DNA of 64,000 nucleotides from Giardia muris. Lineage: Eukaryota; Fornicata; Diplomonadida; Hexamitidae. The notes beneath the pieces were generated by a model. The model was not told the DNA's origin. It saw only the letters and a program-made list of their open reading frames with translations, and made no database searches. Shown here in pieces: positions 1 to 64,000 of the stretch. The position numbers and the translations under genes were made by a program. Within the stretch, counting starts at the first letter, position 1, and every line of letters begins with the position of its first letter. Location: NCBI GenBank assembly GCA_006247105.1, contig CM016926.1, forward strand, positions 620,001-684,000, in the 5' to 3' direction.

Positions 1-107
1 AAGAGTGAAGGGCTATGATAACTGCCCGGAGGGTTGATGAACCGGAGCACGTCACCGACCTTCATGTTGACTGTTTCGCGGTGTATGGCCTCGTGGTATC
101 GCGTCAT
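1..107 (-). CDS. 5' end of an unidentified gene, cut by window start
   Basis: An open frame starts at an ATG on the minus strand (bases 107-105) and runs 35 codons to the window edge without a stop. Nothing in the visible residues identifies a family; a stretch reading KVGDVLRFINPPG is the most structured part. It lies head-to-head with the gene starting at 158, and the 50 bp between the two ATGs holds short A/T tracts (a run of five T and a run of five A), which suits a shared promoter of the Giardia type. The longer overlapping minus-strand frame starting at 436 lies antisense to the next gene and is less likely. Whether this is a real gene cannot be settled from 35 codons. Confidence 0.4.
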   Translation of the reverse strand, partial: MTRYHEAIHRETVNMKVGDVLRFINPPGSYHSPSL

Positions 108-157
108 GTCTCCTATGCACCCTTCAAAAGAGCAGGGACTTTTTTCCTCCAAAAATC

Positions 158-1180
158 ATGACGACTGCGCTCCAGCGACGTGAGGCTTGGCGTCGGCATG
201 CCGTTGAGGAGGCGCTTCAGTATCGGAGCATGGCGGACACCTACGACTCCATCAACAACTTCGAGTTCACCAATGGGGGAGTGATTTATGATCAGTACGA
301 TATCCCATCCGACGACCCGTCCGACGAGCTCTTCACGGCGACGTACAATCATGACCCCGTACGGATGAAGAAGGTCGACCGGATCCTCAAGGCGAACCAA
401 GAGCGTAAGGAGCTTGCAGATACTGTCACTGCACAATACTCAGAGATCCCACACCTGATGAACCAGACCGAGCTCGAGGATATCATCTGCGAGGTCAAAC
501 ACGAGGCTCGTATGGGCCAGATGCTCACGGACGATGTTATTAACAAGTTTGAGAAGCCATCGCAGAAGCAGATCTTACTAATGACGCCAGCGGAGGAACG
601 GCTCTTCAAGCAGAAGCTCAAGGAGGCGGCTGCGAAGACCGTCACCTTACCCGTTGAGACCCTTCCTCAATTACGGAATACGATCTCGTCGCGGCGACGA
701 CCTCGTGAACCAGTGCAGTCCTGGCACAAGCCACCTGCGCAGCCTTCAGGCTTCTCGACGATCGACCCTTTCCTCGTGGTTCCTAAGGAGCTCGAGAAGG
801 AGTTTACCATGGGTGCGGTCCAGACTCAACCTTTTCGAGGTGGAACTGATTATTCGTACACTTTTGGGACCATCAATCACCGTGCGGGTGTTGGGAAGGA
901 CGTTCTGCAGAAGTATACCCGGCATGAACGTGAGTATGAGTCTCAAGTGCAGCACGATGCTCAGGCCGAGATAGCCGCATTGAAACAGCGGACACGTGAC
1001 GCGTACGAGCAGAGTCGTCGGCAGATCTCATTGCAACGAGAGAGGGGTCCGAAGGTGTCCGGGTGTACTACTGGTTGCATCGATCCTCGCGACGTCTATC
1101 GACTTGATGCGAACGTTGAGAAGCTGAACCAGAGAGGAAGCTTGATCCGAGGTTACGACGCTCTTTTCCGACATTCCTAA
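158..1180 (+). CDS. Hypothetical protein, 340 aa
   Basis: I do not recognise this protein. It is hydrophilic, has no signal peptide or membrane segment, and is rich in charged residues with a helical, coiled-coil-prone part at about residues 280-325 (many E, Q, R and A). A small Cys pair (CTTGC) sits near residue 317. The ATG is preceded by an AAAAATC tract, the usual A/T-rich initiator seen before many genes here, which supports this start. The frame ends at TAA followed directly by TAG. About 55 bases later an AGTAAA occurs, resembling the Giardia polyadenylation signal AGTRAA. The next gene converges on it from the right with 72 bp between the stops. Confidence 0.75.
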   Translation: MTTALQRREAWRRHAVEEALQYRSMADTYDSINNFEFTNGGVIYDQYDIPSDDPSDELFTATYNHDPVRMKKVDRILKANQERKELADTVTAQYSEIPHLMNQTELEDIICEVKHEARMGQMLTDDVINKFEKPSQKQILLMTPAEERLFKQKLKEAAAKTVTLPVETLPQLRNTISSRRRPREPVQSWHKPPAQPSGFSTIDPFLVVPKELEKEFTMGAVQTQPFRGGTDYSYTFGTINHRAGVGKDVLQKYTRHEREYESQVQHDAQAEIAALKQRTRDAYEQSRRQISLQRERGPKVSGCTTGCIDPRDVYRLDANVEKLNQRGSLIRGYDALFRHS

Positions 1181-1252
1181 TAGGACCCAGAATGGCCTTT
1201 ACTCTAACCTAGACTACGGTGGTGGAGAAGATGAGTAAAGGGATATCCCCTA

Positions 1253-3742
1253 TCATTTTCCATCTAGGGCGTGAAGACCCGCCCGCATATCGCCAAGATC
1301 TCCGACCAAGGACTGGAGAAGACGCTGAAGCAACTCGGCAAGGTTGCTATCGGCGGGCAACATGTCCTGAAGCATCGTCAGGTTCGCCACGTCCGAGGAG
1401 ATCTCGTTGATGAGCGCCAGGAGCTGGGCCCGACGCATGTTGCAAGACTCGGTGAGGAATTTTAGCTCGTTGGCCTTACTAGCAAGGAAATTGACGGTCG
1501 TTTCAATCGTATCACACTGATCATGAATGGTATCCAATGATACAACCTGCCCGATCAACCCTGCTTCCGTCACGAGCGAAATAGCCCCTCCTTCGCCCTC
1601 GCACCCCGAGGCGGCAGCTTCGATGCACCGTTGAAGAAACCCGAGCGCGTCACGGATGGAAATGGCCATCTTCGTCTGCTGTTGTGTGGAGATGGAGCCC
1701 TGCTCTCGTAAGCGAGCCAGGTCTCTAGCAAGAGACGTCGACTCACGAAGGACGCCCTCGAGCTCCGCGTTCTTCTCATTAAGTCGGAGGACGAGCGTAT
1801 TATTCTCCTCAACGACCTTATTGATCAGGGCCTGAGAGTCGGCGAGCCCAGTCGAAAGGTCCTTAATGAGCGCCTCGCGTGCATGGACCGTGTTGGTCAG
1901 AGTGATCACCTCTGCATAGGAGTTCTTGACCTCCTCGACGAGATAATCGAGCTCCTTCTCCTTCTGCCGCAGCTTGTCGGAGACGTCTATTGCGGAGCGC
2001 TCCCGGTCCTCAAGAAGCAGCTTGATCTTTGTGACCTCTGCTTCTGAAGTGTTGACCATCTCGAGCATCTGGACGATCTGGTCATCCTTCTGAATCACAC
2101 GGTCAACAATGTCCGCATTCAGCTTGCGAAGCTCTTTGATAGTCTGCGCATACAACTCCTCTTGTGAGATGCGCTTGGTTAGGATTGGAATCGGTGCACT
2201 CGTCGTACTAAGAGCATCAGAAGCCTCGCTCAGGAGCCGAGACGTACGCATGAACAAGCTAACCGTGTCAGCGTTCCGATCATAGCTCAGCCTATGGAAG
2301 CTTGCGTCCTCAGGGAGCATGGCTGCGGCACCGTGCCGCGCCTGTCGGTTGGCTACCGCCTTCGTCCGAAGGGCGTTGTTTAGAGATATTTGCTCTTTCA
2401 GTGCGGATTCCAGTCGTGTTATTCGGAGACGAAGCTGATCCGCCTCTCCCTCTCCGGCTGGGACGGCCCCAGTGATTGAAATCTCCGTCGCCGTTTCGTT
2501 TGCGTATTTCAACGCTTGCTCCAGCTCTCCAACTCGCGTCTCGAGGTATTGCGTATAGCGTCGAATTGCAGACTCGCTTTGCCCGTCATCGGATAGCATA
2601 GGAGGCGGAATCCCTTGTTCCGACACGTGCCCGGCCCCCTCGAAGCTGGGGTGCGTTCCTTCTGTCATTTGGAACGCTTGGACGGTCAACAACCGGGCAT
2701 CCTCGGTGGCCGTTTGTAGCTGATCTCGGAGAAGTTCGTTCGCCTTGATTGACTCATCAAGGCGGGACTGAAGGTCAAGAATTCTGTGGACAGCGTCCTC
2801 GTTGAGAGTCGAGAGCTGAAGGATCTCTTCTTCCTTATCTGCCAAGCGGTCGTGAAGGCGCGCAATCTCCGCGGTCTTCTCCTGCAACTGGCTGATAAGG
2901 ACGGAATCAACACCCTCCGAGGGCCGGCCTGCGGGAAGATGGGTCCCAGCCGACTGTGTAAGCGTGGAATCCTGAAGGTTCGAAACCATCGAGTCTCTAC
3001 GGCTCTTGTACGGCAGTCTGCTTTTCGTCAGGATGCTAATGGCCTGATCCTTCGCGTTTGCACTGGCCATGAGAGAGTTATAAGCCTGCTCGCGCTTCTC
3101 ATCCTTCTCCATGAGAAAGGCGATCTGGGATCGCTGGTCCTCCACGAGCAGTTGGGACTCGTGGAGCTGCGAGCGCAGATCCGAGTTGCAGACAGACATG
3201 TCAAGGATGGTCCGACGGAACGTATCGTACTCCTTGTTGACCGCGCTGGCGCGCTGGCGCCACTCCTCGACGGCCTTCAGGAGCTCCTCGATGCGCCTGT
3301 CCTTCTGGGTTATCTGGATCTGCATGGTGGTCAGTTCGTCGCGGAACGAGGCTATGTTGTAGGTTGAGTCCGCCGTCGCCTCAATGTGAGTTCCGGAGAG
3401 CTCCAGAGGGAAGCCGAGACGGGAATGGAAGCCGGAGTCCTGTAATTCCTTCAGACCAAGTGCGGAGCCCTCCAGAGCCGATGAGGTGTGGGGAGGGTAT
3501 GGAGGGAGTTGTGATGTGGATTCTGTACCAACCTCGGGGATGTCACGGTCCCGAATGGGGTTGGGCTGACCTGGAGTGATCCCGACGGAAGAAAGGGCTG
3601 ACTCAAGATCCTTCACGGTCTGTGTTGCATCGTCCAGAGCGCTCGTCAACGTCCTGATCCGCTCATCCTTCTCGGCGATCTCGCGGCGCGCGCGTTTAAG
3701 GGCCTCCTCGCTGGACGCTGCGGCCTTTCGTCCACCGAACAT
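1253..3742 (-). CDS. Long coiled-coil protein, 829 aa
   Basis: The sequence shows near-continuous heptad-like helix from about residue 10 to 720, broken by short low-complexity linkers (about residues 50-115, 250-285 and 375-395). The run of E, K, L, Q and D with few Pro or Gly is typical of structural or cytoskeletal coiled-coil proteins, which are abundant in Giardia. The last 110 residues are less charged and could form a small helical end domain. No motor, kinase or zinc motif is visible. The start ATG is preceded by AAAAATCG on the coding strand. It lies 12 bp downstream of the Cwc16-like gene on the same strand. Function is unknown; a cytoskeletal role is inference from composition only. 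Confidence 0.85.
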   Translation of the reverse strand: MFGGRKAAASSEEALKRARREIAEKDERIRTLTSALDDATQTVKDLESALSSVGITPGQPNPIRDRDIPEVGTESTSQLPPYPPHTSSALEGSALGLKELQDSGFHSRLGFPLELSGTHIEATADSTYNIASFRDELTTMQIQITQKDRRIEELLKAVEEWRQRASAVNKEYDTFRRTILDMSVCNSDLRSQLHESQLLVEDQRSQIAFLMEKDEKREQAYNSLMASANAKDQAISILTKSRLPYKSRRDSMVSNLQDSTLTQSAGTHLPAGRPSEGVDSVLISQLQEKTAEIARLHDRLADKEEEILQLSTLNEDAVHRILDLQSRLDESIKANELLRDQLQTATEDARLLTVQAFQMTEGTHPSFEGAGHVSEQGIPPPMLSDDGQSESAIRRYTQYLETRVGELEQALKYANETATEISITGAVPAGEGEADQLRLRITRLESALKEQISLNNALRTKAVANRQARHGAAAMLPEDASFHRLSYDRNADTVSLFMRTSRLLSEASDALSTTSAPIPILTKRISQEELYAQTIKELRKLNADIVDRVIQKDDQIVQMLEMVNTSEAEVTKIKLLLEDRERSAIDVSDKLRQKEKELDYLVEEVKNSYAEVITLTNTVHAREALIKDLSTGLADSQALINKVVEENNTLVLRLNEKNAELEGVLRESTSLARDLARLREQGSISTQQQTKMAISIRDALGFLQRCIEAAASGCEGEGGAISLVTEAGLIGQVVSLDTIHDQCDTIETTVNFLASKANELKFLTESCNMRRAQLLALINEISSDVANLTMLQDMLPADSNLAELLQRLLQSLVGDLGDMRAGLHALDGK

Positions 3743-3754
3743 CGATTTTTGGAT

Positions 3755-4168
3755 CTAGTTGGAGAGGAGGTCACAGGCGAGGTAATCGTCACTTGCTGGT
3801 ATAGCGGGGACTCTTTCCGACAGTCTGGTATAAGCCTGGGCCAGATCCTTTTGAAGAGTCATTGGGTTAGGACTCTGAGCGGAGTTAGAACAGAATTGAG
3901 GTTCTTCTTGCTCAGAAGATTCAATCATGAGCTCAGCACCAAGGGAGGGTTGTATGAACTCTCCGGTATGAGAGGAGATAAAGCCTAGGAGGACTCCACA
4001 AACACGGCATGGGAATCTATACTCGACATACCGACTTGAACGGTTGAAAAGGCTTTGGGAGATGGGGGTAGAGACCTCTCGCCTTTTGGCATGGACCTTC
4101 GTGCCCTTTCCAAGGGTATCTCCACAACGCTTGCATCGAAGGAGAAGAGGGACGCGTGCAAAAACCAT
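3755..4168 (-). CDS. Cwc16/Yju2-like zinc protein (putative splicing factor)
   Basis: This 137-residue protein has two CxxC pairs, C12/C15 and C54/C57. The spacing and flanking residues (CxxCG followed by KGxKxxAxRxEV, then FxCxxC and a later LGAE) resemble the Cwc16 family, which includes Yju2/CCDC94 and CCDC130. Yju2 acts at the first catalytic step of the spliceosome. The usual Yju2 is about 280 residues, so this would be a reduced form lacking most of the helical C-terminus; residues 80-137 here are acidic and unassigned. A Mis18/Yippee-type zinc fold is the alternative, but it lacks the KG-K-A match. The ATG is only 8 bp from the ATG of the divergent gene at 4177. No closer in-frame ATG exists before the first CxxC. 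Confidence 0.6.
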   Translation of the reverse strand: MVFARVPLLLRCKRCGDTLGKGTKVHAKRREVSTPISQSLFNRSSRYVEYRFPCRVCGVLLGFISSHTGEFIQPSLGAELMIESSEQEEPQFCSNSAQSPNPMTLQKDLAQAYTRLSERVPAIPASDDYLACDLLSN

Positions 4169-4176
4169 GAAAAACT

Positions 4177-4908
4177 ATGAGTTCACACTCTCTTTCAGCA
4201 CGGATCTCCCCATACGTCCCTACCGCCTCCATCCCGAGTAGCCCGACGTTCCGGATAGTCCATGGGGAGCCCAAGCCGACCCTTAGCGTGAACGTCTCAA
4301 AGCTGGTTACGAAGGAGCGTTTTACTAACGCCATGAGGGAATTATCGAACATCTTCCTCGACGCCCTTGCAAAGTCGCAGGAACGGATAGAGAAGCAGCA
4401 ACGGAAGCTAGAGACGCACCTGAAGCGGATGAATGATGAGTTACTAATGCTTCGTAAGCTATATTTGAAGGAGGAACGGGATGGGACGACGATGAGGCAG
4501 AAGGAGATGGGGGAGACCATCAAGGCTTTGGAGAGGAGGCTTGAAACCTTAGAGAACGAGAGAGCGACGACATCCCGAAGGTGTGACATAGGAATAGAAT
4601 CGGGGGAGATCAAGCGGTTACGGAAGGATCTTTCGGATGTCAAACGGTCAATAATAGGACTGGAACAGCAGATCCTAGACGCCGCCACGAACTTCCAGCA
4701 CGATTCCTTAAAGTTTATCAATGATCAAGAAGTGATTAGAGAAGAGGTCCGTCTCTTAGCAAAAGCAATGGTAAAGCTCCAGGAGTCGGAGGTCAGAGCT
4801 CATGAAAGCCTGGATAGAGATTATGCTGCCTTCCGTGGCTCCATAAACCAGCGGATTGACGAGCTCTCCGCCCTAGTTAACGATGCGTTGGTCCGTCTTG
4901 GGAGGTGA
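4177..4908 (+). CDS. Coiled-coil protein, 243 aa
   Basis: After a Ser/Pro-rich head of about 40 residues, the protein from residue 45 to the end is almost entirely helical and charged, with heptad-like spacing of L, I and M. Length and design (short Ser-rich head, single long rod) recall striated-fibre assemblins such as the giardins, but I cannot see a diagnostic motif, so this remains a loose comparison. Gene ends are very tight: the start is 8 bp from the divergent Cwc16-like gene, and the TGA is only one base from the convergent Pol kappa stop at 4910. An internal Met near residue 53 is an alternative start. Confidence 0.75.
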   Translation: MSSHSLSARISPYVPTASIPSSPTFRIVHGEPKPTLSVNVSKLVTKERFTNAMRELSNIFLDALAKSQERIEKQQRKLETHLKRMNDELLMLRKLYLKEERDGTTMRQKEMGETIKALERRLETLENERATTSRRCDIGIESGEIKRLRKDLSDVKRSIIGLEQQILDAATNFQHDSLKFINDQEVIREEVRLLAKAMVKLQESEVRAHESLDRDYAAFRGSINQRIDELSALVNDALVRLGR

Positions 4909-4909
4909 C

Positions 4910-6727
4910 TTATCTCGCCTCCTTTTGAACGTTACCAACCGACCTTGCGAATAAGATGTCAATCGGGCCATACCCTTTGTTCTTCCGTGCTGGTTCCTTC
5001 TGCATCACACTCTTCTCCTTCTCTCTCTTCTCCTTTTCGTTCTCCTCCCCGCTGTCAGATATAGATATTGGTGAGTCCTCCTCTCGTTCCTCTGGCAGAA
5101 CCGGGGGTATCTTTGGCACACGTGCACGCGCATGTGCAAGTTGTTGTAAGACGGTGCCCTTTCCTTCCTCATCCTGCTGGAAGCTATGGGCCACCACCGA
5201 GCAAAGGCGTAAGTCGGCTGCATGGGCGGCATGTCTTCGTTCACCAATCCCGACGATGACGAATTTCTGGCATGCCCCTAATGCAATAGCGTTGTGCTTC
5301 TGTTGTAGAAGAAATGCGAGGGCTTCGAGCGCCCCGTTGAACAGGATATCGAGGGAGATCGAAGGACGAACCAGGGTGACTATATGTGTTCGTTCCTCCC
5401 AGTCTGCAAACCTGACCTTAAGGTTCATCTTCGTTGGGACCAGATTCAGGTCTGCTAGGCGGAGGCAAACGACCTTACAGAGGTCCTTAATGACGCGTCG
5501 GATGATCACCATATCCGATGTCTCAGGAAAGGTTTTATCCTGACTAACAGATTTAAGATTGCGGTTATACCTCTCGCAATATACCAAGTCTGCTAGGCCA
5601 GAGGAGGCGAGTGCAAGGAAACGTAGTTGATGATCTGAGAGAAGAGCGGCTACCAATCCTCTTTTATCATAGAGCTGGTTAATTGAATCAACGTTAAAGG
5701 GAGCCCGTGCAAGGAGTTGTGCAGTCGCGTCTCCGATCCCCCAGATCTTTCTGATCGGAAAATGTCCCACTTCCGACAAGCGAATGGAAATATAATTCCT
5801 TGGTGTCAGGCCAGATAGTCGCATTAGTGTCACCCCGTTTGGCTTGTTACAATCTACACACATCTTAGCATGTTGTCTCGTCGTTGAAATCCCAAGCGAA
5901 CAGGTCACCTTGAGCTTGCTATGCACCTTCTCTCTGATCTCAGTACAAACCTCGACCGCTAAGGCCTCCACCAAGGGTAAATTCCCCTCAGGAAGCTCTC
6001 CCAATCTGAGCACACGAGCCGGAGTTGCTGTCGAAGTCATCCTTCCCTTTCGCCGTGAGTTAGAGGCATATTGTTCAAGGAAGATACGATTCACCTCCTC
6101 ATCCCAGATATCAGCGACCTGGTATCTTTGGAAGGCGAGGTTCTGAACGCATGTAGTTAGATTCAGTGAACACTCGTCAAGCCCCAACATACTATAGGCT
6201 GGGTCGTACTCCTCAAAGATGCTCGCCGCCTCCTGAGAGACCTCCGCGTATCGGCTCATGTTGACCTTCTTGACGATAAGAGTCGGACAAAGAGTCATAG
6301 CAACTCGAAGAGGCATCGCCGAACGGATCCCAAACGCCCGTGCTTCATAGCTACTAGCCGAGACGATCCCCCCTCCGGCCACCGCTAACGGCTTTCCCAC
6401 TAGGTCCGGGTTGTCACGACATTCAACTGCAGCAAAGAAGCAATCGAAATCAAGGAAGACGATGATCTGCCGCAAGGCAATTCGCTTGAGGCCTTCATTG
6501 ATCAACCCATCCGCCTTCTCTAGTCCTTGAAGCTTCTCCTGCTTGGTCAATTGGTAGGCCTTGGCTTCTAATTGATGTGAACGAGCGCATGACAGTTGCG
6601 TCTGACTGGCCTGACGTACACTGCGGGCTGACCCTTTCGTCGCCTCCTGGATCACTCGGTTCACCGTATTACGGTCCACTCCTTGAAGGCCAGCCTTCAA
6701 ATCATCCAGCTCTCCACGTCGATTCAT
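4910..6727 (-). CDS. Y-family DNA polymerase kappa (DinB type)
   Basis: A translesion polymerase that extends primers past damaged bases. Seen: the Pol kappa lead-in (GLxGVDRxxVNRVIxEATKGS), the palm motif FLDFDCFFAAVE with metal-binding Asp, GIRSAMP finger residues, the second metal site GLDECSLN (usually SLDE), the CSLGIS...AKM...NKPNG block and the helix-hairpin-helix PIRKIWGIG. This fits kappa better than eta or iota. The C-terminus is charged and holds ISISDSGEE, which looks like a SUMO-interaction motif (inference). The frame is open up to an ATG at 6886, but the Met at 6727 lies about 11 residues before the conserved block, as in other kappas, is preceded by AGAGAA, and avoids overlap with the Myb gene. 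I chose it; the longer form of 658 aa is possible. Confidence 0.92.
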   Translation of the reverse strand: MNRRGELDDLKAGLQGVDRNTVNRVIQEATKGSARSVRQASQTQLSCARSHQLEAKAYQLTKQEKLQGLEKADGLINEGLKRIALRQIIVFLDFDCFFAAVECRDNPDLVGKPLAVAGGGIVSASSYEARAFGIRSAMPLRVAMTLCPTLIVKKVNMSRYAEVSQEAASIFEEYDPAYSMLGLDECSLNLTTCVQNLAFQRYQVADIWDEEVNRIFLEQYASNSRRKGRMTSTATPARVLRLGELPEGNLPLVEALAVEVCTEIREKVHSKLKVTCSLGISTTRQHAKMCVDCNKPNGVTLMRLSGLTPRNYISIRLSEVGHFPIRKIWGIGDATAQLLARAPFNVDSINQLYDKRGLVAALLSDHQLRFLALASSGLADLVYCERYNRNLKSVSQDKTFPETSDMVIIRRVIKDLCKVVCLRLADLNLVPTKMNLKVRFADWEERTHIVTLVRPSISLDILFNGALEALAFLLQQKHNAIALGACQKFVIVGIGERRHAAHAADLRLCSVVAHSFQQDEEGKGTVLQQLAHARARVPKIPPVLPEEREEDSPISISDSGEENEKEKREKEKSVMQKEPARKNKGYGPIDILFARSVGNVQKEAR

Positions 6728-7048
6728 TTCTCTCCGACGCCATATACGCTTTAATCTGTTCGTATCCGACCGGAGAGGTGCCGCCCATGGAGAGAAGCCT
6801 GGGAACTTCTGCTCTATAAAGAAAGAGATCAAATCCTTATGAGCACGAACCCATATCTCAGATTGCCCTCTCGATAGATGGCACATAGCCTGGTCATGTG
6901 GGCCCCGAGGCCCATGGACGTTTTCCTGGGGGTAACAGCAAACCCCACCGCCCTCCCGCGCATGTTCCCTCCTTCGTCCTCAAATGCCCGGGTGTACAGG
7001 GAAAACCACTGTTGTGTCAGCATGCGAGTCATACAACTCTGCCCAAAA

Positions 7049-8044
7049 ATGAACTCCTTACACCAGTCGCAGATGGGGGATCCCTCCACGGCCATCGGGG
7101 AGCCGCGCTCGCCTTTGGAACGCCTCACACTCACCCCGAAGTCGGAAAGCGCTGTGCACGACATCGCTAAGGCCCTCATCGAGCTTTTGGCCTCCACGAA
7201 GCCGGTCTCGGAACTTGTCCCGAGCGTTATGGAAGACGATCTTCTAGCACGACTACGCCAAGCGCAGTCACAGCCCGCCGTCATCGAGACGCCTCCAGGT
7301 ACTGGTCTCGAGACTTTGGCAACAGAGGGAGAACAAATCAACTATCAGCTGACTTGTCATCCCATGTCAATGGCGTGCCAGTCGATTTGTACACCACCGA
7401 TGCAGATGATCCCGATGCCGCTTATCAACGTCCCCCCTGGGATGTATCCCGCAGCACCTCCGGGGTTTATGGATCCCATGTATCAGCAGGCCTATCAGAT
7501 GGTGCCGTATGTCCCTGTCCCGATCCCTGTCGCTCCCTGTTCCATGCCTCGGAGGGCTTCCACGAAGAAGCCCGTCGTGGTCGATTCCTCGGAGTCCTCC
7601 GATAGCAGTCCCCCCATCACCCCCGACACCTACCGTTCCCGTAGAAACAGTTCGGTATCCACCGCCTGGACCAAGGATGAGGATGAGGCATTGAAACAAG
7701 GGGTCAAGCTATATAACGCAAAGTGCTGGCGCAAGATCGCCGAGTACGTCCATCTGAAGTGCAAGGACGCTCCCAAGCGGACTCCCGACCAGTGTAACCA
7801 GCGGTGGACCCGTACGATCAATCCGGTTATAGTCAAGGGTTCATGGCCACCCGAGGAGGATGAGCTCCTCATTCAAGCGGTAAAGGCAAACGCCCCTCGC
7901 AACTGGAAGGGAATCAGTGCCATGCTCCCCTCGCGTACGGACGTCCAAATCCGTGGCCGCCTCGCTAGACTTGCCCCAATGCTTATCGAGAAGAACATCC
8001 TTACGAAGGAACAGCTGCCACCTTTGGCTCGACGTAAGAATTGA
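7049..8044 (+). CDS. Two-repeat Myb transcription factor
   Basis: The C-terminal third carries two tandem Myb/SANT repeats: the first begins AWTKDEDEALKQG and ends NQRWTR, the second begins GSWPPEEDELLIQ and ends RGRLARL. The regular Trp spacing marks an R2R3-like DNA-binding domain at about residues 215-315 of this form. The N-terminal two thirds is Pro/Met-rich and probably disordered. Giardia has a Myb2 factor with two C-terminal repeats that acts in encystation; this may be its homologue, but the domain alone does not prove it. The frame is open from an ATG at 6878 (388 aa). I chose 7049 because a CCCAAAAATG context matches the local A/T-rich initiators and it removes the overlap with the Pol kappa gene. 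Confidence 0.85.
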   Translation: MNSLHQSQMGDPSTAIGEPRSPLERLTLTPKSESAVHDIAKALIELLASTKPVSELVPSVMEDDLLARLRQAQSQPAVIETPPGTGLETLATEGEQINYQLTCHPMSMACQSICTPPMQMIPMPLINVPPGMYPAAPPGFMDPMYQQAYQMVPYVPVPIPVAPCSMPRRASTKKPVVVDSSESSDSSPPITPDTYRSRRNSSVSTAWTKDEDEALKQGVKLYNAKCWRKIAEYVHLKCKDAPKRTPDQCNQRWTRTINPVIVKGSWPPEEDELLIQAVKANAPRNWKGISAMLPSRTDVQIRGRLARLAPMLIEKNILTKEQLPPLARRKN

Positions 8045-8134
8045 GGGGTAAATATTAGTTGCTTGACGCCGTCTTACTAGGATCGAAAGCTGGGGCTCAT
8101 GATTGTTCTGAAGATCAGCTTCGTTATATATAGA

Positions 8135-9211
8135 ATGAGTTCTGCCATTACCAAGATCGTCACAGAGCTTGAGAACCTCAGCTGGCAGTCTATCTGCGTG
8201 CAGAGTAGTGACCTTAGTAACCCCCTGCTATACTCTGTCGTCGATGGTCTTTCAGAACACTTCTCTGAGTCTGTTGTGACCGTCCTTAATCCAACCGAAT
8301 GTTGTCTGAATTATGACTGTGCATTACATCATGAGACACCTATCATCGTGGCTCTAGACATCTGTTGTCCCCATGGGCATTTCCCTGGTCCTTGTCCAGT
8401 CCTTCACTTCTCCTTACAAAACCCTATAATTCCTTCATCATCACATGACCTTCTTCCACCTACTACCATCTTACTATATGAAAAGCATAAGGAACCACTG
8501 GCACAAGCGTCTGGCCTTCCACCAGAACAATGCATTTGTGTTAATGGAGGCGATTGGATTCATGCAGCGGAAACGGCTAATATCATTGCTCTCTATGAAG
8601 ATACCTTGAAACCTAGTCATTTAATGGATAAGAATGGCTATCTTGCCACGTTTCTCGTCGAACTCTTCCTTCTACCCGATGGAGTACGTCAGAAACCTCT
8701 TGAAAGCTTACTTCTCATCACTTCCCATGGTACTCTGATCAATGAGGTATCTATCTCAGATCTTGAGAAGGATCTGCTTCAGTTTGTCTCAACAGAACCG
8801 AAATTGTTACGAAGTCGTATGTCCATCTCCATTGATCCACCCACAATAGAACGCGTCGGAATTATCATTGGTGACGCATGTGCAGAGACACTTCGAGCTG
8901 GAAAGACACTCCGCATGACTCTTAAGCAACGTGATATCCAAGCTTACCTCTGCTTCTTTGGATCACGCCTTGATGAGTCTAAGCTCGGGAATTTCGCACA
9001 TCAGGTCGATGCTTTCGTCTTCCTTAGTAGTTGCCCATTACTCTCCATCCCTTGGCTCAACTCTAGCTTCCGTCGTGTTTCCCAACATTATGTCCCTGTT
9101 CTCACCCTTTTTGAGCTTCGATACGCACTCAACAAGGAACTATTCGCGTTCCAGCTCGACCCGTCCTTGACTCGTGGCATCGAATACCTTGCAAGTTCAC
9201 ATGAAAGATGA
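8135..9211 (+). CDS. DPH2: Diphthamide biosynthesis protein DPH2-like
   Basis: Member of the DPH1/DPH2 family, whose heterodimer transfers the 3-amino-3-carboxypropyl group to a histidine of elongation factor 2 using an iron-sulphur cluster. Seen: an early cysteine motif ECCLNYDCALHH where the family has a CC-x-D-x-x-A stretch, a GIIIGDACAET segment in place of the second motif, the FxxQVDAFVFLSSCP block with the third cysteine, and a closing VPVLTLFELRYAL (family: P-x-x-TPFE). The middle cysteine of DPH1 is not at its expected place, which fits the DPH2 partner. The frame opens at 8099, but the ATG at 8135 follows directly on TTATATATAGA and is the better start (358 aa). It converges on the FYVE gene with 8 bp between stops. 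Confidence 0.85.
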   Translation: MSSAITKIVTELENLSWQSICVQSSDLSNPLLYSVVDGLSEHFSESVVTVLNPTECCLNYDCALHHETPIIVALDICCPHGHFPGPCPVLHFSLQNPIIPSSSHDLLPPTTILLYEKHKEPLAQASGLPPEQCICVNGGDWIHAAETANIIALYEDTLKPSHLMDKNGYLATFLVELFLLPDGVRQKPLESLLLITSHGTLINEVSISDLEKDLLQFVSTEPKLLRSRMSISIDPPTIERVGIIIGDACAETLRAGKTLRMTLKQRDIQAYLCFFGSRLDESKLGNFAHQVDAFVFLSSCPLLSIPWLNSSFRRVSQHYVPVLTLFELRYALNKELFAFQLDPSLTRGIEYLASSHER

Positions 9212-9219
9212 CAGGACAT

Positions 9220-12009
9220 CTACTCAAGCTGCTGGTTCTGGAACCCATAGGACCCTGTCCCATACGGGTTACTGTTAGGAGAAGTGCCGTACGGATTCCC
9301 CATTTGAGGTACCGCGGAATAAGGGTTTGTGGATTGAGCAGGCATCCCAAAGGGGCCTCCCGTCTGAGGAGGAGGGGCTCCATACGGGTTCGGCTGGTTC
9401 GAGACGCTATATGGGCCTGGTTGTTGTTGAGGTACACCATAGGGACTAGAATTCTGTTGAGGAGGAGCACCATACGGGTTCATCGTTCCGGTTGCGCCAT
9501 ATGGTCCAGGGCCACTACTCTGCGCAGGAGCATACGGGTTGGAAGTCGGGGGTGCGCTATAGGGCCCCTGGGGCTGTGAACCATAAGGTCCCGCCTGCGG
9601 CTGGGATGAGGCGTATGGATTCATCTGCGTCATCGGCTGACTAGAAGGTGGGACGCCATACGGGCCTGGCTGGCTCTGCCCGGACATGTCAGGCAGGTCT
9701 CCTGGGTTCTGGCCGAAGATACCGAACGGACCCGGCTGTCGTTGGATATTGCCTGGAGCATAAGGATTGGGGGCTTGAGGTGCTCCATAGGGGTTCCCTC
9801 CCATACCCGACTGGCCGCTAGGCAGCATAAAGGGACCTCCCTGGTTCTGCTGTCTCAGCTCGACTTCCTGCATGTCGGCTCCCGCATAATTCGACTGGAT
9901 TGCCGAATTGAGGTCGATTGTGACAGTCCCCGTGGGCCCAATTCCTTTCAAACGGTTCTGGATCTCCTCCGCGATCTTGTGCTTGTCATCCTCCTCAAGC
10001 TTGGCGAGAATCGCCTTGCAGTTGTCCGTGACCTGCGAGAGGACAAAGGGTCTGTCAAGGACGATGACAATATGACGCATGAAGTCATTCTTCAGTTGGT
10101 CGTTGACGATGATGTGCTTCAGGGTGTACTCCATGTAGGTCGTGATCAATACACGGATGAGGTACGAGCTCTCGACGCAGGTGTACCCGGAATCGTTCGA
10201 AATGGACTTGAAAATGTACATCATGACGTTAGGAACCGCGAAGAGGTCGTCGATGATCCCATGGCTCACCTCCTCGTTGTATAGCTCGAGGATGCACGAG
10301 AGGGCGAAGCAGGCGCCGGACATGAAGTATGCCTCATTGACCGAACGCATCGGGTCCTGCGCGGCTTCGACGCGTACGTACTTGAGCGCCGCATCCGCAA
10401 CGAATGAATCCGCACGCATGTACTCCGCAACGCGGAGCTTCAGCTCTGCGACTATCTTCTTGTGAACATTTGCACCGATGATCAGGTCCTTCGTGTGCCC
10501 ATTCTTGCTGAAGATCCCAAGCAGACGCATCGCCATGCATTGGGTCACCCGAGAGCTCGTATCGATGTTATGAATGACGGAGTTAAAGATCTGCTTCTCA
10601 TCGATAACGTCTCGGATCCCAGTCATCGGGATAAGGCGTGGAGCATAATCGGGAGCCGCCAAGGCGATATTCCCAACGAGAGATAGGATGAACTCGCTAG
10701 TAGCACGGACAGTCGTCCCAAGGAGGCGAGCAACTCCGGGGATGAAAAGAGGGTGTTCAACGATACGTGGAGTGCATTCCGGGATCGAAGTGATGTTCCG
10801 AAGAACCCAGATCGCCAACTCTTGCTTGACGAGATCGACCTCGGGTGTGAGGAGAGCAATGACCGTCCCGATGACGTCTATCTCATGCATATAGACGAGG
10901 AACTGGGCGAATTGCTTATTCGCGCTCGCCGTAAAGTTCACGAGGAGGCCTAGTGAGTGTGTCACGAGGGTGGATGCGTCCTTCGCGTTAAGAACGTTCA
11001 TTTGCGACACATTAGGCTGGAGGGTGATGTACTGCTGGCGCGATGCAGATTCAACGATGACACGCGTCGCATAGCTTAGAAGCTCGACCGCCTTTTGAAT
11101 GAGTTGCGGCCTGTACTGCATGAGGCACGTGCGAGACTCGTTGTTGCGCAGAGAGTTCTGGATGAGTCGGATGTACTCTGCGGTCATGACATAATCGTTC
11201 GAGAGAAGGTAATTCGAGAGGGTCGTGTCTTCGAGATAAGGGCGTACATCGCACTCAAGTGGGTTGAGCGGGGAGTTAGCGGCGGTAAGAACTACGCGGC
11301 AGAGCTTGCAGAGGCGGTCACCGTTCTCTCCATTGGCGTCGAACGGCTTCGAACAGCAAGAGTTACAGTAGACACGCCCGCAGCGGCGGCAATGGTGCCG
11401 GCGGTTGAACATGGTGAACTGCGCCCCGCAGGCCTGGCAGGCATTGACGTCCTTGTCCTGGACCCACTCCGTTCGAGGGATCAGCGCGCCATGAGGGATT
11501 GCGATAGAGAGCGAGAACTCGTACCCGTTGTTAATGTGGAACTGGACGCGCTTGACCTCCTCAACAGGCTCCGCCTGCCGAGGACCTGTGCCAAACGGTT
11601 GTTGGCCATACTGAGCCGCGCCAGCCGCGACGGTGATGGGGTTCCCAGGTGCCTGGTAGGGCTGCTGACCAAAGCCGTATTGTGGCTGTTGCATGAACCC
11701 ACCACCTTGCGGGCCACCAAGTGGAGGCTGCATGGTCGGACCTGCCGGGCCTCCATAAGGGCCGCAGGGCATGGGAGCCGAGTAGGGGCCTTGAGGCTGT
11801 CCATAGCCGGGTTGTGGCGCCATGGATGGAGGGGTAGGTCCCATGGGGGTAGGAGCTGTTGGAGGTCCACCATAAGGGCCGGGGGCGGGAGCGCCATAGG
11901 GGCCCCCTCCCGTCGGGGCCATGCCATAGGGGCCTGCTGACGCCGCCTGGGGCGCCCCCCCATAGAGATTGCCTGTAGGCGGCTGTGGTGCGCCGTAAGG
12001 GCCGAACAT
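9220..12009 (-). CDS. FYVE-domain protein with GPYG/NPYG-rich tails, 929 aa
   Basis: FYVE zinc fingers bind phosphatidylinositol 3-phosphate on endosomal membranes. Seen: a low-complexity head (about residues 1-145) rich in GPYGG, then a FYVE domain at about 182-245 starting EWVQDKD, with CxxC pairs and the ligand-binding RRHHCRRCGRVYC. A long helical region follows (about 255-720) with ARM/HEAT character, and then a second low-complexity tail (about 725-929) full of NPYGAPP-type units. Giardia has a FYVE protein associated with clathrin at the peripheral endocytic vacuoles; this is a reasonable candidate homologue, but that link is inference. The ATG is embedded in AAAAAAATG. On the same strand MCTS1 lies 9 bp upstream. 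Confidence 0.9.
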   Translation of the reverse strand: MFGPYGAPQPPTGNLYGGAPQAASAGPYGMAPTGGGPYGAPAPGPYGGPPTAPTPMGPTPPSMAPQPGYGQPQGPYSAPMPCGPYGGPAGPTMQPPLGGPQGGGFMQQPQYGFGQQPYQAPGNPITVAAGAAQYGQQPFGTGPRQAEPVEEVKRVQFHINNGYEFSLSIAIPHGALIPRTEWVQDKDVNACQACGAQFTMFNRRHHCRRCGRVYCNSCCSKPFDANGENGDRLCKLCRVVLTAANSPLNPLECDVRPYLEDTTLSNYLLSNDYVMTAEYIRLIQNSLRNNESRTCLMQYRPQLIQKAVELLSYATRVIVESASRQQYITLQPNVSQMNVLNAKDASTLVTHSLGLLVNFTASANKQFAQFLVYMHEIDVIGTVIALLTPEVDLVKQELAIWVLRNITSIPECTPRIVEHPLFIPGVARLLGTTVRATSEFILSLVGNIALAAPDYAPRLIPMTGIRDVIDEKQIFNSVIHNIDTSSRVTQCMAMRLLGIFSKNGHTKDLIIGANVHKKIVAELKLRVAEYMRADSFVADAALKYVRVEAAQDPMRSVNEAYFMSGACFALSCILELYNEEVSHGIIDDLFAVPNVMMYIFKSISNDSGYTCVESSYLIRVLITTYMEYTLKHIIVNDQLKNDFMRHIVIVLDRPFVLSQVTDNCKAILAKLEEDDKHKIAEEIQNRLKGIGPTGTVTIDLNSAIQSNYAGADMQEVELRQQNQGGPFMLPSGQSGMGGNPYGAPQAPNPYAPGNIQRQPGPFGIFGQNPGDLPDMSGQSQPGPYGVPPSSQPMTQMNPYASSQPQAGPYGSQPQGPYSAPPTSNPYAPAQSSGPGPYGATGTMNPYGAPPQQNSSPYGVPQQQPGPYSVSNQPNPYGAPPPQTGGPFGMPAQSTNPYSAVPQMGNPYGTSPNSNPYGTGSYGFQNQQLE
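9223..9835 (-). repeat. NPYG/GPYG coding repeats, C-terminal tail of FYVE protein
   Basis: On the coding strand the segment repeats short units ending in AACCCGTATGG or GGCCCATATGG variants, coding roughly 20 Asn/Gly-Pro-Tyr-Gly motifs spaced by Gln, Ala, Ser and Pro. The units are irregular in length and degenerate at the DNA level, so this is a low-complexity protein tail and not a DNA satellite. Confidence 0.8.
11575..12006 (-). repeat. GPYG coding repeats, N-terminal head of FYVE protein
   Basis: The first 140 or so codons of the FYVE gene encode repeated GPYGG, GAPxP and QPxYG units separated by Ala, Met and Thr. They match the tail repeats in style, so the FYVE and ARM-like core is bracketed by two matching disordered arms. 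Such Tyr/Gly/Pro-rich segments are often adhesive or condensate-forming; that is inference. Confidence 0.75.
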
Positions 12010-12018
12010 TTTTTTGGT

Positions 12019-12594
12019 TCACTCATACTTATCCTTCAACTGCCAAAGACCATCATCAAGTATGTGAAGGACCTCGATTGCGGCACCATGCCGGCCCTCG
12101 GCTAGTATATCTGCGCCGGTCTGCAAGAGGCGGCCTATGAAGAACGCTGGGGCCTCGGGGATGCTAACTGCCACATAAGTTCCTATTTCAAGGCTCTCAT
12201 CAATGATATGAACTCCTGGTGCCATCATTTGAGCACCATTGAAGATGTTCTTGGGGCACCCCTTATCAGTGATGGCTAGTGGTAAGAAGCTAGGGTATAG
12301 GTGTAAGAGCCTTAGAGTTGGAAGCCAAACTCCATCACGCAAGGACCAAAAGAAGATACGTTTGAATCGTTTGGACGTACTATTGAATGTCGTGTTCGGG
12401 TCAACCGTCACCACAAGCAATTGAATTGAGTCCTTGCATTTGACAAGAGTCACCTCCGCCTTTGGAGGAAGTATCTCGTCGATGACCTCTGCAAGCGTCG
12501 GATATTGTTCTCGAAGGCTCGCCGCATACTTCTTGACAGACGATCCCTTGACAAGCGATGCATTTATACAGCTATTTCGTGTGAATCCTTGCAT
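12019..12594 (-). CDS. MCTS1: MCTS1/Tma20 homologue (PUA-domain translation factor)
   Basis: Full-length match to the eukaryotic MCT-1/Tma20 family (about 181 residues; 191 here). With DENR/Tma22 it acts in 40S recycling and reinitiation. Seen: an N-terminal domain with the VKxxCxxxIQLLVV core, the hallmark PTLRLLHLYP followed by DKG, then the C-terminal PUA domain with GAQMMAPGV, the hydrophobic GTYVAVSI strand, ILAEGRHGAA and the closing HILDDGLWQLKDK. The ATG directly follows an AAAAGTATTTTGATAAG tract. The TGA stop sits inside AGTGAAC, a match to the Giardia polyadenylation signal AGTRAAY. Its first 30 codons overlap, antisense, the open frame of the DUF167 gene. Confidence 0.95.
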   Translation of the reverse strand: MQGFTRNSCINASLVKGSSVKKYAASLREQYPTLAEVIDEILPPKAEVTLVKCKDSIQLLVVTVDPNTTFNSTSKRFKRIFFWSLRDGVWLPTLRLLHLYPSFLPLAITDKGCPKNIFNGAQMMAPGVHIIDESLEIGTYVAVSIPEAPAFFIGRLLQTGADILAEGRHGAAIEVLHILDDGLWQLKDKYE

Positions 12595-12861
12595 CTTATC
12601 AAAATACTTTTCCTAGACGTTGAGGTCCGACCGAACGCTCGGTACACCTGTTTGACCTCTCTCGACGACGATAACGTTATCTCCGTCGACGTCGCCGCAC
12701 CCCCTCAAGAAAGCAAGGCTAATACGGAGCTTCTTCGGTACTTGAAGCGGGAGTTGAAGATGCCTGTAGAGCTCGTACGTGGGGCCACTAGTCGACAAAA
12801 ACGTATCGCCGTTGATGGAGATCCCGAAACTTGCCTCGCTAGACTCCGCGCTCTCTTGTAA
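12505..12861 (+). CDS. DUF167 (YggU-like) family protein
   Basis: The last 80 residues match the DUF167/YggU fold: a VRPNA strand near the start, then the family signature with ANTELLRYLKRELK, a VELVRGATSRQK strand-turn and an IAVDGDP end. The biochemical role of this family is not established. The 5' end is a problem. The only in-frame ATG before the domain is at 12505, which puts 30 codons antisense to the start of MCTS1. An ATA codon at 12604 lies exactly where an initiator ATG would be expected, right after AAA. A short spliced leader exon or a sequencing error are other options; no canonical Giardia splice site (GTATGT) is visible near by. The TAA stop is 9 bp from the tRNA-Lys gene. Confidence 0.75.
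   Translation: MFSKARRILLDRRSLDKRCIYTAISCESLHLIKILFLDVEVRPNARYTCLTSLDDDNVISVDVAAPPQESKANTELLRYLKRELKMPVELVRGATSRQKRIAVDGDPETCLARLRALL
12595..12613. promoter_or_regulatory. A/T-rich tract at the MCTS1 / DUF167 junction
   Basis: A 19-bp A/T-rich stretch lies immediately upstream of the MCTS1 ATG and within the 5' part of the DUF167 open frame on the other strand. Giardia promoters are short A/T-rich initiators at the start codon, so this is the likely initiator for MCTS1 and possibly for both genes. Function is inferred from position and composition only. Confidence 0.45.
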
Positions 12862-12870
12862 ACCCAAATC

Positions 12871-12943
12871 CACCAACTACGGGACTCGAACCCGCGGCCG
12901 TCGGATTAAAAGTCCGACGCTCTACCGACTGAGCTAAGTTGGC
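12871..12943 (-). tRNA. tRNA-Lys (anticodon UUU)
   Basis: Read on the minus strand, 73 bases fold as a standard cloverleaf: a 7-bp acceptor stem (first pair G-U), a D arm with GCTC/GAGC stem and A-box TTAGCTCAGTCGG, a 5-bp anticodon stem TCGGA/TCCGA with loop CTTTTAA (anticodon TTT at loop positions 34-36), a short variable loop and a T arm with B-box GGTTCGAGTCC. The discriminator base is G and CCA is not encoded, as usual in eukaryotes. It is wedged between the DUF167 stop and the SET gene start, 24 bp from the latter. Confidence 0.97.
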
Positions 12944-12967
12944 CTCCGGAGCGCGGGCCCCCGCGAA

Positions 12968-15016
12968 ATGGACAACCCGTCGCCCCCACCCTATCGTAAT
13001 GGCGTCCCGGACCTTCGTGCACTACATCAACAAACGCTCCGCTTCCCTCGGGTTCTCCGTAGCGTCGACCTCGTCCCTCCGCCTGGGACCACCCCTCTCT
13101 ACACCGAGTTCCCTCCGGAACGTAGTCTCCCGAACCTGGACTTCCCTCCACTCCCGATGCTCGACCTCGAGGCCCTACGCCTGGAGCTTGGTCGCGAACC
13201 GACCGCCAAGGAGATTGGCGAGGCTTTACCAGTTACTACGCGGACTTTAACGTCAAAAGAAGCATGGCTTCTTCGGCTTAGTGAGGAGTCATCGCCAGAG
13301 CTCAGACGCCTGCTCTCCACGGGTTGGCTTCGCTACGAGCCATATTGTCCCTTCCTCGAGGACCCTGATGAGGGTTTGGTCCCATTACTTATATCTTATA
13401 GGTCCCACTTTAAGCTTTCAACCCTACGACGAACCGAGGAGAAGGTGGCAACGGAGGCGCGCTGCTGCGTCGTCGCACATGGGATGCACGAGGCTCTGCT
13501 ATCCGGGATTAGCCTTGTATTGCAAACAGTGGCTAGACAAGTCCTTGAGCATCTGGGGCATGACCAGAGGGCTCTTGATGCGGCCCATGGGCTTGAGGAG
13601 ACGATGGCCCGGTATATCAAGGCCGTCTTGGACGTCCCAGAGTCTGGGAGGGTGATGGATCTATACGATTTGTTGAGTACTAACCGCGGTGTCGTCTTAC
13701 GCGGGACAACGATGTTCTTCATGCAGCTGGCATTCGAGACTCTCGCCAAGCTCAAGGACTGGGAACCAGATGTCTTTAATACCTGGTCGAGCTATTTGCT
13801 CTCGGATGAGCTCGTGAACGCATCTTCCACTAAGATTGCGGAGTACTTCCTAGCGAGGAAGAGGCGTCAGACGACAAGTAGTAATAGCAGTAGCTTACTG
13901 GGACCGACCACTGATGTGTCGGAACCGGATTTGAAGAGCACAACGTCTTGGCAAAGTGTTGCACCGACACGGGAGGAGAAAGATGCGACAAGGGAGCCGA
14001 CGAAACAGCTTCTCAATGGCTTCCAAGTCAAGGTGGATCACTTACGAGAGTTTGTCGAAGCCGCCTTCAAGGAGGCCACTAGGCTTCAGAACTTATTGTT
14101 AGAGCTTATCGCGAGGAATAATAGCCTGGAAGTGGACGCCCTGTACGTGCGGTCTGAGGAGCAACGTCTTCGTCGCTCACGTATCAACCAGAAACGGCAT
14201 TGCATCTCGCAATATAACAGAGTGGTGTTCTATGAGTTTCAGAGCCGTGTTCATCGCCATTACCGCTCTCCCGACCACCTGGCGCAAGTGCAACATCCAC
14301 CCCGCCGTCAATTCATCACAAGCTTCCCACATAGACGGATAGCCATACGGAACATGTACATTCGACGAGAAGCTGAACGATTACACTCCATGGAGCCGAG
14401 TGCGCAGGCGCTTGGACCAAGGCGGGCGCAGGCTCTGTATGGCTATTACAAATACATAGATGATCTGCACTTACCTCTTCTTTGGCTTGAAAAGGTGCGT
14501 TCGGATCCAGCTTATGCGTTTATCTTCCGTCCCCCCGCAGAGAACGTCCTAGACGTCTGGTACTTCCGTTCCCCTATCCATGGCTTCGGAATGTTCCTTT
14601 CTGGTGATAGCAAGAAGAAAAGCATTGTATCCGAGTATTGTGGTGACGTGATCAGCCCTCTCCTCGCCAATCATCGCGAGAAGCAATACACTGCAGGAGG
14701 CATCAGCTCTGTCTACATGTTCAGTGCGACTCCTCAAGCCGTTATTGATGCGACGATGCGTGGAAACTATGGTCGCTTTCTCAATCATAGTTGTCGCCCC
14801 ATCGCCGAGTCACGGCATGTCCGCTACCATTCCTCCCTTCAACGTATCGAGATCCTTTCGGGCTCGGCCCAATCCCAAGGGATTGCGATCATCCTTCTCT
14901 CAGACCAGCCCGCTTGCACCGAGGTGACCCAAGACTACAATATGACGCGCGAGCCCGCAGACGAGAAGCTCTTCTGCGAGTGCGGGTCCATCAATTGCCG
15001 AATGTATATGAACTGA
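12968..15016 (+). CDS. SET1/trithorax-type histone methyltransferase
   Basis: SET domain at about residues 535-665 with post-SET. Seen: SPIHGFGMF at the domain start, VSEYCGDVI, REKQYTAGGISSVYMF, VIDATMRGNYGRFLNHSC (family: GNxxRFxNHSC), a TQDYN motif in place of the usual LTYDYK, and the post-SET CECGSINCRMYMN that supplies the zinc cysteines. This pattern is closest to SET1/MLL enzymes that methylate histone H3 lysine 4; specificity is inferred from motif similarity. Residues 1-530 have no domain I recognise, though the part just before the SET domain (about 460-530) is compact and could be an N-SET-like region. The ATG is preceded by GCGAA, not an A/T-rich tract. The next gene starts 14 bp after the TGA. 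Confidence 0.88.
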   Translation: MDNPSPPPYRNGVPDLRALHQQTLRFPRVLRSVDLVPPPGTTPLYTEFPPERSLPNLDFPPLPMLDLEALRLELGREPTAKEIGEALPVTTRTLTSKEAWLLRLSEESSPELRRLLSTGWLRYEPYCPFLEDPDEGLVPLLISYRSHFKLSTLRRTEEKVATEARCCVVAHGMHEALLSGISLVLQTVARQVLEHLGHDQRALDAAHGLEETMARYIKAVLDVPESGRVMDLYDLLSTNRGVVLRGTTMFFMQLAFETLAKLKDWEPDVFNTWSSYLLSDELVNASSTKIAEYFLARKRRQTTSSNSSSLLGPTTDVSEPDLKSTTSWQSVAPTREEKDATREPTKQLLNGFQVKVDHLREFVEAAFKEATRLQNLLLELIARNNSLEVDALYVRSEEQRLRRSRINQKRHCISQYNRVVFYEFQSRVHRHYRSPDHLAQVQHPPRRQFITSFPHRRIAIRNMYIRREAERLHSMEPSAQALGPRRAQALYGYYKYIDDLHLPLLWLEKVRSDPAYAFIFRPPAENVLDVWYFRSPIHGFGMFLSGDSKKKSIVSEYCGDVISPLLANHREKQYTAGGISSVYMFSATPQAVIDATMRGNYGRFLNHSCRPIAESRHVRYHSSLQRIEILSGSAQSQGIAIILLSDQPACTEVTQDYNMTREPADEKLFCECGSINCRMYMN

Positions 15017-15030
15017 GGAGAGTCTAGAAA

Positions 15031-18000
15031 ATGGCGCTTCGGATAATCGCGGAGCAGTTAAGTTCCGTCGCCCGCGGTGACGGGGCGGGGAGCAACTTCA
15101 TCGACCTCGGCGTCGACATCTGCCAGTCGTTACTCGATGAAGCTCTGAGAATCCTCGCGTCGCTCCAGACCGACCCCGTGGCCGAGCTCGTTGGGTCGCG
15201 GTTTCTAGCTGCGCTCCTTGACGTCTACTCCCTCGAGTTGCGGCCGATCACTGACATTACCATGCAGCTGAAATGCCTCGCCTTGCGAGCACTTGTCGCC
15301 ATCCAACAAACCCTTCCTCCGACACAGGCTGTCCAGCTCCTCAAGCACTTCGTTGGCTACGGAGGCCTCGCACGGATCTGCGAGACGCTTGTCGATTCCG
15401 CTGCGACCGAGACTTGCTTCATCCCGACGTTGGCCAACTTCTTGAGTTCGTTCACCAGCCATCGCTTTGGCTGTCTTGCCTTATTACGGGAGACCTACGT
15501 CGAACGCAGCGTCCTGGCCGTCATCCTGGCCCGGTTCGGGCGGCATCCCTCATCTGTCATCCAGCTCTTCGCCATTCTCAAGGTATATATTCTCTCAGAT
15601 ATCACTTCTGCTGATTACCAACGATTCCTCGATGCAGGGGTCATCCCCTTCGTCCTGGATAGCCTTCGACATATCCACCCGGACTATCGCGAAGATGTTC
15701 GTCAAGCCGGGCTCGAACTCATCTCAGACGTTTTGGAAAGGCTTTACACCTTTAAACAGGCCTGTTGTCACCGAATCCTGAATGGTGAGTCGATGATCGA
15801 CGCATACAATCGTCTTGGTCTCTCTCAGGATCGAGTATTTGCGGACCTTGTCGAGGCGAGTATTGTCTCGGACGAGGCACAGGGAGTTGTTACCCAAGCA
15901 CGGTTGAATTGGTTTCTCCTCTCAACAGTCTCTAGTGATGCTCCAGCAGTCCCTGATGCGTGCATAGTGCGTCTACTTACAATCCTTATGCTACATGCTG
16001 GGGAGCGCAGAATCGAGGTATATGCGGGCCGTCCCTTCCATGTCTTCGTGGCGACTGGGCCTGTCTCCTCACAAGAGCTGGTCCTTGAAAACGCCGCCAT
16101 TGAGCGCTTCATTGGCTACACACAACGTCTTTACTCATTAAGCACCATGTGTGCGCTGGGTGGATGCTTTGGCTCGCACATATATACGTTGGATGGCCTG
16201 AATGGTGAGCTCCTCTCCTCATATTTTCGGATAGTCCTGTTACTGCTCATGTATGGGCCAACCTCACTCCGAAAAGAGCTCATCGAGTCGATACTGAATG
16301 AGCAGGATGGTGCAGCCCTTCAAGAAGGAGACTTGCAACCAAATCACCTTTCGGATAAGGGTTCTCCCGATCATGACCTTCTCTCACCGCTCCTTGTCCC
16401 AATTATCGAGTGTATTTTACGACCTACGACGCAATACCCAGCTGCACCTCTCTACGCCTCCATCATTGTCGGGCTTCTTTCCATGACTTACGAGCTTCTT
16501 CAAGAATCCTACAAACTTCAGAGGGCGATCACTCTCGCTCGTGAGCTCCTCGATTCGAGCTTTATCTTCCCAAGCCAGCAAGCCTTTGAGACGGAGCTTG
16601 TGCAGGCCATCCTTAACTGCTTCAGCTCGAACGTACTGGATGTCTTCGCAGACGTGCACTTGTTCTTCGAGGTACAAAGCGAGGGTATAATCAAGTGTGC
16701 ACTCAATCTTGAGGTGTTGCACGTGAATGCGGGGGTAGCGGCCTTTGCCGCCTCATATCGTGCAGGAACAACGGCTGACACGTACATTTATGATCCAGAT
16801 CAGCACTCTGCATTGAAGTTGTACCTTGGAGGACGAGATCCGGGACTTATCCACCCCCGCACATACCTAGCACTCCTTAAGCTCTTTCTCGTCATTTTTG
16901 ATGATGACCCTTCCCTTACAGACGATGTGCGATATCAGCTCTTTCAGATGTATGAAGGCTATGTAGTACCAAACTCGCTCTGGTCCCTTTTCTCTCGTGA
17001 AGATATCCTTTCCATGATCCAATCCTTGACAACGCCACATATAGGCCTTCTTCATAAGGCTAGCCGAGAACTCCTGGTTGGCATCTTCGTCATTATCAAC
17101 CAGCAACTCCTCTCCACGCTACATACGCTCACTTCAGCCTCCGTTCTTGAGGCCATTTCACGGTATCTCTGCTTACTCCGTAGTGAGATTGAGAAGGAGG
17201 AGAGACTCCACACCGCTATCCCCTCATCGCGAGGGTTCGCCGCCTCTCATACCATTTCACGAGTATCCTTCTGTCGCTCACTCCTTATAGCCATTTCAGA
17301 CCCACATAGCCTTCTTCGGCTGGGGGAGAAGGAAATCATACGTATTCTATCTCAGCTTCGTCCATTGGAATACACGGGTTATACGACGATCATCAATGAG
17401 ATCCTGGCGCAGGAAATCATCCTCAAGGCCCTTCTGGGTTTCTGTACTCAAGTTCGTCTTCCAAAAGGTAGTCTCTTTCAGATTGAACGTTCACAGCTCC
17501 GGAACCTATATGATGACATTCGACGCCTCCGTAACCTTGAGCAAATCAGATCGTATGATGGCTCAGCATTATCTGACCATTTGAACGCTGCTTCACTTGT
17601 TACAAGCCCGTTCATCGCGACCCTTCAGGCTGTGGCACAACGGGACTGCTTGAAAGCTATCAGAATCAGTGGAGAGGATCCTAGTGATGAGGTAATCCGT
17701 CGGCGTGGTGCTCGATTCTTGCAGCATGCTCTCATCGCTCCACAGTCATCATACGTCGAGTTCTCGTCGTACTATAGTGATGTCGATACGACTCTCGTCC
17801 TTACAGATAGCCTATTGACGGTGACAACCTCTCTGGAGCAAGCGTCGCACGCCCACTCCAATCGAATCAAACGGGAGCTTGTCTATTTCATGGTCCATAA
17901 GAGCTTTGGGTCGGAATTCAAGCAACCAATCTTTGCTGGTCGGATGGATCGCCCCGAGAACGGGTTCGGGACGAACACTTCGTTCTGCCTTCGCTCGGCC

Positions 18001-19596
18001 GTTCATAATGACGTTTCTGCTCCGACGGATCCAGAGACACAGAACCCTTCATCCTTCCTCATCTCATCACGGTTTTCACAGATTCCAACTCTCAAGGCCG
18101 GGAACAGTGTTTCCTTGCCCATTTTTAGCCTCAAAGTGACTGATCTCTTTGACATTGCCGCATGGACCATCCGCATAGCACAGGGAAAGGAATGTATACG
18201 CATTCCCGAGTTTCTTGTCACACCGGACCTCTCAGATGCCGCAGCAGCTCCGACACTCAGCCCTTTCATCCGACAACTCTTCCCCGAGTACGCCAATAGC
18301 ACGCTTGAGCTAGCAATTCAGGCCACCAGGAAAGCGAAAGGGGATAATGACCGCCAAGCGAAGTTACTCCATAGGGCTCGACGAGATAGAGAGACGACGC
18401 TCCAGATCGTCTATCGCCGCGTTGCGAGCAAGATTTGCGACTCCGTTCTAACAGCTCTATATACGTTGCGTCTGATATTCTTTGGGCTTTTTGGGCCCGA
18501 GAAGACCTTTTCGGAGGCGGAGACCGGGATTCGGGCCGGATTCCAAGGGTTCCATTTCGTCTACCCGGAGGATCGAGAAGAACGAGGAAATCCCTCGACG
18601 CTCCCTTACAAAGGGCGTGCACGGACTTTCTACTTCGCAGAGATCAATGCCGAGATTGCACGGTTGGCATCTGTCGCCTTAGTGACGCTCTTCCTTGCAC
18701 TCAGCGAAGGAGGAAATGTGAGGAATATGGGGCATGGAGAAATGCTTGCGGCATGCTCTCTTACCCCGATACAGACCGTCATCTTTGTACAGCTCCTCCA
18801 GGAAACTCTACGAGAGGGTGTTATCATTGATCAGGCTGCTACCTACCTCGATTTGAATAGCGAGTTCCAACTCTGCACGTTTAATAGCAACACTCATCTG
18901 ACGCTTAGCTCGTTTGATACGCGGGTGACGGGCTTACGAAAACGATTTTCCGATCACGCCTTTGCATTTCCAGCCTCCGCCTCGCCCCCCACGGAGTCAG
19001 AGGGCCTTGGAAATATAATGAAGAGGATGTTCCGTTCAGGGGATGAAACCTTAGCGCAAAGCCCCAGTAGTGTGACAGCCCTGCCCCTTCTTATCCAGAC
19101 GAGCGCTCTTCTTGAATCAACACTGGAACCTGCCGCCCTCAAGTCGGCCGACGATGAGACTGGGAGCATGGACAGGTCAGTTTCCTTTCTCCGGGTTGAT
19201 GGGAAGCCTAACTATCTCATTAAGGGGGAAGATGGGGTCGAGAAGTCATCAAGTGATGATGAAGTACTTGAGGAACACGGTAGTGACCAACAAGAGTCTG
19301 AGGGACCAGCTATTAGCTCGTCCCCACTACGCCGGCCCGTAACGTCGCGAGATGTAGATATGCCCTCAAATATATCCCTATCGCCCCAGCGTGAGTTTGC
19401 ACCTATTGTTGACGAGCTGAAGAGCGATATTTTGAGAATTATCAACCAGCACTCAAAAACACCCGTTGTTACTGCGGGTGAGACTCAGTCGTTACCCCCG
19501 ATTCCAGTTTCCGCGCTTAATGATAACCAGCTTGAAGGGTTGATTGATTCGATCAACACCTTGCTCATCGTGGAATCACCTCCGACGCCAAAATGA
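15031..19596 (+). CDS. Large helical (ARM/HEAT-like) hypothetical protein, 1521 aa
   Basis: I do not recognise this gene. The first 1000 residues are Leu/Ala-rich, with alternating amphipathic helices suggestive of an alpha-solenoid (ARM or HEAT), and include helices such as LALRALVAIQQTL and SSVIQLFAILKVYILSDI. Residues 1080-1330 are mixed helix and loop, with a hydrophobic stretch near 1150 (SVLTALYTLRLIFFGLFG). The last 200 residues are acidic and Ser-rich, with SSSDDEVLEEHGS, and look disordered. No catalytic motif is visible. The ATG follows GTCTAGAAA, only 14 bp after the SET gene, so the two may share transcription or the promoter sits in the SET coding end. A scaffold role is a guess from the fold type. 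Confidence 0.85.
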   Translation: MALRIIAEQLSSVARGDGAGSNFIDLGVDICQSLLDEALRILASLQTDPVAELVGSRFLAALLDVYSLELRPITDITMQLKCLALRALVAIQQTLPPTQAVQLLKHFVGYGGLARICETLVDSAATETCFIPTLANFLSSFTSHRFGCLALLRETYVERSVLAVILARFGRHPSSVIQLFAILKVYILSDITSADYQRFLDAGVIPFVLDSLRHIHPDYREDVRQAGLELISDVLERLYTFKQACCHRILNGESMIDAYNRLGLSQDRVFADLVEASIVSDEAQGVVTQARLNWFLLSTVSSDAPAVPDACIVRLLTILMLHAGERRIEVYAGRPFHVFVATGPVSSQELVLENAAIERFIGYTQRLYSLSTMCALGGCFGSHIYTLDGLNGELLSSYFRIVLLLLMYGPTSLRKELIESILNEQDGAALQEGDLQPNHLSDKGSPDHDLLSPLLVPIIECILRPTTQYPAAPLYASIIVGLLSMTYELLQESYKLQRAITLARELLDSSFIFPSQQAFETELVQAILNCFSSNVLDVFADVHLFFEVQSEGIIKCALNLEVLHVNAGVAAFAASYRAGTTADTYIYDPDQHSALKLYLGGRDPGLIHPRTYLALLKLFLVIFDDDPSLTDDVRYQLFQMYEGYVVPNSLWSLFSREDILSMIQSLTTPHIGLLHKASRELLVGIFVIINQQLLSTLHTLTSASVLEAISRYLCLLRSEIEKEERLHTAIPSSRGFAASHTISRVSFCRSLLIAISDPHSLLRLGEKEIIRILSQLRPLEYTGYTTIINEILAQEIILKALLGFCTQVRLPKGSLFQIERSQLRNLYDDIRRLRNLEQIRSYDGSALSDHLNAASLVTSPFIATLQAVAQRDCLKAIRISGEDPSDEVIRRRGARFLQHALIAPQSSYVEFSSYYSDVDTTLVLTDSLLTVTTSLEQASHAHSNRIKRELVYFMVHKSFGSEFKQPIFAGRMDRPENGFGTNTSFCLRSAVHNDVSAPTDPETQNPSSFLISSRFSQIPTLKAGNSVSLPIFSLKVTDLFDIAAWTIRIAQGKECIRIPEFLVTPDLSDAAAAPTLSPFIRQLFPEYANSTLELAIQATRKAKGDNDRQAKLLHRARRDRETTLQIVYRRVASKICDSVLTALYTLRLIFFGLFGPEKTFSEAETGIRAGFQGFHFVYPEDREERGNPSTLPYKGRARTFYFAEINAEIARLASVALVTLFLALSEGGNVRNMGHGEMLAACSLTPIQTVIFVQLLQETLREGVIIDQAATYLDLNSEFQLCTFNSNTHLTLSSFDTRVTGLRKRFSDHAFAFPASASPPTESEGLGNIMKRMFRSGDETLAQSPSSVTALPLLIQTSALLESTLEPAALKSADDETGSMDRSVSFLRVDGKPNYLIKGEDGVEKSSSDDEVLEEHGSDQQESEGPAISSSPLRRPVTSRDVDMPSNISLSPQREFAPIVDELKSDILRIINQHSKTPVVTAGETQSLPPIPVSALNDNQLEGLIDSINTLLIVESPPTPK

Positions 19597-19619
19597 TCAT
19601 CAACCATCTGACCTCCCAT

Positions 19620-21539
19620 TCAGTTTAGGGCAGTGGGATCAAACTCCACGTCGGCGGCGACGATCGAGCGCCGTAGTTCTGACCCACTTGATAGACTGAG
19701 GGCATTAATCTGTCGGCTAATATTACTGAGACTAAGCTCCTCGTTGGTGTTGTTGCCAATAGGCGGTGGTGTGAATTCTCCACTACGTGGTGGGGAGATC
19801 GGTGGGGGTGTCGGTTCTGAAGTGCCTCTTCCTAGACGAGTCTCGATCAGAAGTATAATTCCGTCCAGATGGCGCTCACGTGCGATGTCCAATGCCGTCT
19901 TTCCGTCTGCGCGGGCTATATGAACCTCGACGTCTAGTAGTAAAGAGACACAGGAGTATTGGTTGTGTTCAACGGCTTGCATCAGGGCCGTGACGCCATT
20001 AGAGTCTCGGCGTCCAGCCTCTAACGTGATCAGCTTTTGTACTATATTTCCTAGACCTGTGCTTGCAGCCCACATCAAGGCTGTCCTACCATCTTGTCGT
20101 ACCATTCCTCCTTCTGCAAGAAGAAGCTCTGCTATCTCTCCATGACCCTTCTCACAAGCCTCCATCAAGGCCGTCATCCCGCTGTTTGTGGTCAAGCAAA
20201 TCTCATAATGTGCAAGTATCCGGACTGCAGAGAGGTTTCCAATACGACTGGCAAACATCAGGGCCGTTTGCCCCGATAATGTCTGGTGTCCTGATTGAGT
20301 TGCCAGAAGCTTCATAATCGTATCGACATTCCCAGTACATGCGGCACGCATGAGATCAGACATTTTTTCAACCTCCTCTCCACGTGATTCCTTTAGACGC
20401 AGCGTGGCGACTAAAGGCTGGGGATGCGCTTCTCGTGTTGATGCAATGAGACTATTGACCAAAGAGCTACCGTGGAGCTTATCGTTTGCACTCTTTGGCC
20501 TTGATCGGACAAGAGGCGTCGTACGTGTTATGTCAGGGCTGCCCAATAAGCTTTCACGAAGACTACTAGTAAGCTTCTCGGCTAACCTTGTTTGTGACGA
20601 ACGGGCCGATGATATCTCACGAGGCTTACTTGAACTCTTGATCAGCCCTGTTCTCTTTGGAGATTTAGATGACATTTCATGCACCTTATTTTCTGCCCGT
20701 TCTTTTGCTTCTATAAGTTCCGCCAAGCGCTTTTCCATACTCTGGATCATTTGTTCATAGAACTCCGTTTTCTTCATACAATCCTCACATGGAAAGGACG
20801 CTTGTATTCCCACTGATGCAATCTTATGACGAAGAGTTGGCGTATAGGAAACGCCAGGAGAGCCTGGTAAAGGGCTGCGTGCACTGCGGGTCGAGCCAGT
20901 CCTGCCACAGCTACTGATGCTAAGATGGGAAAGTGGTGTACGACATTCATCATAGTATGGGGCGCAGCGATAACAACAGCAATCTGCGGGCGGATCGACA
21001 AAGTCTGAGAGGTAGCGGGTAGTGTTGTCCATTCCAGCGTGCCGAGCGGCGCAGAAGGCTCGAACTACATCATCAACGGTCAAGGTGAGACGAGTATTCA
21101 TGATGGCTTGAACGATATCGAGATATCCAAGCTCTGCTGCGAGCTCAAGAGGAGTCCGAGTCTGCGCATCTCTGGCGCGTTCAAGATACTGCATGCAATG
21201 AGAGGTGAGTTGTGCCACGTTTCGACGGACAAGAATATGAAAAGCTGAATCACCAATCTTATTGCGGTATTGGTGCTCATATGGAAGAAGTTGAAGGACC
21301 GCCTCAATGAACCCCATGTCGGCCGCCATTGTTATCGCATACTCTCCTTCGTTACTGACTCCTGAAAATGTCGGTATCAGGATTGGAAGCATCTCCTTTT
21401 GCCTATGCACGACCGCACACATCAGAGGGGTATAGCCCTTCTCGCGCACGGTCCCGCTGTTGAGGACGAGGGAGGCCACGCGCTGGCAGTCCCCGGTACG
21501 AATCGCCGCGAAAAGCACATCACTCGATGCCTGCGTCAT
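19620..21539 (-). CDS. Ankyrin-repeat protein (protein 21.1 type), 639 aa
   Basis: Two ankyrin blocks flank a linker. The first (about residues 5-150) includes KGYTPLMCAVVHRQKEM and RTPLELAAELGYLDIV. A Cys-rich patch DCCCYRCAPYYDEC follows near residue 187, then a Ser/Arg-rich linker with a short coiled coil (about 265-295). The second ankyrin block (about 385-560) has repeated GQTALMFASRIGN, GMTALMEACEKGH, GRTALMWAAST and GVTALMQAVEHNQ units. Proteins of this design without other domains are called protein 21.1 in Giardia and form a large family of unknown function. The Cys patch could bind metal; that is inference. Just upstream of the ATG is an AGTGAAC, which resembles a polyadenylation signal, but no gene on this strand ends there. 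Confidence 0.9.
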   Translation of the reverse strand: MTQASSDVLFAAIRTGDCQRVASLVLNSGTVREKGYTPLMCAVVHRQKEMLPILIPTFSGVSNEGEYAITMAADMGFIEAVLQLLPYEHQYRNKIGDSAFHILVRRNVAQLTSHCMQYLERARDAQTRTPLELAAELGYLDIVQAIMNTRLTLTVDDVVRAFCAARHAGMDNTTRYLSDFVDPPADCCCYRCAPYYDECRTPLSHLSISSCGRTGSTRSARSPLPGSPGVSYTPTLRHKIASVGIQASFPCEDCMKKTEFYEQMIQSMEKRLAELIEAKERAENKVHEMSSKSPKRTGLIKSSSKPREISSARSSQTRLAEKLTSSLRESLLGSPDITRTTPLVRSRPKSANDKLHGSSLVNSLIASTREAHPQPLVATLRLKESRGEEVEKMSDLMRAACTGNVDTIMKLLATQSGHQTLSGQTALMFASRIGNLSAVRILAHYEICLTTNSGMTALMEACEKGHGEIAELLLAEGGMVRQDGRTALMWAASTGLGNIVQKLITLEAGRRDSNGVTALMQAVEHNQYSCVSLLLDVEVHIARADGKTALDIARERHLDGIILLIETRLGRGTSEPTPPPISPPRSGEFTPPPIGNNTNEELSLSNISRQINALSLSSGSELRRSIVAADVEFDPTALN

Positions 21540-21698
21540 GGTTCACTAAATTGATCATGATACGCTCAAGATGACAACATTCTTGATAAGAAGAGTAGCT
21601 TCAGCCCCATACCGTTATTAATCCTTCAAGCAGATATATTGTGGAACAGTCAGGAACCATGAAAGAATCCCACCTGAACAGGTAATATTTTCATTTGG

Positions 21699-22079
21699 AT
21701 GAGTGGCTCCTTCGAAATACCCATCAACGCCGTCGCTCGGGCTTGCCGCATCGACGAGCAGGGATGCCGTCTTTCAAAGGATGCCAGAGGTGCTCTTGCT
21801 CAGGCTTGTGTCACGAGCATTTCGTTCGTCTCCTTCCTCGCTTCCAACAGACTCGGCTCCTCCCAGCTCACACAACGTGCAGTCCTCTCAGTCCTCGGCA
21901 CCATGGGGATCGATGGACTGCAAGAAGCCGCTGGGCGTTTCATCAGTGAGGCGGCCATTACCTCTCCAGATCCATTCGACGTTCTATTACGCGACGATGT
22001 CCAACGGGCGGCTATTAGCCGCTGGGATGACGTCCCTTTCCCCCCGGTCAGCCTTGAACTATTTGAGGAGAAGGATTGA
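21699..22079 (+). CDS. Histone-fold protein (NF-YB / POLE3-Dpb4-like)
   Basis: This 126-residue protein has an H2B-like histone fold of the CBF/NF-Y/Dpb4 class over residues 6-85: an IPINAVARACR first helix, RLSKDARGALAQACVTSISFVSFLAS for the long central helix (given here in two parts: RLSKDARGAL then AQACVTSISFVSFLAS), and RAVLSVLGTMG leading into the last helix. Family members pair with an NF-YC/POLE4-like partner to bind DNA in transcription, chromatin remodelling or DNA polymerase epsilon. POLE3/Dpb4 and NF-YB cannot be separated by eye. The acidic tail (residues 95-126) fits either. The ATG follows TAATATTTTCATTTGG, a strong A/T-rich initiator. It converges on the left kinase gene, with 34 bp between stops. 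Confidence 0.75.
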   Translation: MSGSFEIPINAVARACRIDEQGCRLSKDARGALAQACVTSISFVSFLASNRLGSSQLTQRAVLSVLGTMGIDGLQEAAGRFISEAAITSPDPFDVLLRDDVQRAAISRWDDVPFPPVSLELFEEKD

Positions 22080-22113
22080 TCTCTCTGGGTGAATGATTCA
22101 CACTATACTAGAA

Positions 22114-24186
22114 TCATCGGAGGTGCTTTTCTACCTCATTGAAAGCTTTCCGCCTCGTCAGATGATTCTCGGGGTCCTTCGAGAGCATCTGGGAGATGAG
22201 ATCAGCAAGCTCTCGACTCCTTTCCTCGATAGCCGGAAGGTCTCTCTCAACAATATCAGTTACCCTGAGGAAAGGAAGCCTTCCGGTGCACATCTCATAT
22301 CCCATTACTCCCAGGGCCCAGACGTCAACGGACTTGTCATACTCCCCCTCTTTATGGCGCTCCGGGGCCATATAGAGCCCCGTTCCTACATATGTACTCA
22401 TCCGAGACGAGTCTTCGAGCACCTTTGCAAACCCGAAGTCCCCAAGGACACATCTACCGTCCAAAGCGACAAGGATATTCGCAGGCTTCAGGTCTCTATG
22501 AACATGCCTCTTCTCGTGGAGGTATGTGAGAGCGGCGGCCACCTCTCGGATCGTCTTCCAGACCTCCTGGTCGGTGTAGGGACATCTTGCCCTTCTCCGT
22601 TCCTTCGTTTCGTCACGGAGGTCCCCACAACAGAGGTCCATAACGAGAACGTAGGTGCTGTCGAGGTCGTTCTCTTCTCCCCTGATGCACCGGATGATGT
22701 TCGGATGGTCGAGGGAGGGGAGTATCTTCGCCTCTCTACGAAGCAGTTCCCGTTCCTTATCACTGCGTCCTCCAAGGCTAACAACCTTGACCGCCACGTT
22801 CTGGCCATTTCCATGTGCCGTATAAACAGCTCCAAACGACCCTTCTCCGAGCACAGCGGTCAAATGATAACCCGAGAGGCTGTCTGGGAGCCTCGGAAGC
22901 GTGGGTTGGTGCACAAGCACCCGTCGCATCTTCTCGTCTACCGCGTGCTCAGCTGCTGTCCTGCCCTCCCCGTCCTTCAGGTCCCTCTCCAGAAGGAGGA
23001 GGCCGACGCACTCCTCGTGTCCTCCCCCCACTGCATGCATCAAGGCCGTCCATCCCCTCCCGTCCTGGAGGCGGGCCTCGAGGGGCCGGAGGAGGCGGAC
23101 GACCTCGGTCTGGCCTCGGGAGGCGGCGTGCATCAGGGCCGTCATGCCTGAGGAGTCCTTCTGTCCCGCCTGGTCGAGGCGTCTTCGGAGTGTGTTGAGG
23201 TCTCCCTGGATGGCGGCTGGAATGAGGGACCCGTTCTTCAGTAGAGTATTTTCATTCTCGAGGGCGAGGTTCTGGGCCTTCTGGTCCGCAAGTTCTTTCT
23301 TGAGGTCCTCAATGGTCTTGGAGAGCTGGGTTTTGAGAGAGGACACTTCTTCCCTCGCCTCAGTAAGGCTCCTCTCGGCTTCCTGTGCTCTCTTGTTCAG
23401 AGTTTCATTCAGCTCGTGATTCTTCTCGGCCTCTTCGTTGGCCTTCTGGAGCTGCTGTTTGAGAGAGGAGACTTCCTGACTCAGTTGAGATAGCTCCTTC
23501 TTTGTTTCCTCATGTGCATTCTTGGAAGAGGAGAGGTCTTTCTTGAGGGAGTCGTTCTCAGTGGTGAGTTCGTTGATGCGTCTTTGTAGTCTGGGTAGTT
23601 CAGGATCCGGTGGAGGAAGTCGTTCTGTTCCTTCGCTCTCGAGGAGCTGACGGACCCGAGTGAAGCCTCCTTTTTCTGAGCTGTTGTTCGCGTACCACTT
23701 GGCAGTGTGATCTTCAGAGTCTTTCATTCCTTGTTCATAAGGGAGGAGGAGTTGGACGATCTCGGGGTGGTTGTAGTGGGCTGCGAGCATGAGAGCAGTT
23801 GTTCCAGGAGGAAAGCTATCTCGTTCCTTCGTTGAACGCCCCGCTTCTGAAAGGAGGAGCCTGGCACAATCTGCATTGCCGTTGCGGGCGGCCCAAATCA
23901 ATGCGGTACATCCGTACTTGTTCTGCATTCCAATCTCCCCATCAAGGAGGGAAATGCAATCGGAGTGACCTTCTTTTGCCGCAAACATCAGTGCGGTCCA
24001 TCCCCCTTCGCTTCGCATTCCGATCTCTCTTTCAAGCGGGAGGATGCAACTGGAGCGGCCTTCTCTTGCAGCCTTCATTAGGGCCGTCTCACCATTTTTT
24101 TCCTTCTTCCCTGCATCTCCAAGGTTGGCCTTCACTCTCTCGAGGTCTCCTCTCCCGGCTGCCTTCATCAACTCAGTGGGGAACAT
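22114..24186 (-). CDS. Ankyrin / coiled-coil / NEK-like protein kinase, left copy
   Basis: The 690-residue layout is: ankyrin repeats (about 1-195), coiled coil (200-315), two more ankyrin repeats (316-418) and a protein kinase (about 436-690). All catalytic elements are present: GEGSFGAVY glycine loop, VAVKVV lysine, HRDLKPANIL catalytic loop, DFG and the MAPE/APE motif. This matters because many Giardia ankyrin-NEK kinases lack them. From the start down to base 22306 the gene lies in the left inverted-repeat arm and matches the copy at 40734-42806 except for one codon (Thr here, Met there; base 22607). The last 60 or so residues, beyond DVWALGV, are a different but related C-lobe. The ATG sits in a CAAAAATG context. 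NEK assignment is by general resemblance only. Confidence 0.92.
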   Translation of the reverse strand: MFPTELMKAAGRGDLERVKANLGDAGKKEKNGETALMKAAREGRSSCILPLEREIGMRSEGGWTALMFAAKEGHSDCISLLDGEIGMQNKYGCTALIWAARNGNADCARLLLSEAGRSTKERDSFPPGTTALMLAAHYNHPEIVQLLLPYEQGMKDSEDHTAKWYANNSSEKGGFTRVRQLLESEGTERLPPPDPELPRLQRRINELTTENDSLKKDLSSSKNAHEETKKELSQLSQEVSSLKQQLQKANEEAEKNHELNETLNKRAQEAERSLTEAREEVSSLKTQLSKTIEDLKKELADQKAQNLALENENTLLKNGSLIPAAIQGDLNTLRRRLDQAGQKDSSGMTALMHAASRGQTEVVRLLRPLEARLQDGRGWTALMHAVGGGHEECVGLLLLERDLKDGEGRTAAEHAVDEKMRRVLVHQPTLPRLPDSLSGYHLTAVLGEGSFGAVYTAHGNGQNVAVKVVSLGGRSDKERELLRREAKILPSLDHPNIIRCIRGEENDLDSTYVLVMDLCCGDLRDETKERRRARCPYTDQEVWKTIREVAAALTYLHEKRHVHRDLKPANILVALDGRCVLGDFGFAKVLEDSSRMSTYVGTGLYMAPERHKEGEYDKSVDVWALGVMGYEMCTGRLPFLRVTDIVERDLPAIEERSRELADLISQMLSKDPENHLTRRKAFNEVEKHLR

Positions 24187-24990
24187 TTTTGAGCATCAAT
24201 CATCGACCTCCCCATCTCTCCCAGCCCCGGACCCCGACTCCAATGGGAGTACAGAAGGCCTGGCCCAGTCATCACCTCCAGGCCCCCGAGGAGGCCCTTC
24301 TCTCGAGCAGCAGCCTCAGGAACGTCTCAGAGGACAGCTATCTGTCCCCCTTGACCTGTGGGGCAGGATGCCGGAGGGCCGACTGGATGATCCTCGACCA
24401 CGAAGGAATGGGATCTGAGGGAGGCCTCCTGGCTCAAGAGACTGGACTCACCCTCCTTCCCAGTGCACTCTCTAGATCCCTGGCTGGAGTCCGGGGTGAG
24501 GGGCCGGACGGAACGGTCGGAGTGGTGTTCCTTCGCCCCCACACAGACTGCAAGGAGCATACCCTGACGGAAGGTCTGCTCCTCGGTCGAGTGTGCAAGA
24601 CGCAACGGTCGAGAAGGGGCTGTGGGGACGCCCTCTTGTGCTGTGTCGAGTTCGGAGAGTTGGAAGGGCGGAGTCATATCTCGGCCTTGTCCAGGCCTGC
24701 ATGCTCATCGTCGTTCATCAGTCGGGAAACGGTTGATTCCCTGCCCCATACCTTATTGAACCCTGATTCCTAGACTCTTCTTGAGCATGCATCATCGTTC
24801 TAATCACCGTGGTACTGGGGAAAGACCGACCTCAGCACGTACTGGCACGTTCTCGACACCACTCCTATCCTCCACACGTCCTCAGCTCTCTACAGAGGCA
24901 TCAGCAGGGATATTGGTACGGCTCAGGTCTTCATGGCCTCGTTCACTACTAGTAGAAGGGATTCCAGAGAGCCGGATTATGCGCACTACC
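24187..24990. other. 804-bp non-coding stretch between kinase and aldo-keto reductase
   Basis: No gene supported. Frames crossing it (for example plus-strand 23799-24773 starting at TTG, minus-strand 24327-24677 and plus-strand 24781-25041) show no family resemblance, lack A/T-rich starts, and the first is mostly antisense to the kinase. The part next to the kinase start is C/T-rich, like the sequence before the ankyrin-RING genes. It is preserved unchanged in the other arm. Confidence 0.6.
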
Positions 24991-25833
24991 TCACTTCTGG
25001 TTGTCCACGTCCGGAACGAACGCCGCATACTGCTTCAGTAGATCTGGGGTGCTGGTATAGTATCGGGCTCCTTTGTCCAGTCTCGAGATCCTTTCCAGCT
25101 CCTCGTCGGTGAGGGAGAAGTCGAAGATGTCGAGGTTGTCCTTGATGTGGACAGGAGTCTTGGAGCCCGGAATGACGACGTAGCCATTCTGCACGTGCCA
25201 ACGAAGGATGATCTGGGCGCTGCTCTTCCCGTACTTCTTCCCAAGCTCGGTGAAGATGGGCTCCTGAAGAAGAGCCTTATCTCCGTGGCCCAGAGGATAC
25301 CAGCCCTGGATCACTATGCCCTCGGCCTCCAGAACCTTCCTCAGTCTCTTCTCTTGGAGATAGGGGTGGGCCTCGGTCTGGAGAATGGAGGGCTTGACCT
25401 CGCAAACAGCCAAGATCTCGCGGACTTGCTCCTCGTTGAAGTTGGAAAGGCCGATGGCACGCACCTTCCCCTCCTTGTACGCCTTCTCCATGAGCTTGTA
25501 GCCCGCGATGTAGTTCCCGGCAGGCTGGTGGATGAGGAGAAGGTCGATGTAATCAGTTCCCAGGCGTTCCAGAGTCTTCTCCACCGCGTCTGGCTGCTCA
25601 TAGAAGGCGGGCCACAGCTTGGTCTCCAGGAAGATCTCCTTCCGAGGGAGCCCGGTCGCCTTGATGCCTCGTCCAACCGCCTTCTCGTTCACGTAGGCGT
25701 TGGCCGTGTCGATGAGCCTGTAGCCGCACTTGAGAGCACTGATAACCGATGCCTCGGCCTCATCGGGGGTGAGAAGGAAGGTACCGAGGCCTGCCATGGG
25801 CATTTCCACCCCGTTGTTCAGCTTCACCTGCAT
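24991..25833 (-). CDS. Aldo-keto reductase, bacterial 2,5-DKG reductase-like, left copy
   Basis: NAD(P)H-dependent carbonyl reductase of the AKR superfamily, predicted soluble. The catalytic tetrad is visible: Asp and Tyr in RLIDTANAY, Lys in LETKLWP and His in LLIHQP. Also seen are GLSNFNEEQ, the QTEAHPYLQ stretch and the cofactor-binding VIPGSKTP. The closest style is the bacterial and protist group that includes 2,5-diketo-D-gluconate reductases; the substrate cannot be read from sequence. The frame opens at 25875, but the Met at 25833 (MQVKLNNGVEMP) is the usual family start, follows GGGAAA and gives 280 residues. It is divergent from the arginase-like gene with 112 bp between, and is repeated in the right arm with one silent change. 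Confidence 0.93.
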   Translation of the reverse strand: MQVKLNNGVEMPMAGLGTFLLTPDEAEASVISALKCGYRLIDTANAYVNEKAVGRGIKATGLPRKEIFLETKLWPAFYEQPDAVEKTLERLGTDYIDLLLIHQPAGNYIAGYKLMEKAYKEGKVRAIGLSNFNEEQVREILAVCEVKPSILQTEAHPYLQEKRLRKVLEAEGIVIQGWYPLGHGDKALLQEPIFTELGKKYGKSSAQIILRWHVQNGYVVIPGSKTPVHIKDNLDIFDFSLTDEELERISRLDKGARYYTSTPDLLKQYAAFVPDVDNQK

Positions 25834-25945
25834 TTTCCCTAGCATGTGAAGCGAGCCTGTTCCAAGTGGTTGCATCCACCTGCCCTTTGGAGGCCGGCCT
25901 CTCTCAGGGCACGGGTCGGACGTTCCTCATGACCGCTCCTTTAAA

Positions 25946-26818
25946 ATGACGGAGGCCCTTCGTCTCATCTTCCCCCAGTGGCAAGGAGCCGATTCTGCTG
26001 GCATATCTCACTACCTTACAGACCTACATCCAACAGAGGCAGCGCAAGGATACCATCTCGGTTCGCAACTGCTCTTCTGGCTCGCCTCGAGGACAGACGC
26101 CCCCACAGAGACCGTCCCTGTCTCTCTTGATCTGGAGGATACAAAGACGGAGAACGGGATCTTTGCTTACCAGGCCATCAAACGGCAGCTTCGAGGAGCA
26201 CTTGACATCGTATCCAGACGCGCACCCAAGAAGATCACCACGCTAGGAGGTGAGTGCTCTGTTAGTGTCGTCCCCTTCAGTTATCTCATTTCCCAGTATC
26301 CAGGAGACGTGGCTCTGGTCTGGCTGGATGCTCATCCCGACCTGACCCTTCCTCACGAGGACTACACCGGATTCCATGCTATGGCACTGGCGGCCTTACT
26401 CGGGAAAGGAGATCCAGGGCTTGTGGACCTACTACCGGGCAAGATCGATCCCAGCTGTGCCCTACTCGTTGGGATGCATAGTGCTGCTAGCCAGGAAGAT
26501 ATCAAGAGGCCTGAGAGGTTTGGAGTGCAGGTGGTCTCCGCAGCTGATGCGAACAACAACACCCAGAAGGTCCTAGAATGGGTTCGTAGAACGGAGAAGA
26601 GAAAGGTGCTGGTCCATCTGGATCTCGACTGTCTCGACCCCAACGACCTCCGCCTGGCTGTGACGAGTGATCCCAATGGTCTGCGCCTCGAGACGGTCTC
26701 GAACCTGATCCGTGAGATCGCTGCAGAGTTCGAGCTGGTCGGACTGACCGTTGCAGAGCCGGTTCCCCGAGAAGTGTGCAAGCTAAGAAGGCTGCTAGGG
26801 GGGCTCCCGCTTATATGA
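25946..26818 (+). CDS. Arginase/ureohydrolase-superfamily protein, left copy
   Basis: Ureohydrolase fold with the binuclear metal motifs: GGECSVSV (arginase: GGDHS), WLDAHPDL (DAHxD) and HLDLDCLDPND (DxDxxDP). A late AEPVPR matches the family's EExxP region only loosely. The metal-binding His of the first motif is Cys here. A group of bacterial arginase-family proteins with GGDCS, long similarity in this region and no settled substrate looks most like it, so hydrolysis of arginine should not be assumed. 290 residues is normal for the superfamily. The ATG follows CTTTAAA. With the reductase it forms a divergent pair of bacterial-looking metabolic genes, suggesting lateral acquisition. Confidence 0.88.
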   Translation: MTEALRLIFPQWQGADSAGISHYLTDLHPTEAAQGYHLGSQLLFWLASRTDAPTETVPVSLDLEDTKTENGIFAYQAIKRQLRGALDIVSRRAPKKITTLGGECSVSVVPFSYLISQYPGDVALVWLDAHPDLTLPHEDYTGFHAMALAALLGKGDPGLVDLLPGKIDPSCALLVGMHSAASQEDIKRPERFGVQVVSAADANNNTQKVLEWVRRTEKRKVLVHLDLDCLDPNDLRLAVTSDPNGLRLETVSNLIREIAAEFELVGLTVAEPVPREVCKLRRLLGGLPLI

Positions 26819-26937
26819 TTGAGTGTTCGGTTGATGGGCCGGGCTGCCTTGGAACACAACTCAAATGAAGTGGCGGAACGCTTCCTCATCAACACGGGTA
26901 CTGTCCTGGCTAGAGTGTGGGGCCACATGTCTCCCTC

Positions 26938-27210
26938 ATGGATCACGTTGATGGCCTGTCAGTACGGAAAGGAGCAGGTTGGAAGAGACCATGGTGCCTC
27001 AGGTGCGTTCCAATGGTCCAGCCTAGATATGCGTCAGAGTGTACAGGTGGGGATGCGGAGACGTACATCCTGCGTGGTACAGGACGCCTTATGGTCCACT
27101 GCAAGGTCGGTGACCGCACCTCATACGTCAGGGGTCTCAAGTATTGCGACAAGTGCAAGGACAGGTTTACCCCAGTTAGGAGAACCTACGTCTCTGCTTA
27201 TGGCCATTGA
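26938..27210 (+). CDS. Small CxxC protein, left copy
   Basis: A 90-residue frame with two Cys pairs, CLRC near residue 20 and CDKCKDRF near residue 74, plus two further Cys between them. The pattern could be a zinc ribbon with a beta-rich middle (ETYILRGTGRLMVHCKVGD). I do not recognise the family. It lies 119 bp downstream of the arginase-like gene on the same strand and is identical in the right arm, so conservation between arms is not independent evidence. A competing frame (26819-27241) begins only at TTG and lacks pattern. The paired CxxC motifs are the main reason to call it. Confidence 0.4.
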   Translation: MDHVDGLSVRKGAGWKRPWCLRCVPMVQPRYASECTGGDAETYILRGTGRLMVHCKVGDRTSYVRGLKYCDKCKDRFTPVRRTYVSAYGH

Positions 27211-27515
27211 TACGTGCAGAATAGTGAGCCTAAGTGCGTGACCCGTTGACCAGCGCCACCTTATCCAGAACAGTGGATGGCAATAATTCTATTGAGTACC
27301 TAAGCCATCTAGCACCCTAGTGATCTTGCTATCTCCTTTCACGTACTGAAGACAACGTGCACGCGGCCGTCCATATACTTCTATCTAAGTAAGGTGGAGT
27401 TGCCCACGTGGTTCCCGAAGAACAGCCAGCCATAGCCTTTTAGCATGCGAGACTTGCAGGCCACAATCGGGCGCTAGGAACTTGCACTGTCTCATAATAA
27501 AGAGAAAATATAATA
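27211..27515. promoter_or_regulatory. 305-bp upstream region of the GTPase with A/T-rich initiator
   Basis: No frame of note. The last 25 bases before the GTPase ATG (about 27491-27515) form the strongest A/T tract in this neighbourhood, with CATAATAAAGAG and AAAATATAATA, and are the likely initiator/promoter. The remainder is of mixed composition, with a second A/T patch near 27280-27295. Confidence 0.6.
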
Positions 27516-30353
27516 ATGGTCAGCGATACAGAGACTGCACCACCCACTCCGCCAGGCGAAGATCACCCTCCCCAGGACGTTGCTCCCGGTCCCCAAGGAG
27601 CAGAGGCACCCCTCATCACCGGTGAAGGCGCATACAGCGAGGAGTACACAGCCCTCTGCACTGGATATCCCGAATCCGATTCCATTCGCCACGCATGTAT
27701 CGCCATCTTCGGACCGCAGTCGTCTGGCAAGTCGACCCTTCTCAACGACCTCTTCGGGACCAGCTTCAGAATGCTGGACGGGAACAATGGCCAGAGGCAA
27801 ATGACCAGGGGTATCACTGCTGGAATCATTCCCAGCATCGAATCTTCTCCAGCTCTGTTACTCTTCGATTGCGAGGGGTCCGAGAGCGGAGAGCGTCATA
27901 GGGAAGGTAATCAGAATATTGAGCACTATATAGGTTCCTTCGCAGCTGTCACTGCCGATATCCTCATTATCAACATACTGATGACAGATGTTGGTCGCAG
28001 TGTGGGTTCCTGTTCCAACCTCCTTGAGTCTATCTTCAAGGTCTACTTCAGACTCCGCAATGGCCAGAATGGCGCCTATCACAAGCTCAAGATCTTTATT
28101 GTTGTTCGTCGATACAATGGGGAGGGTGAGGAGAGTATGAGAGATGATCTCTCTAACAGTGTGCGTGAAATATACAAGAGCTCAGTACTTTCCGAGTTTT
28201 CCGAGTTCTGCGAAAGGTTCGACGACTTTATTGACCTCAAGTTCTGGTTTATCAGGGAGAAGTTTCGCGAAGACAGTGATGGGAATAGAAGAGAGTCGAG
28301 GCTCTACAAGAAGCAGTTGAGGGAAATCCGCACTCAGCTATCAGAACTGGCTGCCGAAGCTATCCGACAACCAGTCTCGAGCGGACGCCTACCTCTCACT
28401 CTTGCAGAGACCCCCGAGACATACAAATCGATTTGGGAAAGGATCTGCAACGACGAGGACCTCGATTTCCCGTCCATCCAAGAGGCTCTGAGCACCAAGA
28501 GGTGCATCGAAAAGGCTCAGGGGTGCACTGAGCAGCTCGATGCCGATCTCAAAGGCATCACACTCAATGTTCCCAACACTCTTCATGAGATCCTTGAAAT
28601 GCGAATTGACGGCATTGACATTGCACAGAGGCTCATAGATGCTGGATCTAATGCCGCTCTATCCTTTGATGAGCAAACGGAGGGCTACCTCGAGGGTCCA
28701 AGGATCGAACAACGGAGAATCCTCTATCAACATATCAGTCCGTGCCTGAGGGATAAGGCCAACAGCATTGTGGATAGTGTTGTGGGCACGGCCATGCGCC
28801 TTGTGGACGAGGCGTCCCAAGATGCTAAGTCTCGAGTCCCTAACTCAGTCACAAATGGCACTCTCATGACGCTGAAGAACCTCCTCGAAGAAGCAGATGA
28901 GATGCAGGCGACTCATCGTGACGGATTGAGGCTTGAGGTGCCTGAGCTACTTCATAGCCCGGCCTTCCCGTTCGACCAGTTCATAGAAAGAAGAGTCGCT
29001 CAATGGCAGAATGATGCCAGAGGAACTCTTGGCCTTTTCAACTCTATCTGCAGAGGCCTGTTGGTGTGGAGTGTCAAAGTAGTAGCTCCCTTTGGGGTGC
29101 TCTGTGATATCGAAGAGCATGTGTCGAGAGTTGAAAGGCGAGTCAACGACCAAATGGATGCTGTTGCGGAGCACTTTGAAAAGATTCTAAAAGAACAGTT
29201 TTCCGAGTTCTCCCAGCAGCAGCTACGCGATTCGAAAATCGACATTTCTTATGCTATCCGTGTGGGAGCAGATGTGGCACGTGAGCTGAACGGAATCTAC
29301 AGTACGTTAGTAAGCAGAGGGCACGAACGGCTGGAATCGCTCTGCAATGCGCTGGACATATCTAGACGTGACATTGCATCATCTCTTCTGCAGCAGTACA
29401 GCACTATCGTTGGAGAAGACATAAGAGCCTCCATCTTGCAGAAGTTCAGGAGCAACGCGGATGGGTCCATATTCGTCCATCTCTGGAGGTGTATGGAAGA
29501 TAAGATTAAGTTTGCAAACTTTCCCACCAGGGGACAGATAGACGCTGAATACAACAGAGTCAAGGAGGGGCTCGAGACATACGTCAGGTCCTTTGGAATA
29601 ATCGTGTTGAATGACCATGTCTCCCAAAGACAAGTGACGATAGACCTCCACAACGACATCCGCACTGAGATCGTACTAGAGAAGATGAACCATATATGGA
29701 TCCTGGGCTATAACCTCATGGTGCTCAGATTCGAGCTGATGAAGAGAAATACCTCAGAGATCATCAAAAGGCTAAACGCTTCTTCGGACAAAAAGAGGGA
29801 AGATGCTACCAATAACAAACTGAAAATCAAGGATCTTGATGTTGAAATAGCTCAACTTCGGGATGAAGCATGGTCGGACACGAGGAGAGCCAGGAAAGAA
29901 GAGAAAGAGGCCACCAAAAAGCGAATATGGGCGTGGGTGACTGCTCCACTTGTTATTCCTGCCATTCATTTCGCCAGCACCGCCTCTGATTGCGCTGATC
30001 GTGCCGCAGCGGCCAGGGATTGTGTCCAACAGGCGAATGAAAAGATCGTGAAGCTTCATGAGGGTCAAAAGGGACTATATAGTGCAAATGATGCGTTAAA
30101 CAAAGAATCAGATGAATTGAGAAACAGCGCTGGAGACCTTGAGAGTATCGAGACCGAACTGAAGAATCTGTTTGAAGACGTGCTGACGAAGGCTGACGAG
30201 TTGGCAAGAGATGCAATGGACATGGGGGTCGAGAAGTTGGCGTTAGAATCCGATGCGGAGAGACAGCAACTGAGAAAGAAGCTGAAAGAATTTATAGCTC
30301 GTTTTGAGGCTGCAAAGGACCAAGCTGCACCTCCTCCGCCTCCACCCGTGTGA
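27516..30353 (+). CDS. RHD3/Sey1-like dynamin-superfamily GTPase, left copy
   Basis: Resembles the atlastin/Sey1/RHD3 group that fuses ER membranes. Seen: P-loop GPQSSGKST (residues 66-74), a downstream switch with QMTRGI, G3 DCEG (118-121; usual DVEG) and FIVVRRYNG where the family G4 has R-D. A helical stalk follows (about 250-780), then a charged stretch and one hydrophobic segment, IWAWVTAPLVIPAIHFA, near residue 815. A helical tail comes next and ends in APPPPPPV. Known Sey1 proteins have a pair of membrane helices and are about 800 residues; this one is 945 with only one clear segment, so membrane insertion is uncertain. The altered G4 may change nucleotide handling. Identical to 34567-37404. 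Confidence 0.82.
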   Translation: MVSDTETAPPTPPGEDHPPQDVAPGPQGAEAPLITGEGAYSEEYTALCTGYPESDSIRHACIAIFGPQSSGKSTLLNDLFGTSFRMLDGNNGQRQMTRGITAGIIPSIESSPALLLFDCEGSESGERHREGNQNIEHYIGSFAAVTADILIINILMTDVGRSVGSCSNLLESIFKVYFRLRNGQNGAYHKLKIFIVVRRYNGEGEESMRDDLSNSVREIYKSSVLSEFSEFCERFDDFIDLKFWFIREKFREDSDGNRRESRLYKKQLREIRTQLSELAAEAIRQPVSSGRLPLTLAETPETYKSIWERICNDEDLDFPSIQEALSTKRCIEKAQGCTEQLDADLKGITLNVPNTLHEILEMRIDGIDIAQRLIDAGSNAALSFDEQTEGYLEGPRIEQRRILYQHISPCLRDKANSIVDSVVGTAMRLVDEASQDAKSRVPNSVTNGTLMTLKNLLEEADEMQATHRDGLRLEVPELLHSPAFPFDQFIERRVAQWQNDARGTLGLFNSICRGLLVWSVKVVAPFGVLCDIEEHVSRVERRVNDQMDAVAEHFEKILKEQFSEFSQQQLRDSKIDISYAIRVGADVARELNGIYSTLVSRGHERLESLCNALDISRRDIASSLLQQYSTIVGEDIRASILQKFRSNADGSIFVHLWRCMEDKIKFANFPTRGQIDAEYNRVKEGLETYVRSFGIIVLNDHVSQRQVTIDLHNDIRTEIVLEKMNHIWILGYNLMVLRFELMKRNTSEIIKRLNASSDKKREDATNNKLKIKDLDVEIAQLRDEAWSDTRRARKEEKEATKKRIWAWVTAPLVIPAIHFASTASDCADRAAAARDCVQQANEKIVKLHEGQKGLYSANDALNKESDELRNSAGDLESIETELKNLFEDVLTKADELARDAMDMGVEKLALESDAERQQLRKKLKEFIARFEAAKDQAAPPPPPPV

Positions 30354-30985
30354 ATAGTCTTAATACTCCAGAGACCAGGAGATGCTCAGGAAGAAGCTCG
30401 CTTGACAAGGCGACTCCCCAGAAGAGCTTCTGCGAGATGCCTCAAATTGCAGCTACCATTGTGCGTATGTAACGATGCACGAAAGTCCGTGAGCAGCAAG
30501 ACAGAGAGACTGGTGGAGCCAACTCGGGGCATGCATCCCGCATAGCCAGCTGTGGCCATCTCTCAGCTAGATATCGTGCAGGCTGTGGAACACTACGTGC
30601 CTAATGGGAATCCCAGACCTGATACGACGAAGACTCTCTCCTCTCAGAACCAGTTATCCCACTCCTCCTCGGTCCTGGATCCCAATGCCAATAGGGGAGA
30701 GAAGGCCTGGCTCGCCTGTCATCTCCAGACTCTTTAGGGGATGAGGAGTGACTGTGTAGGATCCTCCGCCCCTCTCCAGAGAACGAGGAGAGGGGTCTCT
30801 AACTTCACTTCCTGTCCTGTGCTCATCCACCGGACTGATGGGAAGGACTCCCTCTCTTGGAGATCCTCTCCAGGCCTACTCGTTGAAGCCCTTGGGTCTC
30901 CACCCTCGGGGAGTTGAGGAACATCAGTCAGGGATTCCACGCACTTCGTTGATATCGAAGACAGTGGGTGTAAGATATGAGAGTC
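30354..30985. other. 632-bp stretch between GTPase and ankyrin-RING ends
   Basis: Lies between two convergent gene ends. Short frames at 30552-30737 (+) and 30734-30940 (-) begin at GTG and show no motif, so I do not call them. The GTPase stop overlaps a TGTGAAT, close to the Giardia polyadenylation signal. For a genome with gene gaps usually under 100 bp this is unusually long, and it is identical in the mirrored stretch. Confidence 0.55.
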
Positions 30986-32728
30986 CTAGAGGTGCACCTT
31001 GACAGTGTTATCGATGGAAGTCCTACAGAGCGGGCAGGTCTGGTTCATGATCTGCTCTGCACAGGTGGAGCAGACGCAGAGGTGGTTGCAGGGCTGGAGG
31101 AGCGTGTCCTTCGGGTTCATGAGGCAGACAATGCAGCTACTCGATTGGAGGACGGCCCGGGACGTCGTGATGGCCTTCAGGGAGGTTGTCAGGTTCTTCT
31201 CGAGCAACTCGAGCTCGTCGAGGGTGTACCCGTCTCCCGTGAGAATCGGCTGGGGCATTCGAACCGTTGTCTGGAGCTCCAGGGTACGCTTCTCGAGCTC
31301 GTCAGTCCTCTCCTGGAGGTGGGCAGTGAGCTCTGCGATCCTTCGACCGTATTCCTGCCGTTCTGCGGCCACCTCGGCGTCTTTCTCCTCGAGGCGCCGC
31401 TGTAGAGCTGCGATCTCTGCAGCGTTCGCCCTTCGGTCCTGCTGCTCAGTAAGCTGCCTGAGGAAGTTCAGCTCAGCAATGATGTTGGAGAATGCGTTCT
31501 CTACATGCTGGGCGTCGTCCCCAGAGAAGGCAGTGCTGAGTTCTTGCATGGTCAGCAGCTTCCTCTGTGCAACCGAGAGGTGACGTCCGACTCCCACTCC
31601 TGCTCCCGCGTCGTCTCGAAGAATGAGGGCACAACACTGACATCGAGTATGGTGACTGGCCTTCGAACCAACAGACTCTGCAATATCGAGGGCTGACTCG
31701 CCCTGGGAGTTCTCAAGGTCCGCCTCTTCCAGAAGGAGCTTCACGCATCCGACTTCCCCGTGCTGTGCGGCGAGCATCAGGGCAGAGGTCCCCTTGGGCA
31801 TCCCATTTGCCTCTTTGCTCGACTGGAGTCCAGTCTCGGAGAGGAGGAGTCGGACACAGTCTATATGGCCACCGTGGGCTGCATACATCAGGGCCGTCCA
31901 TCCCCGGTTGTCCTGCATTCTAACCTCTTTCTCGAGAAGGGGGATGCATCTAGAGTGGCCTTTCGCCACGGCTATCATGAGAGCGGTCGCTCCGGGGGGA
32001 AAGGCAATTGTTTTGTTGTGTAGGGTGATCTCACTGTTCTTTGTCGTTTTCATCCCCTCCTCGGACAGAAGGAGCCGAATGGAATCTATGCAGCCGTTGG
32101 AGGCGGCACACATCAGAGCTGTCGTTCCATTTGGACCTCGATACCCCGCATGGCTCACGTACTTCTTAACTCCCTCAACGTCTCCAACTGTTGCAAATGC
32201 TTGGAGGAAGGCTGATCCTTTTGGCGGGGGAGGAGCGCGTTCTGAGCCCTCATACTTGATGAGCTGATGGACTCGGGTGAAGTCACCTATCTTTGTGCTG
32301 TTGTTCGCATGCCATTAGGCTGTATGACCCTTGGAATCAGTCATTCCCTGTTCGTAGGGAAGGAGGAGCTCAATAACCTCGGGGTAGTTCTGGTGTGCTG
32401 CGAGCATGAGAGCTGTCATACAGAGAGGATAAATATCGAGAAAGTTCTTCCATTCCTTCATCGACTTCTTCCCGGCCTCACATAGGAGGAGGCGGACGGA
32501 GTCTGTGTGGTCGTAGAAGGCGGCTAGCATCAGTGCGGTCCATCCGTCATTGTTCTGTATCCCAATTTCCTTCCCAAGGAGGGGAATGAGGTTGGCGTGG
32601 CCTCGTATTGCAGCCCACATCAGAGCTGTCCAACCACCCTTATCCTGCTTCCCAATATCTCCAAAGTTGGCCTCGACGCCCTCGAGATCTCCATTCAAGG
32701 CTGCCCTCATCAAGTCAGTGGAGGACAT
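30986..32728 (-). pseudogene. Ankyrin-RING gene interrupted by an in-frame TAA
   Basis: One frame runs 580 codons from the ATG at 32728 to the stop at 30986, broken only by TAA at bases 32317-32315 (codon 138). Upstream: ankyrin repeats starting SSTDLMRAALNGDLEG. Downstream in the same frame the sequence continues WHANNSTKIGDFTRVHQL, matching the kinase paralogue (AKWYANNSSEKGGFTRVRQL) with the TAA in place of the Lys codon. More ankyrin repeats follow, then a coiled coil, and a C3HC4 RING with CIVCLMNPKD, PCNHLCVCSTC and CPLCRTSI, as found in ubiquitin E3 ligases. The part up to 31136, covering the RING, is in the left arm and identical to the intact gene at 33131. It could still make a 137-residue ankyrin fragment or be read through; a sequencing error is possible. 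Confidence 0.8.
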
Positions 32729-33130
32729 TTTTGAACGTCAACCCCCTCCTCCCTCTCACTGAGGACGCTCCTCCGGTCCCAGAGGCCGACCCGCCATCTC
32801 ACATCCCCTCGACAACAGAGGGGCGTCCAGATCGATGCACCCGTCCCCGGGAAGCCAGTGGGGCCCTCTCTCCGTCTGGCACGGCTCTCGTCAGAGACCA
32901 TTCGTCCTCGAGAGGGGAACGGGTCCGACCCTCACCAGGGGGTTGGGGGGCTATAAGGGGAGACCGATGACCAGTGGGAGCTCATCCAGGGACGAGAGCA
33001 CCCCGAGGAGAGCCGTGGGCCTCCCGTCCTCGGGGCCGGTCGTTGGTAGTGGTTAGATGCCCAGAGTGTCAGATGGTATGGGGGGAGCTTCAGTGGAAGG
33101 CTTGTGAAAGTAGAGACTTGATATTCAAAA
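32729..33130. other. 402-bp centre between two divergent ankyrin-RING genes
   Basis: No gene supported. It holds the upstream regions of the two divergent genes: a TCAAAAATG context stands at each start, and the rest is C/T- and G-rich. The point about which the arms mirror each other (32460) lies not here but inside the interrupted left gene, so the centre is not itself palindromic. Confidence 0.6.
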
Positions 33131-33934
33131 ATGCCTGAGACGGCTTTGATGGAGGCAGCCGGGAGAGGAGACCTATGGGGCGTGTGGAGACACATCGGAG
33201 AGGCGGGAATACAGGATGAAGATGGTGATACGGCCCTGATGAAAGCTACCAACAATGGCCACGCCAAATGCATACCCCTTCTTGAGAGAGAGATCGGGAT
33301 GCAAAGCAACGATGGATGGACCGCACTGATGTTGGCTGCCCTTAATGGCCGCACAACTTGCGCCCGACTCCTCCTCCCTGAGGCCGGGAAGCAGACGACG
33401 AAGGAATATACAATCACTTCAGATGGCGTTGTGGTGACTTTTCCTCCCGGAACAACTGCTCTCATGATGGCAGCCTGCAGGAACTATCCCGAGGTCGTCC
33501 GGCTTCTCATTCCTTATGAACAGGGATTGATTAATTCTAGTGGCTACGGGGCCCAATGGTATGCAACGAAGAGCCCATGGGTAGGAAGATTTTCCCAGGT
33601 CTGCAAGCTCCTTGAGAGAGAGGACATGCATCGCCTCCCTCCGCCACATAACCCCGGTGAAGTGCCTGGGCTCCGGGATCGTGTTAGCGAACTCACTGCC
33701 GAGAACGAGTATCTCAAGAAGAAACTCGCTTCACTCAGGAATTCAAATGAGGAGGTGGAGAATAGTATTTCAGATCCCCTGACCTGCATTGTCTGCCTCA
33801 TGAACCCGAAGGACACGCTCCTCCAGCCCTGCAACCACCTCTGCGTCTGCTCCACCTGTGCAGAGCAGATCATGAACCAGACCTGCCCGCTCTGTAGGAC
33901 TTCCATCGATAACACTGTCAAGGTGCACCTCTAG
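33131..33934 (+). CDS. Ankyrin-RING protein, 267 aa
   Basis: Intact and shorter relative of the interrupted left gene. Ankyrin repeats cover about residues 1-150, with GDTALMKATNNGHAKC, GWTALMLAALNGRTTC and GTTALMMAACRNYPEV. A short coiled coil follows (about 180-210), then a C3HC4 RING (about 218-260) with CIVC, PCNHLCVCSTC and CPLCRTSI, the type with C-terminal position seen in IAP-like and other E3 ligases. From the first RING Cys (base 33784) onward it lies in the right arm and equals the left copy base for base; upstream of that the two genes are clearly different. The ATG follows ATATTCAAAA. An E3 role for the RING is family knowledge; the target would be chosen by the ankyrin part, which is inference. 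Confidence 0.88.
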   Translation: MPETALMEAAGRGDLWGVWRHIGEAGIQDEDGDTALMKATNNGHAKCIPLLEREIGMQSNDGWTALMLAALNGRTTCARLLLPEAGKQTTKEYTITSDGVVVTFPPGTTALMMAACRNYPEVVRLLIPYEQGLINSSGYGAQWYATKSPWVGRFSQVCKLLEREDMHRLPPPHNPGEVPGLRDRVSELTAENEYLKKKLASLRNSNEEVENSISDPLTCIVCLMNPKDTLLQPCNHLCVCSTCAEQIMNQTCPLCRTSIDNTVKVHL

Positions 33935-34566
33935 GACTCTCATATCTTACACCCACTGTCTTCGATATCAACGAAGTGCGTGGAATCCCTGACTGATGTT
34001 CCTCAACTCCCCGAGGGTGGAGACCCAAGGGCTTCAACGAGTAGGCCTGGAGAGGATCTCCAAGAGAGGGAGTCCTTCCCATCAGTCCGGTGGATGAGCA
34101 CAGGACAGGAAGTGAAGTTAGAGACCCCTCTCCTCGTTCTCTGGAGAGGGGCGGAGGATCCTACACAGTCACTCCTCATCCCCTAAAGAGTCTGGAGATG
34201 ACAGGCGAGCCAGGCCTTCTCTCCCCTATTGGCATTGGGATCCAGGACCGAGGAGGAGTGGGATAACTGGTTCTGAGAGGAGAGAGTCTTCGTCGTATCA
34301 GGTCTGGGATTCCCATTAGGCACGTAGTGTTCCACAGCCTGCACGATATCTAGCTGAGAGATGGCCACAGCTGGCTATGCGGGATGCATGCCCCGAGTTG
34401 GCTCCACCAGTCTCTCTGTCTTGCTGCTCACGGACTTTCGTGCATCGTTACATACGCACAATGGTAGCTGCAATTTGAGGCATCTCGCAGAAGCTCTTCT
34501 GGGGAGTCGCCTTGTCAAGCGAGCTTCTTCCTGAGCATCTCCTGGTCTCTGGAGTATTAAGACTAT
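33935..34566. other. 632-bp stretch, mirror of 30354-30985
   Basis: Same content as the left-arm equivalent, in the opposite orientation. No coding frame with an ATG start or a recognisable motif. It separates the stop of the intact ankyrin-RING gene from the stop of the right GTPase copy. Confidence 0.55.
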
Positions 34567-37404
34567 TCACACGGGTGGAGGCGGAGGAGGTGCAGCTTGG
34601 TCCTTTGCAGCCTCAAAACGAGCTATAAATTCTTTCAGCTTCTTTCTCAGTTGCTGTCTCTCCGCATCGGATTCTAACGCCAACTTCTCGACCCCCATGT
34701 CCATTGCATCTCTTGCCAACTCGTCAGCCTTCGTCAGCACGTCTTCAAACAGATTCTTCAGTTCGGTCTCGATACTCTCAAGGTCTCCAGCGCTGTTTCT
34801 CAATTCATCTGATTCTTTGTTTAACGCATCATTTGCACTATATAGTCCCTTTTGACCCTCATGAAGCTTCACGATCTTTTCATTCGCCTGTTGGACACAA
34901 TCCCTGGCCGCTGCGGCACGATCAGCGCAATCAGAGGCGGTGCTGGCGAAATGAATGGCAGGAATAACAAGTGGAGCAGTCACCCACGCCCATATTCGCT
35001 TTTTGGTGGCCTCTTTCTCTTCTTTCCTGGCTCTCCTCGTGTCCGACCATGCTTCATCCCGAAGTTGAGCTATTTCAACATCAAGATCCTTGATTTTCAG
35101 TTTGTTATTGGTAGCATCTTCCCTCTTTTTGTCCGAAGAAGCGTTTAGCCTTTTGATGATCTCTGAGGTATTTCTCTTCATCAGCTCGAATCTGAGCACC
35201 ATGAGGTTATAGCCCAGGATCCATATATGGTTCATCTTCTCTAGTACGATCTCAGTGCGGATGTCGTTGTGGAGGTCTATCGTCACTTGTCTTTGGGAGA
35301 CATGGTCATTCAACACGATTATTCCAAAGGACCTGACGTATGTCTCGAGCCCCTCCTTGACTCTGTTGTATTCAGCGTCTATCTGTCCCCTGGTGGGAAA
35401 GTTTGCAAACTTAATCTTATCTTCCATACACCTCCAGAGATGGACGAATATGGACCCATCCGCGTTGCTCCTGAACTTCTGCAAGATGGAGGCTCTTATG
35501 TCTTCTCCAACGATAGTGCTGTACTGCTGCAGAAGAGATGATGCAATGTCACGTCTAGATATGTCCAGCGCATTGCAGAGCGATTCCAGCCGTTCGTGCC
35601 CTCTGCTTACTAACGTACTGTAGATTCCGTTCAGCTCACGTGCCACATCTGCTCCCACACGGATAGCATAAGAAATGTCGATTTTCGAATCGCGTAGCTG
35701 CTGCTGGGAGAACTCGGAAAACTGTTCTTTTAGAATCTTTTCAAAGTGCTCCGCAACAGCATCCATTTGGTCGTTGACTCGCCTTTCAACTCTCGACACA
35801 TGCTCTTCGATATCACAGAGCACCCCAAAGGGAGCTACTACTTTGACACTCCACACCAACAGGCCTCTGCAGATAGAGTTGAAAAGGCCAAGAGTTCCTC
35901 TGGCATCATTCTGCCATTGAGCGACTCTTCTTTCTATGAACTGGTCGAACGGGAAGGCCGGGCTATGAAGTAGCTCAGGCACCTCAAGCCTCAATCCGTC
36001 ACGATGAGTCGCCTGCATCTCATCTGCTTCTTCGAGGAGGTTCTTCAGCGTCATGAGAGTGCCATTTGTGACTGAGTTAGGGACTCGAGACTTAGCATCT
36101 TGGGACGCCTCGTCCACAAGGCGCATGGCCGTGCCCACAACACTATCCACAATGCTGTTGGCCTTATCCCTCAGGCACGGACTGATATGTTGATAGAGGA
36201 TTCTCCGTTGTTCGATCCTTGGACCCTCGAGGTAGCCCTCCGTTTGCTCATCAAAGGATAGAGCGGCATTAGATCCAGCATCTATGAGCCTCTGTGCAAT
36301 GTCAATGCCGTCAATTCGCATTTCAAGGATCTCATGAAGAGTGTTGGGAACATTGAGTGTGATGCCTTTGAGATCGGCATCGAGCTGCTCAGTGCACCCC
36401 TGAGCCTTTTCGATGCACCTCTTGGTGCTCAGAGCCTCTTGGATGGACGGGAAATCGAGGTCCTCGTCGTTGCAGATCCTTTCCCAAATCGATTTGTATG
36501 TCTCGGGGGTCTCTGCAAGAGTGAGAGGTAGGCGTCCGCTCGAGACTGGTTGTCGGATAGCTTCGGCAGCCAGTTCTGATAGCTGAGTGCGGATTTCCCT
36601 CAACTGCTTCTTGTAGAGCCTCGACTCTCTTCTATTCCCATCACTGTCTTCGCGAAACTTCTCCCTGATAAACCAGAACTTGAGGTCAATAAAGTCGTCG
36701 AACCTTTCGCAGAACTCGGAAAACTCGGAAAGTACTGAGCTCTTGTATATTTCACGCACACTGTTAGAGAGATCATCTCTCATACTCTCCTCACCCTCCC
36801 CATTGTATCGACGAACAACAATAAAGATCTTGAGCTTGTGATAGGCGCCATTCTGGCCATTGCGGAGTCTGAAGTAGACCTTGAAGATAGACTCAAGGAG
36901 GTTGGAACAGGAACCCACACTGCGACCAACATCTGTCATCAGTATGTTGATAATGAGGATATCGGCAGTGACAGCTGCGAAGGAACCTATATAGTGCTCA
37001 ATATTCTGATTACCTTCCCTATGACGCTCTCCGCTCTCGGACCCCTCGCAATCGAAGAGTAACAGAGCTGGAGAAGATTCGATGCTGGGAATGATTCCAG
37101 CAGTGATACCCCTGGTCATTTGCCTCTGGCCATTGTTCCCGTCCAGCATTCTGAAGCTGGTCCCGAAGAGGTCGTTGAGAAGGGTCGACTTGCCAGACGA
37201 CTGCGGTCCGAAGATGGCGATACATGCGTGGCGAATGGAATCGGATTCGGGATATCCAGTGCAGAGGGCTGTGTACTCCTCGCTGTATGCGCCTTCACCG
37301 GTGATGAGGGGTGCCTCTGCTCCTTGGGGACCGGGAGCAACGTCCTGGGGAGGGTGATCTTCGCCTGGCGGAGTGGGTGGTGCAGTCTCTGTATCGCTGA
37401 CCAT
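34567..37404 (-). CDS. RHD3/Sey1-like dynamin-superfamily GTPase, right copy
   Basis: 945 residues, identical in translation to the copy at 27516-30353: P-loop GPQSSGKST at 66-74, DCEG at 118-121, helical stalk, one hydrophobic segment near 815 and a polyproline end. Its own upstream A/T-rich tract (about 37405-37429) is also preserved, so both copies should be transcribed. Because even silent positions match, the pair has been duplicated very recently or is being homogenised. RHD3/Sey1 identity rests on the GTPase motifs and stalk layout; a guanylate-binding-protein relative is the alternative. Confidence 0.82.
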   Translation of the reverse strand: MVSDTETAPPTPPGEDHPPQDVAPGPQGAEAPLITGEGAYSEEYTALCTGYPESDSIRHACIAIFGPQSSGKSTLLNDLFGTSFRMLDGNNGQRQMTRGITAGIIPSIESSPALLLFDCEGSESGERHREGNQNIEHYIGSFAAVTADILIINILMTDVGRSVGSCSNLLESIFKVYFRLRNGQNGAYHKLKIFIVVRRYNGEGEESMRDDLSNSVREIYKSSVLSEFSEFCERFDDFIDLKFWFIREKFREDSDGNRRESRLYKKQLREIRTQLSELAAEAIRQPVSSGRLPLTLAETPETYKSIWERICNDEDLDFPSIQEALSTKRCIEKAQGCTEQLDADLKGITLNVPNTLHEILEMRIDGIDIAQRLIDAGSNAALSFDEQTEGYLEGPRIEQRRILYQHISPCLRDKANSIVDSVVGTAMRLVDEASQDAKSRVPNSVTNGTLMTLKNLLEEADEMQATHRDGLRLEVPELLHSPAFPFDQFIERRVAQWQNDARGTLGLFNSICRGLLVWSVKVVAPFGVLCDIEEHVSRVERRVNDQMDAVAEHFEKILKEQFSEFSQQQLRDSKIDISYAIRVGADVARELNGIYSTLVSRGHERLESLCNALDISRRDIASSLLQQYSTIVGEDIRASILQKFRSNADGSIFVHLWRCMEDKIKFANFPTRGQIDAEYNRVKEGLETYVRSFGIIVLNDHVSQRQVTIDLHNDIRTEIVLEKMNHIWILGYNLMVLRFELMKRNTSEIIKRLNASSDKKREDATNNKLKIKDLDVEIAQLRDEAWSDTRRARKEEKEATKKRIWAWVTAPLVIPAIHFASTASDCADRAAAARDCVQQANEKIVKLHEGQKGLYSANDALNKESDELRNSAGDLESIETELKNLFEDVLTKADELARDAMDMGVEKLALESDAERQQLRKKLKEFIARFEAAKDQAAPPPPPPV

Positions 37405-37709
37405 TATTATATTTTCTCTTTATTATGAGACAGTGCAAGTTCCTAGCGCCCGATTGTGGCCTGCAAGTCTCGCATGCTAAAAGGCTATGGCTGGCTGTTC
37501 TTCGGGAACCACGTGGGCAACTCCACCTTACTTAGATAGAAGTATATGGACGGCCGCGTGCACGTTGTCTTCAGTACGTGAAAGGAGATAGCAAGATCAC
37601 TAGGGTGCTAGATGGCTTAGGTACTCAATAGAATTATTGCCATCCACTGTTCTGGATAAGGTGGCGCTGGTCAACGGGTCACGCACTTAGGCTCACTATT
37701 CTGCACGTA
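37405..37709. promoter_or_regulatory. 305-bp upstream region of the right GTPase copy
   Basis: Mirror of 27211-27515, with the A/T-rich initiator adjacent to the GTPase start (TATTATATTTT and CTTTATTATGAG on the plus strand). No gene seen in the remainder. Confidence 0.6.
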
Positions 37710-37982
37710 TCAATGGCCATAAGCAGAGACGTAGGTTCTCCTAACTGGGGTAAACCTGTCCTTGCACTTGTCGCAATACTTGAGACCCCTGACGTATGAG
37801 GTGCGGTCACCGACCTTGCAGTGGACCATAAGGCGTCCTGTACCACGCAGGATGTACGTCTCCGCATCCCCACCTGTACACTCTGACGCATATCTAGGCT
37901 GGACCATTGGAACGCACCTGAGGCACCATGGTCTCTTCCAACCTGCTCCTTTCCGTACTGACAGGCCATCAACGTGATCCAT
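37710..37982 (-). CDS. Small CxxC protein, right copy
   Basis: Same 90-residue frame as 26938-27210 with the two CxxC pairs. It follows the right arginase-like copy on the same strand. Its reality stands or falls with the left copy, and I cannot name a family. A GTG codon 21 bases upstream of the ATG could extend it by 7 residues. Confidence 0.4.
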   Translation of the reverse strand: MDHVDGLSVRKGAGWKRPWCLRCVPMVQPRYASECTGGDAETYILRGTGRLMVHCKVGDRTSYVRGLKYCDKCKDRFTPVRRTYVSAYGH

Positions 37983-38101
37983 GAGGGAGACATGTGGCCC
38001 CACACTCTAGCCAGGACAGTACCCGTGTTGATGAGGAAGCGTTCCGCCACTTCATTTGAGTTGTGTTCCAAGGCAGCCCGGCCCATCAACCGAACACTCA
38101 A

Positions 38102-38974
38102 TCATATAAGCGGGAGCCCCCCTAGCAGCCTTCTTAGCTTGCACACTTCTCGGGGAACCGGCTCTGCAACGGTCAGTCCGACCAGCTCGAACTCTGCAGC
38201 GATCTCACGGATCAGGTTCGAGACCGTCTCGAGGCGCAGACCATTGGGATCACTCGTCACAGCCAGGCGGAGGTCGTTGGGGTCGAGACAGTCGAGATCC
38301 AGATGGACCAGCACCTTTCTCTTCTCCGTTCTACGAACCCATTCTAGGACCTTCTGGGTGTTGTTGTTCGCATCAGCTGCGGAGACCACCTGCACTCCAA
38401 ACCTCTCAGGCCTCTTGATATCTTCCTGGCTAGCAGCACTATGCATCCCAACGAGTAGGGCACAGCTGGGATCGATCTTGCCCGGTAGTAGGTCCACAAG
38501 CCCTGGATCTCCTTTCCCGAGTAAGGCCGCCAGTGCCATAGCATGGAATCCGGTGTAGTCCTCGTGAGGAAGGGTCAGGTCGGGATGAGCATCCAGCCAG
38601 ACCAGAGCCACGTCTCCTGGATACTGGGAAATGAGATAACTGAAGGGGACGACACTAACAGAGCACTCACCTCCTAGCGTGGTGATCTTCTTGGGTGCGC
38701 GTCTGGATACGATGTCAAGTGCTCCTCGAAGCTGCCGTTTGATGGCCTGGTAAGCAAAGATCCCGTTCTCCGTCTTTGTATCCTCCAGATCAAGAGAGAC
38801 AGGGACGGTCTCTGTGGGGGCGTCTGTCCTCGAGGCGAGCCAGAAGAGCAGTTGCGAACCGAGATGGTATCCTTGCGCTGCCTCTGTTGGATGTAGGTCT
38901 GTAAGGTAGTGAGATATGCCAGCAGAATCGGCTCCTTGCCACTGGGGGAAGATGAGACGAAGGGCCTCCGTCAT
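38102..38974 (-). CDS. Arginase/ureohydrolase-superfamily protein, right copy
   Basis: 290 residues, translation identical to the left copy, with GGECSVSV, LDAHPDL and DLDCLDPND. Upstream it faces the right aldo-keto reductase copy across the same 112 bp. The Cys in the first metal motif is present in both copies, so it is not a random sequencing error. Known arginases need the His at that place, while the GGDCS group of bacterial proteins does not have it, so the metal site may hold one ion or bind differently (inference). Confidence 0.88.
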   Translation of the reverse strand: MTEALRLIFPQWQGADSAGISHYLTDLHPTEAAQGYHLGSQLLFWLASRTDAPTETVPVSLDLEDTKTENGIFAYQAIKRQLRGALDIVSRRAPKKITTLGGECSVSVVPFSYLISQYPGDVALVWLDAHPDLTLPHEDYTGFHAMALAALLGKGDPGLVDLLPGKIDPSCALLVGMHSAASQEDIKRPERFGVQVVSAADANNNTQKVLEWVRRTEKRKVLVHLDLDCLDPNDLRLAVTSDPNGLRLETVSNLIREIAAEFELVGLTVAEPVPREVCKLRRLLGGLPLI

Positions 38975-39086
38975 TTTAAAGGAGCGGTCATGAGGAACGT
39001 CCGACCCGTGCCCTGAGAGAGGCCGGCCTCCAAAGGGCAGGTGGATGCAACCACTTGGAACAGGCTCGCTTCACATGCTAGGGAAA

Positions 39087-39929
39087 ATGCAGGTGAAGCT
39101 GAACAACGGGGTGGAAATGCCCATGGCAGGCCTCGGTACCTTCCTTCTCACCCCCGATGAGGCCGAGGCATCGGTTATCAGTGCTCTCAAGTGCGGCTAC
39201 AGGCTCATCGACACGGCCAACGCCTACGTGAACGAGAAGGCGGTTGGACGAGGCATCAAGGCGACCGGGCTCCCTCGGAAGGAGATCTTCCTGGAGACCA
39301 AGCTGTGGCCCGCCTTCTATGAGCAGCCAGACGCGGTGGAGAAGACTCTGGAACGCCTGGGAACTGATTACATCGACCTTCTCCTCATCCACCAGCCTGC
39401 CGGGAACTACATCGCGGGCTACAAGCTCATGGAGAAGGCGTACAAGGAGGGGAAGGTGCGTGCCATCGGCCTTTCCAACTTCAACGAGGAGCAAGTCCGC
39501 GAGATCTTGGCTGTTTGCGAGGTCAAGCCCTCCATTCTCCAGACCGAGGCCCACCCCTATCTCCAAGAGAAGAGACTGAGGAAGGTTCTGGAGGCCGAGG
39601 GCATAGTGATCCAGGGCTGGTATCCTCTGGGCCACGGAGATAAGGCTCTTCTTCAGGAGCCCATCTTCACCGAGCTTGGGAAGAAGTACGGGAAGAGCAG
39701 CGCCCAGATCATCCTTCGTTGGCACGTGCAGAATGGCTACGTCGTCATTCCGGGCTCCAAGACTCCTGTCCACATCAAGGACAACCTCGACATCTTCGAC
39801 TTCTCCCTCACCGACGAGGAGCTGGAAAGGATCTCGAGACTGGACAAAGGAGCCCGATACTATACCAGCACCCCTGATCTACTGAAGCAGTATGCGGCGT
39901 TCGTTCCGGACGTGGACAACCAGAAGTGA
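39087..39929 (+). CDS. Aldo-keto reductase, bacterial 2,5-DKG reductase-like, right copy
   Basis: Same protein as the left copy; the only DNA difference found is base 39875 (CCT here, CCA there, both Pro). The AKR tetrad Asp, Tyr, Lys and His is intact. The start is chosen at the Met before QVKLNNGVEMP as in the left copy; the frame is open to 39045. Two identical intact copies would double the dose of this reductase, one plausible consequence of keeping the repeat. Confidence 0.93.
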   Translation: MQVKLNNGVEMPMAGLGTFLLTPDEAEASVISALKCGYRLIDTANAYVNEKAVGRGIKATGLPRKEIFLETKLWPAFYEQPDAVEKTLERLGTDYIDLLLIHQPAGNYIAGYKLMEKAYKEGKVRAIGLSNFNEEQVREILAVCEVKPSILQTEAHPYLQEKRLRKVLEAEGIVIQGWYPLGHGDKALLQEPIFTELGKKYGKSSAQIILRWHVQNGYVVIPGSKTPVHIKDNLDIFDFSLTDEELERISRLDKGARYYTSTPDLLKQYAAFVPDVDNQK

Positions 39930-40733
39930 GGTAGTGCGCATAATCCGGCTCTCTGGAATCCCTTCTACTAGTAGTGAACGAGGCCATGAAGACCTGAGCC
40001 GTACCAATATCCCTGCTGATGCCTCTGTAGAGAGCTGAGGACGTGTGGAGGATAGGAGTGGTGTCGAGAACGTGCCAGTACGTGCTGAGGTCGGTCTTTC
40101 CCCAGTACCACGGTGATTAGAACGATGATGCATGCTCAAGAAGAGTCTAGGAATCAGGGTTCAATAAGGTATGGGGCAGGGAATCAACCGTTTCCCGACT
40201 GATGAACGACGATGAGCATGCAGGCCTGGACAAGGCCGAGATATGACTCCGCCCTTCCAACTCTCCGAACTCGACACAGCACAAGAGGGCGTCCCCACAG
40301 CCCCTTCTCGACCGTTGCGTCTTGCACACTCGACCGAGGAGCAGACCTTCCGTCAGGGTATGCTCCTTGCAGTCTGTGTGGGGGCGAAGGAACACCACTC
40401 CGACCGTTCCGTCCGGCCCCTCACCCCGGACTCCAGCCAGGGATCTAGAGAGTGCACTGGGAAGGAGGGTGAGTCCAGTCTCTTGAGCCAGGAGGCCTCC
40501 CTCAGATCCCATTCCTTCGTGGTCGAGGATCATCCAGTCGGCCCTCCGGCATCCTGCCCCACAGGTCAAGGGGGACAGATAGCTGTCCTCTGAGACGTTC
40601 CTGAGGCTGCTGCTCGAGAGAAGGGCCTCCTCGGGGGCCTGGAGGTGATGACTGGGCCAGGCCTTCTGTACTCCCATTGGAGTCGGGGTCCGGGGCTGGG
40701 AGAGATGGGGAGGTCGATGATTGATGCTCAAAA
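39930..40733. other. 804-bp non-coding stretch, mirror of 24187-24990
   Basis: Between the reductase stop and the right kinase start. No supported gene. Preserved to the base, as far as I compared, with the left stretch. Confidence 0.6.
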
Positions 40734-42806
40734 ATGTTCCCCACTGAGTTGATGAAGGCAGCCGGGAGAGGAGACCTCGAGAGAGTGAAGGCCAACCTTG
40801 GAGATGCAGGGAAGAAGGAAAAAAATGGTGAGACGGCCCTAATGAAGGCTGCAAGAGAAGGCCGCTCCAGTTGCATCCTCCCGCTTGAAAGAGAGATCGG
40901 AATGCGAAGCGAAGGGGGATGGACCGCACTGATGTTTGCGGCAAAAGAAGGTCACTCCGATTGCATTTCCCTCCTTGATGGGGAGATTGGAATGCAGAAC
41001 AAGTACGGATGTACCGCATTGATTTGGGCCGCCCGCAACGGCAATGCAGATTGTGCCAGGCTCCTCCTTTCAGAAGCGGGGCGTTCAACGAAGGAACGAG
41101 ATAGCTTTCCTCCTGGAACAACTGCTCTCATGCTCGCAGCCCACTACAACCACCCCGAGATCGTCCAACTCCTCCTCCCTTATGAACAAGGAATGAAAGA
41201 CTCTGAAGATCACACTGCCAAGTGGTACGCGAACAACAGCTCAGAAAAAGGAGGCTTCACTCGGGTCCGTCAGCTCCTCGAGAGCGAAGGAACAGAACGA
41301 CTTCCTCCACCGGATCCTGAACTACCCAGACTACAAAGACGCATCAACGAACTCACCACTGAGAACGACTCCCTCAAGAAAGACCTCTCCTCTTCCAAGA
41401 ATGCACATGAGGAAACAAAGAAGGAGCTATCTCAACTGAGTCAGGAAGTCTCCTCTCTCAAACAGCAGCTCCAGAAGGCCAACGAAGAGGCCGAGAAGAA
41501 TCACGAGCTGAATGAAACTCTGAACAAGAGAGCACAGGAAGCCGAGAGGAGCCTTACTGAGGCGAGGGAAGAAGTGTCCTCTCTCAAAACCCAGCTCTCC
41601 AAGACCATTGAGGACCTCAAGAAAGAACTTGCGGACCAGAAGGCCCAGAACCTCGCCCTCGAGAATGAAAATACTCTACTGAAGAACGGGTCCCTCATTC
41701 CAGCCGCCATCCAGGGAGACCTCAACACACTCCGAAGACGCCTCGACCAGGCGGGACAGAAGGACTCCTCAGGCATGACGGCCCTGATGCACGCCGCCTC
41801 CCGAGGCCAGACCGAGGTCGTCCGCCTCCTCCGGCCCCTCGAGGCCCGCCTCCAGGACGGGAGGGGATGGACGGCCTTGATGCATGCAGTGGGGGGAGGA
41901 CACGAGGAGTGCGTCGGCCTCCTCCTTCTGGAGAGGGACCTGAAGGACGGGGAGGGCAGGACAGCAGCTGAGCACGCGGTAGACGAGAAGATGCGACGGG
42001 TGCTTGTGCACCAACCCACGCTTCCGAGGCTCCCAGACAGCCTCTCGGGTTATCATTTGACCGCTGTGCTCGGAGAAGGGTCGTTTGGAGCTGTTTATAC
42101 GGCACATGGAAATGGCCAGAACGTGGCGGTCAAGGTTGTTAGCCTTGGAGGACGCAGTGATAAGGAACGGGAACTGCTTCGTAGAGAGGCGAAGATACTC
42201 CCCTCCCTCGACCATCCGAACATCATCCGGTGCATCAGGGGAGAAGAGAACGACCTCGACAGCACCTACGTTCTCGTTATGGACCTCTGTTGTGGGGACC
42301 TCCGTGACGAAATGAAGGAACGGAGAAGGGCAAGATGTCCCTACACCGACCAGGAGGTCTGGAAGACGATCCGAGAGGTGGCCGCCGCTCTCACATACCT
42401 CCACGAGAAGAGGCATGTTCATAGAGACCTGAAGCCTGCGAATATCCTTGTCGCTTTGGACGGTAGATGTGTCCTTGGGGACTTCGGGTTTGCAAAGGTG
42501 CTCGAAGACTCGTCTCGGATGAGTACATATGTAGGAACGGGGCTCTATATGGCCCCGGAGCGCCATAAAGAGGGGGAGTATGACAAGTCCGTTGACGTCT
42601 GGGCCCTGGGAGTAGTAGCGTACGAGATGTGCACTGGGAGGCTCCCGTTCAGGAACGTAGCAGCTGTCCTCGAAAAGACGCCCGCTCCTTCTCTCAGGAA
42701 TCGTCCCTCAGACCTTGCTCCCCTCATCTCCCGGATGCTCTCAAGGAACCCCAAAGATCGTCCGACAGCACGGGACGTCCTCGAGGAGGCGGAGAGGCAC
42801 CAGTAA
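40734..42806 (+). CDS. Ankyrin / coiled-coil / NEK-like protein kinase, right copy
   Basis: 690 residues with the same ankyrin, coiled-coil, ankyrin and kinase layout as the left copy, and intact GEGSFG, VAVK, HRDLKPAN, DFG and APE motifs. It differs at codon 527 (Met for Thr, base 42313) in the helical part of the C-lobe before the catalytic loop. After base 42614 it carries its own C-lobe end: GVVAYEMCTGRLPFRN onward, with LISRMLSRNPKDRPTARDVL, closer to the kinase consensus than the left copy, which has DPENHLTRRKAF. The gene may therefore be the better preserved kinase of the pair (inference). The ATG is in CTCAAAAATG. Confidence 0.92.
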   Translation: MFPTELMKAAGRGDLERVKANLGDAGKKEKNGETALMKAAREGRSSCILPLEREIGMRSEGGWTALMFAAKEGHSDCISLLDGEIGMQNKYGCTALIWAARNGNADCARLLLSEAGRSTKERDSFPPGTTALMLAAHYNHPEIVQLLLPYEQGMKDSEDHTAKWYANNSSEKGGFTRVRQLLESEGTERLPPPDPELPRLQRRINELTTENDSLKKDLSSSKNAHEETKKELSQLSQEVSSLKQQLQKANEEAEKNHELNETLNKRAQEAERSLTEAREEVSSLKTQLSKTIEDLKKELADQKAQNLALENENTLLKNGSLIPAAIQGDLNTLRRRLDQAGQKDSSGMTALMHAASRGQTEVVRLLRPLEARLQDGRGWTALMHAVGGGHEECVGLLLLERDLKDGEGRTAAEHAVDEKMRRVLVHQPTLPRLPDSLSGYHLTAVLGEGSFGAVYTAHGNGQNVAVKVVSLGGRSDKERELLRREAKILPSLDHPNIIRCIRGEENDLDSTYVLVMDLCCGDLRDEMKERRRARCPYTDQEVWKTIREVAAALTYLHEKRHVHRDLKPANILVALDGRCVLGDFGFAKVLEDSSRMSTYVGTGLYMAPERHKEGEYDKSVDVWALGVVAYEMCTGRLPFRNVAAVLEKTPAPSLRNRPSDLAPLISRMLSRNPKDRPTARDVLEEAERHQ

Positions 42807-43119
42807 CGAGTGCTGGGAGTCGTGCTCCATCAGGACGGACGAAGGACGTGTGAACAGCTGGGGAGGAGCACTCTCAGTCCTATGCCCCTACTGGGAGAGG
42901 GAAGGGTTATTGGCGTCCAGTCCTCTGGGGAAGAGTCCTCAGGGAGTCCGGGAGGCTTCCCCTGGGGGTCGATCACACCTCCCGCTTGACGGCCGGCTCT
43001 GGGAGGGGGCCAGCAGACAGGGACGTCCGCTCCTTGGCTCGGTGGGCCCTGGGCGTCCCGGTTGGAGAGATGGTGAGAGGGGCAGCCTCGTTGAGTTGAT
43101 ACCTGATAGAGGAGGTTTC
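42807..43119. other. 313-bp stretch after the right kinase gene
   Basis: No gene seen. The sequence is G-rich on the plus strand; a frame at 42715-43173 mostly overlaps the kinase end in another phase and has no motif. Confidence 0.5.
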
Positions 43120-43640
43120 CTAGTTCAAGTAGAAAAGTTTCTTCTCTGTTTTCTCGTGTGTATTCTCGAATGAGGAGAGGAGTTGGTCTTGAACGTAATT
43201 CTTCTCAGTAATATGTTCTTTAACATGATCTTGTTCAGCTAGCTCGGGGTTTGATGGAGAGAAATCCTCTGCCCCTTCGTTCTCGAGAAGTTTGCGGATT
43301 TGGGCGAACCCGTCCCTCCATGAGATATTTTTCGCATATCCATTGTCCATATCACCTATGAAACCCGTCAGCCCCTGCTTATAGGGGAGAGGGAGTTCAA
43401 CGACCTTAGGTTGGTTCTGGCAGGCTGCAAGGATGAGATCCGTTGTTCCAGGAAGGATGTCACTTAATCTTATTTGTTTAGACCCCCGTCTCAAAGAGGA
43501 GAAGTCGGATAGAGTCTATATGATTCTTGAAGGTGAGATGCGTCGGGGCTGATTGTCTTTATCCATCTTCTCAGGATCGTTGAGGTATTTTTTCATGGTT
43601 TCGATCTTCTCTTTCTGATTGTTTTCATCAAATCATCGAA
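43120..43640 (-). pseudogene. Decayed ankyrin-repeat gene fragment
   Basis: The 3' part is open from 43494 to 43120 and reads PGTTDLILAACQNQPKVVELPLPYKQG, which tracks the kinase paralogue's PGTTALMLAAHYNHPEIVQLLLPYEQG residue by residue (each quoted in pieces: PGTTDLILAACQ, NQPKVVELPLPYKQG). It then continues through a diverged version of the post-ankyrin linker and coiled coil to a stop. Upstream, in other phases, are recognisable ankyrin pieces, HLTFKNHIDSIRLLLFETG and ETMKKYLNDPEKMDKDNQ, so at least one frameshift has occurred. There is no intact start. It belongs to the same subfamily as the genes of the inverted repeat and lies 500 bp outside it. Confidence 0.75.
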
Positions 43641-44015
43641 AGGGAATTATCGATGCTGTTGTTAGTTTCACACTGCAACCGAGTTTGACGGTTGATAAAG
43701 GCATCTGCGCCATCCTTCTCTTGATTCTAGAGGAGGGAATGGCTAAAGGTGGAGCACTATGGAACTCTTCATCTCAAGGTCGGTTAGATAGAGGATAGGC
43801 GAGCACCATGAGCATCAGAGGGTAATGAGATAAGGATTATCAAGGAGTATTTTGGCGATAGTCTAGAAGGAATCGGGATATGATGGGACGTATCAACCTG
43901 GAGGACTTGTCAGGCTATAAGAGAGAGGAGAGAAGGATAATTGATATGGTCATTCAGGCAGTAATGTGCGTCATGGTTATCACTATGTCTTCATTTTTCA
44001 TAAACTTAGACGGGG
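43641..44015. other. 375-bp stretch without a clear gene
   Basis: A plus-strand frame at 43880-44071 (63 codons, with a hydrophobic stretch MVIQAVMCVMVITM) begins at an ATG, but its end overlaps the opposite gene and I cannot support it. Otherwise nothing is visible; the region is richer in A/T than the flanks and may be remnant sequence. Confidence 0.5.
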
Positions 44016-44714
44016 TCAATCCGAGACCGGACTACATGCCTCGTGCTCATCACTGGAGTCTGTGGGAGTGATGAGTAAAGCTTCCTTTCTATTCTGAAGG
44101 CATGGTTGGAACCTGAAGGATCTATTGATTCGAGTGGTTTGTAAAGCCTCGATGGTAGTACGTACCTGATCATCAAGGAGGAGAAGAGGGTGTTGAGAGA
44201 GACGGTGAGGCAAGTCGGAACGGAGGAGGTTCAGGAGGGAAAGGGCGGGGTCAAGTGAGGAATGAGAAGAAAGGGGATATACTTCTTCAAGGACTAACAA
44301 CGGATCTGAAGGAGAAGGTGGGGGAGAAGGGCTTTGAAGTATCCCATCGTCATTGGCGTTGAATTGATTGTTGATGGACTTAGAGATTAATAGGGAAGAG
44401 CCCAAGAAGAGTTTCCGATAGGATGTCAACTTGTGGGTATGTGGGGTTAGGATGATATATTGAGGACGTTGAGGATGACCTTGGTGGTTACATGAGGGAT
44501 GAGAGGGTTTCACGGTCCGATAAAGGTTTATGGAGCGTGTTAATATCAAGATTTCGGACAAACAGAAGCTAAGGATGACGACTTGGTCGACCAAGGACCG
44601 TTTCAGGAGGAGACAGAGAAAGGCTAGAAGAGATAAGGAAAGGAGATGCCAGACGGTATTCCTTACAGTTTCTCGTACGATTAGGGCAAATACAATAAAA
44701 GTCAACGACGACAT
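44016..44714 (-). CDS. Hypothetical protein with hydrophobic N-terminal half
   Basis: 232 residues. Residues 5-60 contain two hydrophobic stretches (SLTFIVFALIV, and HLLSLSLLAFLCLLL followed by VVILSFCLSEILIL) that could span a membrane; the second half is Ser/Pro/Leu-rich, with SPSPPPSPSDP. No family recognised. In favour: an excellent A/T-rich initiator (GTAAATTATTTTA directly before the ATG) and a tidy position 28 bp downstream of the next gene on the same strand. Against: low complexity, no motif, and an opposite-strand frame over its start (44530-44784). Confidence 0.45.
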   Translation of the reverse strand: MSSLTFIVFALIVRETVRNTVWHLLSLSLLAFLCLLLKRSLVDQVVILSFCLSEILILTRSINLYRTVKPSHPSCNHQGHPQRPQYIILTPHTHKLTSYRKLFLGSSLLISKSINNQFNANDDGILQSPSPPPSPSDPLLVLEEVYPLSSHSSLDPALSLLNLLRSDLPHRLSQHPLLLLDDQVRTTIEALQTTRINRSFRFQPCLQNRKEALLITPTDSSDEHEACSPVSD

Positions 44715-44742
44715 TAAAATAATTTACATGCCATTACCCCAG

Positions 44743-46275
44743 TCAAGAGCAAGAGGGATGTACATCAATATCGTACCGGGTTAGGACGAGTTGCAATTGC
44801 CGGTTCGTTTCTACAAGGATGACGAGCTGATCCGTCGTATGGCGTAGTAGCTCCGATAAGATTCCCAACTCGTGTTGATATTCCTCATTTGTGCGTGAAA
44901 GGGCAGTAACCTTGGCATGGTTCTGCTCCTCTCGCTCTTGTAGGGTGAGAAGGGCATTCATCGCCATAGGCTGAAAGTCTAAGACGGCATGAATCGCCTC
45001 GGATTGGAGCGTGGTTGCTGCGGACGCTTCGGATGGTTCTTTCTGTTCCATCTGTTCCGATATTCCATCAGGGGGTAAAAAGAGCTCTTCTGATACATTC
45101 GACTCGGTCGTACCAAGACACGTTGTGATGAAGAACTGAAAGGCTGGACAGGCACGAATGCGTTTGATAAGCTCACATGGATTCAACTTCAACCGTGATT
45201 CCGAGTGCGAGTCCTTATGAAGAAAGGCCCTCAGTAAGCTCAATTCAACCTCAACGCTTTGACCAGGTGAATATTCGAGGAGAAGATCAATGTCCAGGTC
45301 GAAATAGTCGAAAAGACATCGAAGAAGATGTGGTCCTTGTTGTATGATGGCTGAGATAGTCCCATTGTTATCGCTTCCACCGCCAATAAACAGTCTGGAA
45401 TTGAGTCTCCAAAGATTAGCATATAATGTCCTCAATCGAGACGTGCACTCGGTCTCGAATAGAAGCTCCAAGACGCAAGCAGATAATTCTAACCAGAAAG
45501 CATAGCTACTGAAACGACGTGAGGCGATATCCATCTCCCCCTCTTCCTCCTCCTTCTCCCCCTTAACCAGTCGACATACAAACAAGAAGAACTGCTTGGT
45601 ACGTTCCTTATACTCCAGAATATCTAGCCCGAGGGCATGCCGTTTAATGGTCTCGTCTTGTATCGCCCCAAGTAAGCCTGTCCATAACTCATAGCGCAAC
45701 ATCAGTAAGGAGTGCAACTTCAGATGATCGAACCTTTCCAGCTGAGTCATCTCTTCCGTCTGATCACCACGTACTCGTTCCAATTCTAACAGCGAACGCT
45801 TCAACGCACCATTAAGCTTCGTATTCGTGTTCAATAAGGCCTCCATTTGAGTCTCCAGCGTAGTGATTCGATCCTGATCCTTTCTTTGAGCCATCTTACT
45901 CAACACCAGCTCGTTCTGTAACTCCTTGACCCGCACCTTCTGCTTCATCATATGTTCCAGATTCCTGGTCAGTTCTTGTACTTGTTGTCGTAATTGCTGG
46001 TTTTGCTCTTGTGTCTCTTGCAATTGCGCTTGAAGTGTCGCATGCCGAGCACTAGCCTCTATCTTCTCCTTCAATTGCGTTCTAAGTTGCATAATCTCCG
46101 CTCTCAACTCGCGTTTCTCAAGGTTATGTGCTTCCATTAAGGACTCACGTTCCATCTCGAAGTAGAGTCCGCGCCGTCTTTCTATATCGAGATCGTGTAA
46201 CCTCCGCTGCGCGGCGCGCAAGGTATCGCTCAATAGGACGACAACGTCGGAAACGCTCTCCCGTTCTAGTTCCAT
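44743..46275 (-). CDS. Coiled-coil protein, 510 aa
   Basis: Residues 1-185 form a strong coiled coil rich in Q, E, R and L (for example QLQETQEQNQQLRQQVQEL). Residues 190-400 are globular and helical, with hydrophobic helices such as SYAFWLELSACVLELLF and an acidic KGEKEEEEGEMD loop; residues 440-500 return to coiled coil. The coil, globular helical core and coil layout suggests a cytoskeletal or tethering protein, but I do not recognise the family and the function is open. Confidence 0.82.
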   Translation of the reverse strand: MELERESVSDVVVLLSDTLRAAQRRLHDLDIERRRGLYFEMERESLMEAHNLEKRELRAEIMQLRTQLKEKIEASARHATLQAQLQETQEQNQQLRQQVQELTRNLEHMMKQKVRVKELQNELVLSKMAQRKDQDRITTLETQMEALLNTNTKLNGALKRSLLELERVRGDQTEEMTQLERFDHLKLHSLLMLRYELWTGLLGAIQDETIKRHALGLDILEYKERTKQFFLFVCRLVKGEKEEEEGEMDIASRRFSSYAFWLELSACVLELLFETECTSRLRTLYANLWRLNSRLFIGGGSDNNGTISAIIQQGPHLLRCLFDYFDLDIDLLLEYSPGQSVEVELSLLRAFLHKDSHSESRLKLNPCELIKRIRACPAFQFFITTCLGTTESNVSEELFLPPDGISEQMEQKEPSEASAATTLQSEAIHAVLDFQPMAMNALLTLQEREEQNHAKVTALSRTNEEYQHELGILSELLRHTTDQLVILVETNRQLQLVLTRYDIDVHPSCS

Positions 46276-46359
46276 TTCGTTCGGCCTTTACTCTCCTAAA
46301 GCCTACCGGCTAAGCGGTCCCGATGCAAGTCGTCCTTCAGCTCGTCCCTCCTCCCGTCC

Positions 46360-47013
46360 TTAGAAGATGCGGTGCGATGGGCCCATCGTCGACTTGATGT
46401 ACACAGTCCTGATGTTCTGCCACCCCTTCTTCAGCTGGGCCGCAAGGAAGTTGAGAGCCGTGTAGATGTTCTGGGACAAGTCGGCCGCAGTCATCTTGAC
46501 GTTCCCAACTGGCCAGTTCAACCCCACCGCCTTCTTGAACTGGATCTTGATCGTTGCCTTGCACTCCGCCACCTTAGCCTCCAAGTCTTCCTCCGGAGAA
46601 AGGGGTAATGGGGTACGCCCGGCCTTCGTGAACCCGGGACCGGCGTACATCGTGATCTGACGGATGAGCGACTTCGACGCAAGGAAGAGGTCGTAGCTCT
46701 TAGCGAACTTCTTGATTTGCTTCGCATCCTTGTTGAACTGCTGCAGAAACTCGATGTCGACGCAGTTCAGGCCGATCTTCTTCGCACGATCCTGGTCACG
46801 AGCATCAGCAATGACGCAGATCTTCAAGTTCTCCTTTGCGACATGAGGGAGCACCAATGGGAGGTTGAAACGCGGATCCTTCTTAGGGTCATACCCCTTC
46901 AGCCCGACCTGCAGCTCGACCGTCTCGACGAACTTGCGCTTCTTCGTCTCGTTCGAGTACGTGAGGATCTCGGTCAAGTGTCTCGTAAGTAGCTCCTGAG
47001 GAACTCTTTGCAT
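46360..47013 (-). CDS. RPL10A: 60S ribosomal protein L10a (uL1)
   Basis: 217 residues, the usual eukaryotic length. uL1 forms the L1 stalk that handles the outgoing tRNA. Seen: FVETVELQVGLKGYDPKKDPRF (given in part: FVETVELQVGLKGYD and KKDPRF), NLPLVLP, ICVIADARDQDRAKKIG, the YDLFLASKSLIRQI strand and helix, and the closing NIRTVYIKSTMGPSHRIF. The frame is open to 47169, but those extra 52 codons lie in the 3' end of the next upstream gene and are not conserved. The Met at 47013 matches the family start and sits just 37 bp after the upstream stop, preceded by an A-rich GGAAAAAGG. Confidence 0.97.
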   Translation of the reverse strand: MQRVPQELLTRHLTEILTYSNETKKRKFVETVELQVGLKGYDPKKDPRFNLPLVLPHVAKENLKICVIADARDQDRAKKIGLNCVDIEFLQQFNKDAKQIKKFAKSYDLFLASKSLIRQITMYAGPGFTKAGRTPLPLSPEEDLEAKVAECKATIKIQFKKAVGLNWPVGNVKMTAADLSQNIYTALNFLAAQLKKGWQNIRTVYIKSTMGPSHRIF

Positions 47014-47050
47014 CTCCCTCCCATTGACCTTTTTCCTCCCCGATTTGGAA

Positions 47051-49219
47051 TCAATTTGGTTGGGCGGGGGGCTCCTGGGCTTGGAAGAGGCTTGCAGGCA
47101 TGCTCGCCTTACATGTCGCCACGAGCCGTTCCGCCCCCTTAACGTAATCGACGTAGCTCTGACCCCCAAGCGTCAAAGAGACCACGGACCTCTTACGGAA
47201 CTCGGCTCCTAGAGGTCGGATGATGGAAATGGCCGTGGCAATCGCTCCGAAGTGCTGCCAGACCTCATCACGTCGGGCCTCGAGGGCATCCAACGTGACG
47301 ATACCTTCCACATATTGTGCCAGTTGATTATTGAAGGAGGTGATAAAGGCGACACCCTCGGCTAAGGGTTGATACGCATCTGCGGCGCGTGACCATAGCT
47401 CGATGAGGGTTGCGAAGTCACAACCATCGGCGGCGATGACTGAAAAGAGTTCGAGCCGCTCCATGATTGGCATCTCTAAACGGCTCCAAAGGTTGATAAG
47501 GGTGGCCGCCGTTCCATTATCTCCCCGAGCGGGCGCCCCATCCACGAAGTTCCGATAGACCTCGAGCTCGACGGGCTTGAAAGGGTTTGCTCCTTCTATT
47601 TGGAGTCCAAGATCTGTTAAGATTTCGTCGAGGGATGGTGCGATGGCCAGTTCCCGGCTATCGCACGGATGTTGCAGGACGATCGTGTTCGCTAGCTCGG
47701 TCAGGATCATGGGACACGCTTGAGGGTCAAGATCCTTCATGACATTCAGCTCATGATACTTTTGGAAGAAGTCGAGTAGATATTCCATCGACGAGACGCG
47801 CTGATGAGCCTCCTCATAATCTGTTAGGCGTTGGACTGCCTCTATTGGATCGTAAACGTCCTTATCCAGATACCCAGACCCTTCTGTGAAGGTAGCACTT
47901 GCAAAGTCGGCCTCAACCTGTCTTCGAAGCTTCTCCGTTGGGATCTCACCAGCGGGACATAATTGGGTCGTGGTATCGTTATACTTCTCCTCACGCCCAA
48001 CAGCACGGACTGCCTCTTGAAAGTCGCGCTCGTTACGCTTATGAGCGACAAACTCATGGTAGCATTGTTCTCTACGCTTATAGATGTTCTCATCGCAAGC
48101 TTGCAGGTATTGTCGCAGTGCATCCCCATAGGCAGAGGCCATCGTTACAATCTCGGAATTAGTGTTTCGATCCTTATAATGCGGTTCTGTATCGGGACTA
48201 CTGATCCGTTGGACCAGGTCTTTGCAAACCACCTGTTCAATCGGTGGGACCTCTCCCGCGAGTTGGAACGCACTGAAGGCATCAGCTAGTCGGGACTTAG
48301 TCATCAGGATGGGTTGGAAGTCCTCTCGAAGAAGAAGAATATGGGGGTCGATGTTATGAAGGAACGCACGTAAGCAGGCTGCGTAGATACAATCTCCGCG
48401 GTCGCCATAAAGAAGGTCTTCGCGTGTAAGAATAGAACTGCAGGGCTCATAGGGGAGGGAGATGTTCCTCGCCACCCATTGAAGACTATGCCTCCGCAAG
48501 AGGGATGAGGATCTCAGTGCATCACGAAAATCACGGGTACAACTAATCGCTACCGATGCCGGGAGCGCTGTCATTATGGCGGCTATCGTCTGTCGAATCG
48601 CCTCGTCTGTTGGTTCCGAGACTCGATCGAAGTGCGTTGGCTGGAAAGGCTTCTTTGGTAAAAAGGCGGCATAAACCTCGGCTTCCTGCTGTGATTTGTG
48701 ATCAACAGTGTCCGTGGTTGGAGCATATGCTTGAAGGACGTCCCGAACTGTTTTCCTCGTGCGAAGAGGCGTCTCGGAGCGCTGAGCTGCCGAGATCTCC
48801 TCATAAGTCCTATATAGCTCGTTTGTGGGAACGATACCGATTGCCATGCCCGGACCCAACGTCTCGTAGTCTGGCCTGTCCGAATCGTCATAGAGAAGCC
48901 GGAGGACCTCTTCCGAGTGCTCCCGTGCATTCTTCTTCACTAGGCCACTGGCTACGGCCTCAGTAATGTGTTGCTGAATTATTTCATCTGACATTGGAGG
49001 GATAATAGGCCGTTGGAGTAGTTCCCGGACCTTTCGAGTGCGTGAGCCCGCCTCGGAGGCATCGGGATCAAGAAGAGCGTCAAGGTCGGGGACCTCGTCA
49101 AGGTCACGGATGTCATGTGGGAGGGATACGGTCCCCAGCGCGGCGTTCTGGCTCGGCGGCGGCCCCTTGAGGATCGCGTCGACCTTCTTCCGTGTGGGTC
49201 CACTCTCATCAGATAGCAT
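47051..49219 (-). CDS. Hypothetical protein, 722 aa
   Basis: I do not recognise it. The protein is acidic and mainly helical, with no membrane segment, no Cys cluster and no nucleotide-binding motif. The N-terminal 130 residues are Pro/Asp-rich and probably disordered (LDEVPDLDALLDPDASEAG); the rest looks like a helical scaffold. The open frame reaches 49408 only through a GTG. ATGs exist at 49258 and 49219. I chose 49219 because the one at 49258 would overlap the start of the divergent TPGS2-like gene (49244), and the 24 bp between 49219 and 49244 holds a GATTTTTAG tract suited to a shared initiator. Confidence 0.75.
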   Translation of the reverse strand: MLSDESGPTRKKVDAILKGPPPSQNAALGTVSLPHDIRDLDEVPDLDALLDPDASEAGSRTRKVRELLQRPIIPPMSDEIIQQHITEAVASGLVKKNAREHSEEVLRLLYDDSDRPDYETLGPGMAIGIVPTNELYRTYEEISAAQRSETPLRTRKTVRDVLQAYAPTTDTVDHKSQQEAEVYAAFLPKKPFQPTHFDRVSEPTDEAIRQTIAAIMTALPASVAISCTRDFRDALRSSSLLRRHSLQWVARNISLPYEPCSSILTREDLLYGDRGDCIYAACLRAFLHNIDPHILLLREDFQPILMTKSRLADAFSAFQLAGEVPPIEQVVCKDLVQRISSPDTEPHYKDRNTNSEIVTMASAYGDALRQYLQACDENIYKRREQCYHEFVAHKRNERDFQEAVRAVGREEKYNDTTTQLCPAGEIPTEKLRRQVEADFASATFTEGSGYLDKDVYDPIEAVQRLTDYEEAHQRVSSMEYLLDFFQKYHELNVMKDLDPQACPMILTELANTIVLQHPCDSRELAIAPSLDEILTDLGLQIEGANPFKPVELEVYRNFVDGAPARGDNGTAATLINLWSRLEMPIMERLELFSVIAADGCDFATLIELWSRAADAYQPLAEGVAFITSFNNQLAQYVEGIVTLDALEARRDEVWQHFGAIATAISIIRPLGAEFRKRSVVSLTLGGQSYVDYVKGAERLVATCKASMPASLFQAQEPPAQPN

Positions 49220-49243
49220 CCTAGTCCAGCTGATTTTTAGTGC
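49220..49243. promoter_or_regulatory. 24-bp divergent promoter candidate
   Basis: A 24-bp spacer with a central GATTTTTAG lies between two divergent start codons. By the Giardia pattern of A/T-rich initiators within a few bases of the ATG, this one tract may serve both genes. Inference from position. Confidence 0.4.
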
Positions 49244-49918
49244 ATGTTGTTGCTTCATGACGAGATACTCATCCAGCTGCAGCAGTCGCCCCTCGTGACG
49301 CGCATCGAACAGCACCCGTACCCGCCCGCGGGGGAAGGGGAGCTGGATGCGGGCGCACGACGGCTTGGGATCGAACTCCCCGCAGACCTTGCCGCATTCT
49401 ATAGACACTCAAATGGACTCGACGCGAGCTGGTGCATCGCACCCGACGGGAAGCTTGCGGGTCAGTTCCTCATCTGCCCACTCGCTCAACTGCGAATTGT
49501 GGAAGTTGAGTCACAGAAGATATCAATGGAATCGAAATATCGATTCCTTGTCATCGCACGGGACACCTATGGCTCCGTTCTTCTCTCACTCGACGACCGA
49601 ATAGGGATAGGTATGATATGGTATACTCCTGCAAGCACGGCCCTCTCCGGCCTTCAACTATCCCAGCTCAGCGAGGTCTGTGACTCATTCTCTAGCTATT
49701 ACCGCCTGATGTCCTTGCACCACGGCGTCATCTGCTGGCAGTATGCCTTCATTCGCGAGCTTGGGCTTCCAATCCCAACACGGCTATTACTAGCACGCTT
49801 CTGTCCTGATCGCCTGGCACTTGATCTCGCCTTGCATCACCAGCTCGTAGATCCCGACAATGCGGACGCTTTGCAGCCCGTCCGTTTTGCTCAGGGCCTA
49901 TTGCGGAAGCTGGGCTAG
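49244..49918 (+). CDS. TPGS2: TPGS2-like tubulin polyglutamylase complex subunit (SMI1/KNR4 fold)
   Basis: 224 residues with an SMI1/KNR4-type N-terminal half: ELDAGARRLGIELPADLAAF followed by YRHSNGL, the family's LP-x-D-x-x-x-F-Y-x-x-x-NG signature. The later part has SFSSYYRLMSLHHGV followed by WQYAF, which closely matches human TPGS2 (a YYRLL...GLPQWQYAF stretch). TPGS2 belongs to the complex that adds glutamate chains to tubulin, which is heavily modified in Giardia axonemes. The ATG follows GATTTTTAGTGC. It ends 9 bp before a kinesin-4 gene on the same strand, so two microtubule genes stand in tandem. The alternative is a generic SMI1/KNR4 protein. Confidence 0.82.
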   Translation: MLLLHDEILIQLQQSPLVTRIEQHPYPPAGEGELDAGARRLGIELPADLAAFYRHSNGLDASWCIAPDGKLAGQFLICPLAQLRIVEVESQKISMESKYRFLVIARDTYGSVLLSLDDRIGIGMIWYTPASTALSGLQLSQLSEVCDSFSSYYRLMSLHHGVICWQYAFIRELGLPIPTRLLLARFCPDRLALDLALHHQLVDPDNADALQPVRFAQGLLRKLG

Positions 49919-49927
49919 TCAAAAAAG

Positions 49928-52666
49928 ATGCTCGGGAACGTTCAGGTCGCGATTCGAATCCGGCCACTCAATCAGGCGGAGCTTCGCGAGGGCGGGCAGG
50001 TGGCAATCAAGGCCGACGGAGCCGTCGTGCTCCTCCAGAACGACAGCTCGTACGCCTTCGATTCTGTCTTCGATTATGAGAAGACTCAGGCCGAGGTTTC
50101 CGAACGGATCATCGGGTCGATGCTCCAGAACTTTCTCCAGGGCTATAATTGTACTGTCTTCGCTTACGGGCAGACAGGTTCGGGTAAGACCTATACGATG
50201 GGCGTCCCGGATGCGACGGCGACGGACTTCATCATGGGTGGAGGCTCGACCTCCGAGAAGGCTGGGATCGTCCCCCGGTTCATCCAGGCGCTTTTTGCAT
50301 CCCTCGCCGGAAGTGAAGGGAGTAGAGTCGCAAAGGTTCGTCTCTCCTTCCTTGAGGTCTATAACGAAACGCTTCGTGACTTGCTTTCCCCGCAGACAGA
50401 CCCTGCAGACCTTCAGATCCGAGAGAGCCGTGGCCAGATCATCGTCACTAACCTCTCTGAGGTCCAAGCCGATTCTGCCGTCGACGCCGTTGGTTTCTAC
50501 GTGAGTGGGGGTGCTGGAAGAGTGACCGCGACGACCAACATGAATGAGCAGTCCTCCCGTTCTCATAGCCTCTTCACGATCCGCCTCGAGACGATTAGTG
50601 AGGGCGTTCGCACCTCTTCAAAGTTCACCTTCGTCGACCTCGCAGGGAGTGAGCGAATCAAGCGCTCAGGCGTTACAGACCTCCAGCTACGTGAGCTAAT
50701 TAATATCAACTCGGGGCTGCTCGCGCTTGGTAACGTGATCAGCGCCCTTGTCGCGAATCAACGTACTGGAGAGAAGCGGCACGTCCCGTACCGGGATTCC
50801 AAGCTGACCCGCCTCCTTCAGGACTCTCTTGGCGGCAATACCTGCACGTTCATGATCGCTTGCGTTTCTCCATCCACCTCGAGCTTTGACGAGACGAATG
50901 GGACTGTTCTCTATGCCGCTCGTGCTCGCAACATCATCAACAAGCCCGTCGCCAGTCGAGAAGAATTTAGCATTAACGTCGCCCAGGACCAGATCAAGGC
51001 GCTCATTGAGCAGCTTGAAGCCGAGAACCGCCAGCTCCAAGACGAGCTGCTTCGAGTCAAGGGGGAGCGAGACTCCCAAAAGGAGGAGATCGAGGTGCTT
51101 GAACAGCGGCTTGCTGAGGCTACTCGACAAATTACCGAGATGGCGGCCAACACTCTTCATCCTGCACATGAGTCTGCGTCACACGATTCGTCAGAGTCTA
51201 GTGCGGAGAGCACGCCTCCCCAAGGCGTCGAGGTGGTACCTGGAGAACCTCTCTATCAGCCGTCCGAAGAGGTCCGGGCAATCGTCCACTCCTTTTGCAC
51301 TCATATCGAGCAGCATCTCGGGCCTGTCTATATGCCCTCTCGGGCAGAGACCGCACACCTTCTTCTTGACCATCTCACAGACTACATCTGCTACAAGTAC
51401 CTCGTTGACCCAGATAATTATAACGATGTCCTATCCCGTGTCTTCTACGAAAAGGCGGCGGAGCTATGCACGAGGCGGCCTCGGAAAACGAAGGGGTCGA
51501 GTAGGAAACGTGTCTCTACGGGACGACGTTCGCGCCTGAAGGGTGGGAAGCCGCGAGGTAGTGTGACCTCTCCTGAGGAGGGCGTACGAGTTGCTAATGA
51601 CGATGGTGTCCTAGCCGTCCTTAATGCAATGATCCTTTTGCGTCGGGCTACGTTTCCTCCTGCTGAACCCGATGTCTCCGCTCCTGACGAGCAGCTGCCA
51701 GCTGAAGACGTACCTTCTCAAGATCCATACAACCTGGCATACCAGGACCTTCTTCAACAAACTCTTGGGATCCCTCAGGAGTCTAGTGCCCTCTACGTCC
51801 TTCGAGACCTCATCAAACGCCTCCATACCAAGGAGGCGACCGAGGAGGAAATCTACCAGACCGCCGTTACGGCGATGATGGAGTTACAGAAGCAGCAGGA
51901 TCACATCCTTGAGCTTGAGGGCCAGATCGCATTCGCACAGCACATGCTTGCTCAGAGAACGTCTGATGACGAAGTTAGCGAGCTCCGACAGCGGATAGAA
52001 ACGCTCGAGCAGGAGCGTGCGGCCGCTCTTGAGGAGCTCAGACGGAAGGAACAGATTCAGCTCGCAGTAGACCAGGTGCAGTCACGATTTACCAGTGCAC
52101 ATACCCAGCGCCGTCAGGCGCGAGTATCTCCTCTACCGGTCGAGGCTGGATGCCGAAAGCCATCATCCCCGACGGCTCAACGGCGTTCAGTTGCTCCAAT
52201 GGCAGTACCCCGTCCTCTTCAACCACCGACAGCCATTGAGAAGGCCGGGTGGGGGAATAAGCAGGCTTCTGGACTTCGGAACAATTCTGAGGAGCCGACA
52301 TTCTTAGATCTTGGGCCTCAAGTTACTTCGGTTCCTGCTAAGCCACGGCCACAGCCCATGACGGGACGTGGGCAGCATTTAGCACGAGTTCCTCGTCCAA
52401 TTAGTGAGCTTGACCGTAAGCTCGATGACCTTGTCGCATTGTACTGCTACGACGCTAACGAGCAGGAGCAACTTCGAAAGCAGGTCAATGTGCTTGAAGC
52501 AGATCAGGAACGGCTGCGACAGCAGAACGAAGCGCTCCTAAAGAAGGTTGCAGACCTCGAAGGTGGTCAACGATCGAGGATGTCGAACGCGAAGGTTCCT
52601 ACAAAGCCGACCCCTCGACCGTCGCAGCCCGCGATCCGGCCTGTTGTTATATCGGGTAAGCGTTGA
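49928..52666 (+). CDS. Kinesin-4 family motor protein, 912 aa
   Basis: N-terminal kinesin motor (about residues 3-345): P-loop FAYGQTGSGKTYTMG, switch I SSRSHSLFTI, switch II DLAGSERIKRSG, GLLALGNVISAL, and VPYRDSKLTRLLQDSLGG followed by MIACVSPS. The latter block and the neck following NIINKP are typical of kinesin-4 (KIF4/KIF21/KIF7/KIF27 group), motors that act on microtubule length and in flagella. Residues 345-400 form a coiled coil, a central region is helical and partly disordered, and further coils lie at about 640-710 and 845-880, with a basic Pro-rich tail. The ATG follows TCAAAAAAG. It is tail-to-tail with an ankyrin gene at 7 bp. Confidence 0.92.
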   Translation: MLGNVQVAIRIRPLNQAELREGGQVAIKADGAVVLLQNDSSYAFDSVFDYEKTQAEVSERIIGSMLQNFLQGYNCTVFAYGQTGSGKTYTMGVPDATATDFIMGGGSTSEKAGIVPRFIQALFASLAGSEGSRVAKVRLSFLEVYNETLRDLLSPQTDPADLQIRESRGQIIVTNLSEVQADSAVDAVGFYVSGGAGRVTATTNMNEQSSRSHSLFTIRLETISEGVRTSSKFTFVDLAGSERIKRSGVTDLQLRELININSGLLALGNVISALVANQRTGEKRHVPYRDSKLTRLLQDSLGGNTCTFMIACVSPSTSSFDETNGTVLYAARARNIINKPVASREEFSINVAQDQIKALIEQLEAENRQLQDELLRVKGERDSQKEEIEVLEQRLAEATRQITEMAANTLHPAHESASHDSSESSAESTPPQGVEVVPGEPLYQPSEEVRAIVHSFCTHIEQHLGPVYMPSRAETAHLLLDHLTDYICYKYLVDPDNYNDVLSRVFYEKAAELCTRRPRKTKGSSRKRVSTGRRSRLKGGKPRGSVTSPEEGVRVANDDGVLAVLNAMILLRRATFPPAEPDVSAPDEQLPAEDVPSQDPYNLAYQDLLQQTLGIPQESSALYVLRDLIKRLHTKEATEEEIYQTAVTAMMELQKQQDHILELEGQIAFAQHMLAQRTSDDEVSELRQRIETLEQERAAALEELRRKEQIQLAVDQVQSRFTSAHTQRRQARVSPLPVEAGCRKPSSPTAQRRSVAPMAVPRPLQPPTAIEKAGWGNKQASGLRNNSEEPTFLDLGPQVTSVPAKPRPQPMTGRGQHLARVPRPISELDRKLDDLVALYCYDANEQEQLRKQVNVLEADQERLRQQNEALLKKVADLEGGQRSRMSNAKVPTKPTPRPSQPAIRPVVISGKR

Positions 52667-52673
52667 GATCGCC

Positions 52674-54521
52674 TTACCAAGAGAAGACATATCGTACTGC
52701 CACGAGAAGGCGTGAGAGGAAGCCCGGGCGCGGCTCTGGAGCATTCACACCGGGGCTTCTCGCCGTCGCCGAGGAGGCCCGACTGATCGGCCGGGACGGC
52801 TGCTCAATGCGGGAGACGGCCGACCGCGCCCTTGTCGAGGGTTGCACCGCCTCGAGTAGGGAGAGCCGCCGATCCAGTTGCGAAATCTGCTCTTGACAGT
52901 TTGCTAAGGAGCTGGCAAAGGCCCGTTGATTCTGCCCCGTCTCCCGGATGAATGTGTCGAGTTGTGTGTTAGTCTTAAGGAGGGAGCGCCCCAGCTGCTC
53001 GTGCTGATTCGCCTGCACGACCAGACGGGCGCCCAGCTGGGTAAATCCCGCGTCGAGATCTTTATCTCGCGCGGCTCGTGATTGCTCCTGGCTTCGAAGT
53101 CGATCTTCAAGAGTAGCAAGCCTTGCGTCCTGTTCGCTCTGGAGTTTTCGGAGGCGGGCTGCAGAGAGTTTCCGAAGGGTGACCTCCTTTTCGATGGCTC
53201 GAAGTGACTGCGTTGTCGATTGAAGCTCTCGCGCGTGAGATTCAACCGTCGCTGCAATAGTATCAATCTTTGTGTCTGCAGACTCAAGAATCTGGTTAAT
53301 CTCCCCATGTGTGCCGAAGAAGCGCTTGAACGACTCAAGAATGTCGTCCGGCTTCTGTGGTGTGGGGTTGCTCTCGGACCCCGACGCCTTCGGTTGGGAC
53401 TCTTCATCTGTTGTGCTCAAGACTAGGACACCATCTTCGACCGGGACGCGGAACTCACGAGCGCTAGGAACGTTTTTCGGACTACGAAGCCGTTGAGCTG
53501 ACTTGATCTGAGTGGTCCCTTGCGGGGTGGAGACGGAAGCGGTGGGATTCTGGCTAGCAGTATCACCACGACTCTCGGACACTTGGGGCTTCTCAACTAA
53601 CTGTTCGTTATTGCGTTGCCGGTGTTGAATGAGAGCATTGAATACGTTCTGTAGGTTCATCTTGTGAGCCAGGTCAAGAGGGCCTCGGCCATATCGATCT
53701 TGAATGTGAGCCTCACGTTCAAGTAGGGCGAGTGCTGCCTCAGCGTTTCGAGCAAGGATGGCATGATGGAGTGCAGTCTGATGCTCTGCATCAGTAATGG
53801 TCGCCTCACTCATCAAGAGGTGGACGAGACTAGTGTGACCTCTGCGCGCGGCATACATCAAGGCAGTATAGCCTCGATGGTCCTGCATTCCATATTCCTG
53901 ACGAAGCGCACAAGCGACCGCATACGAGCCACTCTCGGCAGCAAACATAAGGGCGGTCTTCCCAGCTGTCGTTTGCATTCGTGCTTCTGCGCTTGCAAGA
54001 AGCCTCGTACAAACAGGCATATTAAGATGTGCGGCGCACATGAGGGCGGTGAGCCCGCTCCTGTCTTGGAGCCGTGCTTCCATCCCGCAGAGAAGCCGGA
54101 CGATATCGTCCCAACCAGACTTAGCAGCGATCATCAATGCAGATAATCCGTCATCATCTTGCTGTCCCGCCTCCTCATGAAGAAGATGGACGGCGTCGAC
54201 ACTGCGCTGGTAGATGGCACTCATCAGTGCCGTCTGCCCCGTGCGGTCCCGCATCCCGCGCTCATGAGGGAGAAGAATGCGAATAACGTCAGCACGATTA
54301 TTGTATGCGGCGAACATCAGGGCCGTCTCCCCGGTCATCGTCTGCATCCGCCGTTCCCGCTCCACGAGAAGCCTGACGCACTCCACGTGCCCGACGCTCG
54401 AGGCGAACATCAGGGCGGTCTGGCCGCGACCATCCTGCATTCCCGCCTGGACCGGGATGAGCCGCTGGACCTCAGCGGTGTTTCCCTCATACGCGGCGAC
54501 CATCAACTCCGTCTTGGACAT
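52674..54521 (-). CDS. Ankyrin-repeat protein (protein 21.1 type), 615 aa
   Basis: About nine regular ankyrin repeats fill residues 1-310, each near 31-33 residues with GxTALMFA or GLTALMCAA cores (for example GQTALMFASSVGHVEC, GETALMFAAYNNRADV, GLSALMIAAKSGWDDI). A Ser/Pro-rich linker follows, then a coiled coil (about 410-540) and a Ser/Arg-rich end. The last 15 residues, FLSRLLVAVRYVFSW, are hydrophobic with three Arg and could be a membrane-touching tail (inference). No kinase or RING. Divergent from the QTRT2-like gene with 24 bp between ATGs, holding TTATAA. Confidence 0.9.
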   Translation of the reverse strand: MSKTELMVAAYEGNTAEVQRLIPVQAGMQDGRGQTALMFASSVGHVECVRLLVERERRMQTMTGETALMFAAYNNRADVIRILLPHERGMRDRTGQTALMSAIYQRSVDAVHLLHEEAGQQDDDGLSALMIAAKSGWDDIVRLLCGMEARLQDRSGLTALMCAAHLNMPVCTRLLASAEARMQTTAGKTALMFAAESGSYAVACALRQEYGMQDHRGYTALMYAARRGHTSLVHLLMSEATITDAEHQTALHHAILARNAEAALALLEREAHIQDRYGRGPLDLAHKMNLQNVFNALIQHRQRNNEQLVEKPQVSESRGDTASQNPTASVSTPQGTTQIKSAQRLRSPKNVPSAREFRVPVEDGVLVLSTTDEESQPKASGSESNPTPQKPDDILESFKRFFGTHGEINQILESADTKIDTIAATVESHARELQSTTQSLRAIEKEVTLRKLSAARLRKLQSEQDARLATLEDRLRSQEQSRAARDKDLDAGFTQLGARLVVQANQHEQLGRSLLKTNTQLDTFIRETGQNQRAFASSLANCQEQISQLDRRLSLLEAVQPSTRARSAVSRIEQPSRPISRASSATARSPGVNAPEPRPGFLSRLLVAVRYVFSW

Positions 54522-54545
54522 TCCGACCGCTCACCCTGATTTATA

Positions 54546-55619
54546 ATGAGGGTGTATCTTCAGTCCATCCTCGGGGCCGTTGGTGCTCTCCCGCCCACGA
54601 CCCTCGACCTCGTCGACCCCGAGCGGAGGCTTGGGCTCTACGTGTCGGTGGACGCCGAGACCTTCCGTGCGCAAATCCAAGCCGCCGGGTCTTTAGCCTC
54701 TTTCACTGGGCAAAGTGACCGCTCGTTCGCGATGGGACCTCTCCTCCCGACGGCTCCCGTACAACTGAAGTCGAAGAAGAACATAGAGGCAACCCTCCTG
54801 TCGTCTGGACAACTGAATAGCGTTGCAACGCCTCAAACATTTGGGCAGCTTCTTACTGAGTGCAAGCCCGAACTAGCATTGATCCCGAACCCTGTTCTCC
54901 TCCCACGGGACCTGACACACACTCCTCTGAAATGGGCCTCCCTATATCAACATTCTAAAGCCCTTTCATATTGGGTTGAGAATCTTCATGCTCCTGAAAC
55001 CACTCTTGCTGTTGGAGTCTCGATGGACCTTGTCGCAGAATATCCAGACCAGCCCAAGAAGGAGCTTCAAGAAGGTTGCTTCGCTGATATCAAGGCTGCA
55101 TCTGCAATCTTCACTCCTTATCCTCATGACCTTCGTCACCTACGGGAACGCTTTGGTACGTCACGGCTCGTTGCAGCCTGTGGTCCTGGGCTCGCGTCAC
55201 TTCTCCGAGCGCTTTCCGACGGCGCCACTGACGTTATTACTAATCTTGTCGCTGATTATGCAGAACGTGGGATTGCGATAACGCTTCCCCTCTCTATAGG
55301 CTCCACCACTGCAGAACCTCCATTGAAACAAGAGTCGGAAGCAAAACCTGACTCTTGGTGTTGTAGGGTCTATTTATCCGAATATTCCCGTGCCAAAGGC
55401 CCCCTTCTAAACGGCTGCCCATGTGATGCTTGTAAGCGCCCATTAGCTTATTTGCGACACCTTTATGCGACTCACGAGTTGACTGGTCGACTTCTTCTTT
55501 GTATCCATAATACGACATGGCTTGTCCGCCTACTGGTGACCCTTGAAGAACGTCCTCCAAACGAGAGAGCAGTTCTTTTACGGACGCTTCTGGAGGCCAT
55601 TATGGCACAGAATGAATGA
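54546..55619 (+). CDS. tRNA-guanine transglycosylase family, QTRT2-like accessory subunit
   Basis: In eukaryotes QTRT1 (catalytic) and QTRT2 together insert queuine at position 34 of certain tRNAs. Seen: the C-terminal zinc site GCPCDACKRPLAY with the downstream H of YLRHLYATHEL and the LLCIHN end, typical of the family (CxCxxC...H). The N-terminal barrel is poorly conserved and I do not find the family's catalytic Asp motifs, which points to the non-catalytic subunit. 357 residues is near the length of QTRT2 (about 415). The ATG follows GATTTATA. Its TGA overlaps the ATG of the next gene by 4 bases (ATGA), a tight arrangement on the same strand. Confidence 0.78.
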   Translation: MRVYLQSILGAVGALPPTTLDLVDPERRLGLYVSVDAETFRAQIQAAGSLASFTGQSDRSFAMGPLLPTAPVQLKSKKNIEATLLSSGQLNSVATPQTFGQLLTECKPELALIPNPVLLPRDLTHTPLKWASLYQHSKALSYWVENLHAPETTLAVGVSMDLVAEYPDQPKKELQEGCFADIKAASAIFTPYPHDLRHLRERFGTSRLVAACGPGLASLLRALSDGATDVITNLVADYAERGIAITLPLSIGSTTAEPPLKQESEAKPDSWCCRVYLSEYSRAKGPLLNGCPCDACKRPLAYLRHLYATHELTGRLLLCIHNTTWLVRLLVTLEERPPNERAVLLRTLLEAIMAQNE

Positions 55620-56614
55620 AAAAAGGGTTGGTGATGAGTAATACTGAGTTCTGGACGATTGCTTTTGACTTCATTCGCTGCGAGCGTTTCCACCTTGCCG
55701 CCCTCCTTGGCTGTCTTCTCCTTCACGCCTTTGCGACGTGGGAGAGTGCATCCATACTTCGACAGGCGCAAGAAGCTGTTCGAGGAATTCGTGCAAAGCT
55801 TCCCCTCTCAAATGCATCTACAATGGTTCGACGCTTCAACTCGGTCACTTTTCGATGGGCGGCATGTGCCAACGAGTCCGTCGGGTTTCTTGACACCGCC
55901 GTCACTCTTGTCTTCAGTCCACGCGCAGATCTCCTCTGGTTCATTTACAACTACTTCTACCCCGTCCGTCCATGGGCCATCTTCGAGGCGCACTTCACTC
56001 CACGAGTCCCAGGTCTCTACGCCTGTCTCATTCATCCTCGGGCGGCGGCAGCATATCACCAGGGCTTCCCTGACATGGGGGCGTATGTTACTGAGGCACG
56101 GGATAGCTTTGAGCCGCACCAGGGTTTCGAGGTGTGTTCAGGTCTTCTCAAGTCCTGTGTTCAAGCTCTGACGAAGGTGGGATTGACTCTTAGCGTCATC
56201 GACATTCTTAGTATAAGAGATGGAGAACTAGTCCTTCAGATATCGACAGATTCTCTCCCAACGACTGGTCCCATAGCCGCTCAGGCCTTGACCGAGGTTA
56301 TTGCATATCTTCTTACCTTCGAGCCTATAGAGTTACAAGAACGGCAGATTAGTAAGCGAAGGGACACCGCGAAGCGCACGATCAACGTTCGTACGGCGAG
56401 GAAGCGGGCTGAGGAGGCTGCCGACACCCTTAGTGCACGGTTCAAAGCGTTACATGAGAAGCTACAGGATCCTGAGCTCATGCCAGAGGAGCGGAAGCGA
56501 GTAGAACGTCAACTCGAGGCGCTGGACCGCAAACAGAAGCTTCTTCTCTCAAAGAAGTACTTTCCGCACATGAATACCAAGATCGGAGGAAAGGACAAGA
56601 TTATGACCAAGTAG
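55616..56614 (+). CDS. CCDC47-like ER membrane protein
   Basis: CCDC47 (DUF1682) is an ER protein of the PAT/multipass translocon that helps membrane protein insertion. Seen: one N-terminal hydrophobic helix (HLAALLGCLLLHAFATW, about residues 26-42), a mixed alpha/beta middle with ADLLWFIYNYFYPVRPWAIF at the place of the family's DLL...PV stretch, and a highly charged C-terminus with RKRAEEAADTLSARFKALHE and PEERKRVERQLEALDRKQK, strongly recalling the CCDC47 tail (PEKQRRLEEAALRREQKK). At 332 residues it is shorter than the animal protein (about 480). The start is either the overlapping ATG at 55616 or a second one at 55634. Confidence 0.68.
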   Translation: MKKGLVMSNTEFWTIAFDFIRCERFHLAALLGCLLLHAFATWESASILRQAQEAVRGIRAKLPLSNASTMVRRFNSVTFRWAACANESVGFLDTAVTLVFSPRADLLWFIYNYFYPVRPWAIFEAHFTPRVPGLYACLIHPRAAAAYHQGFPDMGAYVTEARDSFEPHQGFEVCSGLLKSCVQALTKVGLTLSVIDILSIRDGELVLQISTDSLPTTGPIAAQALTEVIAYLLTFEPIELQERQISKRRDTAKRTINVRTARKRAEEAADTLSARFKALHEKLQDPELMPEERKRVERQLEALDRKQKLLLSKKYFPHMNTKIGGKDKIMTK

Positions 56615-56620
56615 GCTAGA

Positions 56621-57382
56621 CTAGGAGAGTGGGACTTCTGCATAGGCGGTCCCATCTACAGCACCGGATACTGGCGACGTTTGTCTTTGCCTTGGAGATG
56701 AATAAACGGAGAAGGTAATCCCTCGAACCGAACGGCCGAAATAAAGCAGTAATGTTCGATACCAAGCGCGTTGTGACGGATAGACAGTGGCGAATGCCTG
56801 GCGTAGACGTGTTCGGTCCCGTGCCAGGTACTTTATCTCTGTGGGAGAAGACTTCTTAAAGGGAGACTCAAACCAACTATGTGTCCGAAGCAGAAGAACC
56901 GGACACCCGAAATGGAATGCTTGGGCCGCACGCCCCAGTTGACAATGGTGTCGGTGCCCACTCGCCCCACGGGAGTCAAACGTATACACCGCACGTAACG
57001 CTGGTAAGGTTGCTATCGAATAGAGAACAACATTCAAGATTTGTGAGTCCCATGGCCTTGTCGGATCGTCCTGGAGCGGACTCTGTAGATATACAGTGTA
57101 AACGTTTGTAAAACATCGTGAAAGAGAGTGAAACTCGGTGATTCGGAGTGCCCCAAGCTCCGGGTCAATGGTTCTTCGTGCCCCATCCCAACCTCCATCC
57201 GTCAAGCAAAAGACGTGGAGCGGGTCCCGGGAAGCCTCATGGTGCTCAAGAAGAGGTCCAAAGAAGAGTAACTCATCATCTGGGTGCGCCGTGATCAATG
57301 CAGTCCGGACGCTCTGAAGCGAATCGAGCTGCTCGGCGAGTCGGGTGACGGCCTTCGCGAGGGGAGTGGGGTCGAGGCTCAT
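56621..57382 (-). CDS. PIGL: GlcNAc-PI de-N-acetylase (PIG-L)
   Basis: Second enzyme of GPI-anchor synthesis: removes acetate from GlcNAc-phosphatidylinositol on the ER. Seen: the zinc motif TAHPDDELLFFGPLL near residue 34, CLTDGGWDG (family: LSxGNxxG), RITEF and SRGASGHRHHCQLG (family: GVSGHxNH), which give the LmbE-like fold. 253 residues matches the family. Most PIG-L proteins carry an N-terminal membrane helix; none is evident here. Its stop is 6 bp from the stop of the convergent CCDC47-like gene; upstream, 75 bp separate it from the divergent CCDC81-like gene. Confidence 0.93.
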   Translation of the reverse strand: MSLDPTPLAKAVTRLAEQLDSLQSVRTALITAHPDDELLFFGPLLEHHEASRDPLHVFCLTDGGWDGARRTIDPELGALRITEFHSLSRCFTNVYTVYLQSPLQDDPTRPWDSQILNVVLYSIATLPALRAVYTFDSRGASGHRHHCQLGRAAQAFHFGCPVLLLRTHSWFESPFKKSSPTEIKYLARDRTRLRQAFATVYPSQRAWYRTLLLYFGRSVRGITFSVYSSPRQRQTSPVSGAVDGTAYAEVPLS

Positions 57383-57457
57383 TTTCCCTCTAGGGAGCAG
57401 TAGTCATCTCTTGAACACAAAATTCGGAGTTCAGAAGAGGCGGAAGAAATCAAAAAA

Positions 57458-59857
57458 ATGACTACGGTTGCTCAATACACAAATGCTGACTTGATCTCAT
57501 CCGTCCTCCAGAAGCCCTTCATCACCGCGACGGAGGGCGAGGTTGCGAAGGTCTGGCGAGACCTCTGCGCCCAAGTCGTGTACAATTACAACGATAACTG
57601 CTCGACAGACATCCCGCCCTTCGCTATTTTCTCGTTTAGCTCGTCCGGAAAGCCCACCGCACGTCTCACAAAGAGCTTTCTACGCAACAGCAATGCGCGC
57701 TGCGAGACGGACGAGTACATGATGCCGTCCGCGATCAGGCAGGTATGCTACACGGACCTTGCGACCGCGTCCCGCCATGATGCCAAGACTCTCCTTCAGT
57801 TCGTCTTCCAGGAGATCGGCGATGCGCTTCGGGTTCGGGCACAACGCATCAACCTTCAGCTCCCTGGTCTGGGCACCTTTACCTTCGACCGTCGTACGCG
57901 CTGTTACAAGTTTGTGATGAATCCCTCCCTCCCCAGGCGTGAGCCCGTATACCGTAGCAAGTGGCCCGAGCCGAAGGACTCGAGTGAGACGATGGACCCG
58001 ACGATGGCGACGACAAGGCCATGCGACGCCCAGGACCGTGCGCAGAAGGGGCTCGCCTGTAGCCGAACGATGACCCCACGTGCCAACAGCATGCTTCAGT
58101 CCCGCAGGCCCGGGACCTATGGGCCCGTCGACCATGATCAGACCATTCGTCCCGTCAAGAATCAACAGCGCCCCTTTGATCTCAATGCTCCCTTCCGCGT
58201 GAAGCCGCTCTCGCAAGACGCTAGTCGTCCCTTCTCACAGACTCAGCGGCCAGCCTCGGAACTTGCTGAAAACTATCTTCCAAGTCTTACCCGCACCCAG
58301 CCGATGTTAAGTGTTCAAACGTTGACACCTCAGACAATGGAGACCGGGGCGCTTCCTGAAGGCATGGGGCAGACACAGGCACCAAGTCTGACTCGAACGC
58401 TGGCTCCTATGGAAGCGAGTTATCGGAAGGACATGGATGCCACCGAGACACATGTCCCGCTCGTCGAGACGCTAGCGGGGACTGGCTTGCAGGAATCCAT
58501 GAGCGGGTCCAGACCAGACTTTTCGGCCTCCCAGCCAATGCCCTCTCTTAATCCCGGTCCAGCCCCGCAGTCGACGGTTAAGACCCCAGGCACTTTTCAA
58601 ATGACAGGGCGTCCGGCGACTCAGCCTATGGCCAAGCCCAAAACCTTAACGGCCGAGGACCTATTCCGGACCCGCGCGGAGGAATTCACTCGCGATTTCT
58701 GTCAGTCATTTAAGCCGCCCATGCGTTCTCACATCGAGTACGGGCCGATCTACGAGCGGATGCTCCACGAGGAGCTCGACAAGGCGCGTGACGCCTACAT
58801 CCAGGCGCGCGTGCGCGGCGAGGACCCCAATCGCCTCGCAAAGACGACACCCTTCAAAGGCCTCATCTGTCCGAATTGCGCGTCCCTGAAGGAGCTCGAG
58901 GCGAAGCGCAAGGCGAAGGCCGAGCACGACGCGCGTGAGAAACGTGAGTTCACAGAGCATGCGCGCCGCCAAGCCGAGGAGGCGCGCCGGGCGGAGGAGG
59001 CGCGTCGGAGGGCCGCCTACGAGCGGGATCGCGCCCACATGGAGTACAATAAGGACGTGGCGGCTAACCTCTACCGGAAGTTCCGCGAGTGGCGCCAGGC
59101 TGGGCACCACTTCTCCGAGGGGACGATCAACCCGATGCCTGTTCTCTTTGATAACGACCCCGACCTCGATCGCCGCCGGCGTGAGGAGGCAAAGCGCCTG
59201 ATGGAGGACTTCATTCGGGACTTTCTCGCGAAGAAGAAGGCGAAGGACAGCGAGAAGCAACGCGCCCGCCTCGAGGACAAGGAGTACGCGGCGTCTCTCA
59301 AGGAGGAGGAGATGCTTCGCCGCGTCTATGAGCAGGCCTCTGAGGAGGCGAAGAAGCGCCTCCAGAAGGAGCTTCTTGACCGGCAGCTCGCCGAGTACCA
59401 CGATCCGCGTGTCGCCGAGGCCCGCATCCCAGATTACTACGAGATGGGCTCCGCCTTGCCACCCGAAGATATCGAGGCCATTCTCGCCCGGCAGCGCCGA
59501 GAGGCCGAGGATGTCCGAGATACTGCGAAGCGTAATGCTCTCGCACGGCGTATGCAGGATAAGCTCCTCAAGGCCAAGGAGGAGGCCGACGACATGGCGG
59601 CATACCTGCGTGATCAGGAAGACTTAGCGAATGAGCGCCGCTGCCGCGCCGAACATGAACGCGCAGTCCGAGAGCAGATGCTGAAGGATGTTGAGGAACA
59701 AATCGCCCTGAAGAACCAGCGTCGACTCCAAGAGAAGCTCGATGCGATGCGCCCACCATCTTGCGAATGCTTCCGTAGTGAGGAGGATGAACCCACATGC
59801 TGCTGCGACTGCTGTGGTCGCCGAGTCCACGCTTCACAGATGATTGCGATCAAGTAG
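57458..59857 (+). CDS. CCDC81-like protein with eukaryotic HU domain, 799 aa
   Basis: The N-terminal 170 residues contain a two-part HU/IHF-like region ending in INLQLPGLGTFTFDRRTR, which matches CCDC81 (QIPGLGTFTF). Residues 170-390 are disordered and rich in Thr, Pro and Met, with repeated TQP and SLTRT pieces. A CPNC pair (about 470) begins a long charged helical rod (470-770) with AEEARRAEEARRR. It ends in a Cys-rich knot, CECFRSEEDEPTCCCDCCGRR, which may bind zinc. Animal CCDC81 is centrosomal, so a basal-body or axoneme role is plausible here (inference). The ATG follows AATCAAAAAA. Confidence 0.72.
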   Translation: MTTVAQYTNADLISSVLQKPFITATEGEVAKVWRDLCAQVVYNYNDNCSTDIPPFAIFSFSSSGKPTARLTKSFLRNSNARCETDEYMMPSAIRQVCYTDLATASRHDAKTLLQFVFQEIGDALRVRAQRINLQLPGLGTFTFDRRTRCYKFVMNPSLPRREPVYRSKWPEPKDSSETMDPTMATTRPCDAQDRAQKGLACSRTMTPRANSMLQSRRPGTYGPVDHDQTIRPVKNQQRPFDLNAPFRVKPLSQDASRPFSQTQRPASELAENYLPSLTRTQPMLSVQTLTPQTMETGALPEGMGQTQAPSLTRTLAPMEASYRKDMDATETHVPLVETLAGTGLQESMSGSRPDFSASQPMPSLNPGPAPQSTVKTPGTFQMTGRPATQPMAKPKTLTAEDLFRTRAEEFTRDFCQSFKPPMRSHIEYGPIYERMLHEELDKARDAYIQARVRGEDPNRLAKTTPFKGLICPNCASLKELEAKRKAKAEHDAREKREFTEHARRQAEEARRAEEARRRAAYERDRAHMEYNKDVAANLYRKFREWRQAGHHFSEGTINPMPVLFDNDPDLDRRRREEAKRLMEDFIRDFLAKKKAKDSEKQRARLEDKEYAASLKEEEMLRRVYEQASEEAKKRLQKELLDRQLAEYHDPRVAEARIPDYYEMGSALPPEDIEAILARQRREAEDVRDTAKRNALARRMQDKLLKAKEEADDMAAYLRDQEDLANERRCRAEHERAVREQMLKDVEEQIALKNQRRLQEKLDAMRPPSCECFRSEEDEPTCCCDCCGRRVHASQMIAIK

Positions 59858-59958
59858 CATGCTCCACGATTGTGAACCATCCATGATAAGGATTGAAGAA
59901 GTTTCTGTGTTTACTTGCTTATCGTGGAAGAGAGTAAGCTTCCTTAGAGAAGGACAGA

Positions 59959-60690
59959 ATGACAGCCCTAATGCTAGCCACAACAAAGCGTTCTCCAAGG
60001 CTAGTCGAACTATTGAAAGATCACGAACAGGGCCGTTACAATGCCGAAGGGAAGACAGCGTTGATGATCGCATCCGAACGTGGATACTATGAGATCGCGA
60101 AGCTTCTTGATGCGGAGGGTCAAGAGCTGGAACAAGAAAGTCCCATCGACGTCCTGAAAGGAAAGGTCCAAACCCACAAAGAGAAGCTGAGACAGAAGGA
60201 GGCAGAGGCTTCTGATCTGGCGCACTTGCTTGACAATGCAAACCAGGCCCTCGAGATGATAGACGACCCAGAGGGCTTGATGAAGCAAGTCCTAACGCTC
60301 CAGGCGGAGAACTCCACCCTTCGTAACACCTTGAGGGCCCGCGAGTCAGATATCCTCCATCTGAAGTCGCTCGCGGCTGGCAAGGAGAACGAGTTTCAGG
60401 AGCTCAAGGGCATGCTGACGGTCCAGGCAAAGGAGCTACAGGACATTAAGGAAACAATCTTCGATCCCGGCCGTACGGACCAAGTGGGACCGACTTCTGG
60501 GACCTCCGCTCTCGCAAGTATGAGGCTCGGCCGCGCTGAGTCGAAAATCTTCTGCCTTCCCTGCCGCCATCTCGTGTGTTGCTCGGAGGAGAACAAAAGC
60601 CTCCGCGAGTCGGTATGCCCGACCTGTAAGGCGTCCATCTACAAGTTCTACGTGACCATGCCCGACCGCGAAAAGTTTGAGGTCGAGTAA
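59959..60690 (+). CDS. Short ankyrin / coiled-coil protein with incomplete RING
   Basis: 243 residues. It opens directly in an ankyrin core (MTALMLATTKRSPRLVELL), as if the 5' end of the gene had been lost; a second repeat, KTALMIASERGYYEIAKLL, follows. A coiled coil covers about 65-185. The C-terminus reads IFCLPCRHLVCC then CPTCKASI, the second part of a RING, but the first CxxC pair is absent, so a normal two-zinc cross-brace cannot form. The in-frame codons just before the ATG are read after a TAA and also look ankyrin-like. Possibly a truncated yet expressed relative of the ankyrin-RING genes at 31-34 kb. Confidence 0.72.
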   Translation: MTALMLATTKRSPRLVELLKDHEQGRYNAEGKTALMIASERGYYEIAKLLDAEGQELEQESPIDVLKGKVQTHKEKLRQKEAEASDLAHLLDNANQALEMIDDPEGLMKQVLTLQAENSTLRNTLRARESDILHLKSLAAGKENEFQELKGMLTVQAKELQDIKETIFDPGRTDQVGPTSGTSALASMRLGRAESKIFCLPCRHLVCCSEENKSLRESVCPTCKASIYKFYVTMPDREKFEVE

Positions 60691-60756
60691 ACGGGCAATC
60701 TACGAGTCGAGGACGTCGTTGCTAAGCTAGATGGATTGATCTGCGGATAAATTAGA

Positions 60757-63700
60757 ATGATCGATAGTGCAATTGAGCTGAAGGCGTCTCGTACGGACGC
60801 GGAGACGACTGCCCTCGACCTCCCGAAGAAGACTCCTGTGCGGAAGAAAGGCCCACCGCCCTCACCGCCCAAGCACTTCATCGTTAACTTTGAAGGGAAG
60901 GTCCCGATGGACGAACGCACTTGTCGCTGCTTGCGCCCCTTCTTCGCATACATGACCCCTGCCGTGCGTGTCTGCAAGCGTCAGCTCTGCTACTATTTGT
61001 GCGATCTCTATCCCCCCTCGAGAAAGCACAATCCCAAGACATCTGCCACCCACTTAGCTGCAAACTGGAACAAGAGTGTCAAAAAGGGAAAGAATCCGAA
61101 CCTCATTTGGGCGGCATTTGTGGCAAACAAGTCCAGCTTTCTCTGGGCCGCACTAATCATCATTCCACTAATAGGGGTACAGATTGCACTCCCTTATATC
61201 ACCCAGGGCCTTACAAAAACGTTGGAGCCAGGTAATGTTGAAGGCAAATCGATCCCTGATGTTCTTAAGCAAACCTGGGGGTATATTATCGGCGTCGCTG
61301 CAGCACAAGCTACGCAGACTATATTTGAGTCCTGTCTATGGTACGTGCTCTATGATGTCCTTGTCCGTTTTGTCGGGAGCGCTCTCGACGTGATGGTCAA
61401 CAAGGTCCTCGCAATGTCGGATATAGCCCGCCAGAGCAGTGCTTCGAGCAATATGACGAATTTGCTCTTCTCGGATACGATGCGTATCGCGAATATGCTC
61501 CAGTTTCTCTACTACTACATCACGATCCCTATCAATTTCGTCATTAACCTTGTGTATCTCGGTGTCCGTATTGATCCCTCAGCACTGGCATGTCTTATTG
61601 CACTTATTGTCTTTATCCCAGCCTTCTACTATATTATCAACGGTTTCAACTCCACCCTTGTGAGCCTGATGTCTCTGACAGACAAGAGGGTCCAAACGGT
61701 CACAGAGGTACTTGACGGGATCAAGGTCGTGAAGCTCTTCACGATGGAGGAAATACAGCATCGCCGCGTCATGAACAGCCGCAATGCCGAGTTGAAGGTC
61801 AATCGGAAATTCGAGTTATCTCTGTCTATCTTCGCCATCATTGGATATAGCTCCTCTCCTGTGATGACCCTTTTCGCTCTCCTCTTTATGAGTATAACGA
61901 AAGAGCTGACTTCCGAAAATGTGTACACTGCTGCCTATCTCTTTAGACAGTTGAGTTTGGCATTCGTTTTCCTTCCTGCGTTCATCTCATGGTCAATGGA
62001 GTCGGGAGTTTCTGCATCGCGCATCCGAGCATTCCTGACCCTTCCAACCGTCGATCGCGGGGTTGTCGAGCGTGTCCCAATGACCGATGATATCGAAAAC
62101 GCAATAGAGGTCATAGGTAAGCCCTCCTTCTGCTATGGACTGCTGGAGGACAAGGTAATTCCACCGTTACTCGATGGGGATTATGAGGATAACCTAAAGA
62201 GGCAGAAAGATATCATCCGGGGGCGAAACAAGCTTATCTCCAAGCAGAAGAAGGAAGCGGCAGCGCTCCTTAAGTGCGTTCGTGCAGGAACCATCTCCGT
62301 TCCCGAGGACGAATGTCGTCTGATAGAGGACTTCCCACGCACACTTGAGCTTGTTCAGAAGTCGGACGAAAGCGCGATTCAGACACTCAATCTCTGGAGC
62401 GCGCGTCTGAACCTTCCTCCATGCGATCTGGTCACGAAGGTCAGCGCGTACGACAAGGGACTCTACCGCCCCCCAAAAGGCTCTTCTCAATACGATCGTG
62501 TGTGCTACAGTACACTTCACGCACTCGCAGTCGAGGGCCTTTACGCGACATCGGTCGAGCAACAGGCATTTCACAAGCGTGCCCAGCGTTGTCGGAAAGA
62601 CCCCGAGCAGTCGCACCACATTCTCCTTGAGCGCTACCGAAAGATCGAGAAGATGGACGACAGTCCTATAGCGCTTCATGAACTCGAGCTGACTATTCGC
62701 CGCGGAGAGCTTGTCGGACTCTTTGGAACGGTTGGGTGTGGAAAGACGTCCCTCTTCAGTGCACTCCTGGGAGAGCTCCGTCTTCATCGCAGCTCTCGTT
62801 ACTCACATGAGAACTTCTCATCTTACGCACTTGAGGACTCCTACCTCATTTTCGACTACGAGACAGGACACAGCATGCCCGAGAACCGAATCTTCGATAC
62901 ACGCGTCCGGCTTGCAGGTCGCATTGCGTACTTCACGCAAGCATCAGTGATCTTCTCTGGGAGCATTCGCGACAATATCCTCTTCTACCGTCCCTATGAT
63001 GAGGAGCGGTATCAGGAGGTCTGTAAGATCTGCTGCCTCATTCCAGATCTTCTCATGCAGGATTATGGAGACCTCACGGAGATCGGTGAGAAGGGTGTTT
63101 CGCTTTCAGGAGGACAGAAGGCACGCGTGGCCCTAGCCCGTGCGGTCTACGCCGATGCAGATATCTATTTCCTAGATGACCCTCTTTCTGCTGTTGATGC
63201 ACATGTTGGGCAGCAGCTTTGGGAGAATGTGATCCTTGGATATCTCCGGGCCAGAGGGAAGACCGTCATCATTGCATCGCATCAGACGCAATACTTCAAG
63301 GACTGTGACCGACTTCTCCAGATGGCCAGCGGGAAGGTTATCTATAACGAGTGTATGTCTGACGTGATGAATGCGGATCCTCTTGAACGTCCCGAGTTCC
63401 TGCGCCAAGTATCGTCAGCTGATACTATTTCTGGTATGCAAACGGTGATGTCAGCAACAGGAATTGTCAATGCCGCTCTTCGTGCGCATCCGAGTATGCC
63501 AGGGTTTAGCAGTGAGAATGTCCAGAAGAACGAGTACACGCAGGAAATGCTCGATCGGGCGTTCCTTAAGACACCACCAGACGTTCAGCAGCAGTCGACC
63601 GAGGAACTTGAGGCAGGCAGTCTATCCTGCAAGATGTACAAACGTTGGTTTAAGTCTGGTACTTATTGGCGTGCGGGAGTATATTTACTCATCCCAATTT

Positions 63701-64000
63701 GTTGGCAAGTGGTCTATCAGTATCAGTTTATTTTCATTCAGAGCTGGGCATCGGATGAATTTAAACCCAGCATTCCATATCCATATGGGTATTTCGGGAT
63801 CTATGCAGCAATTGTCGTTGTCTCTGCAGTCTTATCCTGGGGGACCGCCGTTGGAACCATCCCATTCCTTCTTGAGAGCAGTCGTTCTCTCTTTCAGGAT
63901 ATGATCACTTCTCTGTTGCATTCACCGCTGAGGTTCTTTGATACAACGCCTCTCGGGCGCATCCTGAATCGGTTGTCGAAAGACTTTGCAAGCGTCGATA
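60757..64000 (+). CDS. ABC transporter, ABCC/MRP type, cut by window end
   Basis: Open for 1081 codons to the window edge. TMD1 (about residues 120-430) has helices such as SSFLWAALIIIPLIGVQIAL and MLQFLYYYITIPINFVI. NBD1 follows: Walker A GTVGCGKT (657-664), signature LSGGQ (783-787), Walker B IYFLDD (803-808), H-loop His 842. The second acid of Walker B is Asp, as in NBD1 of MRPs, where this site is catalytically weak. TMD2 begins near 965 (RAGVYLLIPICWQVVY) and includes RFFDTTPLGRILNRLSKDF. Odd: about 165 residues are inserted between the first NBD1 strand (PSFCYG, near 465) and the strand before Walker A. The ATG follows ATAAATTAGA. MRPs export organic anions and conjugates; the substrate is unknown here. 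Confidence 0.93.
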   Translation, partial: MIDSAIELKASRTDAETTALDLPKKTPVRKKGPPPSPPKHFIVNFEGKVPMDERTCRCLRPFFAYMTPAVRVCKRQLCYYLCDLYPPSRKHNPKTSATHLAANWNKSVKKGKNPNLIWAAFVANKSSFLWAALIIIPLIGVQIALPYITQGLTKTLEPGNVEGKSIPDVLKQTWGYIIGVAAAQATQTIFESCLWYVLYDVLVRFVGSALDVMVNKVLAMSDIARQSSASSNMTNLLFSDTMRIANMLQFLYYYITIPINFVINLVYLGVRIDPSALACLIALIVFIPAFYYIINGFNSTLVSLMSLTDKRVQTVTEVLDGIKVVKLFTMEEIQHRRVMNSRNAELKVNRKFELSLSIFAIIGYSSSPVMTLFALLFMSITKELTSENVYTAAYLFRQLSLAFVFLPAFISWSMESGVSASRIRAFLTLPTVDRGVVERVPMTDDIENAIEVIGKPSFCYGLLEDKVIPPLLDGDYEDNLKRQKDIIRGRNKLISKQKKEAAALLKCVRAGTISVPEDECRLIEDFPRTLELVQKSDESAIQTLNLWSARLNLPPCDLVTKVSAYDKGLYRPPKGSSQYDRVCYSTLHALAVEGLYATSVEQQAFHKRAQRCRKDPEQSHHILLERYRKIEKMDDSPIALHELELTIRRGELVGLFGTVGCGKTSLFSALLGELRLHRSSRYSHENFSSYALEDSYLIFDYETGHSMPENRIFDTRVRLAGRIAYFTQASVIFSGSIRDNILFYRPYDEERYQEVCKICCLIPDLLMQDYGDLTEIGEKGVSLSGGQKARVALARAVYADADIYFLDDPLSAVDAHVGQQLWENVILGYLRARGKTVIIASHQTQYFKDCDRLLQMASGKVIYNECMSDVMNADPLERPEFLRQVSSADTISGMQTVMSATGIVNAALRAHPSMPGFSSENVQKNEYTQEMLDRAFLKTPPDVQQQSTEELEAGSLSCKMYKRWFKSGTYWRAGVYLLIPICWQVVYQYQFIFIQSWASDEFKPSIPYPYGYFGIYAAIVVVSAVLSWGTAVGTIPFLLESSRSLFQDMITSLLHSPLRFFDTTPLGRILNRLSKDFASVD

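Follow-up and report, generated by a model that had tools for sequence, protein, structure and literature searches.

Results

Genes and borders of the locus on chromosome 2

The window analysed here, a stretch of 64,000 nucleotides of Giardia muris (contig CM016926.1, positions 620,001 to 684,000), carries a large inverted repeat on chromosome 2 (C2), with three genes lying wholly in each arm and other genes lying across the arm edges (Table 1). The outer edges lie within two homologous NEK kinase genes and the inner edges in RING genes, and all four junction ORFs are open. The left ankyrin-RING gene was assigned by its domains to the ARP-2 class of Xu 2020 (PMC7641422). No family assignment was obtained for the GTPase in NCBIfam. 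According to the original prediction the dose of five genes is doubled. This is true of the aldo/keto reductase, the arginase-family protein and the RHD3-type GTPase, but not of the NEK-ankyrin kinase, whose left and right copies differ in their ends, nor of the ankyrin-RING gene, of which the RING tail alone is common to both sides. Ten ORFs scanned within or near the arms included no transposase or integrase, and a mobile element with terminal inverted repeats was rejected on that account. No surface-antigen (vsp) family was found in the seven larger ORFs of arm and spacer scanned, and positions 20000-45000 gave no Rfam match.

Table 1. Features of the inverted repeat on chromosome 2 (positions in the window)
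Feature	Position	Strand	Remarks
Left palindrome arm	22270..31136	+	core 22306-31136
Spacer	31137..33783	.	2647 bp; homologous to C1 palindrome spacer, partly to C5
Right palindrome arm	33784..42650	-	core 33784-42614
NEK-type protein kinase with ankyrin repeats, left	22114..24186	-	outer arm edge inside kinase domain
NEK-type protein kinase with ankyrin repeats, right	40734..42806	+	start as left copy; last 63 codons differ
Aldo/keto reductase, left copy	24991..25875	-	
Aldo/keto reductase, right copy	39045..39929	+	protein identical to left copy
Arginase-family protein, left copy	25946..26818	+	open frame
Arginase-family protein, right copy	38102..38974	-	open frame
RHD3-type GTPase, left copy	27516..30353	+	945 aa
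RHD3-type GTPase, right copy	34567..37404	-	945 aa
Ankyrin-RING gene, left	30986..32113	-	RING tail in arm, remainder in spacer
Ankyrin-RING gene, right	33131..33934	+	RING tail common to left gene; ankyrin part differs
RING tail and 3' flank, left	30677..31136	+	dispersed repeat; left inner edge at its end
RING tail and 3' flank, right	33784..34243	-	carries right inner edge

A near-perfect inverted repeat in the compact genome of a protist had been predicted, and both parts of this description were correct: direct comparison of the core arms as reverse complements gave 2 mismatches in 8831 positions. These are at 22607 (G/A) and 25045 (T/A after complementing); one leaves the aldo/keto reductase protein unchanged and the other is a Thr/Met exchange in the NEK kinase, and the longest run without mismatch is 6091 bp. 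A repeat search and blastn added 36 bp of outer homology, and the extended arms (8867 bp) have 11 mismatches, nine of them within these outer 36 bp. Directly beyond the outer arm ends the identity is 35% over 156 bp (ungapped), and in the 100 bp inward of the inner edges the two sides of the spacer match at 25 of 100 bp, the level of chance. A control stretch of the window (50000-59999) gave two matches, of 41 and 75 bases. With arms of >99% identity around a unique spacer, the structure is a true chromosomal palindrome of G. muris.

Sister loci on chromosomes 1 and 5

The arm unit of C2 is also present on chromosome 1 (C1, 1437-1460 kb) as an inverted pair, with 99.80% identity over 10.07 kb. 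This pair is likewise a palindrome, its spacer is homologous to that of C2 and its inner edges fall at the identical base. In an alignment of five arm cores (two from C1, two from C2 and one from C5) the C2 arms had one difference in 7529 positions and the C1 arms none in 7528, whereas the cores of C1 and C2 differed by 4.98% from each other. At 373 sites each pair was self-consistent against the other pair, a single site was changed in one arm only, and no site grouped left arm with left arm and right with right between C1 and C2. Among the changes specific to C1 (C2 and C5 being the same), 128 were found in both C1 arms and none in a single C1 arm. In the outer 500 alignment columns, where C2 is 30% different from C1 and C5, both arms of each chromosome were alike. 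The arginase copies of C1 have a premature stop in both arms. Arms within a locus were therefore closer to each other than to the arms of the sister palindrome, a result that is weakened at the right C1/C2 edge: in the final ~490 bp of spacer before it, the two loci differ by only 0-0.7%, so the shared edge may have been recently exchanged and cannot simply be read as old.

C5 lacks a second arm but has two RING copies in inverted orientation (85% identity over 145 bp). The changes specific to C1 showed no GC bias (53 W>S and 69 S>W, compared with 29 and 33 for C5; Fisher p 0.75), so that GC-biased conversion, considered as separate evidence for prolonged copying between arms, was dropped.

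Other inverted pairs in the genome

A second pair of palindromes, on C4 and C1, has arms that are 99.7-99.9% alike inside one chromosome, with 160 sites self-consistent per chromosome and no site of the left/left-right/right type. Their spacers have diverged along their length (in 150-column blocks, 20 of 21 differ; range 0-6.7%, median 2.7%, end blocks 3.4% and 4.3%), while the inner edges sit in dispersed repeats, so that the same edges could come from independent events. The differences between the C4 arms are clustered, and in one C1 arm eight one-arm sites fall inside 169 columns; such clusters are patches that have not yet been evened out.

Nine long inverted pairs (P1 to P7, P10 and P11) were compared, and their arm identity was 99.74-100%, with none at 90-99.7%; these pairs were chosen from matches of inverted appearance, several of which had equal scores, so that the choice is biased towards near-identical arms. 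The self-comparisons used minimum match lengths of 100 to 300 bp and minimum identities of 70 to 80%, and the arm lengths of P3, P5 and P10 are minima, as the sequence analysed ends within the arms. Outside the nine are C1:1960073/1971764 and C5:724129/731338 (both with equal scores), C5:528642/558900 (equal scores in one comparison, 1020 and 1006 bits in another), C1:2258673/2261625 (unequal scores) and matches on C3 near 21-26 kb and 1005-1009 kb. A less similar inverted repeat, a 342-bp pair with 96.8% identity, was found on C5. Direct tandem copies near chromosome ends had equal scores too; near-identity is thus not limited to inverted pairs, and the idea that it is exclusive to them was dropped.

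The inner edges of P1, P2, P6 and P10 all lie ~10 bp or less from one spot in ankyrin-RING genes. The nine pairs have 36 edges, of which 19 fall in an ORF of at least 100 aa (a few of these 19 only mark where the analysed stretch stops), and at the left inner edge of the sister palindrome on C1 there is no ORF of this size; edges within genes are not a general rule among the nine pairs. One 5.5-kb block serves as an arm of both P6 and P4 and is turned inside out between them, from which it follows that palindromes arose more than once.

Discussion

The C2 locus has already been published: Xu 2020 (Fig. 4a, PMC7641422) described a region around arginase that is duplicated in G. muris. In that description chromosomes 2 and 1 each have two copies of a four-gene region, adjacent to each other on chromosome 2, and chromosome 5 has one, with an intact arginase on chromosome 2 only. 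Two duplication events were inferred, and the ARP and NEK genes between which the duplications lie were called possible anchoring-points for recombination. The arm identity, the shared inner edges and the comparison within and between chromosomes were not found in the portions of that text that we consulted. Among titles and abstract openings of the literature on Giardia palindromes and inverted repeats, conversion between arms was not found as a theme.

The original prediction offered a very recent duplication or continuing gene conversion, which was the right pair of alternatives; the C1 and C5 loci and the C4/C1 pair speak for arms that were copied onto each other repeatedly, rather than for a single duplication long ago. 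As judged from these sequence comparisons, the palindromes were probably seeded by homology and kept identical by arm-to-arm gene conversion. The seed would have been two ankyrin-RING genes in inverted orientation, an arrangement surviving on C5 without the second arm. Recombination starting in the RING homology would copy the flank out to the NEK kinase gene on the opposite side, and afterwards both arms would keep converting each other; this would explain why base changes, exchanged gene segments and, on C1, the early stop codon of arginase are present in both arms. The effect would likely be maintenance of the copies and joint change of the arm genes.

Independent, very recent inverted duplications are a weaker possibility, and we consider them rather unlikely. 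A C5-like unit of arm, spacer and RING would have spread to C1 and C2; on each chromosome a second copy of the left arm would lately have been placed beyond the spacer, with the RING homology as the common site, and with fast turnover of palindromes later conversion would not be needed. The single-arm state of C5 with its inverted RING pair, the four palindromes with inner edges at one RING spot, as if homology sets the edge, the block inverted between P6 and P4, which points to more than one origin, and the almost identical right spacer edge of C1 and C2 are all in agreement with this. However, the palindromes of C1 and C2 and both of the C4/C1 pair must then all date late in their divergence, none of the nine long pairs (a biased sample) is at the intermediate identity of 90-99.7%, and the clustered one-arm patches show subsequent copying into the arms.

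An assembly artefact, either a false join or a consensus blurring two unlike arms, is very improbable. The G. muris assembly was made from PacBio RS II reads with HGAP and Quiver (Xu 2020, PMC7641422), and in favour of an artefact, contigs of the G. lamblia assembly ended at identical inverted vsp pairs (Adam 2010, PMC2996952). However, loci that share their edges and differ by 5% in their arms were kept separate, the flanks outside the C2 arms are unlike each other and the four junction ORFs are open. A read with a missed adapter would be expected to lack the 2.6-kb spacer, which also counts against an artefact. The false join against which the original prediction had warned is unlikely, since the sister palindrome has 5%-different arms of its own with the identical inner edges. 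Slightly less credible still is a regulatory role, in which read-through of the spacer would give a hairpin RNA for Dicer and Argonaute or crossing-over of the arms would flip the spacer as a switch: it is compatible with the palindrome structure, and Argonaute and a functional Dicer were reported in G. lamblia, where RNA interference is apparently lacking (PMC2583053), but the region holds no Rfam match.

Conversion between arms has a precedent in the palindromes of primate X and Y chromosomes, with >99% identical arms, a spacer and ongoing gene conversion (PMC8981503 and references therein). The G. muris loci resemble them in being uniform internally while sister loci differ. Unlike them, they lie on protist chromosomes, the sister loci are on two chromosomes and not in two species, and no GC bias was found, which is a usual though not a defining mark of such conversion. 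Closer at hand are the vsp pairs of G. lamblia (Adam 2010, PMC2996952), which like the C2 locus are inverted identical copies, 2-4 kb apart (2647 bp at C2), with abrupt divergence at the edges, and identical inverted vsp pairs are present in G. muris as well (Xu 2020, Table 3, PMC7641422). In contrast to these pairs, the 8.9 kb arms of C2 hold metabolic genes and their scanned ORFs no surface-antigen family. The vsp pairs were explained by duplication and transposition, and "gene conversion" does not occur in the main text of Adam 2010 (PMC2996952), in which they are called a "cryptic observation"; palindromes could account for them. Tentatively, there may be a set of palindromes on ordinary G. 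muris chromosomes (the nine and at least two more), seeded at inverted ankyrin-RING or NEK genes and continually homogenised, which would work like those of sex chromosomes as a device of copy correction and joint evolution; in that event the Giardia vsp pairs with identical inverted copies would be an instance of this general process and not recent duplications.

Such a device, if real, would operate in a genus without reported meiosis. Trophozoites of the related G. duodenalis are reported to be tetraploid with very low heterozygosity, mating and meiosis have not been reported, and how the copies stay alike was called an open question (PMC11169602). Palindromes with allele-like arm differences would offer marked loci at which one could measure how fast gene conversion proceeds and in which direction: the C2 arms differ by 0.023% (2/8831), near the allelic heterozygosity of 0.016% in G. 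muris (Xu 2020, PMC7641422).

Structure of the C2 palindrome and its edges

The near-perfect inverted repeat of the original prediction was confirmed in both its arms and its spacer, with 2 mismatches among 8831 bases when the arms were compared as reverse complements. The arms were prolonged outward by 36 bp to 8867 bp by blastn and a repeat search and then showed 11 mismatches, nine of them within the added 36 bp. The spacer was 2647 bp long, and its two sides just inside the inner edges were alike at 25 of 100 bases. The assembly searched comprised 9.74 Mb in 52 contigs (cited here as C1, C2 and so on), the window being C2:620001-684000.

The outer edges fell within the kinase domains of both NEK genes, whose final 63 residues differ (46% identical) with frames open in both. 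The inner edges fell at the RING domain start of both ankyrin-RING genes, which have the same RING tails, unlike ankyrin parts and, again, open frames. Edges that lie inside homologous genes and keep the frames suggest an origin by homologous recombination, not by random joining. This edge-in-gene pattern was clearest at the C2 locus; among the edges of the nine long inverted pairs read, ORFs of at least 100 aa extended over 19 of 36, and none over the left inner edge of P2, the C1 sister.

Genes of the C2 arms and long inverted pairs read in the assembly (coordinates without a contig name are window positions)
Feature	Description	Coordinates
Arm gene 1, outermost	NEK-type kinase with ankyrin repeats, each arm	
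Arm gene 2	Aldo/keto reductase, each arm	
Arm gene 3	Arginase-family gene, each arm	25946-26818 (one copy)
Arm gene 4	RHD3-type GTPase, 945 aa, each arm	27516-30353 (one copy)
Arm gene 5, innermost	RING tail of ankyrin-RING gene, each arm	
P1	Window palindrome, C2	22270-31136 / 33784-42650
P2	C1 sister of P1	C1:1437315-1460158 (arms 1437315-1447387 / 1450085-1460158)
P3		C2:1183001-1202726
P4	C4 palindrome of the second pair	C4:951115-977033 (arms 951115-962549 / 965599-977033)
P5		C1:2371001-2385708
P6		C2:587240-602995
P7		C1:649515-663986
P10		C4:627001-635888
P11		C2:1830858-1836102

Comparison within and between chromosomes

The arm unit of C2 recurred on C1 as an inverted pair (99.80% identical), with all arm differences in the outermost ~680 bp (24 columns, 1437315-1437994) and the rest identical. 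C5 carried a single arm and the greater part of the spacer, after which came a different inverted ankyrin-RING gene. In an alignment of all five arms over their 7.5-kb core (two arms each from C2 and C1, one from C5; 7533 columns), the C2 arms differed at 1 site and the C1 arms at 0, whereas divergence between chromosomes was 4.98% for C1-C2, 4.1% for C2-C5 and 2.6% for C1-C5. The C2 arms were alike and opposed to both C1 arms at 373 sites; a single site separated the arms of one chromosome, and 0 sites in this alignment set the two left arms against the two right arms. About 375 arm differences would be expected if the arms had diverged like the chromosomes. All 128 C1-specific changes (C2 and C5 being equal) were carried by both C1 arms, none being confined to a single arm. 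Synonymous divergence between C1 and C2 was ~0.035 in all three whole genes. The C1-specific changes showed no GC bias, which would have helped to tell gene conversion from recent copying.

Two RING genes in inverted orientation probably seeded the palindrome; the flank would then have been copied outward as far as a NEK gene, and arm-to-arm gene conversion has probably kept both arms even since. The main rival, a separate and very recent copying event at every locus, is unlikely; C5, where an inverted RING pair accompanies a single arm, shows that the seed exists. The abrupt divergence step at the C1/C2 arm border fits copying within each chromosome. C1 and C2 shared both inner edges to the base, and the spacer sequence adjoining each edge matched. 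An assembly fault, which would have to generate identical edges at two loci whose arms differ, is very improbable.

The C1-C2 spacer was a mosaic, in which ~490 bp by the right edge differed by 0-0.7%, while the final part of the arm across that edge was ~6% different. The right inner edge was thus probably exchanged between C1 and C2 recently, and for this reason the common right edge alone is no proof of an old palindrome.

The 64 C5-specific changes in C5:64945-72475 were clustered: three single bins of 300 columns contained 15, 10 and 19 of them, as if patches had come from other copies. A stop at codon 45 was common to the arginase-family copies of C5 and the C1 left arm, the latter also being without the usual stop at codon 291; blast gave one internal stop in the copy of each C1 arm.

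The second palindrome pair

That the palindrome architecture is old is a tentative reading, better supported for the C4/C1 pair than for the C1/C2 pair. The C4 palindrome had 12 differences in 11435 and its C1 sister, with arms of at least 5783 bp, had 15; their inner edges agreed. Differences were present in 20 of 21 spacer blocks of 150 columns (0-6.7%, median 2.7%), the end blocks being 3.4% and 4.3% different. When all four arms were compared over their inner 3.7 kb, each pair agreed with itself against the other at 160 sites, 21 sites were changed in one arm, and none grouped arms across chromosomes. Eight of the one-arm sites fell in a stretch of 169 columns in one C1 arm, with two sites of the opposite C1 arm among or beside them; these eight look like a patch from elsewhere awaiting evening out.

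Stretches of the C4 spacer (within C4:957001-967000) were repeated elsewhere at 95-97%. These numerous sites, many of them close to a contig end or on a small contig, often also held a 159-bp arm-edge piece. According to Table 3 of Xu 2020 (PMC7641422), vsp pairs on chromosomes 1 and 4 flank an alpha-tubulin gene, and we infer that the chromosome 4 locus is the C4 palindrome.

Other inverted pairs in the genome

The nine pairs, a biased sample chosen from inverted-looking hits of which several scored equally, had arm identities of 99.74%-100% and spacers of 1197-7950 bp. The inner edges of P1, P2, P6 and P10 lay within ~10 bp of one RING-gene spot, and those of P11 inside ankyrin-kinase genes on both sides. 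Both P4 arms were matched equally well by the P6 arm, at 90% over 5.5 kb and with the same score, but in inside-out order. Because this common block lies inside out, the palindromes arose more than once; its opposite ends face the spacer in C4:955961-961507 and 966641-972187 (P4) and in C2:587240-593034 (P6).

Among further pairs known by search scores alone, C5:724129-727823 / 731338-735032 and C1:1960073 / 1971764 had equal scores wherever seen; for C5:528642 / 558900 the scores matched in one search but not in a second, and for C1:2258673/2261625 they were unequal. A short inverted pair of 342 bp (C5:74728-75069 / 83528-83869) was 96.8% identical and 8.5 kb apart. Near-identity is not confined to inverted pairs, since direct tandem and contig-end copies (C3:1278450-1281964, C34, C35 and C4:8882-12396) had equal or near-equal scores.

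Relation to published loci and arm gene products

The duplicated arginase region of C2 already appears in the text of Xu 2020 (PMC7641422), and identical inverted vsp pairs are in print for two Giardia species (PMC7641422, PMC2996952). As described in PMC2996952, the vsp pairs of G. lamblia resemble the C2 palindrome in their abrupt edges and 2-4 kb spacing; duplication and transposition are preferred there (Adam 2010). The C2 palindrome probably belongs to a known kind, the gene-converting palindromes. No title or abstract start in the literature searched, with supplements and subscription papers outside its scope, presented a within- versus between-locus test on Giardia palindromes.

The closest solved structure to the arginase-family protein was 6ksy_A (arginase/agmatinase/formiminoglutamase). 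The protein scored 51 bits against an arginase-model cut-off of 227.6 and carries GGECS at the place of GGDHS in arginase 1cev, the H of which we take to be a metal ligand. Among database relatives, the best (78%) bears the name arginase and comes from Giardia duodenalis, with unnamed and bacterial proteins next; as to substrate, the name is putative. For the GTPase, 7999 candidates were scored; the two best relatives (45% and 35% identity), the second entered under the name of a Giardia duodenalis ankyrin repeat protein, combined ankyrin repeats with an RHD3 domain, and the remoter RHD3/SEY1-type relatives included plant and algal proteins.
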